Shown here piece after piece: positions 1-64,000 of a stretch of 64,000 nucleotides of DNA (position 1 is its first letter; each line of letters starts with the position of its first letter). Source of the stretch: Boothiomyces macroporosus (Eukaryota > Chytridiomycota > Chytridiomycetes > Rhizophydiales > Terramycetaceae); the NCBI GenBank assembly GCA_027604185.1, contig JADGKB010000040.1:1-64000 (forward strand). The letters are read 5' to 3'. The notes below the pieces were generated by a model. The model saw only the letters and a list, made by a program, of their open reading frames with translations. It was not told where the DNA came from and did no database searches. The position numbers and the translations under genes are program-made.

Positions 1-1337
1 GAAGCAACATATTGTTGGAAGGTAGAGCCGGCGCCGTTGATCAAGTCAGGATATCGCAAGAGAGTGAATCCAGCGAGCGGATAGCTGGTGATGATGTTTT
101 GGATTCTTCCGTAAGAGCTGGTATCAGATCCAAACGAGAGGGCGTTTTCCCCGCCAAGGTTTTGCACTCCAAGGCTGGCAGCGGTTTGGAAGAAGGCTTT
201 GGCCAGAGTGTTCGCGCCGCTGTACACACCAGCAACGTTGTTGTCGGCCATTTCGATGGCAGTAAAGGTAACCCCGACGCCCAAGCCCTTGAGTCCCTGC
301 AAGAGCGAAGAGTAGTCCCAGTACCCGGCTGATCGCTCTGCAGAGTGAGGCTCGACCGGGTCAAAGTATCTCCAGTGCACGCCAGCAATCTTGATGTTGA
401 GCGGGATTCCAAACACGCTGTCGAAGCGGCTGTGTGCAGCAGCAGCGATCCTCCCAGTGTGCTTGACCAGCGTGCCTTGGTACCACTGCGCAAAGTCTTG
501 TCCGTACTGCGACTTGTATCCGGAGCTGTAAAAGTCGTCGGCAGTGTTTCGTCCAGCGCAGACGCCAGAGCTGAGGGCTTGGGTCGTGACTTGGCAAGGC
601 GGGAGGATATCGCTCGCGCTCTGCACTGGCTTGCCGTTGGTGTAGCCAGACCAGGCGGCAGCGACTTGTGCAGAGTCGTTGTTGTACTTGGCCAGCGCCC
701 AGGTGCGGAAGTCGCTGACAGCAGCGTTGGAGTATGCCTGAAAGCGGCCTCTGGTTGGGTAGCCGGCGGCAGGGTTGGAGTAGGATGGGTACTTTAATTC
801 GCCGGCACTGCCAGCAGACAAGTCGATGCGCGGAATAGAGTTGGTTTTGGAGGCAAAGTTGCCTGCAAACGCCTGGAAGTACTGGTCGTACTGGGTGTAT
901 GGAAAGTCGCCGGCCCAGGGGGAGAACGAGTCGGCGTTGGTAGCGCCAAAGATGTCCTGGAAGAGGTTGTCTGGGTTTCCGTTGATGTTTGCCCACGACG
1001 GAGTAGGGAAGTTGCAGTTGTCTCCAACCGACCCTCCGCATCTGTGGGTGGACATGATTGGGATCCAGTTCAAGCCAGCGTTGATGATGTGGTCGGAGAG
1101 GGTGTTGTAGTAGGACCAGTCGAACTGTTGATCGGCTGTCTCGACGAGTCCCCACCAGACATCAGAAGCAATGGTGCGGACGCCATAGTTCTTTACAGCT
1201 TGCAAGTCGCTATCGAACGCATTCCAGTCAGTAATCAAAGGCAAAGGCATGAAGGCTTCAGCTTCAAAGTTGTGATTGTTTGCACTCAATGCAAATAGGC
1301 CAGTAGACAAAACGAATGCAATGGCTGCCCTTGTCAT
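1..1337 (-). CDS. Secreted bacterial-type beta-amylase (GH14), 3' end beyond the window
   Basis: One uninterrupted frame runs from the ATG at 1337 to the window edge (445 residues, no stop). A hydrophobic leader of about 19 residues predicts secretion. GH14 hallmarks are in order: DVWWGLVE near residue 59, HRCGGSVGD near 98, the catalytic-acid segment GELKYPSY with Glu180, GVHWRYFDP near 319, and the second catalytic Glu (about 397) in GGENAL. The family releases beta-maltose from the non-reducing ends of starch. The spacing resembles secreted Bacillus and Clostridium enzymes more than plant ones. The gene has no intron and is visibly richer in G+C than its AT-rich neighbours, which suggests horizontal acquisition. 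A C-terminal starch-binding domain could lie outside the window. Open frames on the other strand here are shadows of the high G+C. Confidence 0.93.
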   Translation of the reverse strand, partial: MTRAAIAFVLSTGLFALSANNHNFEAEAFMPLPLITDWNAFDSDLQAVKNYGVRTIASDVWWGLVETADQQFDWSYYNTLSDHIINAGLNWIPIMSTHRCGGSVGDNCNFPTPSWANINGNPDNLFQDIFGATNADSFSPWAGDFPYTQYDQYFQAFAGNFASKTNSIPRIDLSAGSAGELKYPSYSNPAAGYPTRGRFQAYSNAAVSDFRTWALAKYNNDSAQVAAAWSGYTNGKPVQSASDILPPCQVTTQALSSGVCAGRNTADDFYSSGYKSQYGQDFAQWYQGTLVKHTGRIAAAAHSRFDSVFGIPLNIKIAGVHWRYFDPVEPHSAERSAGYWDYSSLLQGLKGLGVGVTFTAIEMADNNVAGVYSGANTLAKAFFQTAASLGVQNLGGENALSFGSDTSSYGRIQNIITSYPLAGFTLLRYPDLINGAGSTFQQYVA

Positions 1338-1887
1338 GTTGCTTGTTGAATGAACACCCACTGCTTTTAAGTCAATGTCTTATGGTTGTGTTACCAAAGA
1401 CTACACCTCATGACCACATCCGTTGTACCTGCTGACATTGGGTGGGACTTGAAACCTTAAAAGAACCTGTGTTTGATCAAAATTCCGTCAACAGCAATCT
1501 TGTCACGAAATTTCAATAAACTGGGACGAATTCTGGTACTTTGCTGTAGTTCCAAGTTTGTATTTCAAGAAATCCTGCGTGTTTAAGTTCCCAAAGTCGG
1601 CCATCTGTCACCTGATGTCTGTTGCCGTTTATGGGCCAAAAAATTTGTACAACATAGATTTCCATCTCTTTCCTTTTTTCACTCAATGAATGGTGTTTCA
1701 AATCAGTTATCGCAGATTTGATTCATTTTTGTGATACTGTAGTATTTGGATCGAATACTTTGCTAGCTAACATTGAAACTTGGAATCGTGATCACACGTA
1801 GGAACGGCTTCTGAACACCTGCGGCACCTACCGCCTCAATTCATTGAAGTTGAAATGCACATGGTAATACTGAGACTTTTTATTATT
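1338..1887. other. Intergenic region between the beta-amylase start and the laccase stop
   Basis: No convincing gene. The minus strand has a TTAAAAG element about 27 nt upstream of the beta-amylase ATG, a plausible core promoter. The rest is AT-rich and would also hold the 3' end of the laccase transcript. Confidence 0.5.
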
Positions 1888-3751
1888 TCAAGATCCTACA
1901 ATAAATGGTGATTTGGTCAAACCAGTAAAAGTGGTCATGTCAGGGAATCCAGCAGCATTACCAGAGGTTTTGATGCCTTGTGCAGCACATTGCTGGTAAA
2001 CATCAGCTGGAACTTTGATGCGTTGTTGCATTTGCAATGGAGCTTCAACAAATTGTGCTGCCAAGCCGGCTTGTACGTGCCATTGCTATAGTTAAAGACA
2101 TTCTTACGATATGACAATGGAAGAACCAAACACCTGGATTGTCTGCTACAAAACGCAAAACAGCATAAGAGTTCTTTGGAACCACGACTGTGTCTCGTCT
2201 TAGAGGATTTTGAACTGAATCTAATGGTGGCATGACAGAGTAATCAAACCCATACTTGATAGGAATAGATTCTCCATCCACAACAGCAAGCTGTCCCCTT
2301 CCAAGGACTTGGAAAGTATGTCCGTGCAAGTGGAATGGATGACCACCTTCAATGTCGGTATTTACAACAATGATTTCTATGTTTTTCATGTGATCTAAAA
2401 TCTGTGTATGGGCATATTTTCCATAAGTAGTGAGGTTGGTTGCGTTGTTTCCTGTGGACAATGCGGTAAATAGTGCAGGAACAAGTGGGAACTCAAAGAC
2501 TGTGTAGTTGAAAGCACCATGGTTGACATAATCAGAGAATTGTGCAAACATGGCATCCCATCGAAGACTTTGATCGGCTTTCAATGCAGCAAGAGGATAT
2601 TTTGGTTGAATATTCAAGTCGTTGAAAGTAGTTGGATCTGGAACTGGATCAGCGGGTGCAAGAGAGTTGGCAGCATTGTATCTGATCAAAGCAGTACCAT
2701 TTGGATTGAAACGAGATGGTAAAGTTTCTGCAGCAAACATGGATTGATCCAATTGGTAATGCAGATTGTAGTTTAGAGTAGAGTCTGCATTGGCAGTTAC
2801 GAGTACGGAATATCTTTGTGCAGAAGAAATACTGAGGAAGTTAGTTGAATAAGGAGTGGTAGGAACACCGTCAGTTTCAATAACTTGCATGGTGTGCCCA
2901 TCGATCCAAAAGTTAATTGCTGCAAATGTTGACATACAGACCAATCTTAATCTGTAAGTTTTTCCGGCTTCAAAATCAAACACTTGATTAATGGCATCAT
3001 TCAAAACAATAGAGTTTGGAATTGGTTCTAAACCTGCAGGGTTACCCTTTGGCTTTGTGAAATTTGCATACAAGAGATTGTACTTGTCATAGTACCAATC
3101 TGAAAGACCCAAAGTGTATTCTCCATCATACTGATAATCGATGCTATCTTGTGGAGATCTGATAATTAATGGAGTTCTGAAGCCATCAGGGTATTGTCCT
3201 GCATGGTGGGAATGAACCCAGTAAGAGCCATATTGATTAAGTTGAACTTTGTATGTAAATGATCCTCCATTAGCAGGGATACCACAATCAGTAATTCCAA
3301 GTGCACCATCATAATAGGCGGTTCCATTCTGGAATAATCCGTGAAAGTGAATGGACGAAGTTTCATTCAAGTTATTAACAGCGTTGATGATCAAAGTGTC
3401 ACCCATGTTGGCATATATTGGAGGGATCGGCCATACACCGTTTACTCCAATTACATCTCTGGCAAACAATCCATCAGGATTTCCATTCTTTACCCATCCA
3501 ATGTTCCAATTCAAAACAACTTGATTTGTTGCAGCAGGGACAGCAGATGTGGTAACAGTAGGTACATTGGTGGTTGTAGTGACTGTTGTGGTTGGTTTTA
3601 CTGTTGTAGTAGTAGCGGTTGTGGTAGTAGTTGTAGTGGTGGTTGTGGTAGTTGTAGTCGTAGTAGTAGTGGTTGTAGTAGTGGTAGTTGTAGTGGTAGT
3701 TGGATTTGGGCCAAATGCCGCTACAAATCCTAGTAGGTAGAGGTATTTCAT
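1888..3751 (-). CDS. Secreted laccase-type multicopper oxidase with a threonine tract
   Basis: Exons 2108-3751 and 1888-2085, separated by a 22-nt intron (2086-2107). The product has 613 residues. A signal peptide of about 17 residues precedes a tract of 28 threonines and further Thr/Val/Pro sequence, likely an O-glycosylated linker. Three cupredoxin domains follow. All four copper signatures are visible: SIHFHG, WVHSHHAG, GGHPFHLHGH and, formed across the splice junction, HCHIQWHVQAGLA. The residue ten after the T1 cysteine is Leu, as in many laccases. The family oxidises phenols, metals or similar donors and reduces O2 to water. Substrate cannot be decided from the sequence. Splicing is required: the unspliced frame loses the last copper histidine. 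Confidence 0.93.
3617..3700 (-). repeat. Poly-threonine codon repeat in the laccase
   Basis: Twenty-eight consecutive threonine codons, mixing ACT, ACC and ACA, directly after the predicted signal peptide. The antisense reading gives a spurious poly-valine frame. Confidence 0.9.
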
Positions 3752-3973
3752 TCTATAGTTTAACCAAAAGAGTTGGGTAAAATTGAATCATTTTTAAATA
3801 GCATGGTCACTGATTCGCACCATGCGGTCTTGATGTACGGTCAGATCAAAAAGGAAAAAAGGAGGATTTGAACAGAATGCGGGATTTCTGCGACTGGCTT
3901 CTTGGCCCTACGGAATAACGAACCACGCGCAAGACCCAAGAAAAAGTGGGGCCGAAATTTCACTCATATTATA

Positions 3974-4887
3974 TTAGATATTGTCAAGTTGACTTAATAC
4001 TGCATCAAGTCTTTCATTAATAACCAAGGAAGCCAGTGGATCACCTCTTGTTTCGCCCAAATTAACAATACAGATTGGCTTATCCAAACTATTTGCGTGT
4101 TTTACAAGTCTAAGCGCAGAGTACACTGTCAAGGAGCTGCCCACCACAACTAAAGAATCTGAATCGTCTATAGCTTCAAAGGTCTGATCTCGAACATGAT
4201 GCTTCATGTTTTCTCCAAAGAATACAACACTAAGATCAATCATGAAATACTCTGGCTTATAAACTCCGCCGCAAGAATTGCATTCTGGGTACTTGAATTC
4301 ACTGTAATCCCAAGTCACTTCAACATCACCATCTGGATTCACAGAGCTTGAAACATCGCCATCGATTTTATCTGGATTCTTTTGTGCCCATTGGGCAACT
4401 TGAGGGTTCAGAGAAGCCAGTTGATTTTGAAAGTCAAACCTGCTCATAGTCCCTTTACATTCCAAACATATCACTTTGTGAAGAGTACCATGCATTTCAA
4501 CCACACCATTGAAACCACTTATTGAGTGCAAACCATCTACATTCTGAGTCAGCAATCTGGTTTCTGGAAATCGCTGTTGAAATTTGGCAAGAGTATAATG
4601 GGATGAATTAGGTTTAGCCATGGATATTCTTGGCCAGCCTAAAAAAGACCTGGCCCAGTACCGCTGGCGGAAATCATGAGAAGATACAAACTCTTTAAGA
4701 AAACTCTTACCTGTTGATACTGAATTGGCTTGTAATCTTTGTTTCTTATATATACCCCGTTTGGGCCTCTGTAGTCTGGAATTCCAGAGTCGGTGGATAT
4801 TCCTATTGTCAATTCCTACTTGCCAGCTCCAGTCAGAAATGTAATTTTTGGATATTTCTGAACAAACTCTTTCAAGGATTTCGACAT
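3974..4887 (-). CDS. SIRT4-type (class II) sirtuin
   Basis: Exons 4824-4887, 4711-4802, 4251-4690 and 3974-4229 give 283 residues. The NAD-binding start reads TGAGISTDSGIPDYR only after removal of intron 1 (4803-4823), which is a 21-nt GC-AG intron. Intron 2 (4691-4710, 20 nt) restores QQFVSSHDFRQRYWAR. Intron 3 (4230-4250, 21 nt) contains no stop and stays in frame; removing it restores KPDVVFFGEN in the substrate-binding region. TQNVDGLH and the zinc Cys pairs (CLEC, CNSC) are present. SIRT4 relatives act in mitochondria as NAD-dependent ADP-ribosyl or acyl-lysine transferases. The start codon lies only 20 bp from the divergent ZIP start. No strong presequence is evident. Confidence 0.92.
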
Positions 4888-4907
4888 TTCTTTCCTTTCG
4901 AAAAAAC

Positions 4908-6065
4908 ATGGACGCAATACTTCCGTTTATCCCCAATTACTTGTTGGTCCTTTTTGAAGATAAAAACTCTGATGCGTTCGTTTATTCGTTCTGGGCAAGT
5001 ATGGGGACTTTTATTGGCGGAATTATTGTTGTTGCTCTCATTGGAATCCTTGGTGCAGACCCTACAGCACAAAGTACCTCGAGATTAATGGGAATACTTC
5101 AATCTATATCCGCAGGAGTAATGATATTCATGACTTGCTTTCACCTTGTACCGGAATCAAATGAAGTAATAGGAAATCGCGAAACAATGCTTTACTTTTT
5201 TGGAGGAGTGGTTGTGTTCTTCATACTGGAGATTATTGTCCACTTCATGTTGCCCCATGAACATGAAGCGGAAGAAACTCACAAGAAGCATGACAAGAAA
5301 CAAAAAGAAAAGCAAGTCATAAAGAACATGAGTGCAAAGGATTCGCTTGATTTGTATAGAACTAGTTTGATCACATTCATTGCGATGGCATTACAGTAAT
5401 TATTTATTCATATAGCAATATTCCCGAGGGTATTAGTGTCTATCTTGGTGCGCTGTCAAATCCAAAGATGGGACTACAATTAGCGCTTGCAATCTTGTTG
5501 CACAATGTTCCAGAAGGTATGGCGGTTGCAATCCCTCTTTATGCTTCTACAGGCTCCATTTTCCAAGTGCTTTTCTGGACTTTAATTAATGGTCTCGCAG
5601 AGCCATTTGGAGTGATTGGAGGAGGCATCCTATTGGCGCCATACCTGAACGAATACTTTTTATCAAGATGTCTTGCACTAGTCTCTGGAATAATGTTTTG
5701 TATTTCTATCAACGAGTTGTTCCCTGTGTCCATCAAGTACTGTGGCAAAACATTGGCTACTGTGAGCTTGTTTATTGGCATGCTGATTGGATGGGCTTCT
5801 ATGGAGATTGTTGAAGAATACTTTGGAGGGCATGGCCACGATGTATCAGATAGTTAATCGTAGCATTCTCACGGACACTCCCATGGACACCACCATCATG
5901 ATGTAAATAGTTTTTAACCATAGCATCACCATGTAAAATTGCGCTAACATGTAGCATGGTCACTCCCACGACCACCACCATCATGTAAGTAAGGTCTAAT
6001 CGTAGCACGGCCATGCCCATGAATCTTCCTTTGGAAAGTCTCATCTCAAGAAATTCGGCAACTAG
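4908..6065 (+). CDS. ZIP-family metal transporter with a His-rich tail split by four tiny introns
   Basis: Exons 4908-5396, 5417-5842, 5864-5902, 5924-5932, 5955-5984 and 6006-6065. The core is a ZIP (SLC39) protein: membrane helices from the N terminus, a charged loop, then the two metal-site motifs HNIPEG (formed across the 20-nt intron 5397-5416) and HNVPEG. The tail after GHGHD is encoded by short exons reading HSHGHSHGHHHHD, HHH, HGHSHDHHHH and HGHAHESS. They are separated by introns of 21, 21, 22 and 21 nt, all phase 0 and all carrying an in-frame stop. The chain ends at TAG 6063-6065. A first in-frame stop at the start of the tail would otherwise truncate it. His-rich stretches bind zinc or similar ions. 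Confidence 0.9.
5864..6005 (+). repeat. Diverged tandem exon-intron units in the ZIP tail
   Basis: Units of His codons (CACTCCCAYG..CACCACCATCAT) followed by GTAA...YTAA...TAG introns recur at 5864-5923, 5924-5954 and 5955-6005. The shared exon and intron layout suggests duplication of an exon plus its intron. Confidence 0.6.
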
Positions 6066-6076
6066 AACGTAATGAA

Positions 6077-6759
6077 TTATTTTAATAAAAACATTTTGAC
6101 TTCGTATAAGCTATCCGGAAATGCATGCTGCTTTGCTTCCTTGACGATAATTAAACCGGCTGTTTCAAATAGCCCCCTCCAAATATATTCCGAACGAGTG
6201 CAGCTTGAATCGAGCTCGTCATATTCTACCCCTGCTTTGCAAACATTTTCTTTGACACCAATATATCCTCCGTTTAAAGATTCCTTGCATCGTTTGAAGA
6301 ACGCTATTAGATCCTTATCAGTTAAGTGAGATAGCACCCATTGACACCAAATCAAATCGTAGCGACCTTGCTCAGGAGTAAAATCTTGTAATCCAAGGGG
6401 TATATATCTTTCAACTTTATCCGATAGTCCGCTATTGCCAAAGTCCTCCTTTGCTTGTTCCAGAAACTTTTCAGTTTGCTCTACCAAATCAACAGAGTTG
6501 AAATGATTCAGCAAGAAGGATTTTGATACCCTTCCGATACCCGCTCCGCAGTCTAACATAAGTTTAAAGTACCGCAAGCCCTGTTGGTTATCAACGCTTT
6601 TTTTTCTATAAATTCACTAATAAACCTTGTTGACCCTCTCGCGTCAATATCTGTTAGAGACCCATACCCGCCTAGCATACCCTCTACATCTGAGGGTATG
6701 CTATCCCAGTATTTTTTAGCATCTGTATACCACGTTGGTTTATTCTGGTCCAAGGTCAT
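6077..6759 (-). CDS. NTMT1: Protein alpha-N-terminal methyltransferase
   Basis: Exons 6573-6759 and 6077-6552 around a 20-nt intron (6553-6572), 220 residues. Removing the intron forms the SAM-binding motif CDCGAGIGR. The remaining family pattern is clear: YWDSIPSDVEGMLGGYG near the N terminus, SVDLVEQTEKFLEQAK, YDLIWCQWVLSHLTD, and KENVC with the following acidic and DSS segments that contact the X-Pro-Lys substrate. The enzyme methylates the alpha-amine of proteins starting with (Met)-X-Pro-Lys. The stop lies 11 bp from the convergent ZIP stop. The start is 46 bp from the divergent ETF-alpha start. Confidence 0.94.
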
Positions 6760-6805
6760 AAATTGAAGGAAAAATTCTCACCTGACCAAACCGTCATCAA
6801 AAAAT

Positions 6806-7843
6806 ATGTTCAAAAGAGTATAACAAGTTCTAATAGTAGCAATTATCTGTTATCGGAAGACGCAGCGTATCGACTTTATTAGTAATTGAACAATCGCAAG
6901 GCACTCCTCTTGCATCCAATTTACATGCACTTTCAGCAGCCACTAAACTTGGATTCCCAGTAACTGCACTAGTTGCAGGTTCAGCAGCTCATGTTGAGGC
7001 AGCAGCCAAAGTTGTCGCTGGATATCCTGGAGTCACCAAAGTTTTAACCGCAAAGAATGACGTATTTGACCATGGATTAGCTGAACCACATGCAGATTTA
7101 ATTTCAGCTAGCGCCAAAGGACATTCCCACATTGTTACTGCACATTCTGCATATGGAAAGAACGTATTTCCTCGTGTTGGTGCATTGTTGGATGTCAGTC
7201 CAATCCCAGATGTAACTGAAATCATCTCTGCAGATACATTCAAAAGACCAATCTATGCTGGAAATGCCATTGCGACTGTCAAGTCAAAGGATGCTACTAA
7301 GGTTGTCACCATTAGACCAACTGCCTTTGCTCCAAGTGCTAGCACTGGCGGATCTGCGGCCGTTGAAGACACTACTGCCACTGGAACTGGTATGTATTTG
7401 AATAATATTAGCTCTATCTAAATGGGTTTCTGAAGAAATCGTCAAGAGTGACAGACCAAAATTGGAAGCCGCTAAAGTTGTTGTTTCTGGTGGACGTGGA
7501 TTGAAGAGCGCAGAAAACTTTAAATTAATGTATGACCTTGCAGATAAGTTGGGTGCTGCTGGTAATAGTCGATTTAATTATAGTTGGTGCCTCTAGAGCA
7601 GCATGTGATGCAGGTTACGCTCCACACGACCTTCAAGTTGGACAAACCGGAAAGATTGTTGCACCAGAAGCATATATCGCCATTGCAGTCAGTGGGGCTA
7701 TTCAACACTTGGCTGGTATGAAAGACTCTAAATTGATTGCCGCTATCAACACTGACCCTGAAGCCCCAATTTTCCAAGTTGCTGATTACGGTCTAGTAGC
7801 TGATTTGTTTGAAGCTGTACCAGAAATGATCAAGAAACTTTAA
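6806..7843 (+). CDS. ETFA: Electron transfer flavoprotein alpha subunit, mitochondrial
   Basis: Exons 6806-6817 (only 12 nt), 6840-7389, 7412-7561 and 7584-7843; all three introns are 22 nt. The product has 323 residues. The first two exons join into an Arg/Ser-rich mitochondrial presequence (MFKR then [12 protein letters not shown]). The C-terminal FAD domain is canonical: [21 protein letters not shown] (junction restored), [15 protein letters not shown] and [13 protein letters not shown] passes electrons from acyl-CoA and other dehydrogenases to ETF-ubiquinone oxidoreductase. It fits with the thiolase, acyl-CoA synthetase and CoA-transferase genes in the window. Confidence 0.97.
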
Positions 7844-7866
7844 ATAAATTGGATATTAAGGGTTTA

Positions 7867-8639
7867 TTATCGAATTGACATAATACCGCCTGTGCGTTTC
7901 TTGTCTTTAGAGTTTGGTTTTTCTGATTTGAAGGTCTTTAATTTTGGAAGTGAGTTTGTTTTGACAGATTTTTTACCTTCAGGTAAATTAGGATTCTTGG
8001 CGCCTAACGCTCTTGGTTTGGCGGTCTTTGGTTCACCAACTTTTGCAGTCTTCGCGTCGTTATCTGCTGGTACCTGCACATTGGAATCGCTCTCATTCTT
8101 TGCTTGCAGCACTTTGATTTTGCTTTGCAAATCCTTTTCCATTAATTGCTTTGAGGCTGGCTTTGGTATTTTAGATTTAATTACAGGCTTGGAAGATGCT
8201 GGTTCGTTCACCTACAGTTAGCAGATTAGTACTCTAAATGGATTTTCCTGTTCATTTGAATTCTGCGATTAGTTAAATTTACCTGCAAGTCTTCCAACTT
8301 TGCCTTCAAAATCTTGGTTTGGTACAAAGTGGTTATGTCCGCTAAAGGAACTCGTTGGCCACAAATTAATCTATCAGAATTTTCAATAGCCTTCACTTTC
8401 TTTGCTTGACGATCTGTGGAATACTGTTGCTTCTTCGAGTCCCAGTTTTCCTTGTTTGTACTGCTAATAACTGTTTTTGGTGTATCAACACGGTTATTTT
8501 GCCTTGACTTGAATTCAACTGCCGTCTCTACTTTACGCTTTGGGCTGCTCTCGGTGGAGGATTTCTCTGTATTGTGTGGGGTTAAAGGACCTTCTTCCCT
8601 CTCGGAATCCGAATTATCTGCAAATACTGTAAATGCCAT
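7867..8639 (-). CDS. Small basic protein with KEN box, D-box and CDK sites (candidate APC/C substrate)
   Basis: Exons 8283-8639, 8233-8262 (30 nt) and 7867-8211, with introns of 20 and 21 nt, give 243 residues. No domain is recognised. Visible linear motifs are TP at 20, a full CDK site SPKR at 32, TP at 53, a KEN box at 63-65 and a near-ideal destruction box RVPLADITT at 96-104. The second half is rich in Lys, Pro and Ser. This order of CDK sites, KEN, D-box and basic tail is typical of mitotic regulators degraded by the APC/C, such as securin or shugoshin-like proteins. That is inference from short motifs. An in-frame upstream ATG codon is not evident; the start at 8639 precedes the acidic N terminus. 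Confidence 0.7.
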
Positions 8640-8865
8640 TAGGGTTAGTGAGTATTCAAAGCGGTCTCTAGTTGAGATTTGTTCGAACAAAAAGGTGGAC
8701 AAAATATAAACAAATGAAAACACAGAAATTCACAAACAAAAAATAGAACCAGTACGGTTGGAATCGCTTCTTGGGAGCGGAAAAGAATCTGTGCGAGGAA
8801 TATATAGGTTTGCTAGTGTCGAATTTGGGTAATTTCTTTCAAACAGCAATCAACATTTATTCATC

Positions 8866-9576
8866 TCACTTTTTGGCTGGCTTTGGTGATTTAACTACTG
8901 GTGATTTGGTGGTCGGGGCTTTTGCAGATTCTGGAGAGACTTTGGCAGGAGAAGCCTTTTTTGGTGAAGCTTTGGAAGGGGTTTTCACAGGAGAAGATGG
9001 AACTTTAATAGTATTTGGCTTGGCAGAAGACTTTGCAGCAGCTTTCTTTTTCAATTGGGATATGACTGCTTTCTTTACAATCTAACGTTAAGGACACAGT
9101 ACTTCTGCGTTGACTGCATCTTTTACTGCTGCAACTCTTTTTCTAGCAGCTACTTGGCTAGGAAGCACGGAAGCGTATTTGATAATTTCAGAGTTTAATG
9201 CCTTTGACACCTCTTTGCGTGTCGCTGAGCGTTTCTTTGATACTCCTTGTAAAGAAGATGGTTTCAAATTAATACCTTTGCTAACAATATTTTTAGCTAC
9301 TAAGGAAATTGGTTTGTTGCCCTATCGTAAATTTGCGGTTACCAATTGCTTGATTTGGCTAGCAATTCCGTGTAAAAGTACTTGAGCATGCACAGATTGT
9401 CTGGCTGCAACTGCGCTTTCAGGTAGCCCTTTTACTAAATCTGCCACAATCTTTTTGGCAGCTTCTGGTTTGGCGAAAAGAGCTTTCTTTTGTACTTTTG
9501 GAGATGCTACCTTTTTGGAAAGAGCTGGGAGCGACGACTTTGTCGGACTTGCTGGTTTTGCTGATCTTGCTGGCAT
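8866..9576 (-). CDS. Lys/Ala/Pro-rich chromatin-type protein with H1-like tails
   Basis: Exons 9343-9576, 9103-9321 and 8866-9081 with two 21-nt introns (9322-9342, 9082-9102), 222 residues. The N terminus carries SP/TP-K repeats and the C terminus is a long AK/SPK/TPK-rich tail like that of linker histone H1. The middle (about 50-160) is helical and basic (SQVAARKRVAAVK and similar) but I cannot align it to the winged-helix globular domain of H1. It probably binds DNA or chromatin and may be regulated by CDK phosphorylation at the many S/T-P-K sites. Start chosen at the ATG giving MPARSAKP; an upstream non-ATG extension is less likely. Confidence 0.75.
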
Positions 9577-9623
9577 TGAAAGAGAAAAGGAAAAGTATCG
9601 GAGATTTATTAGCATTGTCTCGC

Positions 9624-10942
9624 CTAGATCACGTTACTATCTTTGAATGATTGAATTTCGTCATTATCAAAGCCTAGCTCTTGAAGAACCTGTGCGGTAT
9701 GCTCTCCAAGAACTGGGGGTGGGAGTCTAATTGATGGTTTAGTCTCACTGTATTTTACAGGAATACCTGTCAATTTGATATCCCCAGCTGTCGCGTGTTT
9801 TACAGTTTGAATCATTTCGCGGTGAACAACCTGCGGATGTTCAAAAGTTTGTTGGATATTATTCACAGGACCGAATGGAATACCTGAATTTTTAAAAAGC
9901 TGGAGCCATTCTTTTGTACTTTTCAATCTGGTGGACTTTGAAATTTCTGCAGTCTAGGTCAACTAAAACACACCAAGACTTTTCTATTCTTTACTCTGAG
10001 AGCATTGGTTTTATGTTGCTCACTAATGAGATCTTTACGCTTGATGGTGTTGCAGAATTTGATGTATTGTGAATCATTTCCTGCACCTACCACGATTTGC
10101 CCGTCCTTTGTTGGGAATGATTGATAAGGTACTATGGAAGGATGCATGGTACCCCATCTCTTTGCTTCAACTCCTCCAATCAAGTAGCTAGACCCAATGT
10201 TTGCCAATGTGGCAACTTGACTTTCCTACAATGAATCCTGGCTTACTAGTAACGAAACATCTATTTTCTGGCCTTTTCCATTACTTGATCGAGCATATAA
10301 TGCAGCCAAGATGGCGCCTTTAGCATATAATCCCGTTGTTAAATCAATAACCGCAACCCCAACCTTTACTGGTTGTCCATCAGGCTCTCCAGTGATGTGC
10401 ATCATTCCAGCCTCCGCTCTATCATCAATATCGATCTACTCTATAATAACATCATAGCCAGGTCGTTTTGAATAGGGTCCAGTAGGTCCATATCCAGTAA
10501 TTGAACAATAAATAAGCTTTGGGTTGATTTTCTTCAATTCATCATACCCCAACCCCAACCTATCCAATTTCCCAGGCAAGTAGTTTTCAATTAGTACGTC
10601 GCTATTCTGTGCTAGTTTCTTTACAATCTCTAATCCCTGTTCAGTTTTAAAATTGATTGTTATTGATTTTTTGTTGCGATTCACCCCCAGAAAGTACGCA
10701 GATTCTGGTTCGTCTTTTGGGTTGATTGGCTTTGTGTATGGCGGTCCCCATTTGCGAGTGTCATCTCCTGAAGGATGTTCGACTTTGATTACATCTGCGC
10801 TAGAATTAACGAACAAGCACCCAAGATCCCCCAGCATCATGCTGCAGTAAGGCCCAGCGAGAACTCGAGTAAGGTCAAGCACTTTGATGCCGTTTAATGG
10901 GCCGGTGGACTGATATCTCTTTGCAAGTCGTAAAAACTTCAT
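9624..10942 (-). CDS. Class III acyl-CoA:CoA-transferase (CaiB/SUGCT family), mitochondrial
   Basis: Exons 10821-10942, 10440-10799, 10247-10418, 9974-10225 and 9624-9953; introns of 21, 21, 21 and 20 nt; 411 residues. The basic N terminus ([12 protein letters not shown]) looks like a mitochondrial presequence. Family motifs are [20 protein letters not shown], then [15 protein letters not shown] directly after intron 1 (21 nt, stop-free), GVNRNKKSI, the catalytic-Asp segment [12 protein letters not shown] (junction restored), ITGEPDG, and [11 protein letters not shown]. Human SUGCT makes glutaryl-CoA from glutarate; relatives use other dicarboxylic acids, so the substrate is uncertain. The start is 9 bp from the divergent TFB1M-like start. 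Confidence 0.93.
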
Positions 10943-10951
10943 TTGAAAAAA

Positions 10952-11867
10952 ATGACCAAGCTCCCACCAGTTAGTCAGTTGATGAATTTGTTTGGACTAA
11001 AACCAGAAAGAGGATACAGCCAAAACTTTTTGAAATCCACACACATTTCAAACAAATTCGTGGATCAATTATCGTTGAATCCTAATTCATTGGTAGTAGA
11101 AATTGGCCCAGGGCCGGGAATAATTACCCGGAGTATAATAAAGAGAGACTTGCTTAAAGTAATTGGTGTGGAGAAGGACAAGAGATTTGAACCAATATTG
11201 GCGCAGTTGAGCGACTCTTCAAACAACAAATTTGATTATATTTTGGACGATGCAACCAAAGATAAGGATTTATCATTGACAAACAAGATCCTGGACAAAC
11301 TGGGAAACGATATATCAATAGGTAATGTAAATATTGTGGGTAATCTCCCATTTTCAATTGGTGGACACATTTTAGGCCAATACATATACCAGTCACTACA
11401 ATCAGAAGGACTATTCCGATACCCTACTCAAATAAATTTCATGTTTTCAGAGCCCATGGGACGTGTAATCACCCTCTAAACTAGAAACTATTGGATACCA
11501 AAAACAGAACGAAATTCGGAACGTTAGTTAGAACCGCGTTTCTGATTAAAGAGTCTTTTGTAGTTCCTAAAGGGAATTTCAATCCTCAACCGCAAATAGA
11601 TGTAATCGCATTGGAATTTAGACCGCGTCCATCGCCATTCAAAAGTAAGCTGGTCCTGAATTAGATAAGCTTGAAATTGATTATTACGATACCCTGCTTA
11701 AGCACATTTATAGATTCCCAAACAAAAAGGCCAGTTCAACCATGAAAAGGCAATTAGAGTACTTGGAACAAGTTGGAATATCTCCCGAAACGAAACTGAG
11801 TACATTGACCATTTCGTCACTAGTTGAATTATCAAAATTACTAATGGCAAACAACGTTAAATTATAA
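10952..11867 (+). CDS. TFB1M: Mitochondrial rRNA adenine dimethyltransferase / transcription factor B1 type
   Basis: Exons 10952-11464, 11485-11644 and 11665-11867; two 20-nt introns; 291 residues. KsgA/Dim1 motifs are present: YSQNFL, the SAM site [21 protein letters not shown], and the catalytic NLPFSIGG. After intron 1 the frame continues through [20 protein letters not shown]. Proteins of this branch (LPP at the N terminus, QLMNLFGL) methylate two adenines in the small-subunit mitochondrial rRNA. Older literature also links them to transcription. I chose the ATG at 10952 since no upstream ATG is in frame, which leaves 9 bp to the neighbouring start. Confidence 0.93.
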
Positions 11868-11873
11868 TACAAT

Positions 11874-12453
11874 TCATTGAAATTTTATACCTATTTCGCT
11901 TCCAGTAGCATTAAAGATAGTTGCCTTTCCTTGCTTCACCAAAACGTTTAATGCTTTCATTATTACTTGCTCGTCCGCTTCGTGGAATTCTATTTGAGAC
12001 AAATCTAACCTTCTCCAATACTATCATCAGAGTGAACTATCTCGTAAAGCGTGCAAACTGATCCAGTCTTTCCGCAAGCAAAGATCAACAATTAGAAATT
12101 TAGTACCCAGTTGTATATCAACGTCGCCCATTCCTCTGGTGTATTCCAGTAAATGTAACATTTGGAGCGATCCTTTTCCCATTGTGCTCGTCCTTGTGAA
12201 CAAAGTGCGTCTAATACCAACGTAATTGTTTCCGGATTCAAGCTGCGGTTTAATTCCCTGTTTGTAAATGGATCCAGTTGTGGATTAACAGTGAAAGAGA
12301 ATATACGGCTGTGCTTGCAATAACTCTTTAAGAGCTCACACCATAGTTCCAGTTGTTTACTCCATACATCCGCATTGGGCTGTTTCCTAGAATCAAATCA
12401 GAGTACGTAAAGAATGGCTTGAAATTGTAGTGAGGAGGATATTCAAAATTCAT
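11874..12453 (-). CDS. VPS25: ESCRT-II subunit VPS25
   Basis: Exons 12407-12453, 12107-12386, 12010-12088 and 11874-11989 give 173 residues, close to the family length of about 176. The N terminus FEYPPHYNFKPFFT and the segment YWNTPEEWATLIYNW match VPS25, and winged helices continue through TGSVCTLYEIV and DEQVIMKALNVL to GSEIGIKF. Introns 1 and 3 are 20-nt GT-AG. The second intron begins at 12106 but has no AG where the frame needs it. An 18-nt (12089-12106) or 21-nt removal ending in TG keeps frame and alignment. The only canonical alternative is a 39-nt intron that would delete seven residues. ESCRT-II sorts ubiquitinated cargo at endosomes. Confidence 0.93.
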
Positions 12454-12497
12454 GTGGATTGGAAAAAGTTAAAAAATTCAAGTTTATTGGTTTCTGC

Positions 12498-14557
12498 TTA
12501 AACATACATTTTTTCGATATCGTCCTTGTAATGAGAGACAATATCTTTGCGCTTTAGTTTCTGAGCAGCAGTAAGCATTCCGTTTTCTGGGGTCCATTCA
12601 TCATGTAAAATGGTAAAATACTTCAAGACTTCAGCGCCTTGGAAATTGGCACGCTTTGCACAGTCTGCCAAGTCATTTCCAACTGCTTTGATGACTGCTG
12701 GATTAGAATAATCTTTCTTTGGAACACCTAATTCAGTAGCAAGTTGATCCATTGCTGGACCATTTGGTACAATCAAAGCCACAATGTGGGATTTAGAAGG
12801 ATCTGCAACTACACAAATGTTCATCACATAGTGTGAAGATTTATACTGGGCCTCCAACTTTTCTAACGCGACATATTCTCCATGAGCAAGCTTGACCAAG
12901 TTTTTAACCCGATCAATAATTTTCAAGTTGCCATCTGGTAGCCATTCACCTACATCCCCAGTTTTCAACCAACCGTCTTCAGTTATAGTTTCGGCAGTTA
13001 ATTGTGGGTTTTTAAAATATCCAGAAGTGATACTAGCTCCACGTGCCCAAATTTCACCTCTTGGAGGATTTCCATGAGGATCATAGTCATTCGCAGCCAC
13101 CAATTTCAATTCGGTGCAAGTGAATGGTGCTCCAACATTTCCATATTGCCCTTTTTGACTCATATTCTGAATTCCAAGGGCTCCACCGCTTTCTGTCATT
13201 CCATATCCATTAACAATATGACACAATGCGACGGTCAGGAATTCATGTGTTTCTGCAGCGATTGGGGCACCTCCGCTTAATGCTAAACGTAGTCTTCCAC
13301 CAGTGCTTTCTGCAATCTTTCCAAAAATTGAAGAATCCAAAAATGAGTGTGGTAAGCCTATACTCATAAGATTCTTTTTCAATGCAAAAGCACTATTGAA
13401 CAAGAACTTTACAAATGGTGATTGAGAGTTTAGTTTTGCCATTATTCCTTTCTTGATAGTTTCCCAAACTGAAGGAACCCCTGCCATTACAGTTGGTCTC
13501 AATTCCCTGATATCCCCCTTGCAATTTCTAACTGATGCATCTGTTAAGGTTTTTGGTGAGCCATATCCAATAGTAACTCCAGTGTACATGCATAATGTTT
13601 CAACCAAGAATTCTAAAACGTGTGCCAATGGAAGATAAGCCAAGTAAGTATCTTGGGGAGAGAAAGTGTCTCCAAATAGACCAATAATACCAGCAACTAA
13701 TGATTAATCAAATATTACTTCCAGCAACTACGTTGGCGTGAGACAGCATTACACCCTTTGGATTTCCAGTAGAGCCTGATGTATACATAATGCAACACAA
13801 ATCCTCAGCTTTTGGAGGATTTGTAGCAATCATATTTTCTTTGCCTAGCTGTTGAACTTGATCCATCGAGTACAATTTTACATTTGGACACTCGGATTCG
13901 AAACTTGAAACAACAGATTCAAACTCGGAGCTGACATTTCCGACATAAATCACATTCTTTAGAGTAGGTACTCCAGCGATAACCTTTTTGAGCATTGGCA
14001 ACAAATCCGGTTGAGTAACAATAGTGGAGCATTCACCTTCATCCAATGCGAATTTCAAACCATCAGCACCAAGGTTATCGTAGGAAGTAGAGATGCAAAT
14101 GTTTTGAGAGTAGCAGGCGTGTGTCATTGTCATCCAGTTGTGTCTAGATTAGCTACACTTACGAAGTAGAAGCAAAGATGTTGACAATATCCTTTTCCTT
14201 TAACCCAATCTTGATCAATCCGGCTCCAATCTCAACCACTTTTTGCTGCACTTGGGTGTAATTGACAAACTTGTATTCAGAGAGTTCAAAGTACTTCCAT
14301 GTCTTGACTTCGACTTTTTCGATTCCGTTTACAACTTTCTTTACTTCTTTATCTTCAGAATGAATAGAAATCACATCGCGATAACCAAACAGTGGTGAGT
14401 CTGGATACTTTTTAGATGCGTGTAACAAGATGTCGTGAACGGTAGATACAGATGGATGGGGTTTTACTGAAAGCGGTTCGCCTTTTGGTAATTGAGCTGC
14501 TCGTCTAGGAATACCAGCAGTTGCTGTCTTTTCGCCCACTTCATAAGTAGTTAACAT
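12498..14557 (-). CDS. Long-chain acyl-CoA synthetase (FAA/ACSL type)
   Basis: Exons 14163-14557, 13719-14143 and 12498-13696 with introns of 19 and 22 nt, 672 residues. AMP-binding motifs are clear: YTSGSTGNPKGVM near residue 240, GYGMTESGG near 430, TGDVGEWLPDGNLKIIDR near 520 and the C-terminal WTPENGMLTAAQKLKR, which is typical of yeast Faa1/Faa4 and animal ACSL. The enzyme activates long fatty acids with ATP and CoA for beta-oxidation or lipid synthesis. No membrane anchor is obvious. The C terminus KMYV is not a peroxisomal signal. Confidence 0.96.
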
Positions 14558-15289
14558 TTTAATTTTGTCAAATTTCCTCCGCTAATTTTGTGGAGCCACT
14601 CGCTTAATTACGGCCATTGGGATCAATTGGGTCATACGAGTACAGCAAAGATTGTGACCGTTTTTACAAAAGACAATATGCTAGGCGGTCTAGGACTGTA
14701 TCCAATCATGGAGGTAAGGCAATCATCTGGGATGAACCCCTGGGCAATTAAATACTTTAGATTTCAACTAAATGAAATGTTTCGTGTGGTCGTTCGCTGC
14801 CTAATGATTCTAATCGGAGAAACAATTGTCTCCCCCAGATGAATGCATCCAATTATTTCTTTCATTCAGACTGCCATTGGTGAACTCTGTCATTAGATGA
14901 GTAATTGAGGATAGTAATGTGCCCACCCGCCCAATCGCTGTTAACAGGAACTACCAATTGTTTGAAGCCCAATAGAAAGCAGATTTGTCAACCATCATTT
15001 GACAAGCATTAGTCGTCATATGTATAAAAAATCAGTCCTTCAGTATTCTGCAACCAAGATCGCATAAGTAGCACACTGGGACCTGCCAAGTACGGTTACT
15101 TGAATTAGCAAGTGGATGTAGCTTATTTGTGTTATCATGGACACCAATTGGCATGCGGTTTCCAACCAATATCTCCAGTCTTTCAGGAGCAGTAATGCGA
15201 TACTCTAGCCGCATCTATTAATGGAGAGATCATGCCTCGCCATTACTCTTCAAAATGCTCCAAAAGATTTTCATTTTTTTCAATCAGAA
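14558..15289. other. Long intergenic region upstream of the acyl-CoA synthetase and NDUFC2-like genes
   Basis: 730 bp with no recognised gene, one of the largest gaps in a very compact region. It holds a TATAAAAAA at about 15020. A 60-codon minus frame (15032-15214) looks protein-like but matches nothing I know. A non-coding RNA is possible, but I found no tRNA, U-snRNA or SRP motif. Confidence 0.4.
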
Positions 15290-15603
15290 ATGCCAGCTCA
15301 ACTCTTATTACCAGCCAACAACTTAGGAAAGGAAAAAACCAAATTTCAAATCGCACAAGAACTAGGACTCTGGGGGCTTACCGGAGCACTTGTACATACC
15401 TTTGCATTAGGAATCCAAAACAAACCAGTTTTAAAAAGTATTTTATTTTAATTGTAGGACCACAATTGCATTTCGTATGGGCTGCAGTGTTTGTCGGAAT
15501 AGGTTATGGAGCTATACAGTTTGAAGATCATTATATGAAGAAATTGGAAATGAAGCGCGATTTGTTGGTGAAGAGGAGAATGCAAAGACTCGCTGCTGAA
15601 TAA
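15290..15603 (+). CDS. Small two-helix membrane protein, NDUFC2/NUXM-like complex I subunit
   Basis: Exons 15290-15437 and 15458-15603 around a 20-nt intron, 97 residues. Two hydrophobic helices (LGLWGLTGALVHTFALGI and FVWAAVFVGIGYGAI) are joined by NKPVLKRPQLH. They are followed by a charged C-terminal helix EDHYMKKLEMKRDLLVKRR. The arrangement helix, short polar loop with KP, helix, then ED-Y and a long basic helix resembles NDUFC2 of mammalian complex I and the fungal NUXM subunit. This is a similarity of layout recalled from the families, not a computed match. The start MPAQLLLPA was preferred over an upstream in-frame ATG. Confidence 0.6.
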
Positions 15604-15783
15604 ATCTATATATGAATTACCAGTTTTCTTTCTTGGATAGCGATTTAGGATTTTTGGATGAACTACACTGGTAGGAATAGCCGCCTATTCGATGAGAGCT
15701 GTATGAATAATGTATTTCGCTCTTTGTTTACAATCTTGTCTTTTGTGAGTTGGAATTTGAAAAATCCTTTTTTGCAAATCTTA

Positions 15784-16631
15784 ATGTCAGTTGACGAAGG
15801 ACGATTTGTAGACGTATGGGCTTCAAATCTGGAACAAGAGATGCACAAGATTAGATTAATAATTGAAAAGTATCCTTACGTAGCAATGGTCAGTATTCAA
15901 TAATCCTAGGATACAGAATTTCCTGGTGTTGTCGCAAGACCAATTGGAAATTTCCGAAACTCTGCAGATTATCACTTCCAAACACTAAGGTGCAATGTAG
16001 ACTTGCTAAAGATCATACAGCTGGGATTGACTTTTTCTAATCAGTTTGGAGAGTTGCCTGAAGGAGTCTATACTTGGCAGTTTAACTTTCAGTTCAATCT
16101 TAATGACGATATGTATGCGCAGAATTCTATAGAATTACTGACAAAGAGTGGGATTGATTTCAAGAAGCATGAGGAGTACGGGATAGATGTGGAACATTTT
16201 GGCGAACTATTGATCAGCTCTGGGTTAGTTTTGTCACCAGAAATTAAATGGATTTCATTTCACAGGTTAGTTCTATTAATACTAGCGGATATGATTTTGG
16301 ATATCTGTTGAAACTATCTACTTGTTTGCCTTTGCCAGCCGATGAAACTGAATTCTTTGAATATTTGAAATTGTACTTTCCTTGTATTTACGATATTAAA
16401 TTCATGATGAAGAGTTGTAAAAGTCTGCGAGGTGGTTTACAGGATGTTGCGGATGATCTCCAAGTAGATTTGTATTTACAATAGATTCCTAGGATAGGAC
16501 CACAACATCAAGCCGGTAGTGATAGCTTGCTAACAGCCCTGACGTTTTTCAAGATGAAGCAAGTCTTTTTCGAAGATTACATTGATGACGATCTATATTG
16601 TGGATATCTATTTGGATTAGCAAATTCGTAA
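15784..16631 (+). CDS. POP2: CCR4-NOT deadenylase POP2/CAF1
   Basis: Exons 15784-15888, 15910-16265, 16286-16463 and 16485-16631; introns of 21, 20 and 21 nt; 261 residues. The DEDD nuclease residues are all visible: MDTEFPG (created by intron 1 removal), the middle Asp in YDFGYLLK (after intron 2), and GPQHQAGSDSLLT (after intron 3). VDVWASNLEQEM and TWQFNFQFNL match CNOT7/CAF1. It shortens poly(A) tails within CCR4-NOT. With PAN3 at 44.7-46.9 kb the window holds parts of both major deadenylase complexes. Confidence 0.97.
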
Positions 16632-16661
16632 TAAAACCAACTCTCCATTATCATGAATTTA

Positions 16662-17292
16662 TTATATATAAACAGGTGGCTTCTCTTGTTTGTTTCTCTG
16701 CAGACGAGTGTACATCCACTCTACAGCTTCCTTTACTCCATCCCTAACGTTACTTTTAGAGTACCCATTGAGCGCAGACACGCACAGCACTTTACTATCT
16801 CTCGCTTCAAGCGCAACAGCAATCTGGTTGAATATTTCCTGAATTTCTTGCAACTTCAAAGCGCCCTTTACGTCTTGCTTGTTGGCCAGCATTAGCACTG
16901 GAACTCCCTCCACAATATTATTGTTTATGACTTTTTCTACATTATAATAGGGTACCTAGAGTTACTTTACACTCTTCAATTCGCTCTCTATCAGTTGAAT
17001 CAACGACAAACATGATTGCGTGGCATTCATGGTAATACTTTTCCCATATACTCTGTAATTGCTTTTGTCCTCCCAAATCCCAGAAATTTATCCGGCACGA
17101 ATGTACATTTACTTTGCCCACATTCAGTCCAACTGTGGGAGCTATTTGCTGCATAGGTTTCTGCTTGTTGTATATGAATTTGATACGCTCAAGCAGGGTG
17201 GTTTTACCCGCGTTATCCAGCCCCAATATGATTACAAAAAATTGTTCTTTTTGTGTGTATTGCTGATAGAACCCGTGTAGCAAGGTATACAT
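16662..17292 (-). CDS. ARL3: Golgi ARF-like GTPase ARL3/ARFRP1
   Basis: Exons 16956-17292, 16765-16936 and 16662-16743 with introns of 19 and 21 nt, 196 residues. G motifs are GLDNAGKT, the switch-I Thr in PTVGLNVG, WDLGGQ, ANKQD and SALNGDG. SALNGDG is formed only when the 21-nt stop-free intron 16744-16764 is removed. The N terminus MYTLLHGFYQQYTQKEQF lacks the Gly2 myristoylation site. It matches yeast Arl3/human ARFRP1, which are N-acetylated and recruit Arl1 to the trans-Golgi. Start codon 32 bp from the divergent zinc-ribbon gene. Confidence 0.96.
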
Positions 17293-17324
17293 TTTTTAGA
17301 TTTTGGAATTTAAAAATTTCACTC

Positions 17325-18281
17325 ATGACTACTGAAACTGATCGGGATTTGGCGATTAAGCGAATAGGAGAATATTTGCTCAAGGGATGGGTGCTGACCG
17401 ACGTTCCATGTAGAAACTGCCAGGTACCAACCTTGCGCACAAAGGACAAGTCGCAGGTAGATTTTTGTACTCTGTGTGATTTGCCATCGGAAATTATTCA
17501 AAAGAATGACATTGACGATAGTCTGCTAAAAAAGAAGGAATTGGAATACAAAAGAGTGTTGGATATGGAATTGAATGAACCTAAAAAAGAAACCAAGAAC
17601 GTTAGCGAGTTGCTTGGAAAGTACTTGCTCAAAGGATGGACCATGATGCAAGAGTGCTGCGATACTTGCGAAGGGGTATATTTTCGGCTGATCTAGGTAC
17701 CGTACATGAGAAACAAAAAGAAAGAGCTGTACTGTGTTTCTTGTGAAAAATACAAAAAGGAAGACTCTCCAGCTCAGGACGCTGTAAAAGAAAATGTTCA
17801 ATCTGTAGAGCTTCAGAATGCAAAAACTGCACAGGTAGCTGCGAATGCAGATCTAAAGATGCAAGATCCGCAGTCGCTAGGACAGAAAAAGAACGACCCA
17901 AGTAACTTGATGGGGCAACTCTTGATTCAAGGATGGACAATGCTGGATTCATGTTGCAAAGAATGCAATGTACCACTAATGAAAAAAGGAAATGAAAATT
18001 TATGTGTTTCTTGCAACAAGAAAATACAAGAGGAAGACATGGATTTGCAAGAGCTAGAATTGGAGATGCCAGCATACAAAAGTAAAACCGTCATGCCATC
18101 TGAAACACCTTTGGTAGAACGTGTTGCCAAAAGGGTAAAAACAGAAGATATTCTGTTGGAAAAAATTGAAGAACTTGGCGCTCGCCTGACTAAAACAACT
18201 CGAGCGGATGAAATCATCGAAACTTGTAAAGCTATTGAATCCTGTGCTTCTGCTATTAACTCGCTAAGAAATTTAAAATAA
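17325..18281 (+). CDS. Protein with three ZNRD2/SSSCA1-type zinc ribbons
   Basis: Exons 17325-17675 and 17697-18281 around a 21-nt intron, 311 residues. Three copies of the autoantigen p27 (UPF0148) motif are seen: LLKGWVLTDVPCRNC...CTLC near residue 23, LLKGWTMMQECCDTC...CVSC near 100 and LIQGWTMLDSCCKEC...CVSC near 200. The intron lies in the second ribbon. A helical charged C terminus ends with KAIESCASAINSLRNLK. Animal ZNRD2 has a single ribbon and is linked to mitosis and tankyrase. The function of multi-ribbon versions is unknown to me. Confidence 0.9.
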
Positions 18282-18361
18282 AATTCCAATAATTTTTTTT
18301 TGCTGCGCCACTAACCTTTGAAGACCAAAAAAAGATACAAAACTTTGCTTAATGGAAGCAG

Positions 18362-20053
18362 ATGGACAGCTCAAAAAACGAAACTTTTGTTGTCTCTATG
18401 ATTAATGATTCGGGCAACAACCATGGAAATCTCTTGACTCAACGGTCCTTTGCAAATTCACAAACCACTGCAGTTCAAGCTGAATCGCAAGCTCTTCTCA
18501 ATGATGATGAAATTGATATCAAAGTAGCCCAGTGTTTCTGCTGTTACAAGAAAACCGGGTTGACTCTCATTTCTCAATTGAAGCCGAAAATTGTGAAGTT
18601 ATTGCAAAACGACTATGGGGAATCTAATGTTCATCCAAACTCTTATGTTTGCAGTCACCATTTGACGAAAGCGATGCAAGACCGAGTTGATGCTTTATTG
18701 GAAGAAGACAAGCATCAAATTTCAAAGTTGCAGGAAGATGCAATGCGCAATTTGGAGCAGTATGAATTGGACGAAAAGAATTGGAAAGAAAAGTTTGAAA
18801 TTAAAGGCAGTTTTGGTGAACGAGCTGCTGACTTTGTTGCTGCATTTGGTGGCTCCTGGCCTTTCTTGGGTTACTTGCTTCTCTTTTTATTGACTTGGGC
18901 AATAATCAATCTCCTACTTGGAGACAAGGCTTGGGATCCTTATCCATTCATTCTACTCAATCTATTTCTGTCGATGTTGGCTGCTACTCAAGCACCTATC
19001 ATTATGATGTCTCAAAACAGACAAGCTGCAATTGACAGACTGCAAAATGACTTTGTTAGTAAATCCAATCTTCGCAATGAACATCAAACCAGACATGTAG
19101 ACGCAAAATTGGATTATTTGATTTCTTATCAATGGAAGCGTTTATTGGAAATTCAGGAAATGCAGACCAATATGATGGAAGTCCATTTTAAAAATACAAA
19201 GAAAAAGAAGGGTTTAATCAAAATTACTGATGTTAAACCAAGCCCGTCAATTGAAAACGAAGTTATTTCTCGAGAAACGGAATATGACCCTCTCACTAAT
19301 GCCTTGCTTAAAAGTGTTGTAACTGGCGAAAGTCCTTGCGAATTCATCTTTTCCCATTGGCATCAAGACGGTGACAACTTTTCTGGTCATATTGACGAAA
19401 TTGCTCTAACTAGAGACGAACAAGGGAGTGTTACACTAATCAAATTCAAACTCACCTTTGGTACCATCAAGGCCACTCTTGATGATATCTTTTCCGGTGA
19501 AGGTACTGTTACACTTCGCAATGACTTTAACGTTCCAGAAATGGATCCTTTGGGTGAATTTTCCGGATTTAAAATCCCAATCAACAATCAAATGGTTTCA
19601 ATTACTAATGGTGAATTCCCTCCACGTTACAAGCCAGTCTTTTCAAGGGTTCGCGAAGATCGTATTAATGACATTTGGAAAACCCATATTGACCATATCT
19701 ATCTTTCTTATGTACCTCCCCCGCAATTTGCTACAATTACTGTTCCTAAATTCAAGTCCTTGGCTTTGAATCTCACGTTGTATCCTGAAATTGATACCGA
19801 AGGATGGAACATTTATGCCTACAAACACAAAGAAGGCGAATCTGATGATATTCTCAAAGAGGTATTGACTCGACCATTATCCGATGGATGGCAGCATATT
19901 GTCAACTTGAAGGACGAAGACAATGAAGAAACTATTCAAAACGATGTTATTGCCAAGAAACCCATTAACCTTAACGTTGGAAGTCTTGAGGCGGGCACAT
20001 ACACATTTATTTGCGACGACGGCAGAGTTGCTTATCATGGAACTTTTGAATAA
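18362..20053 (+). CDS. Bacterial-type DUF1003 membrane protein with an extra C-terminal domain
   Basis: Intronless, 563 residues. After a low-complexity N terminus comes a Cys pair (CFCC) and VHPNSYVCSHHL. A helical segment follows, then the DUF1003 core FGERAADFVAAFGGSWPF, two membrane helices and DPYPFILLNLFLSMLAATQAPIIMMSQNRQ. This whole block (about 55-260) reads like bacterial DUF1003 proteins, including their Cys-rich N-terminal part. The last 280 residues are beta-rich with FIFSHWHQDGDNFSGHIDEIAL and WQHIVNLKDED, and I do not recognise them. The bacterial character and lack of introns in 1.7 kb suggest horizontal transfer followed by fusion or extension. Function unknown. Confidence 0.88.
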   Translation: MDSSKNETFVVSMINDSGNNHGNLLTQRSFANSQTTAVQAESQALLNDDEIDIKVAQCFCCYKKTGLTLISQLKPKIVKLLQNDYGESNVHPNSYVCSHHLTKAMQDRVDALLEEDKHQISKLQEDAMRNLEQYELDEKNWKEKFEIKGSFGERAADFVAAFGGSWPFLGYLLLFLLTWAIINLLLGDKAWDPYPFILLNLFLSMLAATQAPIIMMSQNRQAAIDRLQNDFVSKSNLRNEHQTRHVDAKLDYLISYQWKRLLEIQEMQTNMMEVHFKNTKKKKGLIKITDVKPSPSIENEVISRETEYDPLTNALLKSVVTGESPCEFIFSHWHQDGDNFSGHIDEIALTRDEQGSVTLIKFKLTFGTIKATLDDIFSGEGTVTLRNDFNVPEMDPLGEFSGFKIPINNQMVSITNGEFPPRYKPVFSRVREDRINDIWKTHIDHIYLSYVPPPQFATITVPKFKSLALNLTLYPEIDTEGWNIYAYKHKEGESDDILKEVLTRPLSDGWQHIVNLKDEDNEETIQNDVIAKKPINLNVGSLEAGTYTFICDDGRVAYHGTFE

Positions 20054-20110
20054 AGAAACTCGTTTGATTCTCATTGTTGTATTCTTGAGCCACCAGAAAT
20101 TTCTTTTAAA

Positions 20111-20857
20111 ATGAACAACTTTCTGTCCAATTTTTTCAATTCACTCACCAACAACCAGCAAGCTAATCAGGATTCCAATCAACCGAATGAACAAAACGAG
20201 AATTCGCATCATCCTGAGCAACCAATACCGACGGCAACAACTACAACTACCCATGTTCCAGGAGGGTTTCCTGTAGCAGTTAGAGTGAATCACAGAAGGG
20301 TTAACCTAGCTCCAAATGAAGACACTCCACAAACAATAACGTTCTCAGCAAACGATAGACTAGCAAAACTTATTCTGCTGTCGAATTTGCTTCCAACCGA
20401 ACTGGCGGAAATGGTGCTGGATTTCGCTCAAGTTTTTAAAACCGTCAAGTTTGAAAGGAAGGCAATGTATCAAGGAGCCAACTGCGATGAAAGATACCTT
20501 ATTACGAAACCGTTTAATTTTAAAAAGATTCACCGAATTCGATTCAGAGGTGAAAGTAAAGATCAAGGGTGGGCCACTATGAATCCAGAATTAAACGGTA
20601 CTCGACAGGACAGTTGGACGTGGGCAGAAGTGTATGTTGATTCTGCCGAACACGTCGAAAGAAATGTTGCCTATGCTGGGGATAGGACTAGAGTATATAC
20701 AAATCTACGTGCCGGAAGTGGGTATGAAGAGCATGACATTGATTTGGATATTGATTTGAAGAGGGGTCAAGTGTTGGTCCTTGTTATTCGTGCACAATTC
20801 CCTGGCTGGAAACACATTATTAAACACGCCTCTATGGAATTTTCATTCACTGACTGA
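20111..20857 (+). CDS. F-box-like protein with a fungal beta-sandwich domain, paralogue 1
   Basis: Intronless, 248 residues. A disordered N/Q/P/T-rich N terminus of about 80 residues is followed by LLPTELAEMVLDFAQ, which resembles an F-box-like helix pair. A domain then reads RIRFRGESKDQGW...SWTWAEVYV...VYTNLRAGSGYEEHDIDLDI...VLVIRAQFPGW. The signature DQGW, SWTWxE and a final R-x-FPGW is shared with an uncharacterised sandwich domain common in fungal ankyrin and related proteins. That assignment is from memory of the motif. The gene at 21163-21741 is its tandem paralogue. The function could be substrate recruitment for ubiquitination; not established. Confidence 0.75.
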   Translation: MNNFLSNFFNSLTNNQQANQDSNQPNEQNENSHHPEQPIPTATTTTTHVPGGFPVAVRVNHRRVNLAPNEDTPQTITFSANDRLAKLILLSNLLPTELAEMVLDFAQVFKTVKFERKAMYQGANCDERYLITKPFNFKKIHRIRFRGESKDQGWATMNPELNGTRQDSWTWAEVYVDSAEHVERNVAYAGDRTRVYTNLRAGSGYEEHDIDLDIDLKRGQVLVLVIRAQFPGWKHIIKHASMEFSFTD

Positions 20858-21162
20858 TAATAGTCTTTGGCTGATTCCGAATCCCGTCAATAAATAGTCT
20901 CTCTTCCCATTTTAATGATAATCTTGTTTGCATTTGTATAGGCAGATAGAACTTGGGATATCCATCGTGTGCTATATAGTAGCCTTTAAGATTGCTATAA
21001 AAGTCTCGCTTCAGGTCAACGATCAAATTCGGAATAATGCAAGAATATTCACCAACGATGGACAATTACCCAGCAATAGGGAATTATGGTAAAATAGCAG
21101 TTGGTTTATAGTCTGACGAGTCAGTGTCGGTGGCTATTTTTAAACTCTACTAAATAGTTGCA
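20858..21162. other. Gap between the two F-box-like paralogues
   Basis: No supported gene. A small plus frame starts at about 21036 and a minus frame covers 20847-21065; neither resembles a known protein. The sequence probably contains the promoter of the second paralogue. Confidence 0.4.
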
Positions 21163-21741
21163 ATGTATGGAAATGAATCCTTATATAACAAGAGATACCC
21201 GACAAACATAATATGGAACACAAGTTCAGATGATTCCGAAGATATAAAGTTCAACTCAAACCAATACAGCGAAAAACTGGTTTTGCTATTACGCTTCCTT
21301 CCAATAGAAATCGTAGAGATAATATTTAAATATGCTAGAGTGTTTAAAACGCTAGAATTCAGATACTTTAAAGGGCTGCGAAATCTGCACGTTGGACAGA
21401 AGGTTATCATCACGAAACCGTTCAGATTTAGCGAGATTTGCCGAATAAGGATTCGTGCAAGGTGTAGAGATGAAAGGGTGTCAATTAGAGAATTTAGCCA
21501 TCGGGAACGTAGTGTTGTGTGGGCGGAAATACATTCAGAAGATTCCAAGCTCACTGATCCCAAGCAGGGTACAGTAAGGGATAGCGTGTTTATCAATCTT
21601 CATGCTGCTAATGGATATAAAGATCACGATATTGATATTAAGCTTTGCTTTAAGCCTTGGCAGCTTCTGGTGCTTTGTATTCGCACAATGTATTCCGGTT
21701 GGGAGATGGACACTGCCTCAATCGAAATATCATTCATATAA
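21163..21741 (+). CDS. F-box-like protein with a fungal beta-sandwich domain, paralogue 2
   Basis: Intronless, 192 residues, in tandem with 20111-20857. The shared core runs LLLRFLPIEIVEIIFKYARVFKTLEF, VIITKPFRFSEICRIRIRAR, VWAEIHSED, FINLHAANGYKDHDIDIKL and VLCIRTMYSGWEM. The long N/Q-rich leader of paralogue 1 is missing and the DQGW segment is diverged (CRDERVSIR). Tandem duplication followed by fast divergence is the simplest reading. Confidence 0.75.
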   Translation: MYGNESLYNKRYPTNIIWNTSSDDSEDIKFNSNQYSEKLVLLLRFLPIEIVEIIFKYARVFKTLEFRYFKGLRNLHVGQKVIITKPFRFSEICRIRIRARCRDERVSIREFSHRERSVVWAEIHSEDSKLTDPKQGTVRDSVFINLHAANGYKDHDIDIKLCFKPWQLLVLCIRTMYSGWEMDTASIEISFI

Positions 21742-21791
21742 TAAATGAATTGTAGAATAGGAATTGGTAATTTCAAACTTGAAGCTTTATT

Positions 21792-22515
21792 CTAGAGTAA
21801 ATTTCGAAGGAGGGACAACAACTCATCTGCAGATTCCCATTCATTAATTCTAGCAGTAATTTCGTTTCTGTATTGTTCGTCTTTGATTTTTCTAGAGAAT
21901 GGAAAGTCCTTGCGAGGGAACACATAGTCATTTGGTCCCAACTTTGTTGAAGGGCAGAAATCATTCGTTCCATCACCAACGTAAATCAATCGATCATAAG
22001 GTGAACCTTTGGAGTTAATGTACTCCAACAGCTCTACTCCTTTGCAAATGTTTACGGCGCATCCGTTGAGACAGTCATGCTTTTCACATCGCTTTCTAAT
22101 ATGAAGCCTGCCATCATCGTCAAAATGGGCAGGGTTGGTGATAACATGACTGATGAATTGCTTGATCTGATATTGATCGCTAATTTCGTCAATGTAAATT
22201 GTGTTTGCATCTGAAATGACTATAATTTCTGCATTGTTTTCTTGTAATAACTTCATGATATCGTACATGGCTGGATTCTACATTAAAATATATTACAAAT
22301 GGAATAGTCCTCAAGGTCTTCTTTAGATCGTCTGGATTGTTTCCAAGCTTGTGGAGCTCTCCAACCATCATATCGCACAGCTCAGTGAATTGCATTTTCT
22401 TTTGGTGATCTTTCATCTTTGCATATAGCGATTCTGATAGCGATTTCACAATGTATCTGTCACTATCATCTTCAATTACTGTGAAATCGAAATCGAACAC
22501 TGCCAGGTACCGCAT
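21792..22515 (-). CDS. HAD phosphatase of the PHOSPHO1/2 family
   Basis: Exons 22297-22515 and 21792-22277 around a 19-nt intron, 234 residues. The HAD motifs are YLAVFDFDFTVIEDDSDR (nucleophile Asp), IVISDANTIYID (motif 2), and YVGDGTNDFCPS (motif 4), with KHDCLNGCAVNICKG typical of the Put_Phosphatase group. Removing the intron restores IPFNPAMYDIM. Relatives dephosphorylate phosphoethanolamine, phosphocholine or pyridoxal phosphate; the exact substrate is open. Confidence 0.93.
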
Positions 22516-22800
22516 CAAAATTCAAATTAGGACAAAAATTCGTGGTCGCACTCTTGAAACCACAGTCAGGGTAAGGACAAAATATGATTGCAGTCTTACT
22601 GCAATTGTAGTTCTTTCAAAGTTGCTAGTTTATGTGTTGAGATACCGAATGTGCCTGAGCATCCAATCGCCTCTCAAGAATAAAAATTACTCCACCATCA
22701 ATTAGAATCCATAGGCACTACGGAAACTTTACGAAATTATTTCTATATTAGAATTGCTTGTTTGCAACTGGAGTTTCAACTACATTCAATACAACCTGTA

Positions 22801-25125
22801 TTAGTTGATACTTGCCTGATCAAGGATATCGGCAGTTTCCAAGTCCCAGTAGTATAGATCATGTTCCGCTATCAGGCTCCATACAAAAGGCACATTAAAT
22901 TTATATGCCTCGGGATCGATTTCAGAAACGAATTTGATTGGCTCGAGTATCTATGTTAGCACTAGGTACTGTCAATTTAGCTGCGCTCCACGTTTGACTC
23001 GCTTTCTCTATAACTGCCATTATGGTGTCAACTGTTCGAGTTTCTAGCTCTGTTTGTTCAATCTTTTCATTAAAGTGATTGATGGTCTATATTAACTGCA
23101 ATTACATTTTCAATATTTCCAACTAGAACAGAAAACCTGTCGTATTTTTCCAGTTGAAGAAATATCTCCTTTCTTTGTAACAGAGTATACACTAAATGAG
23201 GGTTATGAGCAAGGTTATGGGATATTACAGAATTGAAAAATTCTAGGAAAAGGGCTACCAAGTCACTGTATATTGCCCTTACAACAGAATTCGGACCAAG
23301 GGATTTGAAATCAATAAGACTGTCATCTTTTTCCAAAACTTTAGTTCTTTTACCCTCCTCTGTCAAAGTTTGCTCATCATATTGGAAAATCTTAAAGTAT
23401 TTTTTGCTGATTTGCTCAAAAACACTAGGTTAGGAACTAGATACCTAATAATTCTTTGAGCAACAACAGTGTCCAAGTCTATGACAGCGGTGGATATATT
23501 TGAAAGTATACTGAGGCAAACTGTATGTATATGGATATCATGGTGTTTGGAGAGATTAATGTGAATTGTCCGAATTAATACTAGTATTAGTATTCCTCCT
23601 AATGATATATTCTTTAAACTTCTTTCTGTGTACCATGGTATCTGAGCGACAACCATTTTTTGTATAAACTTGTTGTACACTTCATCCTGAGATAATATTA
23701 AAAGAATACCAAGCTGAATATACAAATAGCGGTGCTTTAGGATATCTTGAACAGAGTCATAGACATTTTGAAGTATGGATATAAGCATCGCTTCTGGGTC
23801 TGTCCTTGATAAAAAGTAAATCTTGAATTCAGTATTTAAAAGTAGCAGGTGATACAATAATATCCCAACTTCTTCCCTTTTCAAATCACTTGGATTAACA
23901 CTATGATACCTAGCTATTGTTTCAAATATTTGTTTAAAAGACAACAAACTATCAGGAGGAGCTTCTAGAATGGGAGATGCTGGGCCTAGGTTAGTTGAAT
24001 GTACCATTAGTATTCTTCATTTCTTTGATTGCGTTTGAATAAGCATTCTCCTTTCCATCATTGTGTTGGGTTATCAATAAGAGAATCAGCGACAGACTTT
24101 TGTTCCTCAGTGCGTTTGTGAAATGTGGGTTGTAAAGTTGTTTAGGAAATATATACGAATATGCACTGAGAAAAATGCCTGGATAAGTATAAAGTACCGC
24201 TTCGCCCCACCGTTGGAGGAGATTGGTTTTCAATAAAGTTTCTAACAAGTCTAGCAATTAATCCGTTGGCAAAATATCTAGATTAACTGGTATATACCCG
24301 AATTGATTCAATGCCAAGTCTAGATACAAATGATCCACAGTTTTAGATGTGATTGGAGAGTACAACTCACTAGAAAACAGAATAGTCACTAGATCAATGG
24401 TTTCTAAATAGAAGGAATAGTTCATTGGAGATCTATCTTAGATTAAATATACGTGGTATCTGCAAAAATCAAAGTTTGAAGTATTTCCTCCATCAATGCC
24501 AAACTCCTTGAACGCTTATCCAGTAATAAATTCGAATCAATCTCCAAAACCTTTCCACTTACACTAGATCGACGACGTCCAATTTTTGGATTTGGTGTGC
24601 GAGGTTCAGTCATCTTATCCACTGATTAACACAATATTTACATTCCATAGTATTAACCAGTTCATTCTTGTTTAATACCCTGATAAAGGTTTTCAAGAAC
24701 ACCCTGATCGAGTACAGTGCGTTCCTCGCTTCGTATGGCCAATCGCAATCGTAAGCTCTGTTCCTAGCCTTTTTGAGATGAGTCAAGAAATACAATAGGA
24801 GCTTATTAAAGTTTTTCGTTTCATGATTAGTGTTCAGCATTTCCGTGGCTATTATTGTCCCCGCATGATCATATACCATTACCAGGTGTCTTTTGTTAAG
24901 AAATCTGTACTCGTTATATAACGGCAACTCACAATAAAATATCCTTTCCCACACTGGTGAATCCGGAAAATCATGGACTCCAGTGCAAAGCTTCAACAGA
25001 CCGTCAAATATTGGATTGGTGAGCATCTTTGTAGTTTCTGTGATCGATACTTCGCTTCTATTTACAATCTTCTTTTCCTCTTCATGGAGCATCGTATCAA
25101 TAGATAATTTCGCATCCACCATCAT
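22801..25125 (-). CDS. DYM: Dymeclin (Golgi-associated protein)
   Basis: Nine exons: 24642-25125, 24453-24621, 24298-24432, 24198-24277, 24005-24178, 23445-23985, 23106-23424, 22970-23086 and 22801-22950. The eight introns are 20, 20, 20, 19, 19, 20, 19 and 19 nt. The spliced frame is exactly 723 codons. The strongest family block is PWYTERSLKNISLGGILILVLIRTI followed by HTVCLSILSNIS and AQRIIS. Others are YEARNALYSIRVFLKTFIRVL, ALRNKSLSLILLLITQ, NLAHNPHLVYTLLQRKEIF and the C-terminal FVWSLIAEHDLYYWD. Dymeclin is a peripheral Golgi protein of uncertain biochemical role. The number of consistent tiny introns makes this gene the best internal proof of the splice model after PAN3. Confidence 0.95.
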
Positions 25126-25189
25126 TTGCAAGATTTAAACTTGTTGGAATTTTGTTGGCTAAAAAAGTTGAAAAACAAAAATTATATTA

Positions 25190-26094
25190 CTAAATTCGTT
25201 CAGTAATCCAGTTGATGTAAGTGTCGTAGACAATCTCCCGATCCTTTCTTGGTTCATTGTGGAGCTCGTGGTAGAATCCTTCGTACTCCTTGTAGGTCTT
25301 GTCATTTGAAGACACCAATGATACAAATTTTTTAGAAGCTTTTGGACAAGTCATTCCATCTTGAGTTCCGTGCGCAACCAGCAAAGGAAGATTGAACTTT
25401 TTGGCATTTCTGAGCAAGTTTGTCCCGTTGGTCAGGATATCATTGCCTATATTAACTCTTGCTTACAAAGCCCAGTTGAAATATATGAATGTACCAATGG
25501 ATCTTTCTTGTACAGAGCGACTTCGTTTGGATCCCTGGATAAAGTGGACAAATCGAGAATGTTTGGAATTACAAACGATGGAAGGATATAAGGCACAAAA
25601 GAAAGTAAAATTCTATCTGCAAGCTTTGGCTTTGTTTTATCACCGCTATCTACTAATGGCGCAGAGGCAATCACACCTTGAAACTCTTTTTGGTTTTGTA
25701 ATGCATAGCCAAGGGTTAGTCCGCCTCCCATAGAGTGCCTGCGATTAACCGATATTACCCCATGATAAAGTGCGGTAATCCCTCGATGCGTGTTTTTGAT
25801 GAAATGAGTTTGATATCCTTGAAAGTTGTTGCGATTCCATCCCCATGCCCATGTAAGCCGTTCAACCGAACAGTATTTCCAAATCTTTTATTTAGTAATA
25901 AAGTACCCTCTTTGATCGAACGCTGTAACTTTGATTCCATTATCCGCAAACCGTCCAAACATTTCGTCGTATCTAGTAACATGCTCCCCAAGGCCATGAA
26001 CAAATACAACGGTGGCCTTTAGTTTATCTGGCAACCAAGTTCTGGTGTATAGTTTGCAATCTGGTGTAGCTACCCATTCTTCTTGTACAGGCAT
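25190..26094 (-). CDS. Monoacylglycerol lipase-type alpha/beta hydrolase
   Basis: Exons 25907-26094, 25759-25884, 25467-25738 and 25190-25446; introns of 22, 20 and 20 nt; 280 residues. The oxyanion segment FVHGLGEHVTRYDEM, the nucleophile elbow GHSMGGG (formed across intron 2), the acid in HGTQDGMTCP and the final His in FYHELHNE make a full catalytic triad. It resembles yeast Yju3/animal MGLL, which split monoacylglycerols. The C terminus has no recognisable targeting signal. Confidence 0.94.
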
Positions 26095-26167
26095 TTTCTG
26101 ATTATCGGTGAATTAATTGCAAGTGCGAAAAACGAATATAAAAAATGTAACTTTATTGCACAATAAT

Positions 26168-26818
26168 CTAGTTGCCAGGAACGTATTTAGCACAGGTAGT
26201 TTGATCAGTTGGTTCCCATTTGGATTGAACAGGGTGGAATCCAGCAGCGGTTGCGTAAGCGAGGGACTCATCAATGTCAGCTTGTGGGATTGAAGAGTTT
26301 CTGGACAAGATCCATATAGATTCGGTGTACTTTTCAATTCCTGGAATGTACAATGGAGAAACAATCAAAGCGCGTTCATAGTTTCCATCGGCATCGGTCC
26401 ATACATTCTTGACAACATAGTTTGGTCCAGGGATCAAGTTTTGGAAGAAGGTTCCAATACCACCATTAAACCCAGCAGGAGAGAATGTGACTTTGAGTTC
26501 AGAAGGAGATAAAGGATGGGCATTTCCTACAATAGTAGAGTACTTTTGATTTTTGACACAAGTGTTGGTTACTTGAATATCACCATCTGGTTTGAAAGCA
26601 TATTTGGCTTGGACACAGTCACAGCCAGATTCAAAGGTTCCACGGATAATTGCAGTTCTTCCAATTTCATACCAGTCACCAATGTACTTTGAAGGGTCGA
26701 TGTTGCATAGTTGTGTTGGTTCATTGCATAGCGGGGTCAAACCAGAGGAAGAAGAAACGGCAGTAGCAAGAGTAGAGTGGCAAAGAGCAGAGATGGCAGC
26801 GAAAGTAGTGAATTGCAT
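26168..26818 (-). CDS. Secreted lipocalin
   Basis: Intronless, 216 residues. A signal peptide of about 20 residues is followed by CNIDPSKYIGDWYEIGR, the lipocalin GxW motif. VTNTC and ESIWILSR match the Blc/apolipoprotein D branch. Several cysteines suit an extracellular, disulfide-bonded fold. Lipocalins bind small hydrophobic ligands; the ligand is unknown. A TATA box lies just upstream. Confidence 0.9.
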   Translation of the reverse strand: MQFTTFAAISALCHSTLATAVSSSSGLTPLCNEPTQLCNIDPSKYIGDWYEIGRTAIIRGTFESGCDCVQAKYAFKPDGDIQVTNTCVKNQKYSTIVGNAHPLSPSELKVTFSPAGFNGGIGTFFQNLIPGPNYVVKNVWTDADGNYERALIVSPLYIPGIEKYTESIWILSRNSSIPQADIDESLAYATAAGFHPVQSKWEPTDQTTCAKYVPGN

Positions 26819-26848
26819 TTTATGATGTAGATCCGATATCAGAATGGA

Positions 26849-26856
26849 TATTTATA
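26849..26856 (-). promoter_or_regulatory. TATA box of the lipocalin gene
   Basis: TATAAATA on the minus strand, 31 nt upstream of the ATG. Confidence 0.7.
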
Positions 26857-27324
26857 CTAGTGGTGGAATAATTTAAATCGCTCTAGGCATTTACGACGGC
26901 GGACCGAGATGCTAGACTTCTACTTTTAGACATATTTCATGGATGATGGAAGTATTTAGCTTTTGCGGCCGTGACAGCTGTGCAAACATAAACCTCAATG
27001 AAAAACAATTCCAAGTGATATCGATTCTTATGGATAATTACATTGCTCACTTCTCACTCTACACTGCTACTACTCACTCTACACTGCTACTACTCTCTCT
27101 ACACTGCTACTACTCTCTCTACACTGCTACTACTCTCTCTACACTGCTACTTTTCAATGAAATTCTGGCGATACGGATAAAATATAGAGCCAAAATTGTT
27201 TCGGATCCCCAGTCTCTTGGCAGGGAAAAACTTTGAAGCTCCTAAATTAGAACAGGTGGATGATCATTCGAGATGCTCTTTGGGTGAAATCCTCCGCACA
27301 AAAACTTTGAATTCTGAATACCGT
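26857..27324. other. Intergenic region with a minisatellite
   Basis: No supported gene between the lipocalin promoter and the NUDCD1 stop. It contains the 20-bp tandem repeat listed separately. The 97-codon plus frame across the repeat is not believable, since a 20-bp unit shifts frame in every copy. Confidence 0.6.
27055..27151. repeat. 20-bp minisatellite, about five copies
   Basis: The unit CWCTCTACACTGCTACTACT repeats about five times, with the first two copies differing from the others at the second base. Confidence 0.9.
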
Positions 27325-28806
27325 TTATTGAAAATCGATTCGCAAGATGTAATCTTTGAAAAATACCAATCCATTCGTGCTGGATAATAAGTGACCAAAG
27401 ACAGAACCTCCATCAAGCAAGAAAGAATCGCCATTATTGCCGCGAGAATGAATATACCCATAGATATTATTGCCCATTATTAAACAGTAGCCGCCATTTC
27501 TACTTATTGCAATACGGCTATTTTGCTTGCTAGCGTATACGTATCCAATTGCATTGAAGCACCCTACATGCACGGTATTCAAACCATCCATTTCAAACAA
27601 TACTCCATCCACATCACTTTTCAATACAAATCCTTTTCCAAAATTGCAGATAAATTTCATTCCGCTGGTATTGTTGGATTTTAAGATCTCTCCATTAAAA
27701 GTAAATAGATTTAAACTTACAGATTCATTTTCAAAATCGATATCTTCTGTTTGTTCCGTAAATGCAATCATTTCTCGTCTTCCTTCATCACCGCTATACT
27801 TTTCCAATCGTTCTTTAAACTCTGCCAGTAATGAACTGTCGATTGTCTCTAGCACACCGTCATCTTTTTCAAAGACATGTTGCCATCGATATTGAGTGGT
27901 TTTCTGCAAATAAAGTGTGAGATATTGATTAGCTTCTAACGTCCATATACATTCAGAGGCAACAATAGGTGAGTGTAATTTGCCCTGTATGTAATCGTTG
28001 ACTTTGATTGAGCTGCTAGTAAACATGCAGCTGATTGACGATCTATTGGTTGGATTAGGTAGGATAATGTGAATAGTAACTTGGTCTTCATCTTGCTGCC
28101 ATATGTAGTCTACCCTGCTTTTGTTTGCATCCGATTTCTGGTTGGTTCCAATATCCACATCAATCAAATCCTCCGTCTTGCTTGTTTTCATTGGAAATTC
28201 AGACAAGATGGTAAAGTGTTCATCATTAATTTGAGTATAAAAGGGTATTCGCTTACCCACCATGGTACATTGGATCTGGAAATTGTAATCTAGCGAGATT
28301 CTTCCAAGCGAAACCAAAATAGGAAACTTTTTGTCTTTGGTGAATGATCCAAACAGAACGAAAATGTCGTCTTCTATTGAATTTGCGCTGAGGAGTGTTG
28401 TGGGACCTTCCAATGGGACGTTTATAGTGGTTAGCAGTGCATGGTTGCTAAATATATAGAGAATTGATTCGTTTCCAGGATATACAATAATCAAATCACT
28501 AGTAAATGCAATTGAAGGAGGGAACTGATTGGTAATTGGAGGATTAAAGTCATATATTTTCATCGTCTCTCCATCTTCAAGATCTGTAGATCTTTTCATT
28601 AGCTGCATCGCGGAATTAAAGTAATAGAGGTCTCCATTGTGGAAGACGTGATTATATCTGGCCACATATTCCAAGATTGGATACGGACAGAGAGGCGAAT
28701 AGTCAATCTGCACCAAGTCTATGGGGAACACTTCCGTCTTGGGTTTTTGCGTCAGTTTGTATCCATTGAAGTTGTGGTTAAATTTGGTTCTGTCCAGCTT
28801 CAGCAT
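27325..28806 (-). CDS. NUDCD1: NudC domain-containing protein 1 (NUDCD1/CML66 type)
   Basis: Intronless, 493 residues. The N-terminal half is beta-propeller-like (LYYFNSAMQLM, SDLIIVYPGNESILYIF). A CS/p23 domain near residue 235 reads YIWQQDEDQVTIHIILPNP, IKVNDYIQGKLHSP and ECIWTLEANQYLTLYLQK, ending in RWQHVFEKDD. The C-terminal part continues as propeller-like repeats. This order, with CS domain inside a propeller, is that of NUDCD1, an HSP90 co-chaperone that in animals works with a DEAH helicase. The start is 27 bp from the BUD22 start. Confidence 0.85.
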   Translation of the reverse strand: MLKLDRTKFNHNFNGYKLTQKPKTEVFPIDLVQIDYSPLCPYPILEYVARYNHVFHNGDLYYFNSAMQLMKRSTDLEDGETMKIYDFNPPITNQFPPSIAFTSDLIIVYPGNESILYIFSNHALLTTINVPLEGPTTLLSANSIEDDIFVLFGSFTKDKKFPILVSLGRISLDYNFQIQCTMVGKRIPFYTQINDEHFTILSEFPMKTSKTEDLIDVDIGTNQKSDANKSRVDYIWQQDEDQVTIHIILPNPTNRSSISCMFTSSSIKVNDYIQGKLHSPIVASECIWTLEANQYLTLYLQKTTQYRWQHVFEKDDGVLETIDSSLLAEFKERLEKYSGDEGRREMIAFTEQTEDIDFENESVSLNLFTFNGEILKSNNTSGMKFICNFGKGFVLKSDVDGVLFEMDGLNTVHVGCFNAIGYVYASKQNSRIAISRNGGYCLIMGNNIYGYIHSRGNNGDSFLLDGGSVFGHLLSSTNGLVFFKDYILRIDFQ

Positions 28807-28833
28807 TTTCGAATGATTTTTTTTTGTTTTTTA

Positions 28834-29813
28834 ATGTCGAAAAATTGGAAGGTTATAGAAAAAAAGCTGTCCACCAGGATTGCCTTCATATACAAGAAAC
28901 TCAAAGGGTTATTAAAAAAGTCAAAGGGCTTCCAGCAACAAAAAGTAATCAGGAAACTGAAAGAGTAACTTGGGTTAATCTTAGGATGAAAACTGAACAA
29001 TTGGAGGAGGAGTTGTCCAAGTTGAAGAAAATACCGGTAGATAAGTTGATCCCATTCGCGTTATATCGAGAAATAGAGCAGTGCAAAATACCAGAAGTTG
29101 AGGGGAACAAGGACAAGATTCTAGAATTGATCAAATTGAATGGCGAATTGGACGAACTTGAAAAGAGGGTAATCACAAAAGTGTTCAAAAATGATCAATA
29201 TATGCAAGATTTGGCAAAGATTATAAGAGGCGAAAAGCTCAAACAAACGGAATCTGTTTCTGACAACAATGACGAGACAAACGTTCAGATAGAAAGTGAA
29301 GAAGAATGGGTGTCAGACGAAGATGAAGTGTTTGAACCAATTAAAGAGAAGCGAAAAAACAGAAGAGGCCAGCAAGCACGAAGAGCCATTTGGGAGAAAA
29401 AATATGGTGAGAAGGCCAAGCATATTGTGGAGGGCAAGGTAAAGAAACCAAAGAAAAAAGAAAGTTTGCATCCATCTTGGGAGGCGAAAAAGAAACAGCA
29501 GTCAATCGCGGAAGGCAAAGGCTCCAAGATTGTCTTTGATAAACCTGAAGACAAAGAACAGTTGGAATCTTTGCACCCTTCATGGCAAGCAAAGAAGATG
29601 AAAAAAGAAGGGATAGTTGAAGCAAAGGGCTCAAAGATTGTGTTTGATGATGAAGGTGCTGTCAGGGAAGCAAAGTCGTTTGGTAAGCCTCAAGAGACAA
29701 AGAAAGAGTCTAAAAAAGAAGTTGAAGGCTTGCATCCATCCTGGCAAGCAAAGAAAATGAAAAAGGAAGGAATTGTAGAGTCGAAAGGCTCAAAAATTGT
29801 GTTTGAAGATTAA
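28834..29813 (+). CDS. BUD22: BUD22/SRFBP1 family ribosome biogenesis protein
   Basis: Exons 28834-28964 and 28985-29813 around a 20-nt intron, 319 residues. The N terminus is a basic helix with KKSKGFQQQKVIRKLKE, joined by splicing to a coiled coil (TEQLEEELSKLKKIP). An acidic stretch EEEWVSDEDEVFEP follows. The C terminus has three copies of the BUD22 motif LHPSWxAKK followed by GSKIVFD/E. Yeast Bud22 is a nucleolar factor for 18S rRNA maturation. The motif is usually single or double at the C terminus, so three copies are slightly unusual. Confidence 0.9.
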
Positions 29814-29917
29814 TAAAGGCATCACGTATTTATCCCATTCCAAAGAATCCTTGAAAATTTGTATTTGATATTATAAAGTAGCGAGAGCGGTTGAAGACGC
29901 TGGTGCTGAGCACAAAA

Positions 29918-30685
29918 CTATGTTACGCAAATCTTACTTCCTTGGACAGCTTTAGGACAGTTCTTTTTCAAAAGGGCGGCGACAATAGCTCCAATTACAC
30001 CAACAACCAACAACACAATCATCATCAAGAATATCTTATCACTTGATAATCGACTACATTAATTTAAAGTACCGTATAAAGATCCTGACTTGCTTATCAG
30101 CCCGTTTCAAGTTAGTCTCCACTTGATCCAAACCTTCCTCGATTTCCTTTAATTTCTCTCCTTGCTGCTTCACTTCCGCGTTGACACTAATACCAATTTG
30201 AATAGTTTCGTCCAGTGCTTTTTTAGCTCTTGCTGTTGATTCTTGAGTCTTGTCCTGAACCATCAACGCATGCTTTGTAATTTCGACAGTAGTCATTTCA
30301 TCAACATCTGATATTAACTTTAATTACTCTTTTTCTTGATTTCTTCTTTTCCTTGGTTTGTAGTTTCTGCCCATTCTACGTCTTGGCTTAATTTTGCAAT
30401 TCGTTCTTCGTGCTGCTTTGCTTTGATATCCCACTCTGCTGCTGGCCCTGGAGGAAGAGAGCGAATCTCTACCATAATTGATCGATGAACTTGCTTTGCT
30501 CTCACTAGTCTATTTCTCAGATACTGACATTTCTGGGTTAGAATATCTTACTTCAACGCGTTCTTGTCCTTTCAGCTTTGGGACATCTTTTTCAAGAATG
30601 GTTTGAATTGATTTGAGCAACTCATTCATTTGATCATCGAAATCCTCCAAGTCTTGAGTTAATATATTGTATAACCTGCGCTCAT
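29918..30685 (-). CDS. Qb-SNARE resembling the NPSN (novel plant SNARE) group
   Basis: Exons 30676-30685 (10 nt), 30552-30652, 30328-30532, 30073-30307 and 29918-30053; introns of 23, 19, 20 and 19 nt; 228 residues. After an N-terminal coiled-coil domain, the SNARE motif reads TQESTARAKKALDETIQIGISV...EGLDQVETNLKRADKQVRIFIRR. A membrane anchor (FLMMIVLLVVGVIGAIVAALL) and a short lumenal Cys-containing tail follow. The pattern ET-x-x-IG followed by a Q-layer region is closest, by recall, to NPSN and Vti1-type Qb SNAREs. NPSN proteins are reported mainly from plants and protists, so retention in a fungus would mark an early branch. Confidence 0.75.
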
Positions 30686-31070
30686 TTTGTGTTGATGTGA
30701 TAAGAAAAGCGCGTACTTTCTCTGGATATGTGTGATTACTATTTACAACCAGTTAAAGAGAACACTATCTTTATTAGTGAAAAAACCCTACAAGTACCAA
30801 CCTCCAGACCAGAAATACACCCAGCAATTAGAGTCAATTTCAAATACTGTAAAAATATAACCTCTTGCTCAGTTTATTTTCCTTTTTTTGGCGTGCCAGT
30901 TTCCAGAGTTGCAAGTCGATTCAGAATCAAGAAGATGCAGAAGCGATCAATAATATTGCATTAGTATTATCGTAATGCGTTTCAAATTGAGATGGACCCA
31001 TGTGCTGGCAGAGTCAGGTGGGGAGAAAAAGGCTAAAAAATTGCAGTGTAAACTTTCTCATCAAAATATT
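30686..31070. other. Intergenic region between the SNARE and thiolase starts
   Basis: A divergent promoter region. It also contains a 78-codon plus frame (30728-30964, MCDYYLQPVKENTIF...) ending in a basic segment. I do not recognise it and treat it as unproven. Confidence 0.4.
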
Positions 31071-32356
31071 ATGTCTCGCCTAGGAAAGAATATTTATATC
31101 GTCGCCGCAAAAAGAACTGTAGGATCGCTAACTAACATTTAGCCATTTGGTGCATTCGGAGGAAAGTTGGCACACCTCAATGCTACTGAACTTGGTGGAC
31201 TTGCCTCTACAGCTGCAATCAAACAATTACCAGAAGGTGTTAGAGTAGATTCAACAATCTACGGTAACGTCATTGGAACTTCTGCAGGTATTTTTAGGTT
31301 TATCTTTAGATGCAGCCTTCTTGGCTAGACATGTTGGATTAAGGGCTGGATTAGCCATCGATACTCCTGGATTGACAATCAACAGACTCTGCGGATCCGG
31401 TTTCCAAGCCGTTATCAATGCCGCACAAGAAATTCTCACTGGGGAAGCAAATGTTGTACTGGCTGGTGGTACTGAATCAATGTCCCAAGCTCCGCACGTA
31501 TTGAGGGGTGCTAGAACCGCTGCTAGATATGGCGTTGATTTGAAATTGGAAGATTCACTCGCTCATGGATTAACTGACACTTACCCTCATAAAGTCCCTA
31601 TGGGTATTACTGCTGAAAACCTCGGTAAATTATATGGATTGGACCGTAAAACTGTTGATGAATACGCTGTTAACAGTCAAATTCGCTGGGGAAAAGGTAA
31701 ATCAATATCTAATTAAAGCAAATGCTGCTGGCTTGTTCAAAAGCGAAATTGCTCCAGTACAAATTAAGACCAAGAAAGGGGTTGAACACTTTGAAGTTGA
31801 TGAACACCCACGTCCACAAACTGATTTGGCCGCGTTGACCAAATTGAAGCCGGTTTTCATTAAAGACACTGGTCTTGTCACTGCTGGGTAAAGATTTGCT
31901 AATCAAAGTAATGCATCTGGTATCTGTGATGGTGCTGCCAGTTTAATTGTTGCCAGTGAAGAAGCTGTTAAGCAACACAACATCAAACCATTAGCTAAAA
32001 TTGTAGACTATTACTATGTTGGCTGTGAACCATCCATTATGGGTATTGGCCCTGTTCCAGCCATCAATGGAGTAATGAAACGCTCTGGACTCTCAATCAA
32101 AGATATGGATATCATTGAAATCAACGAAGCTTTCGCTGCTCAAGTTATTTCTGTTGCCAAAGAACTTAACATTGATTTGGCTAAACTCAATGTTAACGGT
32201 GGTGCTATTGCATTAGGTCATCCATTGGGTGCTTCTGGTGCTCGTATCCTCTCTCACATTACTTATGAATTACAACGTACAGGTGGTAAATATGGTTTAG
32301 GATCTGCTTGTATCGGAGGTGGTCAGGGTATTGCTGTTATCCTTGAAAGAGTTTAA
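31071..32356 (+). CDS. ACAA2: 3-ketoacyl-CoA thiolase, mitochondrial type
   Basis: Exons 31071-31118, 31143-31287, 31310-31696, 31719-31887 and 31909-32356; introns of 24, 22, 22 and 21 nt; 398 residues. Thiolase signatures are intact: NRLCGSGFQAV with the acyl-accepting Cys, GGTESMSQAP, NEAFAAQ, GGAIALGHPLGASG with the catalytic His, and SACIGGGQG with the second Cys. The length equals ACAA2, whose N terminus stays uncleaved. It cleaves 3-ketoacyl-CoA in the last step of beta-oxidation, consistent with ETF-alpha and acyl-CoA synthetase nearby. Confidence 0.96.
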
Positions 32357-32389
32357 TAAATTCCCAAACAATTAATTCGAGAACAATGA

Positions 32390-32695
32390 ATGATTTTTAT
32401 ACTAATGAAATTGCTAATCCTTCTGCCGCTAATCGCTGGCAGGCAATACAAGAGTGACAAAACCAGTCAAGAATTTGCTGTGTATTCACCTGTTGCCAGC
32501 ATAGATTATTCATTTTACTCTGCACACAGAATTAGACAAATTCGCCATCCTGTCAGACAACAATCTAGTTACAACATTATTCTACAGCTTGTGAATTTCA
32601 AAAATTTGGATTCTAAAAGAATCTTGGCATTATTACTATTAATGCTATTTGCTGTCGTAGCAGTTACACCAATCTTGGGAGTGTTACTAATATAA
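32390..32695 (+). CDS. Hypothetical small membrane protein
   Basis: 101 residues with two hydrophobic ends: a leader ILMKLLILLPLIAG and a C-terminal segment ILALLLLMLFAVVAVTPILGVLL. The middle is Ser/Tyr/Arg-rich (SFYSAHRIRQIRHPVRQQSS). The C-terminal segment could be a membrane anchor or a GPI signal, with the leader as signal peptide. No family recognised. The frame starts shortly after the thiolase stop and ends 27 bp before the convergent glycosyltransferase stop, which fits a real compact gene, but a chance frame cannot be excluded. Confidence 0.5.
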   Translation: MIFILMKLLILLPLIAGRQYKSDKTSQEFAVYSPVASIDYSFYSAHRIRQIRHPVRQQSSYNIILQLVNFKNLDSKRILALLLLMLFAVVAVTPILGVLLI

Positions 32696-32722
32696 ATACA
32701 TTGGGATATTATATATATTATT

Positions 32723-35382
32723 CTATACCGGGAGAGTATGGATAGGTTGATCTTTTTCAAAGCATTTTCCACGTTCGTTGAGGTACCAAAACTTGCTGCG
32801 TTTGATCTCCAATTCTGGATTTTTAGTACCAGAAAAGTGAATGATTTTAAATGGCGATGGGGAGGGGGTTTCCTTCAGGGAGTTGTAAAATGGCCCATTG
32901 ATAAACTCTAGATGGTCAAAGAAATGCACTTTGATTTTAGAGTCTGCGGTAAAGGAAAGCATGTTGTACAACAGGCCTGCATTTTCCACCTTGATTTCTT
33001 TTTGTATTCTGCTTGAGTTGGATGCTGTTTCAGGGTATTCTTCATGCTTTGGTTTCACTCCCACACCTGTGTATACAACATTGGACTTTTCAATCGCAGA
33101 TTGGAAAGCTTGCTGATCGTTAAGATGGGGTTGGTTGTTTAGTTTGCTGATAACTTTATCCAGGAATTTTTGAACCACAAGCGAATTTGTAAAGTACATA
33201 ATTCCTGCATTAACAGCCGGAGGAAGGTCTAGTGAATCTGTAGGTGGCACCAATTCCGTGTTGCCAATCGACATGATAATATCCGATTTATGAGCTTTAA
33301 TATATTCTTTAGCCCGAAGTCTGAAATCCCGTAGAACTACCGTGTCGGCGTCTAAATACCACACATTGAAACCCGAGGCAATTAGTTTTCGTATGACATA
33401 TGGTTTCTTTTTGAGCAAAAGGTTAAACTCTGGATCTCCAGGGTATTTCCTATCTGGTATATCATCATCTTCTGATACATAGAATGACAGGTAACCTTCC
33501 TCTGTAATTTTTTCATGAGTTTCGATATCCAATGACCAAAACAAGACATTTGAAATCCCAAAACCTTCCATGGAGCACCTTAAGTTCATGGCTATTTCGT
33601 GGAATGGTCGGTTAACTGGTATGAGTATAATCTCATTTTTATCAAGTTGTGAGACAATTTCATAGATACATTCATCTCTATAACCCAAATGCTCGATTCT
33701 ACAAGCAGCTGCATTAGTAGCTGAGTTCATATCCAGATGATTATCGCGAATCCAGTCGACGAGTTTTGTTTCACCAAAGAAATCACCTAAAGCATTAAAT
33801 GGCCGAAAGAATAGATATTGTGGGTTTTTAGTACCAATAGGGAACAGGTGTTTATCTTGCCACCCAACCCACAGGTAATCTCCCCAAACCCTAACAAATC
33901 TTTTCTTGTCAGGAACCAACTTTGTTCTTTGTTTCGGGTCATTTACCAATGCTGGAGTTAAAAAAAATTACCTGTGATAAAAAAGCTTTCTTCAGGTGTT
34001 TTCGAATGCTCCATCAGGGCTAGAAAAGTTAAAACGACATTGTCAGTTCTTAAATATTCAACCGCAGATCTTGATAATATCATCCACTCCATTTGCTTGA
34101 ATGTTTGCCAATATGGAAACGGCCAAGCAGTAATACCTAGCTCTGGAGGGTGAATATTTTTTGTATTGTCTTTTGATCCCAAGTGAGGCCGCATATGTCT
34201 GTTGGCAATAGCTTCTAAAATTAATTTTAAATCACCTGTATCGACCCAATAATCAATGTAACTATATCCAGGATGCAAGTCTAATACCCTATGAATTTCA
34301 CCATTCCTCCTCAAAGGCCAATCAACGCTGGACAAGTTGATTACATAATCCCAATCTGCCAAGTCACAGAGCTCAAAATACCCAGACAAATGTATAAACA
34401 CAGATGAAATATGCCCTTGTAAATAATTGTAACGATTTTGCGCAAGAAAGACATTTCCTATTTTGTTATGTGCTCTATCTTTTAGGAAGCTTTCCATTTC
34501 ATTGTAATCTACAGTCTTATCTTTGTCTATGTGGACAAGAATGATAGCTTGGCCATCATCTAAAGTCTCTATCAACATTTTGGATTGTTGTAAAAATTCC
34601 TTTTCTTGAATTATAAACAAATAAGCAAGTTTATATCGTTTACGAGGTCCCACTATCGGCGATTCACTTTTCCTGAGGGCGGGTAGGGTATCTGAAAAGT
34701 ACGTGTTGGGGTCCAGTTTAACTGTGAGTTTGGTACTTGAAAAATTTGCGATTGGATTCGCCCCTTCTGCAACAGAGTAACATGCAAATCGATTTGCCTC
34801 CTACCATTAATTCTACTAACTTGAGCTTCAACATCCGCATATATTTCAAAAATATAGTCGTACGTTTTCAGTGCATGTTCGTCTATTAACTTTGCCAGGT
34901 CTGACGATGAAGGATTGGCTGCTGCAAGGGTTGAATTCAACGGAAAGATAAATGTTGTACCATCCACTACTGCTCCATTCAGCATACTACAAAACTTCAA
35001 CCCTTTCAGTGGAACATAACGCTTCTTGCCCGCAATTGCTAGTACACTCGCCACATTATTTGCAATTACAGGTTTATGTGACAACGGCAATGGGTCTGGC
35101 TTCTTTGGTAATTTAGCCAAAAATCTTCTGTTGCTCGCTGATTCGCCATTTGGTGTGTCATGAACATGTTGAGAATCAAATAACTCCTTGATAAGCAGTC
35201 CCTGAATTAACTAAATTTACTTGCTGTGAGAGTGGAACTGGAGGCGGGAAAAAGAAATTGTAGGCAAAGTACGTGAATATTATCCCCAGAATTATTGATA
35301 ACCTGAACACTGCTCTCCTCCTCAGAAATCGTTTGATCCACAAATAATATAAATATGTCTGCGTAGCAAGTCTGTTTGTCAT
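32723..35382 (-). CDS. Golgi type II glycosyltransferase joining a GT14-like and a second nucleotide-sugar transferase domain
   Basis: Clear exons are 35221-35382, about 34703-35201, about 33972-34652 and 32723-33951, with introns 35202-35220 (19 nt) and 33952-33971 (20 nt). A short cytosolic tail precedes a membrane anchor (LSIILGIIFTYFAYNFFF) and a stem. The first catalytic domain is core-2/xylosyltransferase (GT14) type: RYKLAYLFIIQEKEF, VHIDKDK, LADWDYVINLSSVDWPL and TPEESFFITAL across the last intron. The C-terminal domain is a nucleotide-diphospho-sugar transferase (PF03407 type) with GFNVWYLDADTVVL and NDQQAFQSAI. The junction near 34653-34702 needs removal of a length 2 modulo 3: an 11-nt GTACTTTTCAG at 34692-34702, a 50-nt intron, or an assembly error. 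Length about 856-869 residues. Confidence 0.85.
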
Positions 35383-35425
35383 TGGGCTTTTCACCGATTG
35401 CCGTTTTTTTTGTCAAATCAAATTA

Positions 35426-35814
35426 ATGTTTGGGGCCTTTAGACAAACACTCGCAGTCCTGAGTGGACTCATGAAGTAATTCAATTTAACTCCAGGAAGC
35501 GAAGATTCAGATTGACAAGCACACAGAAATACAGGCACAGAAAACGCCTCCAAGGTGTCGATTCTCTGGTTCAATTGATTGCGGACTCTGGAGTGCAGTT
35601 GAAAGCATTGGATAAGTTAAGATTAGCACCAAAGGAAAGTGAAATGACGGCATTTGAGAAATATTGGGTTCCGTCAAAGAGATACAGGGACGGATTTAAA
35701 CCAGTTCATTGGGTTCCAAAGTGGACCAAAACACCACATCCTAGAGGATGGAAGGAAACTGCAGCGCATGAATTCAAAGCGCCTATTGGAAAAAATACAG
35801 AGTGGGAAAAGTAA
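35426..35814 (+). CDS. MRPL31: Mitochondrial large-subunit ribosomal protein mL60 (yeast MRPL31)
   Basis: Exons 35426-35475 and 35496-35814 around a 20-nt intron, 122 residues. The start MFGAFRQTLAVLSGLMKK, the HRKRLQGVD segment, the SEMTAFEKYWV block and the C-terminal VPKWTKTPHPRGW follow the pattern of yeast Mrpl31, a mitoribosome protein restricted to fungi. The first exon encodes the very conserved MFG start, which the splice joins to the basic core. Divergent from the glycosyltransferase with 43 bp between start codons. Confidence 0.88.
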
Positions 35815-35843
35815 TTGTGGAAAAATATATAACTTGGTTTATT

Positions 35844-38586
35844 TTATAGTTCTTCCTTTTCATCTTGTTCTGGATTTGGTTCCGAAGATTCCTCTTTTGG
35901 AGGTTCAGATTTGATTGATGCCATTAATGCGTCCAACTCTTCAGGTGACATTTCGCTTAATTTCTTGTCCAATTTAAAGTCAGATTTCTCCATCATCTTG
36001 GTTAGCATTTCTTCAAAATCTTTAGCCTTTGAATCATCAGACTGTTCCTCTTTGGTTTCAGTGTCATTCTTCTTTACTTTTGGCTTTGGCTTTAATCTCT
36101 TTGCTGGATCCATTGTTGAAACAAGACGGCGGAGAGATAATCCATGCTCCTTGAGTGATTGGATAGTAAGCACTGGATCTTGGTTATTCTTTAACAGAGC
36201 TTGGGCAGCTTCTTGCTCTTGGATCCACTTTGATTCTGCCGCAAGTGCAGCCTTAAACTTTTCAAGTTCTTCTGGAGTAATGGTAGTGTTTTCCAACTTT
36301 TCTTCAACAACATTTTGAATACTTTGGGCAGCTTCAAGTTCGGCTTTGAATGATGCAAGAAGATTTGGTCTTTGAGAATGTTCACTTCTTCTCTTGAAAA
36401 TTGGTTTGGCAACTTTGACTAGCTCCTTCTTCTTTTCAACAAATTCATCATATTTGGCGTTTTCAGAGTTGTCTTCAAGCCATTCACTGGAGGTAGAGGC
36501 GGTTTCTTTCAGGAGCTCTTGCTCTTCTGAAGTAGCAATATCTTCAAAATCATCGTCCCAAGATAGTTCTTTACATTTGTATATATAGGCTTCCAAGTTA
36601 TTAAGTGCTTCTTCACGTTGAAGTTTTTGGTCATCTGCAACGTCAAGTTCAAATTGCCTACAGTTAGTAATTGATTACTTGTTTTTAAAGGCAGTAATTT
36701 CATCACTGCTTAGCGGAGCCACAGTGTGCCATTTAATTTCAAATTTCAATGGTACTTTTTCAACTACAACCTTTTTAGAATCGCTTGCTTTTTCAGTTGG
36801 CTGAATTAGTTAAAAAGTACCTTTGGTTTTTCAGTGGATGTTGAAGTAGCTGATTCAGAGCTAGTCTCTTCTGCATTTTCTTCTTTTTCTCCTTCCTTCT
36901 TGCCTCCGAAAAAGTTGAGGACGGTATCTTTAATTGAATCAGGCTTCTGAGTTGCTTGAACTTGTTTGATATCAAAGAATGCAGTAGCATCTTTTACATT
37001 GACAATTCCAGCCTCTGTCAGTTCAATCTGGACTTTGACTTTTGGTTCTTCACTAGTTTGATCCTTGTACTTTTCAATGGCGGCAGATAGCCCTGTTACT
37101 TTGACAGTAGCGATAGGAGTTTTTACTTTGTTGTTGATGTAATCAATATTAAAGTCAAAATCAGATACTCTTTTGAATGACATTAACTTTTTTGATCCTA
37201 AAACAGTCTTGTTGGTAAAGAGAACTGTATTGTGATATCTTCCATTTGGTTCGGTTTCGTAGCCAATTTGGATCGGTGTCAAGTTGATATCTTTAATTCT
37301 GGTAGTCAGTCCTAATTTGAATTGGGCAGAAACAGCAGCTGCATGAAGAACAGCACCCATTACAGCAGCTTCATCACCATCAACGTTTCTAGCAATCTTG
37401 CCTTCTCCAACATATTCCAACAATTTCTTTTGAACAGCAGGAACTCTTACACCTCCGCCGAACAATACGAGAGATTTGACATCATCCAAAGTAATTTGAG
37501 AATCCTTTAATACTTTTTCCAAAGGACCAGTAGCTCTGTCAAACAAATCTGCACACAGCTCTTCCAATTTTTTTCTAGTCACTGACATTTTGAAATCAAT
37601 TTCATCCATTAGTCCTTCTATCGAAGCCATTACATTTTGGTTTGCACTAAGGATTGTTTTTACTCTGTTTGCTTCCTTTAGCAATTTGGCCAATGCCCTT
37701 GGATTTGCGAAAACGTCTCCAGAAAGTTTATCTCCATGCAACTTCTTGAATTCGTTAGCAAGATAGTTTTGTATTCTTAAATCTACTTGCAATCCGCCCA
37801 AGGAAGAATCGACTGCATGTCCTTTAATTTCCATATCAACCAAATTCTTGGAATACTTGTCAGAGCCAGAATGGAAGGATACGACAGTAGCAATAGTAGT
37901 CCCAGCCCCCATATCATAAAAGATATGATGCTCCTTCTTTTCAAACTTTTTACCAACAGCAAAATTAATAGCGACAGCAGTTTCATCATTGATCAATGAA
38001 AATACCTTGAGATTAGCGATTTGAGCAGCATCCAAAATGGCTTGTCGTTCAAAATGATTGAAATTTGGAGGAACCTTGGTTACCAAAACATTACCGTTAT
38101 AACAGCTCCAGAAACAGTGATCTCTGCATATTTTTCTGCTTGCCTTTTGGCATGTGCAAACAAGTAAGCAACCAACTGTTCAACTTGTAAAGTTTCATCT
38201 CCTTGTTTAAATGCAACCGTTCCGCGATCCGATTCCACCATAATGTTATCGAATATCTTTCGATAATCGTTTGGTCCCTGATCATTGTATAGTTTTCCCA
38301 TCAAGGACTTTAACCCTCCAAAAGTATCGTGTGGAAATCTCATTCCCTGCAATTAGTGAATGTTTACCAAATTTACTGCTTCGATACCATAGGTACGGAA
38401 TCCATCTCTGATATTAACGACCGCATTAGTTTTTCGTTTTGATTCTCTGTTCAATACTGTTTCCAAGATACCACCTGGCTTTATCACGGATACCTTAAGC
38501 CAATCCGTGCCAAAATCAATCCCAATTACTGTAGAAGATACTGAGAATATCCAGATGAAGAATAGCACTCCAGTGAATAACTTCAT
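35844..38586 (-). CDS. LHS1: ER lumenal HSP70-type chaperone HYOU1/LHS1
   Basis: Exons 38368-38586, 38095-38346, 36821-38074, 36679-36800 and 35844-36657; introns of 21, 20, 20 and 21 nt; 886 residues, near the length of yeast Lhs1. A signal peptide precedes VIGIDFGTDWLKV and LNRESKRKTNAVV. The ATPase domain continues with ITVPPNFNHFERQAILDAA, YDMGAGTTIATVV and LVLFGGGVRVPAVQ. A substrate-binding domain with an acidic insertion (KEGEKEENAEET) and a charged helical C terminus end in KEEL, a KDEL-like ER retrieval signal. Lhs1/HYOU1 is a nucleotide-exchange partner of BiP in the ER. Confidence 0.95.
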
Positions 38587-39123
38587 TTTGGGGGAAGTTT
38601 CTCGAAATTTTGAAGTTGGCTTTTGCTAAAATTTCGTCCAATTAAACGAGGCCACACTTGAGCACGCTGGAAGGTTCACTGAATCATAAAACTCTTCCAC
38701 TAGTAAATATACGATTCAGTAGAATATCCCCGCGCAGTGCTGCAATATACAGCTGTTTCTAATCCTCAGAGGTTATGGTCTTTGCACCAAGATAAATTAA
38801 AAATTATTTGGATTATATTCTTGCAAGTATTTTTACTTGGGGTAGAGTGTGGTAAGGGAATGCCCAGCTCGCAATCATGCAAATGCAAATATGGGATTAT
38901 CACATTGTTAAACACATCAATGTCAAATTGACATGTCCTTATATTTGCAAATGCCAAAGATATTTACCAAGCGAGTGAATAAATTCTCCGCGATTATCAG
39001 CACCCATAATTGAAATCAATGCAATCCAATCCGAAAATAAAATGAGACAGTAATTTATTGTTGACAGTAACTGATAGTTCAAGTCAAATCAATAGACGTC
39101 ACTCTATTGAAACAATAGCCCAT
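38587..39123. other. Intergenic region between LHS1 and eL41
   Basis: No supported gene. The LHS1 promoter should lie at its left end. Several AT-rich stretches and short inverted repeats are present; none matches an snRNA or tRNA that I can recognise. Confidence 0.4.
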
Positions 39124-39225
39124 TTACTACACGTTAATTTAATGAATTACCTTGGAGCGGGCACGCATCTTCCTTCTCTTACGCTTGAGTCTTCTTTGAC
39201 GCTTCTTCTTCCACTTATCTCTCAT
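39124..39225 (-). CDS. RPL41: Ribosomal protein eL41 with an intron directly before the stop codon
   Basis: Exon 39151-39225 encodes MRDKWKKKRQRRLKRKRRKM plus RARSK, the complete 25-residue eL41, the smallest ribosomal protein. The next bases are a 24-nt intron (39127-39150; GTAATTC...AACGTGTAG) and then TAA at 39124-39126. Splicing therefore supplies only the stop codon and yields the canonical RSK end. Without splicing the frame would add three residues. Too short for ordinary gene finders. Confidence 0.92.
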
Positions 39226-39541
39226 TTCAAAAGTAAAGAGAAAAAGAGTAGAAAATGAGAGTTTATGTTCTTACAAGCCACATCCTTATTTGATTGGCCA
39301 ATTTAAAAATATTCCGAAATAATGCAATCGAATATACTAGAGAGGAACAGTAGATTCTTGCTTTAATTGTACTTCTAATTTCCAATGAGAGTGAGTAATA
39401 TCACGTGTTGTTAAAGAAACAGTATATTCAAATATTAAATACACTTACATGGCGGTTAAATTCAACTAATGTAAATAGATTAACACTCCCATTAAGCAAA
39501 GGGTGTCTCCATTCCATAATTTTTTTGCTAATCTGAAAAAA
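39226..39541. other. Intergenic region upstream of eL41 and bS18m
   Basis: Divergent promoter region of two translation genes. It contains a CCAAT-like element (TTGGCCAAT near 39292) and a CACGTG E-box near 39402. No gene seen. Confidence 0.4.
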
Positions 39542-39950
39542 ATGAATAGGTTAATTTCAATTTGCAAATACACCACAGAAGCAGCAAAAAAACCAGCAAG
39601 ACCAAATTTCAGACTTCGACCTAAAAACTTTTTACCAAAGTCGACCTACTCTCCGGCGGATTTGAATGATAAACTGGTGATTGAAGAAAGGGAGCTGAGA
39701 AAACCAAGACAGGAAGTGTTGCCTGCCGAGGATATATTTGCCAAATTGAATGTCGATCCGTTGAAGGAATACAAGGTAATATTTGTTAATCCAGAATCCG
39801 GTAATTTTAAGTAGCTTCTTGACAAAGATGGGACATATTCAACCTAGAAGAAAGACTGGATTGTCGCTTGATAACCAAAAGAAATTAGCAAAGGCAATCA
39901 AGAGAGCAAGAGCATTTGGAATTCTACCATTTTCATATCAGTATAAATAA
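39542..39950 (+). CDS. RSM18: Mitochondrial small-subunit ribosomal protein bS18m
   Basis: Exons 39542-39775 and 39795-39950 around a 19-nt intron, 129 residues. The N terminus MNRLISICKYTTEAAKK is a likely mitochondrial presequence. After splicing the S18 core reads EYKNPVILSSFLTKMGHIQPRRKTGLS, then NQKKLAKAIKRARAFGILPF, matching bS18 and yeast Rsm18. Component of the mitoribosomal small subunit, probably contacting bS6m and mRNA. Confidence 0.94.
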
Positions 39951-40047
39951 ACAAATATTAATTGCCTGTAGGATAAATTCCTTCTACTTTTGGACCTGTA
40001 GTTAATGCTCTATATTCACAGCAGTAAGCGTGAGGGACTAGATGTCT

Positions 40048-40417
40048 TTATTCACGCCTCTTGAAATAGAAACATGTCTGGTCAAATCTACAGTTAGTAG
40101 TCCATAACATATTCGCATCATTCAGGGCACTCTTTTCGCGAATTTTGGCAATAACCTTTGTGGATACGCCAACCTAGTAATAGAATTTGGTAAAGGTTTC
40201 CCATTCGAACCATACTGATATCCAGAGAAACAGTGCTCAAACCAATTCCATCACGAACACCAATAACCACTTCAGCGTTTGATTTCGGACTAGTAATTTC
40301 AAAGAGTGCACGAATGTCCATCACTGCATTGTTTAGATAAAATGTTAAATTTGTTGCTAATAGGGCAAGTGAGCGCAGCCGGTAGAATCGAGGAGAGTTG
40401 CCAAATCCTTGTTTCAT
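40048..40417 (-). CDS. Short hypothetical protein, possible MutL-like fragment
   Basis: The uninterrupted frame 40118-40417 has 99 residues. An alternative model removes a 37-nt and a 21-nt intron (the latter at about 40083-40103, ending TACTAACTGTAG) and reaches a stop at 40048. The segment RLRSLALLATNLTFYLNNAVMDI followed by VVIGVRDGIGLS weakly resembles the start of MutL/MLH3 ATPase domains (RS..I, ELxxNSxDA, V.DNG.G). The catalytic positions do not align well. It is far shorter than any MutL protein, so it would be a fragment or pseudogene, if related at all. Treat as a hypothetical gene. Confidence 0.3.
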
Positions 40418-40502
40418 ACAGAAATATTAGACTATTCTCCCGCCAAATTAAAATTCATCCAAGCGTGTAATGCCAGAACACTTCAAATAGAAATAAGTTT
40501 AT

Positions 40503-41587
40503 TTAGTTCTTTGCAACAAAGTCAACACCCTTTTGGATGTTCTTTTTCAATTCAGGAAGAGCAGCCTTGATTAATTCTTCTTCGAATGCATTAACCTTTC
40601 CGATTTGGTGGATCTTGGCAACACCTTCTGGTCCAAGTTCAACGTTGGTGGAGAAGTATTCAACACCATCCTTGGTAGCAACTGGAGAGTAAACGAAAGT
40701 TGGTTCAACGATTCCCTTTTCTCCGTTCAAAGCCTTCAACAAAGAGTCGGCAAATCTTGCACCAGCTATACATTAGTACATTGTTACCTTGAGCCATGGA
40801 AAGAGTGGCAGATCCAGTACCGTCCTTTGCTTTGACAACTTCGTCACCACCAAATTGGATACGGTGAGTAAGAGCATCAGTTTGTTCCTTGGTGAAGGTT
40901 AATCCAGTTTGGGACAAAAGTGGAACAATAGTAACACCAGAGTGTCCTCCAATAACATGTACATTAACTTCTTCAGTTCGCTTGCCCTTGACAGCAGAAA
41001 CAAAGGTAGATGCGCGAAGAACATCAAGAGTAGTGACACCAAACAAGCGTTTTGGGTTGAAAACTCCATGCTTTTTCAAAACCTCAGCAAAGATTGGGAC
41101 AGTAGAGTTAACTGGGTTGGAGATGATTAAAAAGTTTGCATTTGGGCAGGCTTTTGCAGAAGCTTCAGCCAAAGTCTTGACGATTCCAGCGTTGGTGTTG
41201 AACAAATCATCTCTGGTCATACCAGGCTTTCTAGGAACACCGGCTATTATTAGTCTGTCCATGTTGTGCAAAACAAATTGCAATTCAAGACTTACCTGGG
41301 ATAATGACAACATCAGCATCTTTCAAAGCTTCGTGCAATTGATCCTTTTTGTATCCAACAACAGTAGAGTTGGTGTTAATATGAGAAAGATCGGCACCAA
41401 CACCTGGGGTGTTTACGATATCATATAATGATAATTCGGTGACATGAGGATTTAATTTCATCAAGAGAGATAATGGTTGTCCGATACCGCCTGCTGCACC
41501 GAGGACAGCAACTTTCTTTTGCTACCGGTTAATTTGATAATTTACGGCAACGATTGAGGATGAGAAGGCACGCTTCAATGTGAACAT
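40503..41587 (-). CDS. MDH2: Malate dehydrogenase, mitochondrial
   Basis: Exons 41546-41587, 41296-41521, 40788-41243 and 40503-40765; introns of 24, 52 and 22 nt; 328 residues. The N terminus [14 protein letters not shown] is a mitochondrial presequence. Motifs are [53 protein letters not shown] (formed across the 52-nt intron), [11 protein letters not shown] and the catalytic [12 protein letters not shown]. It interconverts malate and oxaloacetate in the TCA cycle. The 52-nt intron is the longest confirmed in the window; its end (GACTAATAATAG) has the normal local branch/acceptor layout. Confidence 0.97.
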
Positions 41588-41907
41588 TTTTTGATGAAGG
41601 TTAAGATGAGGAAAAAATAATTACAGAAAAGGAAGGAGAGATTTACAAGATTTCAGTTTCAGATGCCGCAAGATAAATTAATAGACCGCAAGTAGTTAAA
41701 GCCATTGAAGCAGGTCGATCCCATCAATTAATCTACTCGCGAGCAGGAAACGTTAATCGCAAATATCACGGTTAGTCTGAATGCCAAGCATTCGCTTTTA
41801 TAATGATCATGACAGTTCTTCAGTTGTGATTATCCCAAGTTAATGGCACCTCCTAAATGTAGTGTTTGTGAAGACCACATCTTGGCAACGTCACTACTTT
41901 TTTGAAA
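41588..41907. other. Intergenic region upstream of malate dehydrogenase
   Basis: 320 bp of AT-rich divergent promoter sequence. No gene or recognised motif. Confidence 0.4.
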
Positions 41908-42402
41908 ATGGACTATTCAATTGAAAAGAAACCCAAAAAACCTCAATGGAGCTTTAGCGAAACAGGTACTTGAATATAATTCTAGAAAAGCAAATATTGC
42001 TGCAAGTGGAGAACAAACGACTATTGCATTCGTTGACAAAACTGGAACGCAGCGATTCTTCACAGTTTCCAACTTGGCTGAAACTTCCTAAAATCAAAGA
42101 TTCAAGAAAAATTATCTACGTATATCAATTTTAAATTAGGAAAAAAAGATTATCGAGGAGAATCAAAGGTATTTCAAAAAAGTGGAGCGAGCGTCTTTGA
42201 AGAGCGTGTATGACAAGGAAAAAATGAATCTTGATTGGCAGAAACACCAACAGATATCTCAGAATATATCTGCGAATCATCGCAAAATAAGTAAAATGTA
42301 AATAGATTAAAAGTGGTTTTTGAAAAACTTACCAAGAATTTGAAACAGTCACGTGAGCACAATAAAGAATATCAGAATTCCAAGCTTGATTGGAACGAAT
42401 AA
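41908..42402 (+). CDS. Small coiled-coil protein, possibly CFAP97-like
   Basis: Exons 41908-41965, 41986-42119, 42140-42290 and 42314-42402; introns of 20, 20 and 23 nt; 143 residues. Two helical segments carry the pattern EKQILLQVENKRLLHSLTKL and EKKIIEENQRYFKKVERA. The I-x-x-EN-x-R-hydrophobic pattern recalls the CFAP97/Hmw family, which is associated with cilia and sperm tails. The assignment is weak. If right, it would imply a flagellated (zoosporic) life stage. The consistent frame through three tiny introns argues that the gene is real whatever its function. Confidence 0.6.
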
Positions 42403-42718
42403 GCCTGAGTAGAAAGGGCAGAAAGGGCAGAAAGAGCAGCTTCTTTTTTGTTGAGCACACATTTCGCATTTGTAATCTTTTATTTAGTTGCCAAGTTTTC
42501 ATTCACTTTCCCAAATGTGGGAAGCGCAGAATTCATGGGAACTTTTGTGTTTCTTTTTACAAAAAGCACTTGAATACTCCTCCAACTTGTGTATGGTTTA
42601 AAGGTGCTATTTGCCTGATAGAATTTATCTGTTTATCCATTAAATTAGCTGGGAACGACTCGATGCATCCGGCCCGTGTGCCGGGTCAACCAATTCTTCT
42701 CCTCACCTGCCACAGGGA
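42403..42718. other. Promoter region of the mpaB gene
   Basis: No gene. It starts with a short tandem repeat (AGAAAGGGC, about three copies at 42411-42440). It has a GC hairpin (CGGCCCGTGTGCCGG, near 42670) and ends in a TATA box. Confidence 0.5.
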
Positions 42719-42726
42719 TATAAAAG
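42719..42726 (+). promoter_or_regulatory. TATA box of the mpaB-type gene
   Basis: TATAAAAG 27 nt upstream of the ATG at 42753. Confidence 0.75.
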
Positions 42727-42752
42727 GATATTGAAAAGCAGATCGTATCTTA

Positions 42753-44171
42753 ATGTCCAAACACTCTCCAGAGAAAGATAGGAACCGGCTTCTTCAAGAA
42801 TTGAAACCAATGTACGAACCAGTGTACAACATACTTGGAACATCCAACAAGCACAACTATGACGCACAGAAATACTTTGAAATGGAATACAAAGACTTGG
42901 AATCCGTCAATGGAGACCTGCCAATAGACAATTTTATGTCTCACTTCAAACTCATGTATAATCTAAAGAAATTTGATATCTTGGAATTACTAGAAATCGA
43001 CTCTGCCAGTCCAGAATTAACAGATTTGTTGAAAGAAGACACAAATATCAATGAATTGGAAGCCCATCGAAGAGAACTTAAAGAACACTTATATTCAATT
43101 CCGAAATGGGTTGATCCTGCAAGTGTTGAAAGAGGAAAGATTTTTTTCTGGAAGCAATTTCCTTTTCTACTGTTCAGCTTCCTCTATGTGTCACTGCATA
43201 TGCACTATTTTATTCCGCGTATTAACGAAACTCTTATCAAAACAGGATACTTGGCGAATCCTAAAGCAGTCTGGAGAAGATTATTAGAAACCACCAAATT
43301 TGTACTAGAATGCATGGTATCAAAAGATAGCTTGACAGCCAATTCAAAAGGATGGAACACGATTGTCAAAGTTAGATGTTTGCATGCTTCTGTTCGTGCA
43401 CGATTAGAAGCTCGGAAAAAGGGAAACTCTTCTGAAGCTTTTGTGAACCAAACTGATATGGGCCACACACTAATGTCATTTGCGTTTTCTGTGATGGGTT
43501 TACCTCTTCTTGGCATCAAATTTAGTAAACAGGAAGTAGAAGACTATTTCCATTTATGGAGATTCATTGGATATTACATTGGTGTTAGGGACGACATTAA
43601 CCTCCTGGCAAATTCTCCGGCTAGTTTATTGGAATACTCTCTTCAAGCTTACACTCGTAATTTTTCAAGAGAAAATGCGAGCTCTAGATTGTCAAATGTG
43701 CTCAATGATAGCACACCATTTGGAAGAAAGTTTAGTATTGCAGCGGCATGGAAATTAAATCCGGATATTATATGCGAGTCTTTCGAATTGGAGCAACCAA
43801 AGTGGTGGGCAAAATGGGCACTAACAGCTTGGGTGACTTTTGTTCGAATTACTTTTTGGCCCATTCAATTAATGATCGTTGTCTGGCCAGCGTTTGCGTT
43901 TATCTATGGAAGGATGTGTTTAAGCGTCCTAGAATCAAGAGTTATTAAGGGGGATACAAAGTTTAACCCAGTTGCAATTGCAAAAGCTGGTGACGATGTT
44001 ACATGTCCAATTACTGGAAAATCTTTGGCCAAAGTTGAACCAATCCAAAGTAACCAAACTTGCCCTTTTTCAAATCAATCCATCAACCATCAGCCTGCTG
44101 AATGTCAAAAAGATAAAGTGTCGATTGCTATGGAAGACCTTCCTGAACCGCCAAAGGCAGTTTTAAAGTAA
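42753..44171 (+). CDS. mpaB/Lcp-type ER-bound oxygenase (DUF2236)
   Basis: Intronless, 472 residues. A membrane helix (FPFLLFSFLYVSLHMHYF) precedes PRINETLIKTGYLANPKAVWRRLLETTKFV, KVRCLHASVRARL, VNQTDMGHTLMSF and YFHLWRFIGYYIGVRDDINLL, the full pattern of fungal mpaB-like oxygenases related to bacterial latex-clearing protein. Two more helices follow near 350-390. These enzymes use a histidine-bound heme iron and O2 to cleave isoprenoid double bonds. The C terminus holds TCPITGK and TCPFSNQ, Cys-Pro motifs also found in the truncated copy downstream. The physiological substrate is unknown. Confidence 0.9.
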   Translation: MSKHSPEKDRNRLLQELKPMYEPVYNILGTSNKHNYDAQKYFEMEYKDLESVNGDLPIDNFMSHFKLMYNLKKFDILELLEIDSASPELTDLLKEDTNINELEAHRRELKEHLYSIPKWVDPASVERGKIFFWKQFPFLLFSFLYVSLHMHYFIPRINETLIKTGYLANPKAVWRRLLETTKFVLECMVSKDSLTANSKGWNTIVKVRCLHASVRARLEARKKGNSSEAFVNQTDMGHTLMSFAFSVMGLPLLGIKFSKQEVEDYFHLWRFIGYYIGVRDDINLLANSPASLLEYSLQAYTRNFSRENASSRLSNVLNDSTPFGRKFSIAAAWKLNPDIICESFELEQPKWWAKWALTAWVTFVRITFWPIQLMIVVWPAFAFIYGRMCLSVLESRVIKGDTKFNPVAIAKAGDDVTCPITGKSLAKVEPIQSNQTCPFSNQSINHQPAECQKDKVSIAMEDLPEPPKAVLK

Positions 44172-44350
44172 TAAATTTAATTCTCTTGAAGAATAAAACA
44201 AGAGTACAAAATCTTGAAATCAGGTTAGTTATTGACATTCTCACATAAAGCCTTGATATTGCCGTAGCAAGAAGAATACATTTGACGGTACGGAAATGAT
44301 ATCATTCTATTTTATACTTTGAGATTCTCACGCTGGACATTGAGTTATGA

Positions 44351-44680
44351 ATGCAAACTTATGACGTGGGAAAGAACTCAAACTACAAAGCATTTGAATT
44401 GGATCCTATTTCGAAAGGAAGAGTATTTCACATGCATGTAGTGTTATTTTTAGTTCGCATCATGTATCTTCCTATATACTGGATCATCTGCATTTATTCA
44501 CCGTTTGCATACGTTTTTGGTTCATACGTACTCTGGTTGATGATTAAATATTACCTGCCAGAAGACTCAAATTTCAACCCAGTTACCATTGCAAATGCAT
44601 CTGATAATGCTACATGTCCAATTACTGGTAAATCAAGAGAAGATTCCTCATGTCCAGTGACTGGGGATACAGGCAATTAG
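44351..44680 (+). pseudogene. Truncated tandem copy of the mpaB-type gene
   Basis: A 109-residue frame matches only the last quarter of the upstream protein: YKAFELDP (compare ESFELEQP), a helix pair LFLVRIMYLPIYWI with SPFAYVFGS, then FNPVTIANASDNATCPITGK. The catalytic part is absent and no further exon with it is seen in the 180 bp upstream. It is best read as a remnant of tandem duplication. A short membrane protein expressed on its own cannot be excluded, since the frame is open and starts with ATG. Confidence 0.7.
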
Positions 44681-44723
44681 AAGTAACTCTAGAAAGAATA
44701 GAATAAACTCTTTTTTCCAAAAA

Positions 44724-46868
44724 TTATATTGTAATTTTGCCTCTTCTTTTCACCAGTTCTTTAAACGTAGAATCTATACACTGCTTTAATTCCAGATAGC
44801 TCACAATCAGACAAGAATGCTCATCTCGACTCATTAGCATAATCTTTTCTTCCACTCCAGCATCCAACAACAGATTAGTTTAACGTTACCTTATTAAGAC
44901 AAGAAAGAACATGCGCCATGTCTATAATAGGTTCCCCATTTTCTGAAACTTGGTGGAAGACATAATCTCGGAATAATTTCAAAAGATATCTGTCACCAGT
45001 TTCTGCCCACGTCGAATCATTTTCAAATCTGCAATTAACTTTGATTACTCTGGTCGCTCATTAATATGTCCCAATTTACAAAGTAAACGCACTAGACGTC
45101 CATTTTCCAGTTCTCTGCCCAAGTTGTCTTCCAAAACATCGTTTTGCCTTTGTGTAAGTCAAGTGTTACATGTATACGGCGTTCAGCTCAAAGAAGAATC
45201 GATGAGGAAGCATCGTAAATATTCTGTCTATATTCTTGGTCTGATTTGGACTGGATAGTAAATACAAAACAATCTCTTTCATATCTGGAGAATAATTGCG
45301 TGCAATGTGATCAATAACTCGTGGAAGATCATGTATTCCATTGGAATTTCCGCAAGCCAACGAAACTATTAACTGCCCGAAATGCAACAAATCATCTTGC
45401 TACTGTTAAATACAACATCCCTGAAGGTGCATAACATTTCTTCTTTCGTCAAAGGTTAGTATATCCATTATTCCGCAGCAGTTTATACGAAATCTAAGGT
45501 GAATTTGATTGTACCTGTTTTTCCCTGTGATCAAGATTTTACTGGCTTCAATCACACGCACAGCCAAGTTTGAGGAATGAACAACTTTGATTGCGCTTGT
45601 GATCTGACAAATTATGCTCCACAGAATCTCCTCTTTTACTCCACTGAAATGATTCATATCCGGTTTTGAGAGATATTTCGAGTGTAGCGTGACGGCAAGT
45701 GGGTGATAATCATATACAACAACCAAAGATATATCTCCAAAAGCTTTAGTAGTAAATCCTTCCCGCACTGATACAATTCCAGCATTTTGAATTTGCCTCC
45801 AATGCTCCACACAAGCTATTGACATTTCGTTATTGAGACGATAATTTTCTATTCGCCTCAAACAGTAGTGTTTTCCGTCAGTAGCTCGAATAGCTTTATA
45901 TAATGATGTCTGCAGTCCAAAAATTTTCGAGGTTCTTTCAGACTCCAGCCCTATTGGATATAAAGTATGATACATATGTACTTGCTGAGGCAACGATAAA
46001 TTTTCCGGGTCTATAATTAGATATTTAACACCATTCGCTGGCAACACACGCTGTCTCGCTTCGCTCTTTTCCAGTAGTTCCTCCCGAAGTGCTTCATTTA
46101 TATAAAAATAATGATATGGCTGTAACTGGGGGTTGAGATTAGAAATATGTGGGGGCGGAGAAGTATACAAGTGGTGCTGCAACTAGAGTTAGTAATTGAA
46201 TACAGGCATATACGGTGCCGCAAATCTTTGATATCGCTGATTTGAATAAAAATAGTTTTCCAGTTGCTGATTCATTGAATATTTCCCAGACTGTCGTTTA
46301 ATCGATGGAAAACCTTTTGAATGTTTAAATTGTCAACCCCTAGAGACAAATAATCCTGCTCAAATCCGTCTTGCTGTGCGACTTGAGAATCAAAATACTC
46401 GTAACCACCAGTAAAGCCTTGGTCTGAAGTTCTTCAAATTAAACTTTGAACTTACGAAATTTCTTGATTATACGATGCATAGTAATTTGTCTGAATATAG
46501 CTATTTCCGTAACCTAGCGCTGTTATATGAACGTCTACCTTCTTGTTTTGTATACGACTTTTGCTCGCTATCTCCATTATTGTGGTTCAAGGGTTTGAAT
46601 TCTGGGGAATCAACAGATAATTTAGGTGTGGTGTGCCTGTAGAATAAAAAAGAAAGTACGAGATGGTCGGAGATGGTTTCTGAAGTGACTCCTTTGTTTT
46701 AACACTAAATTACACTATCGTGATTGTATTCGCAGCCCTTATTCTCATACTTGCAACTTCCATGTATAATCACATTCCGACATAACCGGTTCTTTGCTAT
46801 TAAGTTTAGATTATATCCGTACCGTTATACTTTGAATTTTTGGGTTTGGAGGGTTTTCCTTCGCTCAT
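44724..46868 (-). CDS. PAN3: PAN2-PAN3 deadenylase subunit PAN3
   Basis: Twelve exons: 46823-46868, 46714-46796, 46660-46691, 46539-46636, 46456-46519, 46314-46431, 46204-46290, 45417-46182, 45170-45395, 45049-45147, 44891-45028 and 44724-44868. The introns are 26, 22, 23, 19, 24, 23, 21, 21, 22, 20 and 22 nt, and the spliced frame is exactly 634 codons. An N-terminal CCCH finger ([21 protein letters not shown]) and a flexible region precede the pseudokinase domain ([40 protein letters not shown]). The C-terminal coil and knob follow: [53 protein letters not shown] and [10 protein letters not shown]. The last intron (44869-44890) ends in TG, not AG. PAN3 guides PAN2 to poly(A)-binding protein. 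Confidence 0.95.
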
Positions 46869-46922
46869 GGTGATGGCAAAAAGTTTACGGCAAGAAGCCA
46901 CAAGATATTGTTTGCATTTTAC

Positions 46923-49005
46923 ATGTCAGATACAACAAGGGCCGAGGATAAAATGAAAGAAAATGAGCCGGAATTAGATTTGAAGAAGCTAGACCTGAAA
47001 GATGACAAAAAGGCGAATTTCAAAGAACGAATCATCGAGTCAATAAAGTCCAAAGAGTATGAAAACGTCAAAGTGAGTCTATACGATACCTTCTCAAATA
47101 TGAAGAATATGATTACTTCATTTGCGAAATTCGAAACGGTAATTACAATTGATACTAGTCCCTAGATTGCTATATCATACATCTGGGAGAATTTCTAAAG
47201 TGGTTTCACGAGATTGTGACATTTGAGAATGAAGTAGCGATTTTGAATGGAATAACTACACTATTGGATCATATTCAGAACGGCGTACAAGAAATTGGGA
47301 AGAATGATTATTTGTGCTTTGTCATCATAGTGATACTTCCTATTTTGCAGGACCCCGATGCCAGCATGACTGTACTTCCCAAGCTGTGCCAAATACTCGC
47401 CAAATTTACTCAGGCTGACAAATTTGGATTCGCATTTATTCTGCAAGAATCAATTCAGCACAGTGGAAAGACACCAATGGAAAAATCACAGTTTTTCAAA
47501 CAGATGATACAGTTATTTCAGCAATATTTGACCATTCAGATATTAAACTCTGAAGCAGGTGCAGATCCTGACGAAAAAGTCATCAATGTGGTCCAAACCC
47601 TGTCTATTTTTGGTACTTTTAGTTCTTACTTAGCTGCAATCAACGAAACCAATAACTTTATACCTTACTATGAATTATACAATGAAACTGTTGAAGAATC
47701 GCTAGATTTGAAGGAGGACTACCCAAAGTGGAAAGTACACGATGGCTTTTCGTTCTGCAATTACTCGTTTCTGCTTAGTACGGCTACCAAAGGTGATATT
47801 TTGCGAATAGAAAGTATGATTCAGATGCGCCATGAATTACAGGATTCCTTTTTTAGAGCCATGTTTATTGGTGTAAATAATCCTTACCTTCAACTTGAAG
47901 TAAGAAGAACCAATATCATCAGAGACACTTTGTATCAACTTGAGGGCAAAACCAACCATGATTTAAAGAAACAGCTGCGAGTGTCTTTCTTGGGTGAGGA
48001 TGGGATCGATGAAGGTGGTATCCAGAAAGGTACTCTATACTAATAAGAATTCTTTCAAATAATTTCCAAAGAAATGTTTAGTTCAAATTATGGAATGTTT
48101 GTAACAAACGAAGATTCAAGAACTAGTTGGTTCAGTTATTGGGAAGGATCTTTAGATGAAGAAACTTTAGCAGAGTACAGCTTGCTCGGAAAACTGATCG
48201 GGTTGGCTTTTTACAATGGAGTAGCTCTTGACATCAATTTCACTGCCGCTGTATATAAAAAATTGGTCAACACTCCTGTTCAATTATCTGATTTGACGGA
48301 ATGGGATCCGGCACTGGGAAAAGGACTGGCACAACTATTAGATTACGAGGGCGATGTCGAGCAAGATTTTGGAAGAACGTTTTCAATTGACATGATAACT
48401 GTGTTGGGAAAGCGAGTATCAATTGATTTAGTCAAAAATGGTTCAGAGATAATGGTCACTAATTCAAATAGAGAAGGTAAACTATATTAATATAGAATAT
48501 GTTGCACAGTATCTGGAATGCTTCTTTTCAACAAGTGTGGATGAAGTATTCAGCGCTTTCCAACAGGGGTTCAATTCAGTAATGAATGGCTCAGCAATAT
48601 CCCTCTTTCGGGCTGAAGAAATCCAAGAACTAATTTGCGGCAGCCCTTCACTCGATTTTAAAGCGCTTGAGGAATCAACAGTGTATGACGGGTATGAGCC
48701 AGATACCCCAATAATTAGGTATTTTTGGGAAATTGTCCAAGGTTTCACTGATGAACAAAAGAAGCAATTCTTGGTATTCACTACTGGATCTGATCGAGTT
48801 CCTGTTGGAGGTCTTGGCAAGCTGCAGGTAATTTTAGCTTACAAAGTTTGTTATCGCAAGGAATGGAACCGATAGTGACCGTCTTCCCACATCTCATACC
48901 TGTTTCAATGCACTGCTACTAAGCGAGTATTCTTCCAAAGAAAAGTTGCAAGATCGACTGCTGTTGGCTCTTGAAAACCGCAACTGTGGATTCTATCTAA
49001 ATTAG
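46923..49005 (+). CDS. HECT-type E3 ubiquitin ligase (UBE3A-like)
   Basis: Exons 46923-47138, 47159-48029, 48048-48476, 48496-48827 and 48847-49005; introns of 20, 18, 19 and 19 nt; 668 residues. The C-terminal HECT domain is complete: [22 protein letters not shown] (junction of the 18-nt intron), [36 protein letters not shown] (19-nt intron), [43 protein letters not shown] (19-nt intron), and LPTSHTCFN with the catalytic Cys. The pattern is nearest to E6AP/UBE3A and yeast Hul4. No AZUL finger is visible. The start lies 54 bp from the divergent PAN3 start. Confidence 0.94.
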
Positions 49006-49066
49006 CAAAAAATAATAAACAATTCTCACAAAATACTGTTGCACACTTTAATCATTTTTTAAAAAT

Positions 49067-50225
49067 CTAATAGACGGTTTGGCGCTTTGCTTGCGCTGCA
49101 AATTCATCCTCCGGCGTAATAACTTCGTCCATATCTTTGAGAGGGTAAAATTCACCAGTTTTAATGCCAACATCAGCAGAGTACAAGCTGGTTCTTCCAA
49201 CCTTTTCAATCAAACCAGAACTTGAAGCTTTCTCGTCGTTTACCATGAACACACCAATGAAAATGGTAAAGAATCCAACCAGAACAGAAATCATTTCCAC
49301 CTTGATTAGTAATAAGCTTACTGGAGAGGATTTTTGAACACCCTGCCCTAAAATAATCGAAGCGATGATGGTCGCGCTGGTAAAGAATACATAATAAACT
49401 ACGTTAAATCGGAGAATACTAGGCGTAACGCGGTTTGTGGAAAACAAGTCTAATGCTTTGTTGAAATAGTTTACTTGGGTCATTGCGCAAACAAGAACTG
49501 TTAGGCCAAACACCCAGGTTGAAAAGTGCTTAAACTGATTGTCACCAGCAAAGGTCAATTTAACAGCAACAGCAAAGCCCTTTACTGCCATAACTGAAAT
49601 GGAACCAACCAAAGAGCAAATTGTAATGTATACAAGCATGTGAGTCTTTCCATAAATTGGACCAACTTTATAGATGAGATATAATGAGATGCTGATGATT
49701 GCTATCATGTAAAACATGAATCCTGGTTGAACGAAATGCTGAAATACGCTATCTACCGTATCGTAAGACTCCTCCTCTGGAGCATGCAAAATAACAGTTA
49801 AAGAGCCCAAGACACATAATCCGCATCCAATAATTCCATCTTTACCCAGCTTTTCATTTAAAAAGATGGAAGAGAGTATAGTTCCAACCAAAATGGAGAC
49901 CGCACCCAACGGCGTTACCAATATGGCAGGTGCAAATGAATAAGCAAGAAAGTTGGCGATTTCTCCCATAACCACTATTATTAGATCTTCAATACTTGTC
50001 ATAGTTCCAGCCCACCACATTGGTGTTTTGAGAAAGTCATAGTTCTCCCCCGCTTTGCCTTTTATTACACAACTATATACCTCCGTTCTTTCCAGACTCT
50101 ATCAACCCTTTCTTTGTGATGATAAAACTAATACCAATAAGCACTCCTGACGCCAGCGCTAGTCCCAGCCCAGTATACTTGTCTGCTTCTGCTTGTTGAT
50201 CTGTTATTACCCCCTGTGTGCTCAT
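49067..50225 (-). CDS. NIPA-type magnesium transporter
   Basis: Exons 50081-50225, 49996-50058 and 49067-49974; introns of 22 and 21 nt; 371 residues. The family run GISFIITKKGL, then KAGENYDFLKTPMWWAG, then GEIANFLAYSFAPAILVTPLGAVSILV is restored only when both introns are removed. The second (49975-49995) is a 21-nt stop-free intron inside WWAGTMTMVMGEIAN. About nine membrane helices follow. The C-terminal tail is charged (DMDEVITPEDEFAAQ). NIPA proteins transport Mg2+ across endosomal or plasma membranes. Confidence 0.95.
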
Positions 50226-50616
50226 TATTGATTTTTCGATACTTGACAAACGTTTTTATAGTACAATATCCTTGGGGACAATGAATTAAAAAGCCTAAGT
50301 TCGTGAGACTTTAAAATAGTCACAGTGTGACATTAACACATTTGATGAGGAGCCAGTCAGGCTGATTATCAACATAACAGAATCGCAGCAGTAAATCAAA
50401 ATGGACTGAATGAGAGCCGCCGCCAAACAAAAATTGTCTATTCAGTTTGCAATTTGCCTATTAGAATACCTAAATTGGAAACCCGATCCAATGGACCCAA
50501 CCGAGACCACCAATACTTGCGCATCCGCCAGTCCAATAACGACGCCATTACTGCAATGCAACACCGCCAATTCAGTGTTGTTTATCGTGGACTAAATATT
50601 TTTTTTCTGGATCGAA
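50226..50616. other. Intergenic region between NIPA and CCDC12 starts
   Basis: 390 bp. A long frame without an ATG crosses it (NGPNRDHQYLRIRQSNNDAI and similar) and a 61-codon frame starts at 50410. Base composition is more balanced than in other gaps, so an unrecognised small gene or 5' exon is possible, but nothing supports a call. Confidence 0.35.
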
Positions 50617-51094
50617 ATGGGAAAATCACTGGTGGAGCAAAACGAAGAAAGAAAACAGAGACTGCAAAAGCTAAAAGAAATGACCAACGAAAAGAAGAGA
50701 CCGAGAGAGGAGCAGGTAGAACTCACCTTCAAGTCCTACACGCCAGAAAACCAGGAACTGCAAACGTATGTCAAGGAAGCTCCAAAGTTTGGACCAGAGT
50801 CAAAGAATATTGTAGATACCGTGGAAACCAGAGCTGAAAAGATGAAGGAGCAGATAATGGAAGAAGAAAGCAAGAGGAACCCAGAATTGGATTTGAATAA
50901 TCTTGCGCCAAAGAAGCCCAACTGGGATCTGAAGAGAGACTTGGAAAAGAGATTGGAGAGGCTTGATAAGATGACGATGATTGCGGTATCTGATCTCATT
51001 CGTAAGTTTAGGTCTGATGATAGGTGAGAGATTAAAGAAAGAAGGAAACATTGCTCTTGCAGTTGGACATGACCAAGTAATTGATGATGAATAA
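50617..51094 (+). CDS. CWF18: Spliceosome-associated protein CCDC12/Cwf18
   Basis: Exons 50617-51001 and 51024-51094 around a 22-nt intron, 151 residues. An N-terminal coiled coil (EERKQRLQKLKEM) leads to LTFKSYTPENQEL. The conserved block LNNLAPKKPNWDLKRDLEKRLERLDKMTMIAVSDLIRERLKKEG follows, with the last part created by splicing. This is the CCDC12/Cwf18 signature. The protein joins the activated spliceosome with the NTC-related factors. It is of interest here because the host spliceosome must handle introns of about 20 nt. Confidence 0.94.
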
Positions 51095-51117
51095 TATGCC
51101 ATTTAGTATTTATTTAA

Positions 51118-52800
51118 TTATTTTCTTCCATTGAAATTATTGAATAATCCCATAACATCTTCTGATGTTGGAATGCGAAGATTCTGCATTGACAGGGATC
51201 TTTGCCTTTCCAAAGCCTTTAAATAAGTTTCATCAATATCCCCAGTGATATAGCATCCGGTGAATACAGATACGTCAAACTTTTTGATTGCGGGATTGAA
51301 TTTAGCTACAGATTCTACTAGATTTTCCAAATCCTACATTTAAATGATTATTACTTGATATATAATTTTTTCAGCGCCAATTTCCTTTGCAATCTGTTCG
51401 GTAGTACGATTGTAGGCAATAAGTTCTTGTCTAGTTGGCATATCAATTCCATAGACATTTGGATACCTAATAGCAGGGGCACAAGAAGCAAAATAGACCT
51501 TTTTGGCTCCAGCCTCTCTTGCCATCATGATGATTTCACGAGATGTAGTTCCTCTCACAATTGAATCTAATTGTTAATGCAATGCAACCGTCAACAAGGA
51601 GTACATTCTTCCCAGCAAATTCCATCGGCATTGGGTTCAATTTTCTTCTGACTGATTTAATGCGCTGGGTTTGGCCTGGCATGATAAATGTACGACCAAT
51701 ATATCTATTTTTGATGAATCCTTCACGATAAAGCTTGTTCAGCTTGTATGAGACTTGTAACGCAGCAGTTCTGCTAGTGTCTGGAACTGGAATAACAACA
51801 TCAATATCATTATCTTCGCCCAATTCTTTAATTACTTGGGTTGCTAAGGCTTCTCCCATCGCTAATCGAGACTTGTAAACCGAAATGCCATCCATAATTG
51901 AATCAGGTCTTGCAAAGTATACATATTCGAAAATACATGGAGTAAAGTCTTTTGCCTCAGTACACTGTCTAACTGAAACACCCTCTTTGGTAATCATAAC
52001 ACCTTGGCCAGGTTGAACATCAATAAAGTCAGAATATCCTAATGATTCCAAAACAACACTTTCAGATGCCATCATATAATCGACACCAAATTCAGTTTTT
52101 CTAGATCCATAGATTAAAGGGCGGAGGCCATGTGGATCCTAGCATAAATTACAAATTACTCTGAATCCAAGTATACCGAATCCTGCAATCATCAAAATAC
52201 AAGCATATCCACCCAAGCACATGTCAAATAATTTAGTTAATGCATTGAAAATATCATCTTCGTTGATTCTAAAATGAAGTTTGGATTACCTTGACTTTCC
52301 TGTTTGCTGCAAATGATCGGCAAACACATTTAGCAACACTTCAGAATCGGATTCAGTATTCACATGTCTATGGGCAACTTCATCAAGATACTTTCTCAAC
52401 ACTGGGGTGTTTGTCAAATTTCCGTTCTTGATTAATAAAATCTTACATGCGCACAAACCAAACCGTATGGGCTGTTGACATAGAACGGCTGGGCTTCTGA
52501 ATTTGAGGAAGTGCCTGCTGTTGGATAACGAACTGCATAAAATCAATAATTACCATGGCCAACACCCATTGAGCCCAAGAGCTGGGTTAATTGCGAAGGT
52601 GGAAACACATCCCTAACCATTCCATTAGCTTTGCACTGATATAATCGACCTCTTTGCCCACAAGTAACAATCCCTGCTGCATCCTTTCAATTAAATATTT
52701 TTACTTGACCACGATGCTGCAACAATCCCAACGCTTCGTATATTTCTGAATTACAGCTAGTGTTGGTGTCTGCTAAAATACAACCTGCAATTCCACACAT
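51118..52800 (-). CDS. PPAT: Amidophosphoribosyltransferase (purine biosynthesis)
   Basis: Exons 52705-52800, 52554-52683, 52447-52532, 52290-52426, 52160-52268, 51589-52138, 51355-51566 and 51118-51333; introns of 21, 21, 20, 21, 21, 22 and 21 nt; 511 residues. The N-terminal glutaminase has the nucleophile in [10 protein letters not shown], then [33 protein letters not shown] and CAHNGNLTN. The PRTase part has [36 protein letters not shown] and the PRPP loop [18 protein letters not shown], several of them formed at splice junctions. It catalyses the first committed step of IMP synthesis from PRPP and glutamine (yeast ADE4). Confidence 0.97.
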
Positions 52801-53091
52801 TTTACTAGATTTCAACAGGTGGAGAAAAAAAGTTGCTCAAAGAAAAAAAAATTCCTCTTTTTGGCCGATATGGGAAATTAAACTTTTTTAGAAATTTTTC
52901 AGAAAAACTAAGTCTGAAATGGGACGATTACTTGATGCAAGCCTTCTGCTATCTGAATGATAGAATGAGTATATCCAATTCAGATTTCGATAAGTTCTCA
53001 GAGCGTTTGCGTGAGGTTCTTTTGTTTCTCACAGGTTTTTGACAGTGGCACATTATTTCATTTAATATCCTTACCGTGAGAAAATGAATGG
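52801..53091. other. Intergenic region between PPAT and the His-rich gene
   Basis: AT-rich promoter sequence. A 69-codon frame (52833-53042) has no ATG at its beginning and matches nothing known. Confidence 0.45.
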
Positions 53092-53099
53092 TATAAAAG
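53092..53099 (+). promoter_or_regulatory. TATA box of the His-rich gene
   Basis: TATAAAAG 25 nt upstream of the chosen ATG at 53124. Confidence 0.7.
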
Positions 53100-53123
53100 C
53101 CTACAGATTTGCCTATTTTCATC

Positions 53124-53501
53124 ATGATTTCAAACATCTTACCTTCAAACAAGTACTTGGACCAAATTGCCTGCGAAACTGCTGGACATCATCCTCATCC
53201 CCCAAAAATCCCTAAAATTCCTCCGCCATTCCATTACGGATGCTCTGAATCATTTTATCCCCTACATGGACATCATCCTCACTGTGGTCTTTCTGGAATG
53301 GAAAGTATTGTGATGAATGATTATCTTGGCGGTTTCCATGGACATCATCCTTATGGATATCCAGGCATAGGATTGTTCCATGGCCACCACCCTCATTCTT
53401 GTGGATATCCTGGTGTTGGGTTATTGCACCCTCATTCATGGATGATGCAACAATCAATGAACCCTATGGCAAATTGGTTGCAAACACCATACGGTGGCTA
53501 A
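53124..53501 (+). CDS. His/Gly/Pro-rich hypothetical protein
   Basis: Intronless, 125 residues. About a fifth of the residues are His, mostly in GHHPH/GHHPY repeats spaced by 15-25 residues (HGHHPHCG, FHGHHPYGYPGIG, FHGHHPHSCGYPGVG). No signal peptide or membrane helix. The start at 53124 follows a well-placed TATA box. Such sequences often bind metal ions, and the ZIP transporter in this window has a similar His-rich tail, but there is no direct evidence of function. No family recognised. Confidence 0.65.
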   Translation: MISNILPSNKYLDQIACETAGHHPHPPKIPKIPPPFHYGCSESFYPLHGHHPHCGLSGMESIVMNDYLGGFHGHHPYGYPGIGLFHGHHPHSCGYPGVGLLHPHSWMMQQSMNPMANWLQTPYGG

Positions 53502-53575
53502 GGTGGTAGCCAATGGTGTATGAAATCAAATAAACGTTTGGTTTAGCTTAATTATTTTATTTACCCGATCATCCA

Positions 53576-54211
53576 TTACAACTTTGAATTAGATTCACTC
53601 AATACAACTTTCTTTAGAAATTCGCCCAGTACGTACCCAGTCAAACCCCAAATCTTGTCTTGACCAACATTCCAAGACGGCATCACAAACCCAGTATTCC
53701 TAAAGTTTTCAGTTTCCCTGGTTTTCAATAATGTATCAATATCAACCACAAACGCTCTTTCAACTTCTTCTGCATTGACTTGTAGTTCTTTGGGGTTGAT
53801 TGGACCGAGAAACCCAACAACACTGGTAACCTTTGTATTCCCACTTTTGTTTGGAACAGATACAAATGTTCCCAGTATCCGTATTGATTCAGGGCTGACT
53901 CCGATTTCTTCTTCGGTTTCACGCAATGCAGTAGCAACAATGTCTGTATCCTCTTGATCCCTTTTTCCTCCAGGAAAGCTGACCTCGCCAGTATGCGATC
54001 GTAGTGTGCTACTTCTTACTGTAAACAGGATACTTGGTTTATCGTTTGTTATACAGAGCGGGATTAAAATTCCTGCTTCAAAATCAGTGTTTTTTTTCCA
54101 GGGTTTTTCTGGTATACTTGCCAGGATGCTCTTGTAATTCTCTATCGTAGCTTTGTCAAATTTAATAGGTGATTTTGGAGCCATGAAGGATATCAGTCGC
54201 TTAAAAATCAT
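53576..54211 (-). CDS. Peroxisomal CoA diphosphatase (Nudix)
   Basis: Intronless, 211 residues. The Nudix box GGKRDQEDTDIVATALRETEEEIGV is complete and follows VRSSTLRSHTGEVSFPGG, the CoA-pyrophosphatase signature of NUDT7/NUDT8/Pcd1. The C-terminal tripeptide SKL is a classic type 1 peroxisomal signal, as in yeast Pcd1. The enzyme cleaves CoA and its derivatives to 3',5'-ADP and phosphopantetheine. It implies functional peroxisomes. The start is 27 bp from the divergent RFC2 start. Confidence 0.95.
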   Translation of the reverse strand: MIFKRLISFMAPKSPIKFDKATIENYKSILASIPEKPWKKNTDFEAGILIPLCITNDKPSILFTVRSSTLRSHTGEVSFPGGKRDQEDTDIVATALRETEEEIGVSPESIRILGTFVSVPNKSGNTKVTSVVGFLGPINPKELQVNAEEVERAFVVDIDTLLKTRETENFRNTGFVMPSWNVGQDKIWGLTGYVLGEFLKKVVLSESNSKL

Positions 54212-54238
54212 TGAAAAGTTTGTCCAGAAAGATCACAG

Positions 54239-55276
54239 ATGCAGGGAGAACCATCTCAAGAATTGCCTTGGTATCCTTGGATTAATCGTAGGATTGAAAA
54301 GTACAGACCAAAGTTATTGCATGATATAGTCGGGAATGAAGAGACTGTCCAGAGGTTATCGGTAATTGCAAAGGATGGAAACATGCCAAATCTAATCATT
54401 TCGGGAGCTCCGGGTATCGGGAAAACAACCAGCATCTTATGCCTAGCTCACGAATTGCTGGGCGATAATTACAAGGAAGCGGTTTTGGAAATGAATGCTT
54501 CCGACGAACGTGGTATTGACATAGTAAGAAATCGCATAAAAATGTTTGCACAGAAAAAAGTTACACTACCACCAGGTAAACACAAAATTGTTATCTTGGA
54601 TGAAGCAGACTCAATGACTACTGCTGCTCAGCAAGCAATGCGAAGAACCATGGAGATCTATTCCAGCACTACTAGATTTGCTTTGGCATGCAACTTGTCC
54701 ACCAAAATTATAGAGCCAATTCAAAGTAGATGCGCCATTTTACGCTATACTAGACTCACAGATTTACAGTTGTTGACAAGATTACTTCAAATTTGCGAAT
54801 ATGAAAAAGTAACTAGAAATGTAACTTTAGGTAAACTACACGAATGAAGGTCTAGAGGCCATCGTATTCACTGCGGAAGGCGATATGAGACAAGCAGTTA
54901 ACAACCTCCAATCAACATATTCTGGTTTTGGAATTGTGACACCAGCCAATGTATACAAGGTTTGCGATCAACCACATCCTGTTGCTGTTCAGTCAATCAT
55001 CAAATCCTGTATTGATTGCAAAATTGAGGATGCCCTCTCTTTATTGGAAGATTTGTGGTCCAAGGGCTATTCGGCGGTAGATATAATTACTACACTCTTC
55101 AAAGTTACTAAATCGATGGAAATGCCTGAATTTCTGAGGTTGGAATACATCAAGGTATTTTTTTCTAATTTTAGGAGATTGGAATGTGCCATATCCGATT
55201 GTTGGAAGGCTGCCAGACCCTTTTGCAAATTAGCGCATTAATTTCCAAGCTTTGCAGTTTGAATCAAATTAAATAA
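54239..55276 (+). CDS. RFC2: Replication factor C subunit RFC2 (yeast Rfc4)
   Basis: Exons 54239-54270, 54292-54808, 54831-55154 and 55175-55276; introns of 21, 22 and 20 nt; 324 residues. Intron 1 is stop-free and in frame; removing it gives [19 protein letters not shown]. Walker A is GAPGIGKTT (Ala replaces the first Pro of GPPG), Walker B ILDEADSM, and the arginine finger SRC in IEPIQSRC. Intron 2 gives [13 protein letters not shown] and intron 3 EYIKEIG. The sequence follows human RFC2 closely. RFC loads PCNA onto DNA. Confidence 0.97.
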
Positions 55277-55463
55277 TAAATGATTAAACCTGCCTAAACA
55301 AATTTGTGTTTCGACGTGCTCAATGGAATATGGATATATAGATCAATGCGGATCTACAGTGTCCCAAATTTCGCTAATTCAAGATGACTAGGAAATCTGA
55401 GATATCATCTTCACGCGAAAAAATTCCAAGATCCAAGTCTCACAGAAATATATTTATTAATAC

Positions 55464-56025
55464 TTAATAATTCATTTGCACTAGCGATTTGAGAAACGGA
55501 GTTGCTTTTTCTCCCTTTTTGAATTTGTTGAAGTGAAATATTTCAAAAGTGCTCGTAAAGACACTTTTCATAGGCAGCTCTGTATTTATAGGTATAATTT
55601 GACATTCAAAGCAATACTGGCCCGGCGCTTTTATATAGATGTCTTCAAATATAAAGAAAATGTGGTATTGGTTTGTATTGGAATCCAAGTATATTCGGCC
55701 TTCTTTTGTCAGCTGTCCAAGCATATTCTGAGTATATGGCCGCTTGGAATTCACAGTTCCGTACAGATTCGACATTACCGCTTCTCTTGTCTCATCGAAG
55801 AGTACTAAATTACATACAAAGTCATATTTTTGGAGCTAATCAGTAAATAACTACCTCTAAAACACTCTGGTTTACTGGGAAAGCAAGTTGTACTATTAAG
55901 GTGGGATTCCTAAGTCAAAATATCTGTTACAGCGCCGTCTTTATTAATGGGTGAGTATTTCCACATTCTCGACCTGTGGTTGGCTCTTGGCGTATTAATA
56001 CTGTATAATCGGTTACCGCATTCAT
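55464..56025 (-). CDS. Velvet-domain regulator
   Basis: Exons 55931-56025, 55855-55909 and 55464-55835; introns of 21 and 19 nt; 173 residues, almost all velvet domain. Key stretches are YTVLIRQEPTTGRECG (start of the DNA-binding face), LNPTLIVQLAFP, YDFVCNLVLF, the NLYGTVNSKRPYTQN block, IFFIFEDIYIKAPGQYCFECQIIPI and SVFTSTFEIFHFNKFKKGEKATPF. Velvet proteins are fungal DNA-binding regulators of development and secondary metabolism, with an NF-kappaB-like fold. The absence of long flanking regions is typical of single-domain VelB/VosA-like members. This is strong evidence that the organism is a fungus. Confidence 0.9.
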
Positions 56026-56046
56026 TATACTAAGTGATTTGAGGGA

Positions 56047-56056
56047 TATATTATAA
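56047..56056 (-). promoter_or_regulatory. TATA-like element of the velvet gene
   Basis: TTATAATATA on the minus strand, about 22 nt upstream of the ATG. Confidence 0.55.
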
Positions 56057-56573
56057 AGTGTTTTGATTCTCTTTTTCCAACTTCTAATTTCGCGCTGCTG
56101 TCGGTACTCTTTCCTGATTGGCCAAGAAAAACGTGATATATGAGGGATGAAATCATTTTAATTTATCCACAGCCATTATTCAGCAGATTATCTGTAAAGT
56201 AAACAAAATGCGATCTACCCAGCGTTTTCCCCATGTATTTTGATAGAAATTGGCTAGGGTGAGGATTATTTGTGATCAGTGGACTATTTTTTACTCAAAG
56301 ACCTTTTGACCATAACACGCTAGTTACTTTCACCGGCATGTTTTCATGGCACATCTGTAAAAGTAGGTGGAACCAAGATCCGATACCGAACACTAGCGAT
56401 CCAAACAAGAATATAATTGGAGGGCAAATCTTAATTTCATTACTGTTGATCTTGCAATTGTGGTTGCATTCAATTTCTGGTATTTTTAACAGTAAACAGG
56501 TCCATGGGAATCCAATTTGAAATTTATGGGATGCTTGCTCAAGCTGCTCCACCAACCACACTTTTTTTTTGAG
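56057..56573. other. Intergenic region between velvet and PTH2
   Basis: About 500 bp without a supported gene. A minus frame (56295-56561) encodes a hydrophobic segment (CPPIIFLFGSLVFGIGSWFHLLL) but has no usable ATG. A small membrane protein with unusual splicing is conceivable; I could not build a convincing model. Confidence 0.35.
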
Positions 56574-57146
56574 ATGATAGGGTTACAAGACCTCGTCAAC
56601 TTATTTATACGACATCCTCAAATCCTATTGGCTGTGTTCATTACCGGAATTACCATCGGGTACACACTATGCTATTTTGGATTGAAATCACAGAGAAAGT
56701 TGGATATTACAAAGCCGGCTAGTTCTAAATCGCTTCATACCAAAGATTACAACTGCAAAATGGTCTTGGTTATCCGTACTGATTTGGGAATGGGAAAAGG
56801 AAAGGTAGCAGCACAGTGCTCTCACGCTACACTGGATGCTTACCAAAAATCCCTGGAATCTGAAAAATGGAGTGAGTGGGTTGATTCATGGGAGACATAC
56901 GGATGTGCAAAAATCACTTTGAAATGCAATGACGAAGACGAAATGTAAGATTGAACTGATTTAGGCTTCGATTGCAACGAGAAGCTAGAAAGAAAGGATT
57001 GGTTGCGCAAAGCATCTGCGATGCAGGTAAAACCCAGATTGCGGCGGGCTCAAGGACAGTACTAGCGATTGGACCTGGTAGATATTGCTAATATAGGCCC
57101 TGCAGAACTAATAGATGAAGTAACGGGAAATTTAAAATTGTATTGA
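56574..57146 (+). CDS. PTH2: Peptidyl-tRNA hydrolase 2, membrane-anchored
   Basis: Exons 56574-56944, 56965-57077 and 57097-57146; introns of 20 and 19 nt; 177 residues. An N-terminal membrane helix (LLAVFITGITIGYTLCYFGL) precedes the catalytic core KMVLVIRTDLGMGKGKVAAQCSHATLDAY. Splicing restores the catalytic block MLRLQREARKKGLVAQSICDAGKTQIAAGSRTVLAIGPGP. PTH2 recycles peptidyl-tRNA; in animals PTRH2 sits on the mitochondrial outer membrane. The stop codon is followed after one base by the stop codon of the convergent kinase gene. Confidence 0.96.
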
Positions 57147-57147
57147 A

Positions 57148-58229
57148 TTATTGTTTAAATGAATCTGTCCATTCCTTAAGATTAAACATACTGCCCTTTT
57201 GAACAAAAGGAGTTTCCTACAATAAACTCGTATTTACCAATAGCTGTTTGGGATGTGGACGCTGCAAAGGATCTTTCATCAAGCAAAACCCGCAAAAGTC
57301 TTCAAATTCTGGTGTAAACATATTCTTTGGAAGAGTAGGGCTTTTTTCCTGAGTAATGAACTGCATCATGTCAAAATAGGTTTTCATTGCTTCGCTTGGG
57401 AATGGGAAGCGCGCCAATGCAATTTCCATAGCCACAAGACCAACACTCCAGACATCAGAAGCTGGAGTGCAAGGCGACCCTTCTCTGATTCGCTCAGGCT
57501 ATATTTAATATGAATTTACTGCTAAAAAGCATTGAGTGCCAATAAACGTCATTGCCATAGTCTCGGCAGTTTCTTTGGATACGCCAAAATCAGCAATCTT
57601 GGCCAATCCTTGTGAGCTTACCAATATATTGCTGGGTTTGATATCTATATAAGCCTCGTGGTACCTCTATGAACAATTTTGTGGTTTTCGTACAAATAAG
57701 TCAGGCCAGACAAAATCTGAAAACATATCGTTGATACTGCAATCTCTGGTATTGGTCCAGTTCTGTTGTAAATTGAATCTAGGGCACCCAGATCCATAAA
57801 CTCTAGCATAATGTTGATCTCCTCTCCGTGCAAAAATGCCCCATAGAATGATACAATATAGGGTGATTGGACTACACGTAATATTCTGAGCTCTCTAATG
57901 ATTTGCTTTTCAATTTTCTCTTGATTCTCATCGTTTGGTGCCAATTTCACTATTTTTCTGGCCATTGCAATTCCAGTGGGTTTGTGTAGTACTTTGCTGA
58001 CAGTGCCTCCAGCCCCAGCACCCAAATTGCAAATAAACGTCAAATCTTCATTTACAAAGTTGATTTTAGAGTCCTTTTTCACATTATTTTCGTTTAAATC
58101 TGATTGAGGTAATTTTAAATTCGATAAGGAACCAAGTGATTTTAGAGCAGGCACGCCTAGTCTTTTTCGTGCTAGAACTGGTGACTGGATTGCTGCGGTT
58201 GTTGGAATTCCTATTCCCTGCACTCCCAT
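57148..58229 (-). CDS. MAPKK-like (STE7 family) protein kinase A
   Basis: Exons 57665-58229, 57520-57644, 57238-57498 and 57148-57216; introns of 20, 21 and 21 nt; 339 residues. The kinase core has LGAGAGGTVSKV, the catalytic Lys in MARKIV, EFMDLGALDSIY, HRDIKPSNIL (junction), [22 protein letters not shown] and LAPERI (junction). The activation loop has the STE7-type S/T-x3-S/T pattern. The N terminus starts MGVQGIGIPTTAA, similar to kinase C. It is the first of three tandem paralogues. The upstream activators and MAPK target are unknown. Confidence 0.92.
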
Positions 58230-58302
58230 GTCAAATTGATAATAATGAGAAAAGGCAGTGTTTATTGTTTGGTGAAGCCCCACAATGGTGATATGCGCAA
58301 AA

Positions 58303-59519
58303 TTAAGTTTTATTAATATTAAGAACTTTAGTATTTTTTCGAAGTATCGCCGGCAGCGTCTTTATCCATTCCCTTAAATCTGGAGTTTTCCCCTGGTACT
58401 TTACAAATGGATCCTCCTAAAATTAAAAATAAATACCAGGAGTTTGCTGGCCGGTGGCCGTTCATTTTCATCCTTGGTCAAGCATAAGGAACAGAAATTT
58501 ACAAAATCGTGTGAAAACGCTTGCTTTGGTAATGTTGGCACGGGTCCATTCTTTATCGTTGGAAGAATGTCAAATAAAGACTTTCTTTTAGAATCGGATT
58601 CGTACAGCCAGTCCGTCTCATAAGGAAACCTTGCCAAGGCTACCTCCATTAAAGCCAAACCCAAACTCCAAATATCAGACTTTGTGGTGGACTTTTTGTT
58701 GTTGTCAGTTTGCTCCATTTGCTCAGGCTACGGTTAATAATACTTACTGCCAAATACATTAACGTCCCGACAACACTTTTAGCTGGTGAAAGAAGTGTTT
58801 GTTTCGATAATCCAAAATCTGCTAGTTTGGCAAGTCCATCAGAACACAGAAGAATATTTGCAGGTTTGATATCTTGTAAGTTAAGTGTTACCTCTATGTA
58901 CAATCTTTTCGTTTTTATCAAAATAATCGAGTGCTTTGAGCATGTGAATTGCTATTATATTTACTTCCTTTTCAGGGACTGGCCCAGCAACTTTGTATAT
59001 ATACTCTAAAGATCCCAAATCCATATACTCCAGAAACATTGATATTTTTTGACCATTAAGGAACGCGCCATAAAAGCTGGTTATGTAAGGGCAATTACAC
59101 TGCCGTAGAATATTGAGTTCTCGCATAATATTCATTTCCGTCTTTTCCAAAGTATCCCCGTCAAGAGCATTTATAATTACATCTTTTCGTGCCATAAACA
59201 TACCGTTTGGTTTGTACAACACTTTTGTAACGCTGGCAAACGAACCATTTCCAATCGCTGATATGTACTGTAATTTCGATTCATCAAATTCGAATAAAGA
59301 GTCTTTGCTGATGTCCACATTGCTCAAATTCAATTGAAGGCTTTGTATAGAAGTATTTATTTCCAAATCCACAGATTTACTGATTCTTTTTGGCAGCTTT
59401 GACAGCCCAACTGGATCTGCCAAATTGCCCATCGAGTGAAAATTGTCCTTGTACATTCCGTTCTTTTCTGGTTTTTTCTCTTTCCTATCCTCCCTCAGCA
59501 GTCTTTTGAAAACACCCAT
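58303..59519 (-). CDS. MAPKK-like (STE7 family) protein kinase B
   Basis: Exons 58892-59519, 58748-58872, 58437-58727 and 58303-58416; introns of 19, 20 and 20 nt; 385 residues. Core motifs are [44 protein letters not shown] (junction), DFGLSKQTLLSPAKSVVGT and LAPEQM (junction). A basic N terminus of about 80 residues (GVFKRLLREDRKEKKPEK) may dock a MAPK. The intron in HRD-DIKP and the one before PE occur at the same positions as in kinases A and C, showing common descent. Confidence 0.92.
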
Positions 59520-59586
59520 AGTGAACTTTGGAGACAATGATCCAACGATCTAAAAAAGACAATGTAACGAAAATAATAATATATAT

Positions 59587-60729
59587 TCATAAAGATAAAA
59601 CATTAAACGTTTTAATCCAGTCTTTTAAATCGTAGTTGTTTGAAATACATTTCTTGATAAATTCAGTGTTCTGCGTTAGCATGTTAATACCATCAGTGTA
59701 TGTGCATTTGGTCGTGCTAAGTGATCCTTGATCAGACACTGTCCACAAAATTCCTCGAATTCTGGGGAAAATGTATCCTTTGGTAAAGTCGGACTGGGCT
59801 CTTCAGTGATATAAGGTAACATATCGAATTGGTTCTGCAACAGCTCTTTAGGGTACGGAAATCGCGCCATGGCTATTTCCATCACTGTCAAGCCAAAACT
59901 CCAGATGTCACTTGTGCCTGTGGACTGCTGTCCTTGCTGTAGTCTTTCAGGCTAAAGATAAACTATATTCACGTACCGCCAAGTAATAGAACGTGCCGAC
60001 GAACGTTTTTGCAGCGGATTTGAGGGTTTCTTTGGATACTCCAAAATCCGACAGTTTGATCACACCCTCTGAGCTGAGTAATATGTTTGCAGGTTTAATA
60101 TCTTTTGTTATCGTGAATTACCTCTGTGAACAATTTTATGATGCTCTTCGAGATATATGAAAGCTGAAAGAATTTGAAAGGCAATCACGCTGATTTCACG
60201 TTCCGGAATTGGCCCTGTTCTATTGTATATGCTTTCCAGCGATCCCAAGTCTACATATTCCAACATTACAGAAATCGTATTGTCACTGATAAACGAGCCA
60301 TAGAATCCAACAATGTTGACGCACTGACATAGGCGGAGAATATTCAATTCCCGCAGTATCTGAGATTCAATTTCCTTGAGGTTTTCATTTTCATTTGTCG
60401 GAGGTAGACTGAATCGCTCAATATTAATAAATATATCACCAAAATTAATAATTCCGTACCTTTCGGGCCATTACCGTCTTTGTAGGTTTGTGCACCACCT
60501 TATAGACAGTGGATGTTACTCCAGAGCCGATGTAAGCTACTAGCTCCAACTGATTTTCATCAAAAGAATACTTTTCGTTTGTGATTACAAATTTGTCCTG
60601 ATGATTAGGTAATGCCGGCTTGTCATCTTGATTGAATAGTGGCAACAAAGGAATGGTTGCCGCGCTATGTCTCTTCTGCCTTAGGCTCCCTGGTGTAGTG
60701 GGAATAGTGAGGTTACTTTCGATTCCCAT
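59587..60729 (-). CDS. MAPKK-like (STE7 family) protein kinase C
   Basis: Exons 60460-60729, 60122-60416, 59977-60101, 59691-59951 and 59587-59670; introns of 43, 20, 25 and 20 nt; 344 residues. Motifs are [18 protein letters not shown] (junction of the 43-nt intron), [24 protein letters not shown] (junction), [19 protein letters not shown] and LAPERL (junction). The start is the first ATG in frame ([14 protein letters not shown]), resembling kinase A. The 43-nt intron looks like two introns placed back to back (20 plus 23 nt). The other two kinases lack an intron at that site. Confidence 0.92.
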
Positions 60730-61197
60730 TAGATAAGTTTGTCCATTGTGTTTCCTCACTAGGGTTTCCCCATTGTCTGCCAATATGATATCCTAGCTCT
60801 TAGTCATCATGTGTTATAACGAAGTCTGAAATGGAAACCCTCATTGAACAGGGTGGCTGCCTGCTCTGTGATACTTTTGGGGTATGAGGAGCTAAAATGG
60901 TAATTTTTCCCTTTGGAAAGCGCCTCATCCCCATCTAGGAGGTTTGGTTTACCTTTTTAGATATTGCCCGCTTTTCCCTCGCAATATCTCTCTTTGGACA
61001 GCCTTCCCTTTGTTAAAGGGAGAAGATGCCACGTTATTTGTCTTGTACGACTTTAATCAAAGCTGGTCAGAGTCACCGCGACAAAGAAAGGAAACGAGTC
61101 TTTTCGCCATTGAAAGCCACTTTTGGAATCGACCCCTCTATGGAACAGATACGTACCACATGCCCCATGCATAAAATTCATTGAACGCTAAATTTAA
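60730..61197. other. Divergent promoter region of kinase C and the GATA factor
   Basis: No gene. It contains a near-perfect inverted repeat, CTTCCCTTTGTTAAAGGGAG (around 61003-61022), and two short Cys-free plus frames without homology. Confidence 0.4.
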
Positions 61198-61205
61198 TAT
61201 AAATA
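61198..61205 (+). promoter_or_regulatory. TATA box of the GATA factor gene
   Basis: TATAAATA 26 nt upstream of the ATG at 61231. Confidence 0.7.
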
Positions 61206-61230
61206 GAAACCAGAGCAGGATTTTCCAGAA

Positions 61231-62019
61231 ATGACAACTGTAAAACAAATAATTCCTTCCCGACTAAACATTAACACCTGTACATTCCAACCATCATTAC
61301 CAAGTCCGCCTTCATCTGCTCAAAGCTCTCCAAAGATTGCACCTTTCAATATCGAAATTGATGCACCTCTTTCGCCAATCTCCCCAGCAGACGAGGTAAA
61401 GGAAGAGTTTGTCCCTAAGGCTGCATCTGGACCACGCAGATGCAATTATTGCGGTGCAACTTCAACTCCAATGTGGAGACATGGACCCGGAGAATACACC
61501 AACCTTTGCAATTCTTGTGGAGTAAAGTGGAGAAGAGGTAAAATCCTTCACTCTGGAGAAAATAGACACCATCTCTGCAAACCAGTATCGCCTCCAAAGA
61601 AGAAGAAGGACACTCAATCTCCAAAGATTGGAAAGAGAAAGAGCGAGGAGGAGCTTTACTGGCAACGTCCACCAAAGCGTGCAGCTACTCAACCAGTTAC
61701 TCCTGAAACTTCCCCTGAACCAGTCAAAGTGGAAAAGATTCCAGAACCAGCCAAGATTGATGCTCAGTCCATTGCAAAGGAGCTTTTCCCTGAACCAGTT
61801 CATCTTAGCCAGCCTTCTAGAATGGAAATCTTGACCAACGAGTTCGCAGACCTCTTGGAACAGCTACCTGCACATAGAACCGCAGAATTTACCACTGTCC
61901 TTGCTTGCTGCTTCCAACCTAAACTAGAACTTGCCGCAAGAAATGGCATCCAGGTAGAAATGACTGTGTTGGACATTGATGAAGACACCTGGGATAGACT
62001 GCGTGCTTTTGTATACTGA
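61231..62019 (+). CDS. Single-finger GATA transcription factor
   Basis: Intronless, 262 residues. An S/P-rich N terminus with SP sites precedes one zinc finger, CNYCGATSTPMWRHGPGEYTNLCNSCGVKWRRGKI, with an 18-residue loop between the Cys pairs. A basic region (PPKKKKDTQSPKIGKRK) and a P/E-rich linker follow. The last 80 residues (LTNEFADLLEQLPAHRTAEFTTVLACCF, then ELAARNGIQVEMTVLDID) form a helical domain that I do not recognise. It probably binds GATA sites and regulates transcription; nutrient or light roles are typical of fungal GATA factors but not shown here. Confidence 0.9.
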   Translation: MTTVKQIIPSRLNINTCTFQPSLPSPPSSAQSSPKIAPFNIEIDAPLSPISPADEVKEEFVPKAASGPRRCNYCGATSTPMWRHGPGEYTNLCNSCGVKWRRGKILHSGENRHHLCKPVSPPKKKKDTQSPKIGKRKSEEELYWQRPPKRAATQPVTPETSPEPVKVEKIPEPAKIDAQSIAKELFPEPVHLSQPSRMEILTNEFADLLEQLPAHRTAEFTTVLACCFQPKLELAARNGIQVEMTVLDIDEDTWDRLRAFVY

Positions 62020-62140
62020 ACATGTATCTCTTAAGACCATCCTGCCAACTGTATTTTAGGCACTTGTATAAAACCACCAATCCGATACTTTTAATAAAAA
62101 TAATTGATTTCCTTGACATTTTGAATTAAATTTGGTTTTA

Positions 62141-62711
62141 TTAAAAGTCGTCTTCCGGATTGAATCCAGCGCCATAGTCCTCTGTGGTAATTAAATTGTA
62201 TCCAACACCAGAGACCCTATCCAAATCAATAGTCCTGGTATTATTGGTCAAGCTGGTCTTGTTTCTATGTTAATTGCGGTTACCTCTGCACTATCATACC
62301 AAGTCTCGCTAATTGAATAATATTTCGCAACACCAGCATTACTTCTTCCGCGACGGCTTGCGATGATCCACAAGTGCTTTTCATCATCAATATAAACACC
62401 AATACACACAGACAAACGAATCCCACGTCGAAAATATTATACAGTGATTGCCAAAACTCGTCGCCGACTGCTATTACTCGCATGGTAGTCTCTACAACCA
62501 TGCTAATCATAATTATGAATTCTAATACATAAAACCATCCCATTGGACAAGGATGTATCAGCGACTGGGTTTAGATTCTATTTACTGTTATTAGACAAGT
62601 CAACGATAGGATAGTCATTGCAATATAAAATACTTTGAATCCAGTTCCATGTACGATCCTGCTTGCAACTGCGGACAAGAATTCAGACCTGTTATTACCA
62701 TACGATTGCAT
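62141..62711 (-). CDS. Stand-alone voltage-sensor domain protein
   Basis: Exons 62586-62711, 62284-62564 and 62141-62264; introns of 21 and 19 nt; 176 residues. Four membrane segments fit S1-S4 of a voltage sensor: FKVFYIAMTILSLTCLIT, FYVLEFIIMISMVVETTMRVIAVG (with the E-x4-R pattern of S2), NIFDVGFVCLCVLVFILM (the S3 Asp) and MLVLRNIIQLARLGMIVQR (S4 with spaced Arg). No pore helices follow; the C terminus is polar and acidic. Such proteins may be proton channels (Hv1-like) or regulatory sensors. The start is 18 bp from the divergent site-2 protease start. Confidence 0.8.
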
Positions 62712-62729
62712 TTTCACTTTTTGCCAAAA

Positions 62730-64000
62730 ATGCAAAGCCAGTTCAGATGGTCGTATTCATGGGGGAAATTAACGATACGCACCCTGCTATTTAACGATTG
62801 GTTTCGCCATCGGGGATACTCTAAAATGACGGAAGTTTGGTTTTATTGCGGCATTATCTTCAGTTTGATTACAATATTTATGATGCCGATACTTCTCGGA
62901 ATGTTTGTGCTCACGTTTACAAATACAACAAGTATATCGTTTGATCAGCTCTCTCCGAAATCGTATTTCGCTGGACCAAGCAGTTTAATGCCAATATCCA
63001 ATTCTCCGTTCACAATAATGGTAATATAAAAGTAATATTAGATCCCAGGTTTGACTATTCCAATATCGGGGACTTTTTATTGGGCATTTTCCATGTTGCT
63101 TTCTGCAATTTGGCATGAACTTGGCCATGGGATCGCAGCTGCAAAGTAAGATTTCAATAATGGTAGCTATAGCGTCACACTACTACACTCTGGATTATTC
63201 TTATATTTAATTTTACCTGGTGCATATGTATCTTTGAGGGCATCAGAGTTGAAGATGAAGAAGCCACTCCAGCGATTAGCTGTAATTGGTGCTGGCCCTT
63301 GGCATAACATCACACTTGCACTAGTATCCAAGAGTATTCTTGAAAACTTGCCCTATCTAATTTCTTGGGGCTATGAATGTGTAAAGTTCATTTCAGTTGG
63401 AAGTGTAATTGTTCAGGAAGTTACGCGCGGATCAGATTTATCAGCAGTACTTAGAAGAGGTAGTTATTGATTTACTATAAGGCTCTATTATAAAAAGCAT
63501 AAATGATGTACCGCTCACTGGAGGGATTGAACAATATCACAATATCCTGGATCAAATAGTACAAGATCCCCACTTGCTTCCGCTGCGTTGTGTAGATGTT
63601 TCGCAACAAACAAGCAATTGCTGTTCAACAATAGATATCAAGCAAAATGCAGCCAAGTATTGTATATGGGACTCTGAATCTCTTCAGAACTATCGTTTGG
63701 TGGAGCATACCGGATACACCAATGTAATCCCCAATAAATGTGGATATATGAATGCAAATTTTTCAAATGGGACGATCTGTAAAACTTCAGAAGACTGCAA
63801 TGGGCAAAGCTGTATGGGGCCATTTATACCATCTTTTGAAAGGGTCTTGCATTTAATTATCAGTCCTTCAACCAGCCCCACCAGAAATCATTCAATTACA
63901 TTCATCGGAGAAGTAAACTCGTTTCAATCGATAGTTACAGTAGGGGAATTACTACCAAAGTACCCCTTCCTGCCTATTTCATTTCCCTATATTACTGAAA
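62730..64000 (+). CDS. MBTPS2: Site-2 protease (MBTPS2 type), 3' end beyond the window
   Basis: Exons 62730-63020, 63042-63145, 63167-63459 and 63482 to the window end; introns of 21, 21 and 22 nt. An N-terminal membrane region leads to IWHELGHGIAAAN, the HExxH zinc site of site-2 proteases. ILPGAYVSL, LAVIGAGPWHN and a PDZ segment VTRGSDLSAVLRRGSIIKSIND (junction) follow. A Cys-rich lumenal part (SNCCSTID, CIWDS, NKCGYM, CKTSEDCNGQSC) parallels the human protein. The second catalytic Asp motif lies beyond 64000. The enzyme cuts membrane-bound transcription factors such as SREBP in the Golgi. Confidence 0.94.

Follow-up and report, generated by a model that had tools for sequence, protein, structure and literature searches.

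Introns of about 20 nucleotides in genes throughout the genome of the chytrid Boothiomyces, judged from DNA

The stretch of DNA analysed here (the window; 64,000 nucleotides, positions 1 to 64,000 of contig JADGKB010000040.1) comes from Boothiomyces macroporosus, a free-living chytrid fungus. Trained gene models, with a built-in preference for the intron motif and for short lengths, placed 43 genes between 1888 and 62711, 36 of which contain at least one intron. Of the 110 introns predicted, 108 were 18–25 nt long, with 16, 34, 38 and 15 at 19, 20, 21 and 22 nt, respectively; given the built-in preference, long introns make up at least the share found here. These figures agree, within the error of either method, with the first-pass annotation, which had placed about 120 introns, all but three of them 18–26 nt. 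One exception, a 52-nt intron in the malate dehydrogenase gene, is counted as real. A 160-nt intron in a kinase model (59587–60729) was rejected by eye as a model error that swallows kinase coding sequence.

Comparison with homologues placed 27 of the 110 junctions in register, and a further 23 lie inside single Pfam matches. In the amidophosphoribosyltransferase gene (PPAT; 51118–52800, minus strand), all seven junctions (introns 51334–51354, 51567–51588, 52139–52159, 52269–52289, 52427–52446, 52533–52553 and 52684–52704) were in register with orthologues. In the dymeclin gene (DYM; 22801–25092, minus strand; model incomplete by a short piece at either end), the ten introns found between 22951 and 24910 are 19–21 nt long, and each of their junctions was in register with one or both of two close relatives. 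The count of seven introns given earlier for PPAT was thus exact, while the eight given for DYM fell short of the ten found, and the presumed PAN3 gene, previously credited with 11, yielded seven in a partial model. Alignment to proteins of known structure was gapless at all four junctions of a 3-ketoacyl-CoA thiolase (31071–32356, plus strand; introns 31119–31142, 31288–31309, 31697–31718 and 31888–31908; PDB 4c2j, 506 bits), at all three of a replication factor C subunit (54239–55276, plus strand; introns 54271–54291, 54809–54830 and 55155–55174; RFC subunit 2, PDB 6vvo_B, 470 bits) and at all three of malate dehydrogenase (40503–41587, minus strand; introns 40766–40787, 41244–41295 and 41522–41545; PDB 2dfd), one of these at the alignment edge. 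The 52-nt intron 41244–41295 is the only longer intron of the window to be confirmed.

Junctions inside one Pfam stretch were found in nine further genes. On the minus strand, these were all four in a CoA-transferase III (9624–10942; introns 9954–9973, 10226–10246, 10419–10439 and 10800–10820; CoA_transf_3, 446 bits), three in a serine hydrolase (25190–26094; introns 25447–25466, 25739–25758 and 25885–25906; Hydrolase_4), four in a NIPA magnesium transporter (49067–50225; introns 49301–49321, 49399–49419, 49975–49995 and 50059–50080; Mg_trans_NIPA), and, in two protein kinases (both Pkinase), three in one (57148–58229; introns 57217–57237, 57499–57519 and 57645–57664) and three of four in the other (58328–59519; introns 58380–58399, 58417–58436, 58728–58747 and 58873–58891). 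On the plus strand, they were the first junction of a ZIP zinc transporter (5001–6065; introns 5396–5415, 5843–5863, 5903–5923, 5933–5954 and 5985–6005; Zip), the third of electron transfer flavoprotein alpha (6806–7843; introns 6818–6839, 7390–7411 and 7562–7583; ETF_alpha), two of five in a HECT ubiquitin ligase (46923–49005; introns 47139–47158, 47613–47633, 48030–48047, 48477–48495 and 48828–48846; HECT), the rest falling outside, and both in peptidyl-tRNA hydrolase 2 (56574–57146; introns 56945–56964 and 57078–57096; PTH2).

The length peak was also recovered by methods free of a preference for short introns. A scan of the window for GTA[ACT]...YTAAY..AG at lengths up to 80 nt gave 60 matches at 19–22 nt, as compared with 9.6 expected from 20 dinucleotide shuffles, and no similar surplus at any other length in that range. 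A flat-prior gene finder, which used codon statistics and GT...AG alone over 264 kb, treated all lengths from 8 to 150 nt as equally likely, and took its codon model from an initial GT-AG pass, called 127 introns, 47 of them at 19–22 nt. When four decoy dinucleotide pairs replaced the ends, only 8 of 106, 3 of 100, 4 of 110 and 7 of 106 calls fell in that interval. The GT...AG ends are imposed by the gene finder, yet decoy dinucleotides yield no peak. Among the 52 flat-prior introns of 18–24 nt, 50 begin with GTA and 34 contain YTAAY (mean 7.9 and maximum 16 in 200 shuffles of the interiors). Outside 18–24 nt the finder made 75 calls against 94–106 for decoys, so that longer introns were not in excess. 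With looser penalties the contrast weakened yet persisted: at −4, 84 introns of 17–26 nt were called, against 20–37 for decoys, and at −3, 111 against 29–59. A self-training run with lenient penalties and GC donors returned 4,592 ‘introns’ in 264 kb and was replaced by a stricter one. The analysis thus upholds the description of these introns as mostly 19–22 nt and confirms, as judged from DNA, that introns of about 20 nt are real throughout Boothiomyces genes.

That the segments are ordinary fungal introns of 40–80 nt, whose edges the earlier reading had trimmed to fit, is very improbable. Some introns of 41–52 nt do exist, YTAAY occurs in 12 of the 24 flat-prior calls of 25–60 nt (5.7 expected, shuffle maximum 11), which indicates that some longer introns are real, and, at these sites, gene models deposited for relatives sometimes suggest a wider gap. 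Against this, the 27 junctions in register are gapless on both sides in at least one aligned relative. Furthermore, the dymeclin of Boothiomyces JEL0866 lacks 39 residues that correspond exactly to the window exon flanked by two tiny introns, and Terramyces dymeclin retains them. The Terramyces PPAT carries seven extra residues exactly where window intron 51567–51588 sits.

The same pattern is genome-wide, as far as DNA can tell. The predicted Isy1 is 98% identical to a protein of Boothiomyces sp. JEL0838 and PPAT is 93% identical to one of Terramyces sp. JEL0728, both genera belonging to the Terramycetaceae (Rhizophydiales, Chytridiomycota), which bears out the fungal origin proposed at first sight of the sequence. 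Neolecta, considered at first as the source, was dropped because homology pointed to chytrids. Introns are carried by 121 of 162 gene models, and on eight sampled contigs 367 of 374 introns were 18–25 nt, under a model that prefers short lengths; other longer introns were called at 41–49 nt. Retention of the short introns would shift the frame or introduce an in-frame stop in 342 of 368 cases, and 26 are readable as coding. Exact YTAAY is present in 239 of the 368 and absent from 129, most of which match four of its five letters; some of the short calls may not be introns, given these 129 and the 26 that could be read through. Across all 15.2 Mb of the genome, a strict form of the intron motif gave 4,202 matches, as compared with 634 for the pattern reversed, and 75 of 78 sampled matches were introns of the trained models. 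Very roughly, this would correspond to 17–21 thousand tiny introns per genome; length shares and genome totals are both rough, given the bias of the trained model towards the motif and towards short introns.

The internal architecture of the segments supports their assignment as canonical U2-type introns. The donor consensus is GTA(A/T), the acceptor is usually TAG, and the branch adenosine of YTAAY lies at intron position 14–16, followed by 5–6 nt; this tail is 5 or 6 nt in 203 of the 239 introns with exact YTAAY. Two U2 RNA genes contain GTGTAGTA, in which GUAGUA can pair with YTAAY around a bulged A; a U1 RNA with ACTTACCT scored 68.8 bits, just below the gathering score of 69.5, and a U6 RNA with ACAGAGA scored 62.2 bits, above its threshold of 44. 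In all three, the standard pairing stretches are unchanged. Frame, homology, motifs and these pairing stretches agree with the reading of the segments as spliceosomal introns. That the segments are not taken out of RNA, being instead sequencing indels, DNA stretches excised as in ciliates or stretches bypassed by translational hopping, is very improbable, and nothing was found in its favour. Donor, branch and acceptor motifs and the narrow length recur on all eight sampled contigs, and splicing RNAs and factors are encoded. In addition, the Isy1 sequence deposited for Boothiomyces sp. JEL0838 implies identical splicing at five of the six introns modelled here; it is a separate gene call, perhaps on the same assembly, and falls short of RNA proof.

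Six of seven splicing proteins sought are encoded (SF1, U2AF65, Slu7, Prp18, Cwc25 and Isy1), so that no loss of many splicing factors, of the mikrocytid or microsporidian kind, was encountered among those seven. Work in yeast indicates that a very short gap between branch and acceptor could make Slu7 and Prp18 dispensable; both genes are present. Loss of U2AF65, conceivable in that a 20-nt intron would leave no room for a pyrimidine tract, is ruled out by its presence. The seventh protein, RED, which is required for short introns in human cells (PMC6692369), gave no match to RED_N in a search that had no positive control and returned no signal anywhere. Cwc25 starts MGGGDLNLKKSWHP, with its glycine plug intact, which excludes a loss of the plug of the Stentor type and argues against the full steric-clash idea put forward for that ciliate. 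Plants, animals and other chytrids share a conserved Isy1 N-terminus, which in Boothiomyces is rewritten (MAPKTLAQKQE...). Among 120 Isy1 homologues listed of 265 found, 77 carry an ARN..K-type motif within the first 15 residues, 36 start at a later methionine, one has MARDAEK, and six, including Boothiomyces and Globomyces, do not show the motif. Isy1 is reported to touch the intron backbone during branching (PMC9505925), and its rewritten N-terminus is, on sequence divergence, a candidate for the change that admits a tight branching loop. That the Isy1 of Globomyces sp. is also off consensus may count against such a role.

We therefore favour the reading, at a probability of roughly 0.93, that U2-type introns throughout the Boothiomyces genome have been reduced to a length of about 20 nt with canonical pairing, the Isy1 N-terminus being a candidate enabler. 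U1 and then U6 would pair with approximately nucleotides 1–6 of the intron and U2 with the branch motif a few nucleotides downstream of the donor helix, so that donor and branch helices would nearly abut. The lariat would then comprise a loop of about 15 nt and a tail of 5–6 nt, close to that of Stentor. With the helices so close and the tail behind them, about 19–20 nt would be the shortest length that still accommodates donor, branch helix and acceptor under normal pairing; deletion bias may have pressed most introns against it, and the rewritten Isy1 N-terminus may accommodate the tight loop. Somewhat short of an even chance is a version without special adaptation, in which a standard fungal spliceosome already copes with introns of 20 nt and drift accounts for the altered Isy1. 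It is consistent with the presence of every protein sought except RED, with the unchanged Cwc25 plug and U1, U2 and U6 pairing stretches, and with our own reckoning that abutting helices need about 19 nt, but no paper found in the open-licence literature reports a fungus with such introns as the rule, and the Isy1 N-terminus, kept elsewhere, is rewritten here as in Stentor.

Tiny introns known elsewhere give these a setting, the known kin being those of nucleomorphs, heterotrichs and mikrocytids. Stentor coeruleus, a heterotrich ciliate, has GU-AG, U2-type introns of near-fixed length, 15–16 nt, with the branch A at 10–11 and 5 nt after it, kept U1, U2 and U6 pairing stretches, an Isy1 N-terminus that is not conserved and a Cwc25 glycine plug that is missing, in only 18% of genes (PMC9505925). 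Boothiomyces shares the ends, type, near-fixed length, short post-branch tail, pairing stretches and unconserved Isy1 N-terminus, but its introns are mostly 19–22 nt with the branch A at 14–16, have a clear YTAAY consensus, occur in 121 of 162 gene models, and accompany an intact plug. Chlorarachniophyte nucleomorph introns (18–21 nt; cited in PMC10245619) have a nearly identical length range, but they belong to a remnant nucleus with about 300 genes, as compared with a 15.2 Mb fungal genome. Mikrocytid parasites (16–17 nt; 224 introns; 17–19 detected spliceosomal proteins; PMC10245619) share the narrow size and conserved motifs, but Boothiomyces has thousands of introns and no reduction among the few factors tested. 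Ultra-short introns, slightly longer at about 25 nt, are also the norm in the nuclear genomes of the ciliates Paramecium and Nyctotherus (PMC5014332). Microsporidia, fungal kin, have relatively short introns and reduced spliceosomes (PMC10245619), but few introns per genome, in contrast to their density in Boothiomyces. No account of a fungus whose introns are typically near 20 nt was found in openly licensed PubMed Central papers, and within that literature the novelty asserted for fungi holds. At this length, the introns of Boothiomyces are near the smallest reported for any organism.

The findings also carry a warning for annotation: a pan-eukaryotic survey excluded introns below 30 bp (PMC10639083), and the deposited proteins of relatives appear, at these sites, to include a tiny intron left unspliced and to lack parts of exons. 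A bolder reading, which we consider doubtful, is that 20-nt introns, numbering some tens of thousands, have become the default in this free-living chytrid lineage, whose spliceosome is canonical and whose branch motif is clear, because a rewritten Isy1 N-terminus opened the active site for branching. Stentor would have acquired this change independently, and the Isy1 N-terminus would thus set the lower limit of eukaryotic intron length. Earlier reports of tiny introns came from ciliates, from the relic nucleus of an alga and from parasitic rhizarians, whose reduced or divergent spliceosomes make it hard to tell what limits intron length. A chytrid with a standard branch motif and, among those tested, standard factors would allow this to be asked in a fungus, against laboratory yeast.

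The flat finder, a motif scan of the window and a motif scan of the genome provide three tests of the intron length peak, ranked here by decreasing independence from the motifs of the first-pass annotation. The flat finder, which used codon statistics and GT...AG only and treated all lengths of 8–150 nt as equiprobable, placed 47 of its 127 introns in 264 kb at 19–22 nt; with decoy dinucleotide pairs in the same program, the corresponding fractions were 8/106, 3/100, 4/110 and 7/106. The contrast between real and decoy pairs weakened under looser penalties, yet persisted. YTAAY occurs in 34 of the 52 introns of 18–24 nt, which were picked without branch information (7.9 expected; maximum of 200 shuffles, 16), and 50 of the 52 start with GTA. 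There was no sign of a large long-intron class, the finder making 75 calls outside 18–24 nt as compared with 94–106 for the decoys; some introns of 25–60 nt are real, because YTAAY is present in 12 of the 24 calls at these lengths, with 5.7 expected. Within the window, GTA[ACT]...YTAAY..AG gave 60 matches at 19–22 nt against 9.6 expected, while genome-wide the strict motif gave 4,202 matches against 634 with the pattern reversed. The first-pass proposal that introns of ∼20 nt are the rule is therefore borne out at the DNA level by a peak that appears with neither motif nor length prior and is absent with decoys, and the GTA...YTAAY...AG pattern that it described is upheld by both scans.

Intron anatomy was taken from a trained model, biased to short lengths and the motif, over 264 kb from eight contigs. 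Of the 162 gene models, 121 bear introns, 374 in all: 367 of 18–25 nt, one of 16 nt and six longer than 40 nt, at least three of which (145–196 nt) are doubtful calls. The mode is 20 nt, the median 20–21 nt on all eight contigs, and the intron GC content 29%. GTA starts 332 of the 368 short introns; 239 carry an exact YTAAY, with the branch A at position 14–16 in 222 of these and 5 or 6 nt after it in 203. Dividing (4,202 − 634) by a recall of 75/368 gives ∼17,500 introns in the genome, and scaling up 374 per 264 kb gives ∼21,500; both totals are rough, because recall comes from motif-trained models and the assembly contains duplicated segments. Equal-score Cwc25 matches on two contigs (L034, C49:3542–3652; L035, C100:5137–5247) and equal-score RRM matches at C20:74242 and C20:119309 suggest duplicated segments or uncollapsed haplotypes. 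The histidine-rich tail of a ZIP transporter (5843–6005) has four tiny introns in ∼160 nt, two of them parted by a 9-nt exon (CATCACCAT) and each followed by CAT or CAC; it resembles a repeat of exon-plus-intron units and may be an instance of introns gained through local duplication.

Spliced models were read across their junctions in printed alignments with homologues. All junctions were gap-free in thiolase (4/4), replication factor C (3/3) and malate dehydrogenase (3/3, including a 52-nt intron, with one junction at the alignment edge), as were the seven of the amidophosphoribosyltransferase gene PPAT (51118–52800, minus strand) and the ten of dymeclin (22801–25092, minus strand) against at least one close chytrid orthologue. 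In nine more genes, 23 of 33 junctions fall within a single Pfam stretch, as judged by span, and the other 10 lie outside domains. Alignment and Pfam span combined support 50 of the 110 junctions in the window. Among the 368 short introns of the sample, 268 are frame-shifting; the rest have lengths divisible by three, 74 of them containing an in-frame stop and 26 being open to read-through.

The window occupies bases 1–64000 of a 111,705-base contig (C40) in a genome of 15.2 Mb and 216 contigs. That this genome is fungal, as first annotated, agrees with its best-matching named proteins, all chytrid: PPAT is 93% identical to that of Terramyces sp. JEL0728 and 80% to that of Globomyces pollinis-pini; for dymeclin the figures are 83% (Terramyces JEL0728) and 78% (Boothiomyces sp. 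JEL0866), and Isy1 is 98% identical to that of Boothiomyces sp. JEL0838 (Rhizophydiales, Terramycetaceae). The genome is taken to be that of a Boothiomyces identical or close to JEL0838. GC is higher over the first 4 kb of the window (0.455 versus 0.37–0.41 elsewhere). The minus-strand gene at 1–1340 has no introns apparent by eye and may be recent or transferred; also by eye, intergenic 27021–27160 contains a short tandem repeat with a unit like CTCTCTACACTGCTACTACT.

With protein-end differences left out, all four internal indels in Terramyces PPAT, Terramyces dymeclin and JEL0866 dymeclin touch window junctions. Terramyces PPAT has seven additional residues, GICYLTL, exactly at the sixth PPAT intron of the window, which could be the translation, in that phase, of an unspliced 21-nt GT...TTTAAC...AG segment. 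In JEL0866 dymeclin two stretches are missing: 39 residues that correspond exactly to the window exon bounded by introns 9 and 10, and 11 residues whose end coincides with intron 3. From Terramyces dymeclin, 11 residues that end at intron 2 are missing. Both one-residue indels of Globomyces PPAT lie off junctions. The indels at window junctions therefore indicate that part of the intron sites are probably common to the family and that public annotation probably errs at them.

Two U2 genes and one U6 gene score above gathering scores and one U1 gene slightly below (68.8 versus 69.5 bits); all have the standard pairing stretches. The U2 genes (L002, L003) are alike in their 5' halves and diverged in their 3' halves. 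SF1, Slu7, Prp18, Isy1 and the Cir_N domain of Cwc25 gave Pfam matches above cut-off. U2AF65 matched at profile positions 168–471 (230.7 bits), with a second piece at 466–505, below the whole-protein curated cut-off of 310.3; the presumed cause is fragmentation of the gene by tiny introns. The spliced U2AF65 model contains the RRMs, with doubtful C-terminal residues. A genome profile search run without a positive control gave no RED_N match. Cwc25 starts MGGGDLNLKKSWHP, and thus keeps its glycine plug.

Among 120 Isy1 homologues listed of 265 found, an ARN..K-type motif lies within the first 15 residues in 77, which include proteins of plants, animals, an amoeba and other chytrids. A further 36 models begin at a later methionine, most retaining L.RF or a similar stretch, one has MARDAEK instead, and six are without the motif. 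These six comprise Boothiomyces (MAPKTLAQKQE), Globomyces sp. JEL0801, which is intermediate (MANNQKEKQKSVVHRFRE), and four others, a short fragment or odd models. The forward frames were searched upstream for an exon carrying the standard motif and none was seen; an intron-split motif would escape this search. The deposited JEL0838 protein matches our splicing except at the first intron (L037, ∼1259–1307), where it fits one 49-nt intron; the same stretch can also be read as a pair of tiny introns flanking an exon of 4 nt.

Motifs and spacings suggest that the donor and branch helices would almost abut, giving a lariat of ∼15 nt loop and 5–6 nt tail, and that the floor may be 19–20 nt, the shortest length that would leave room for pairing at both donor and branch plus a minimal tail. 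Stentor, in passages of PMC9505925, has a 10–11 nt loop and 5 nt tail, shorter introns and no strong branch consensus, whereas in the chytrid the consensus is retained and intron length levels off near 20 nt. The glycine plug of Cwc25, kept in the chytrid, is missing in Stentor, where the N-terminus of Isy1, a segment extending into the active site, likewise lacks conservation (PMC9505925).

Tiny introns as a kind are already known: sections of PMC10245619 give 18–21 nt for the nucleomorph, 15–16 nt for heterotrichs and 16–17 nt for mikrocytids. A survey of 644 fungal genomes terms the Cryptococcus mean of 63 bp ‘relatively short’ (PMC8476143, in part), and a pan-eukaryotic survey excluded introns <30 bp (PMC10639083, in part). 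Searches of the openly licensed literature yielded no description of a fungus with tiny introns as the rule, and so no counter-example to the first-pass statement that no such fungus was known to have been described. Because such introns are known elsewhere, we regard this as a new fungal case of a known kind, the first found in that literature, and its point of interest is a canonical-looking spliceosome. As judged from sequence, the apparent convergence of the Isy1 N-terminus with that of Stentor is the sole mechanistic lead beyond the standard machinery.
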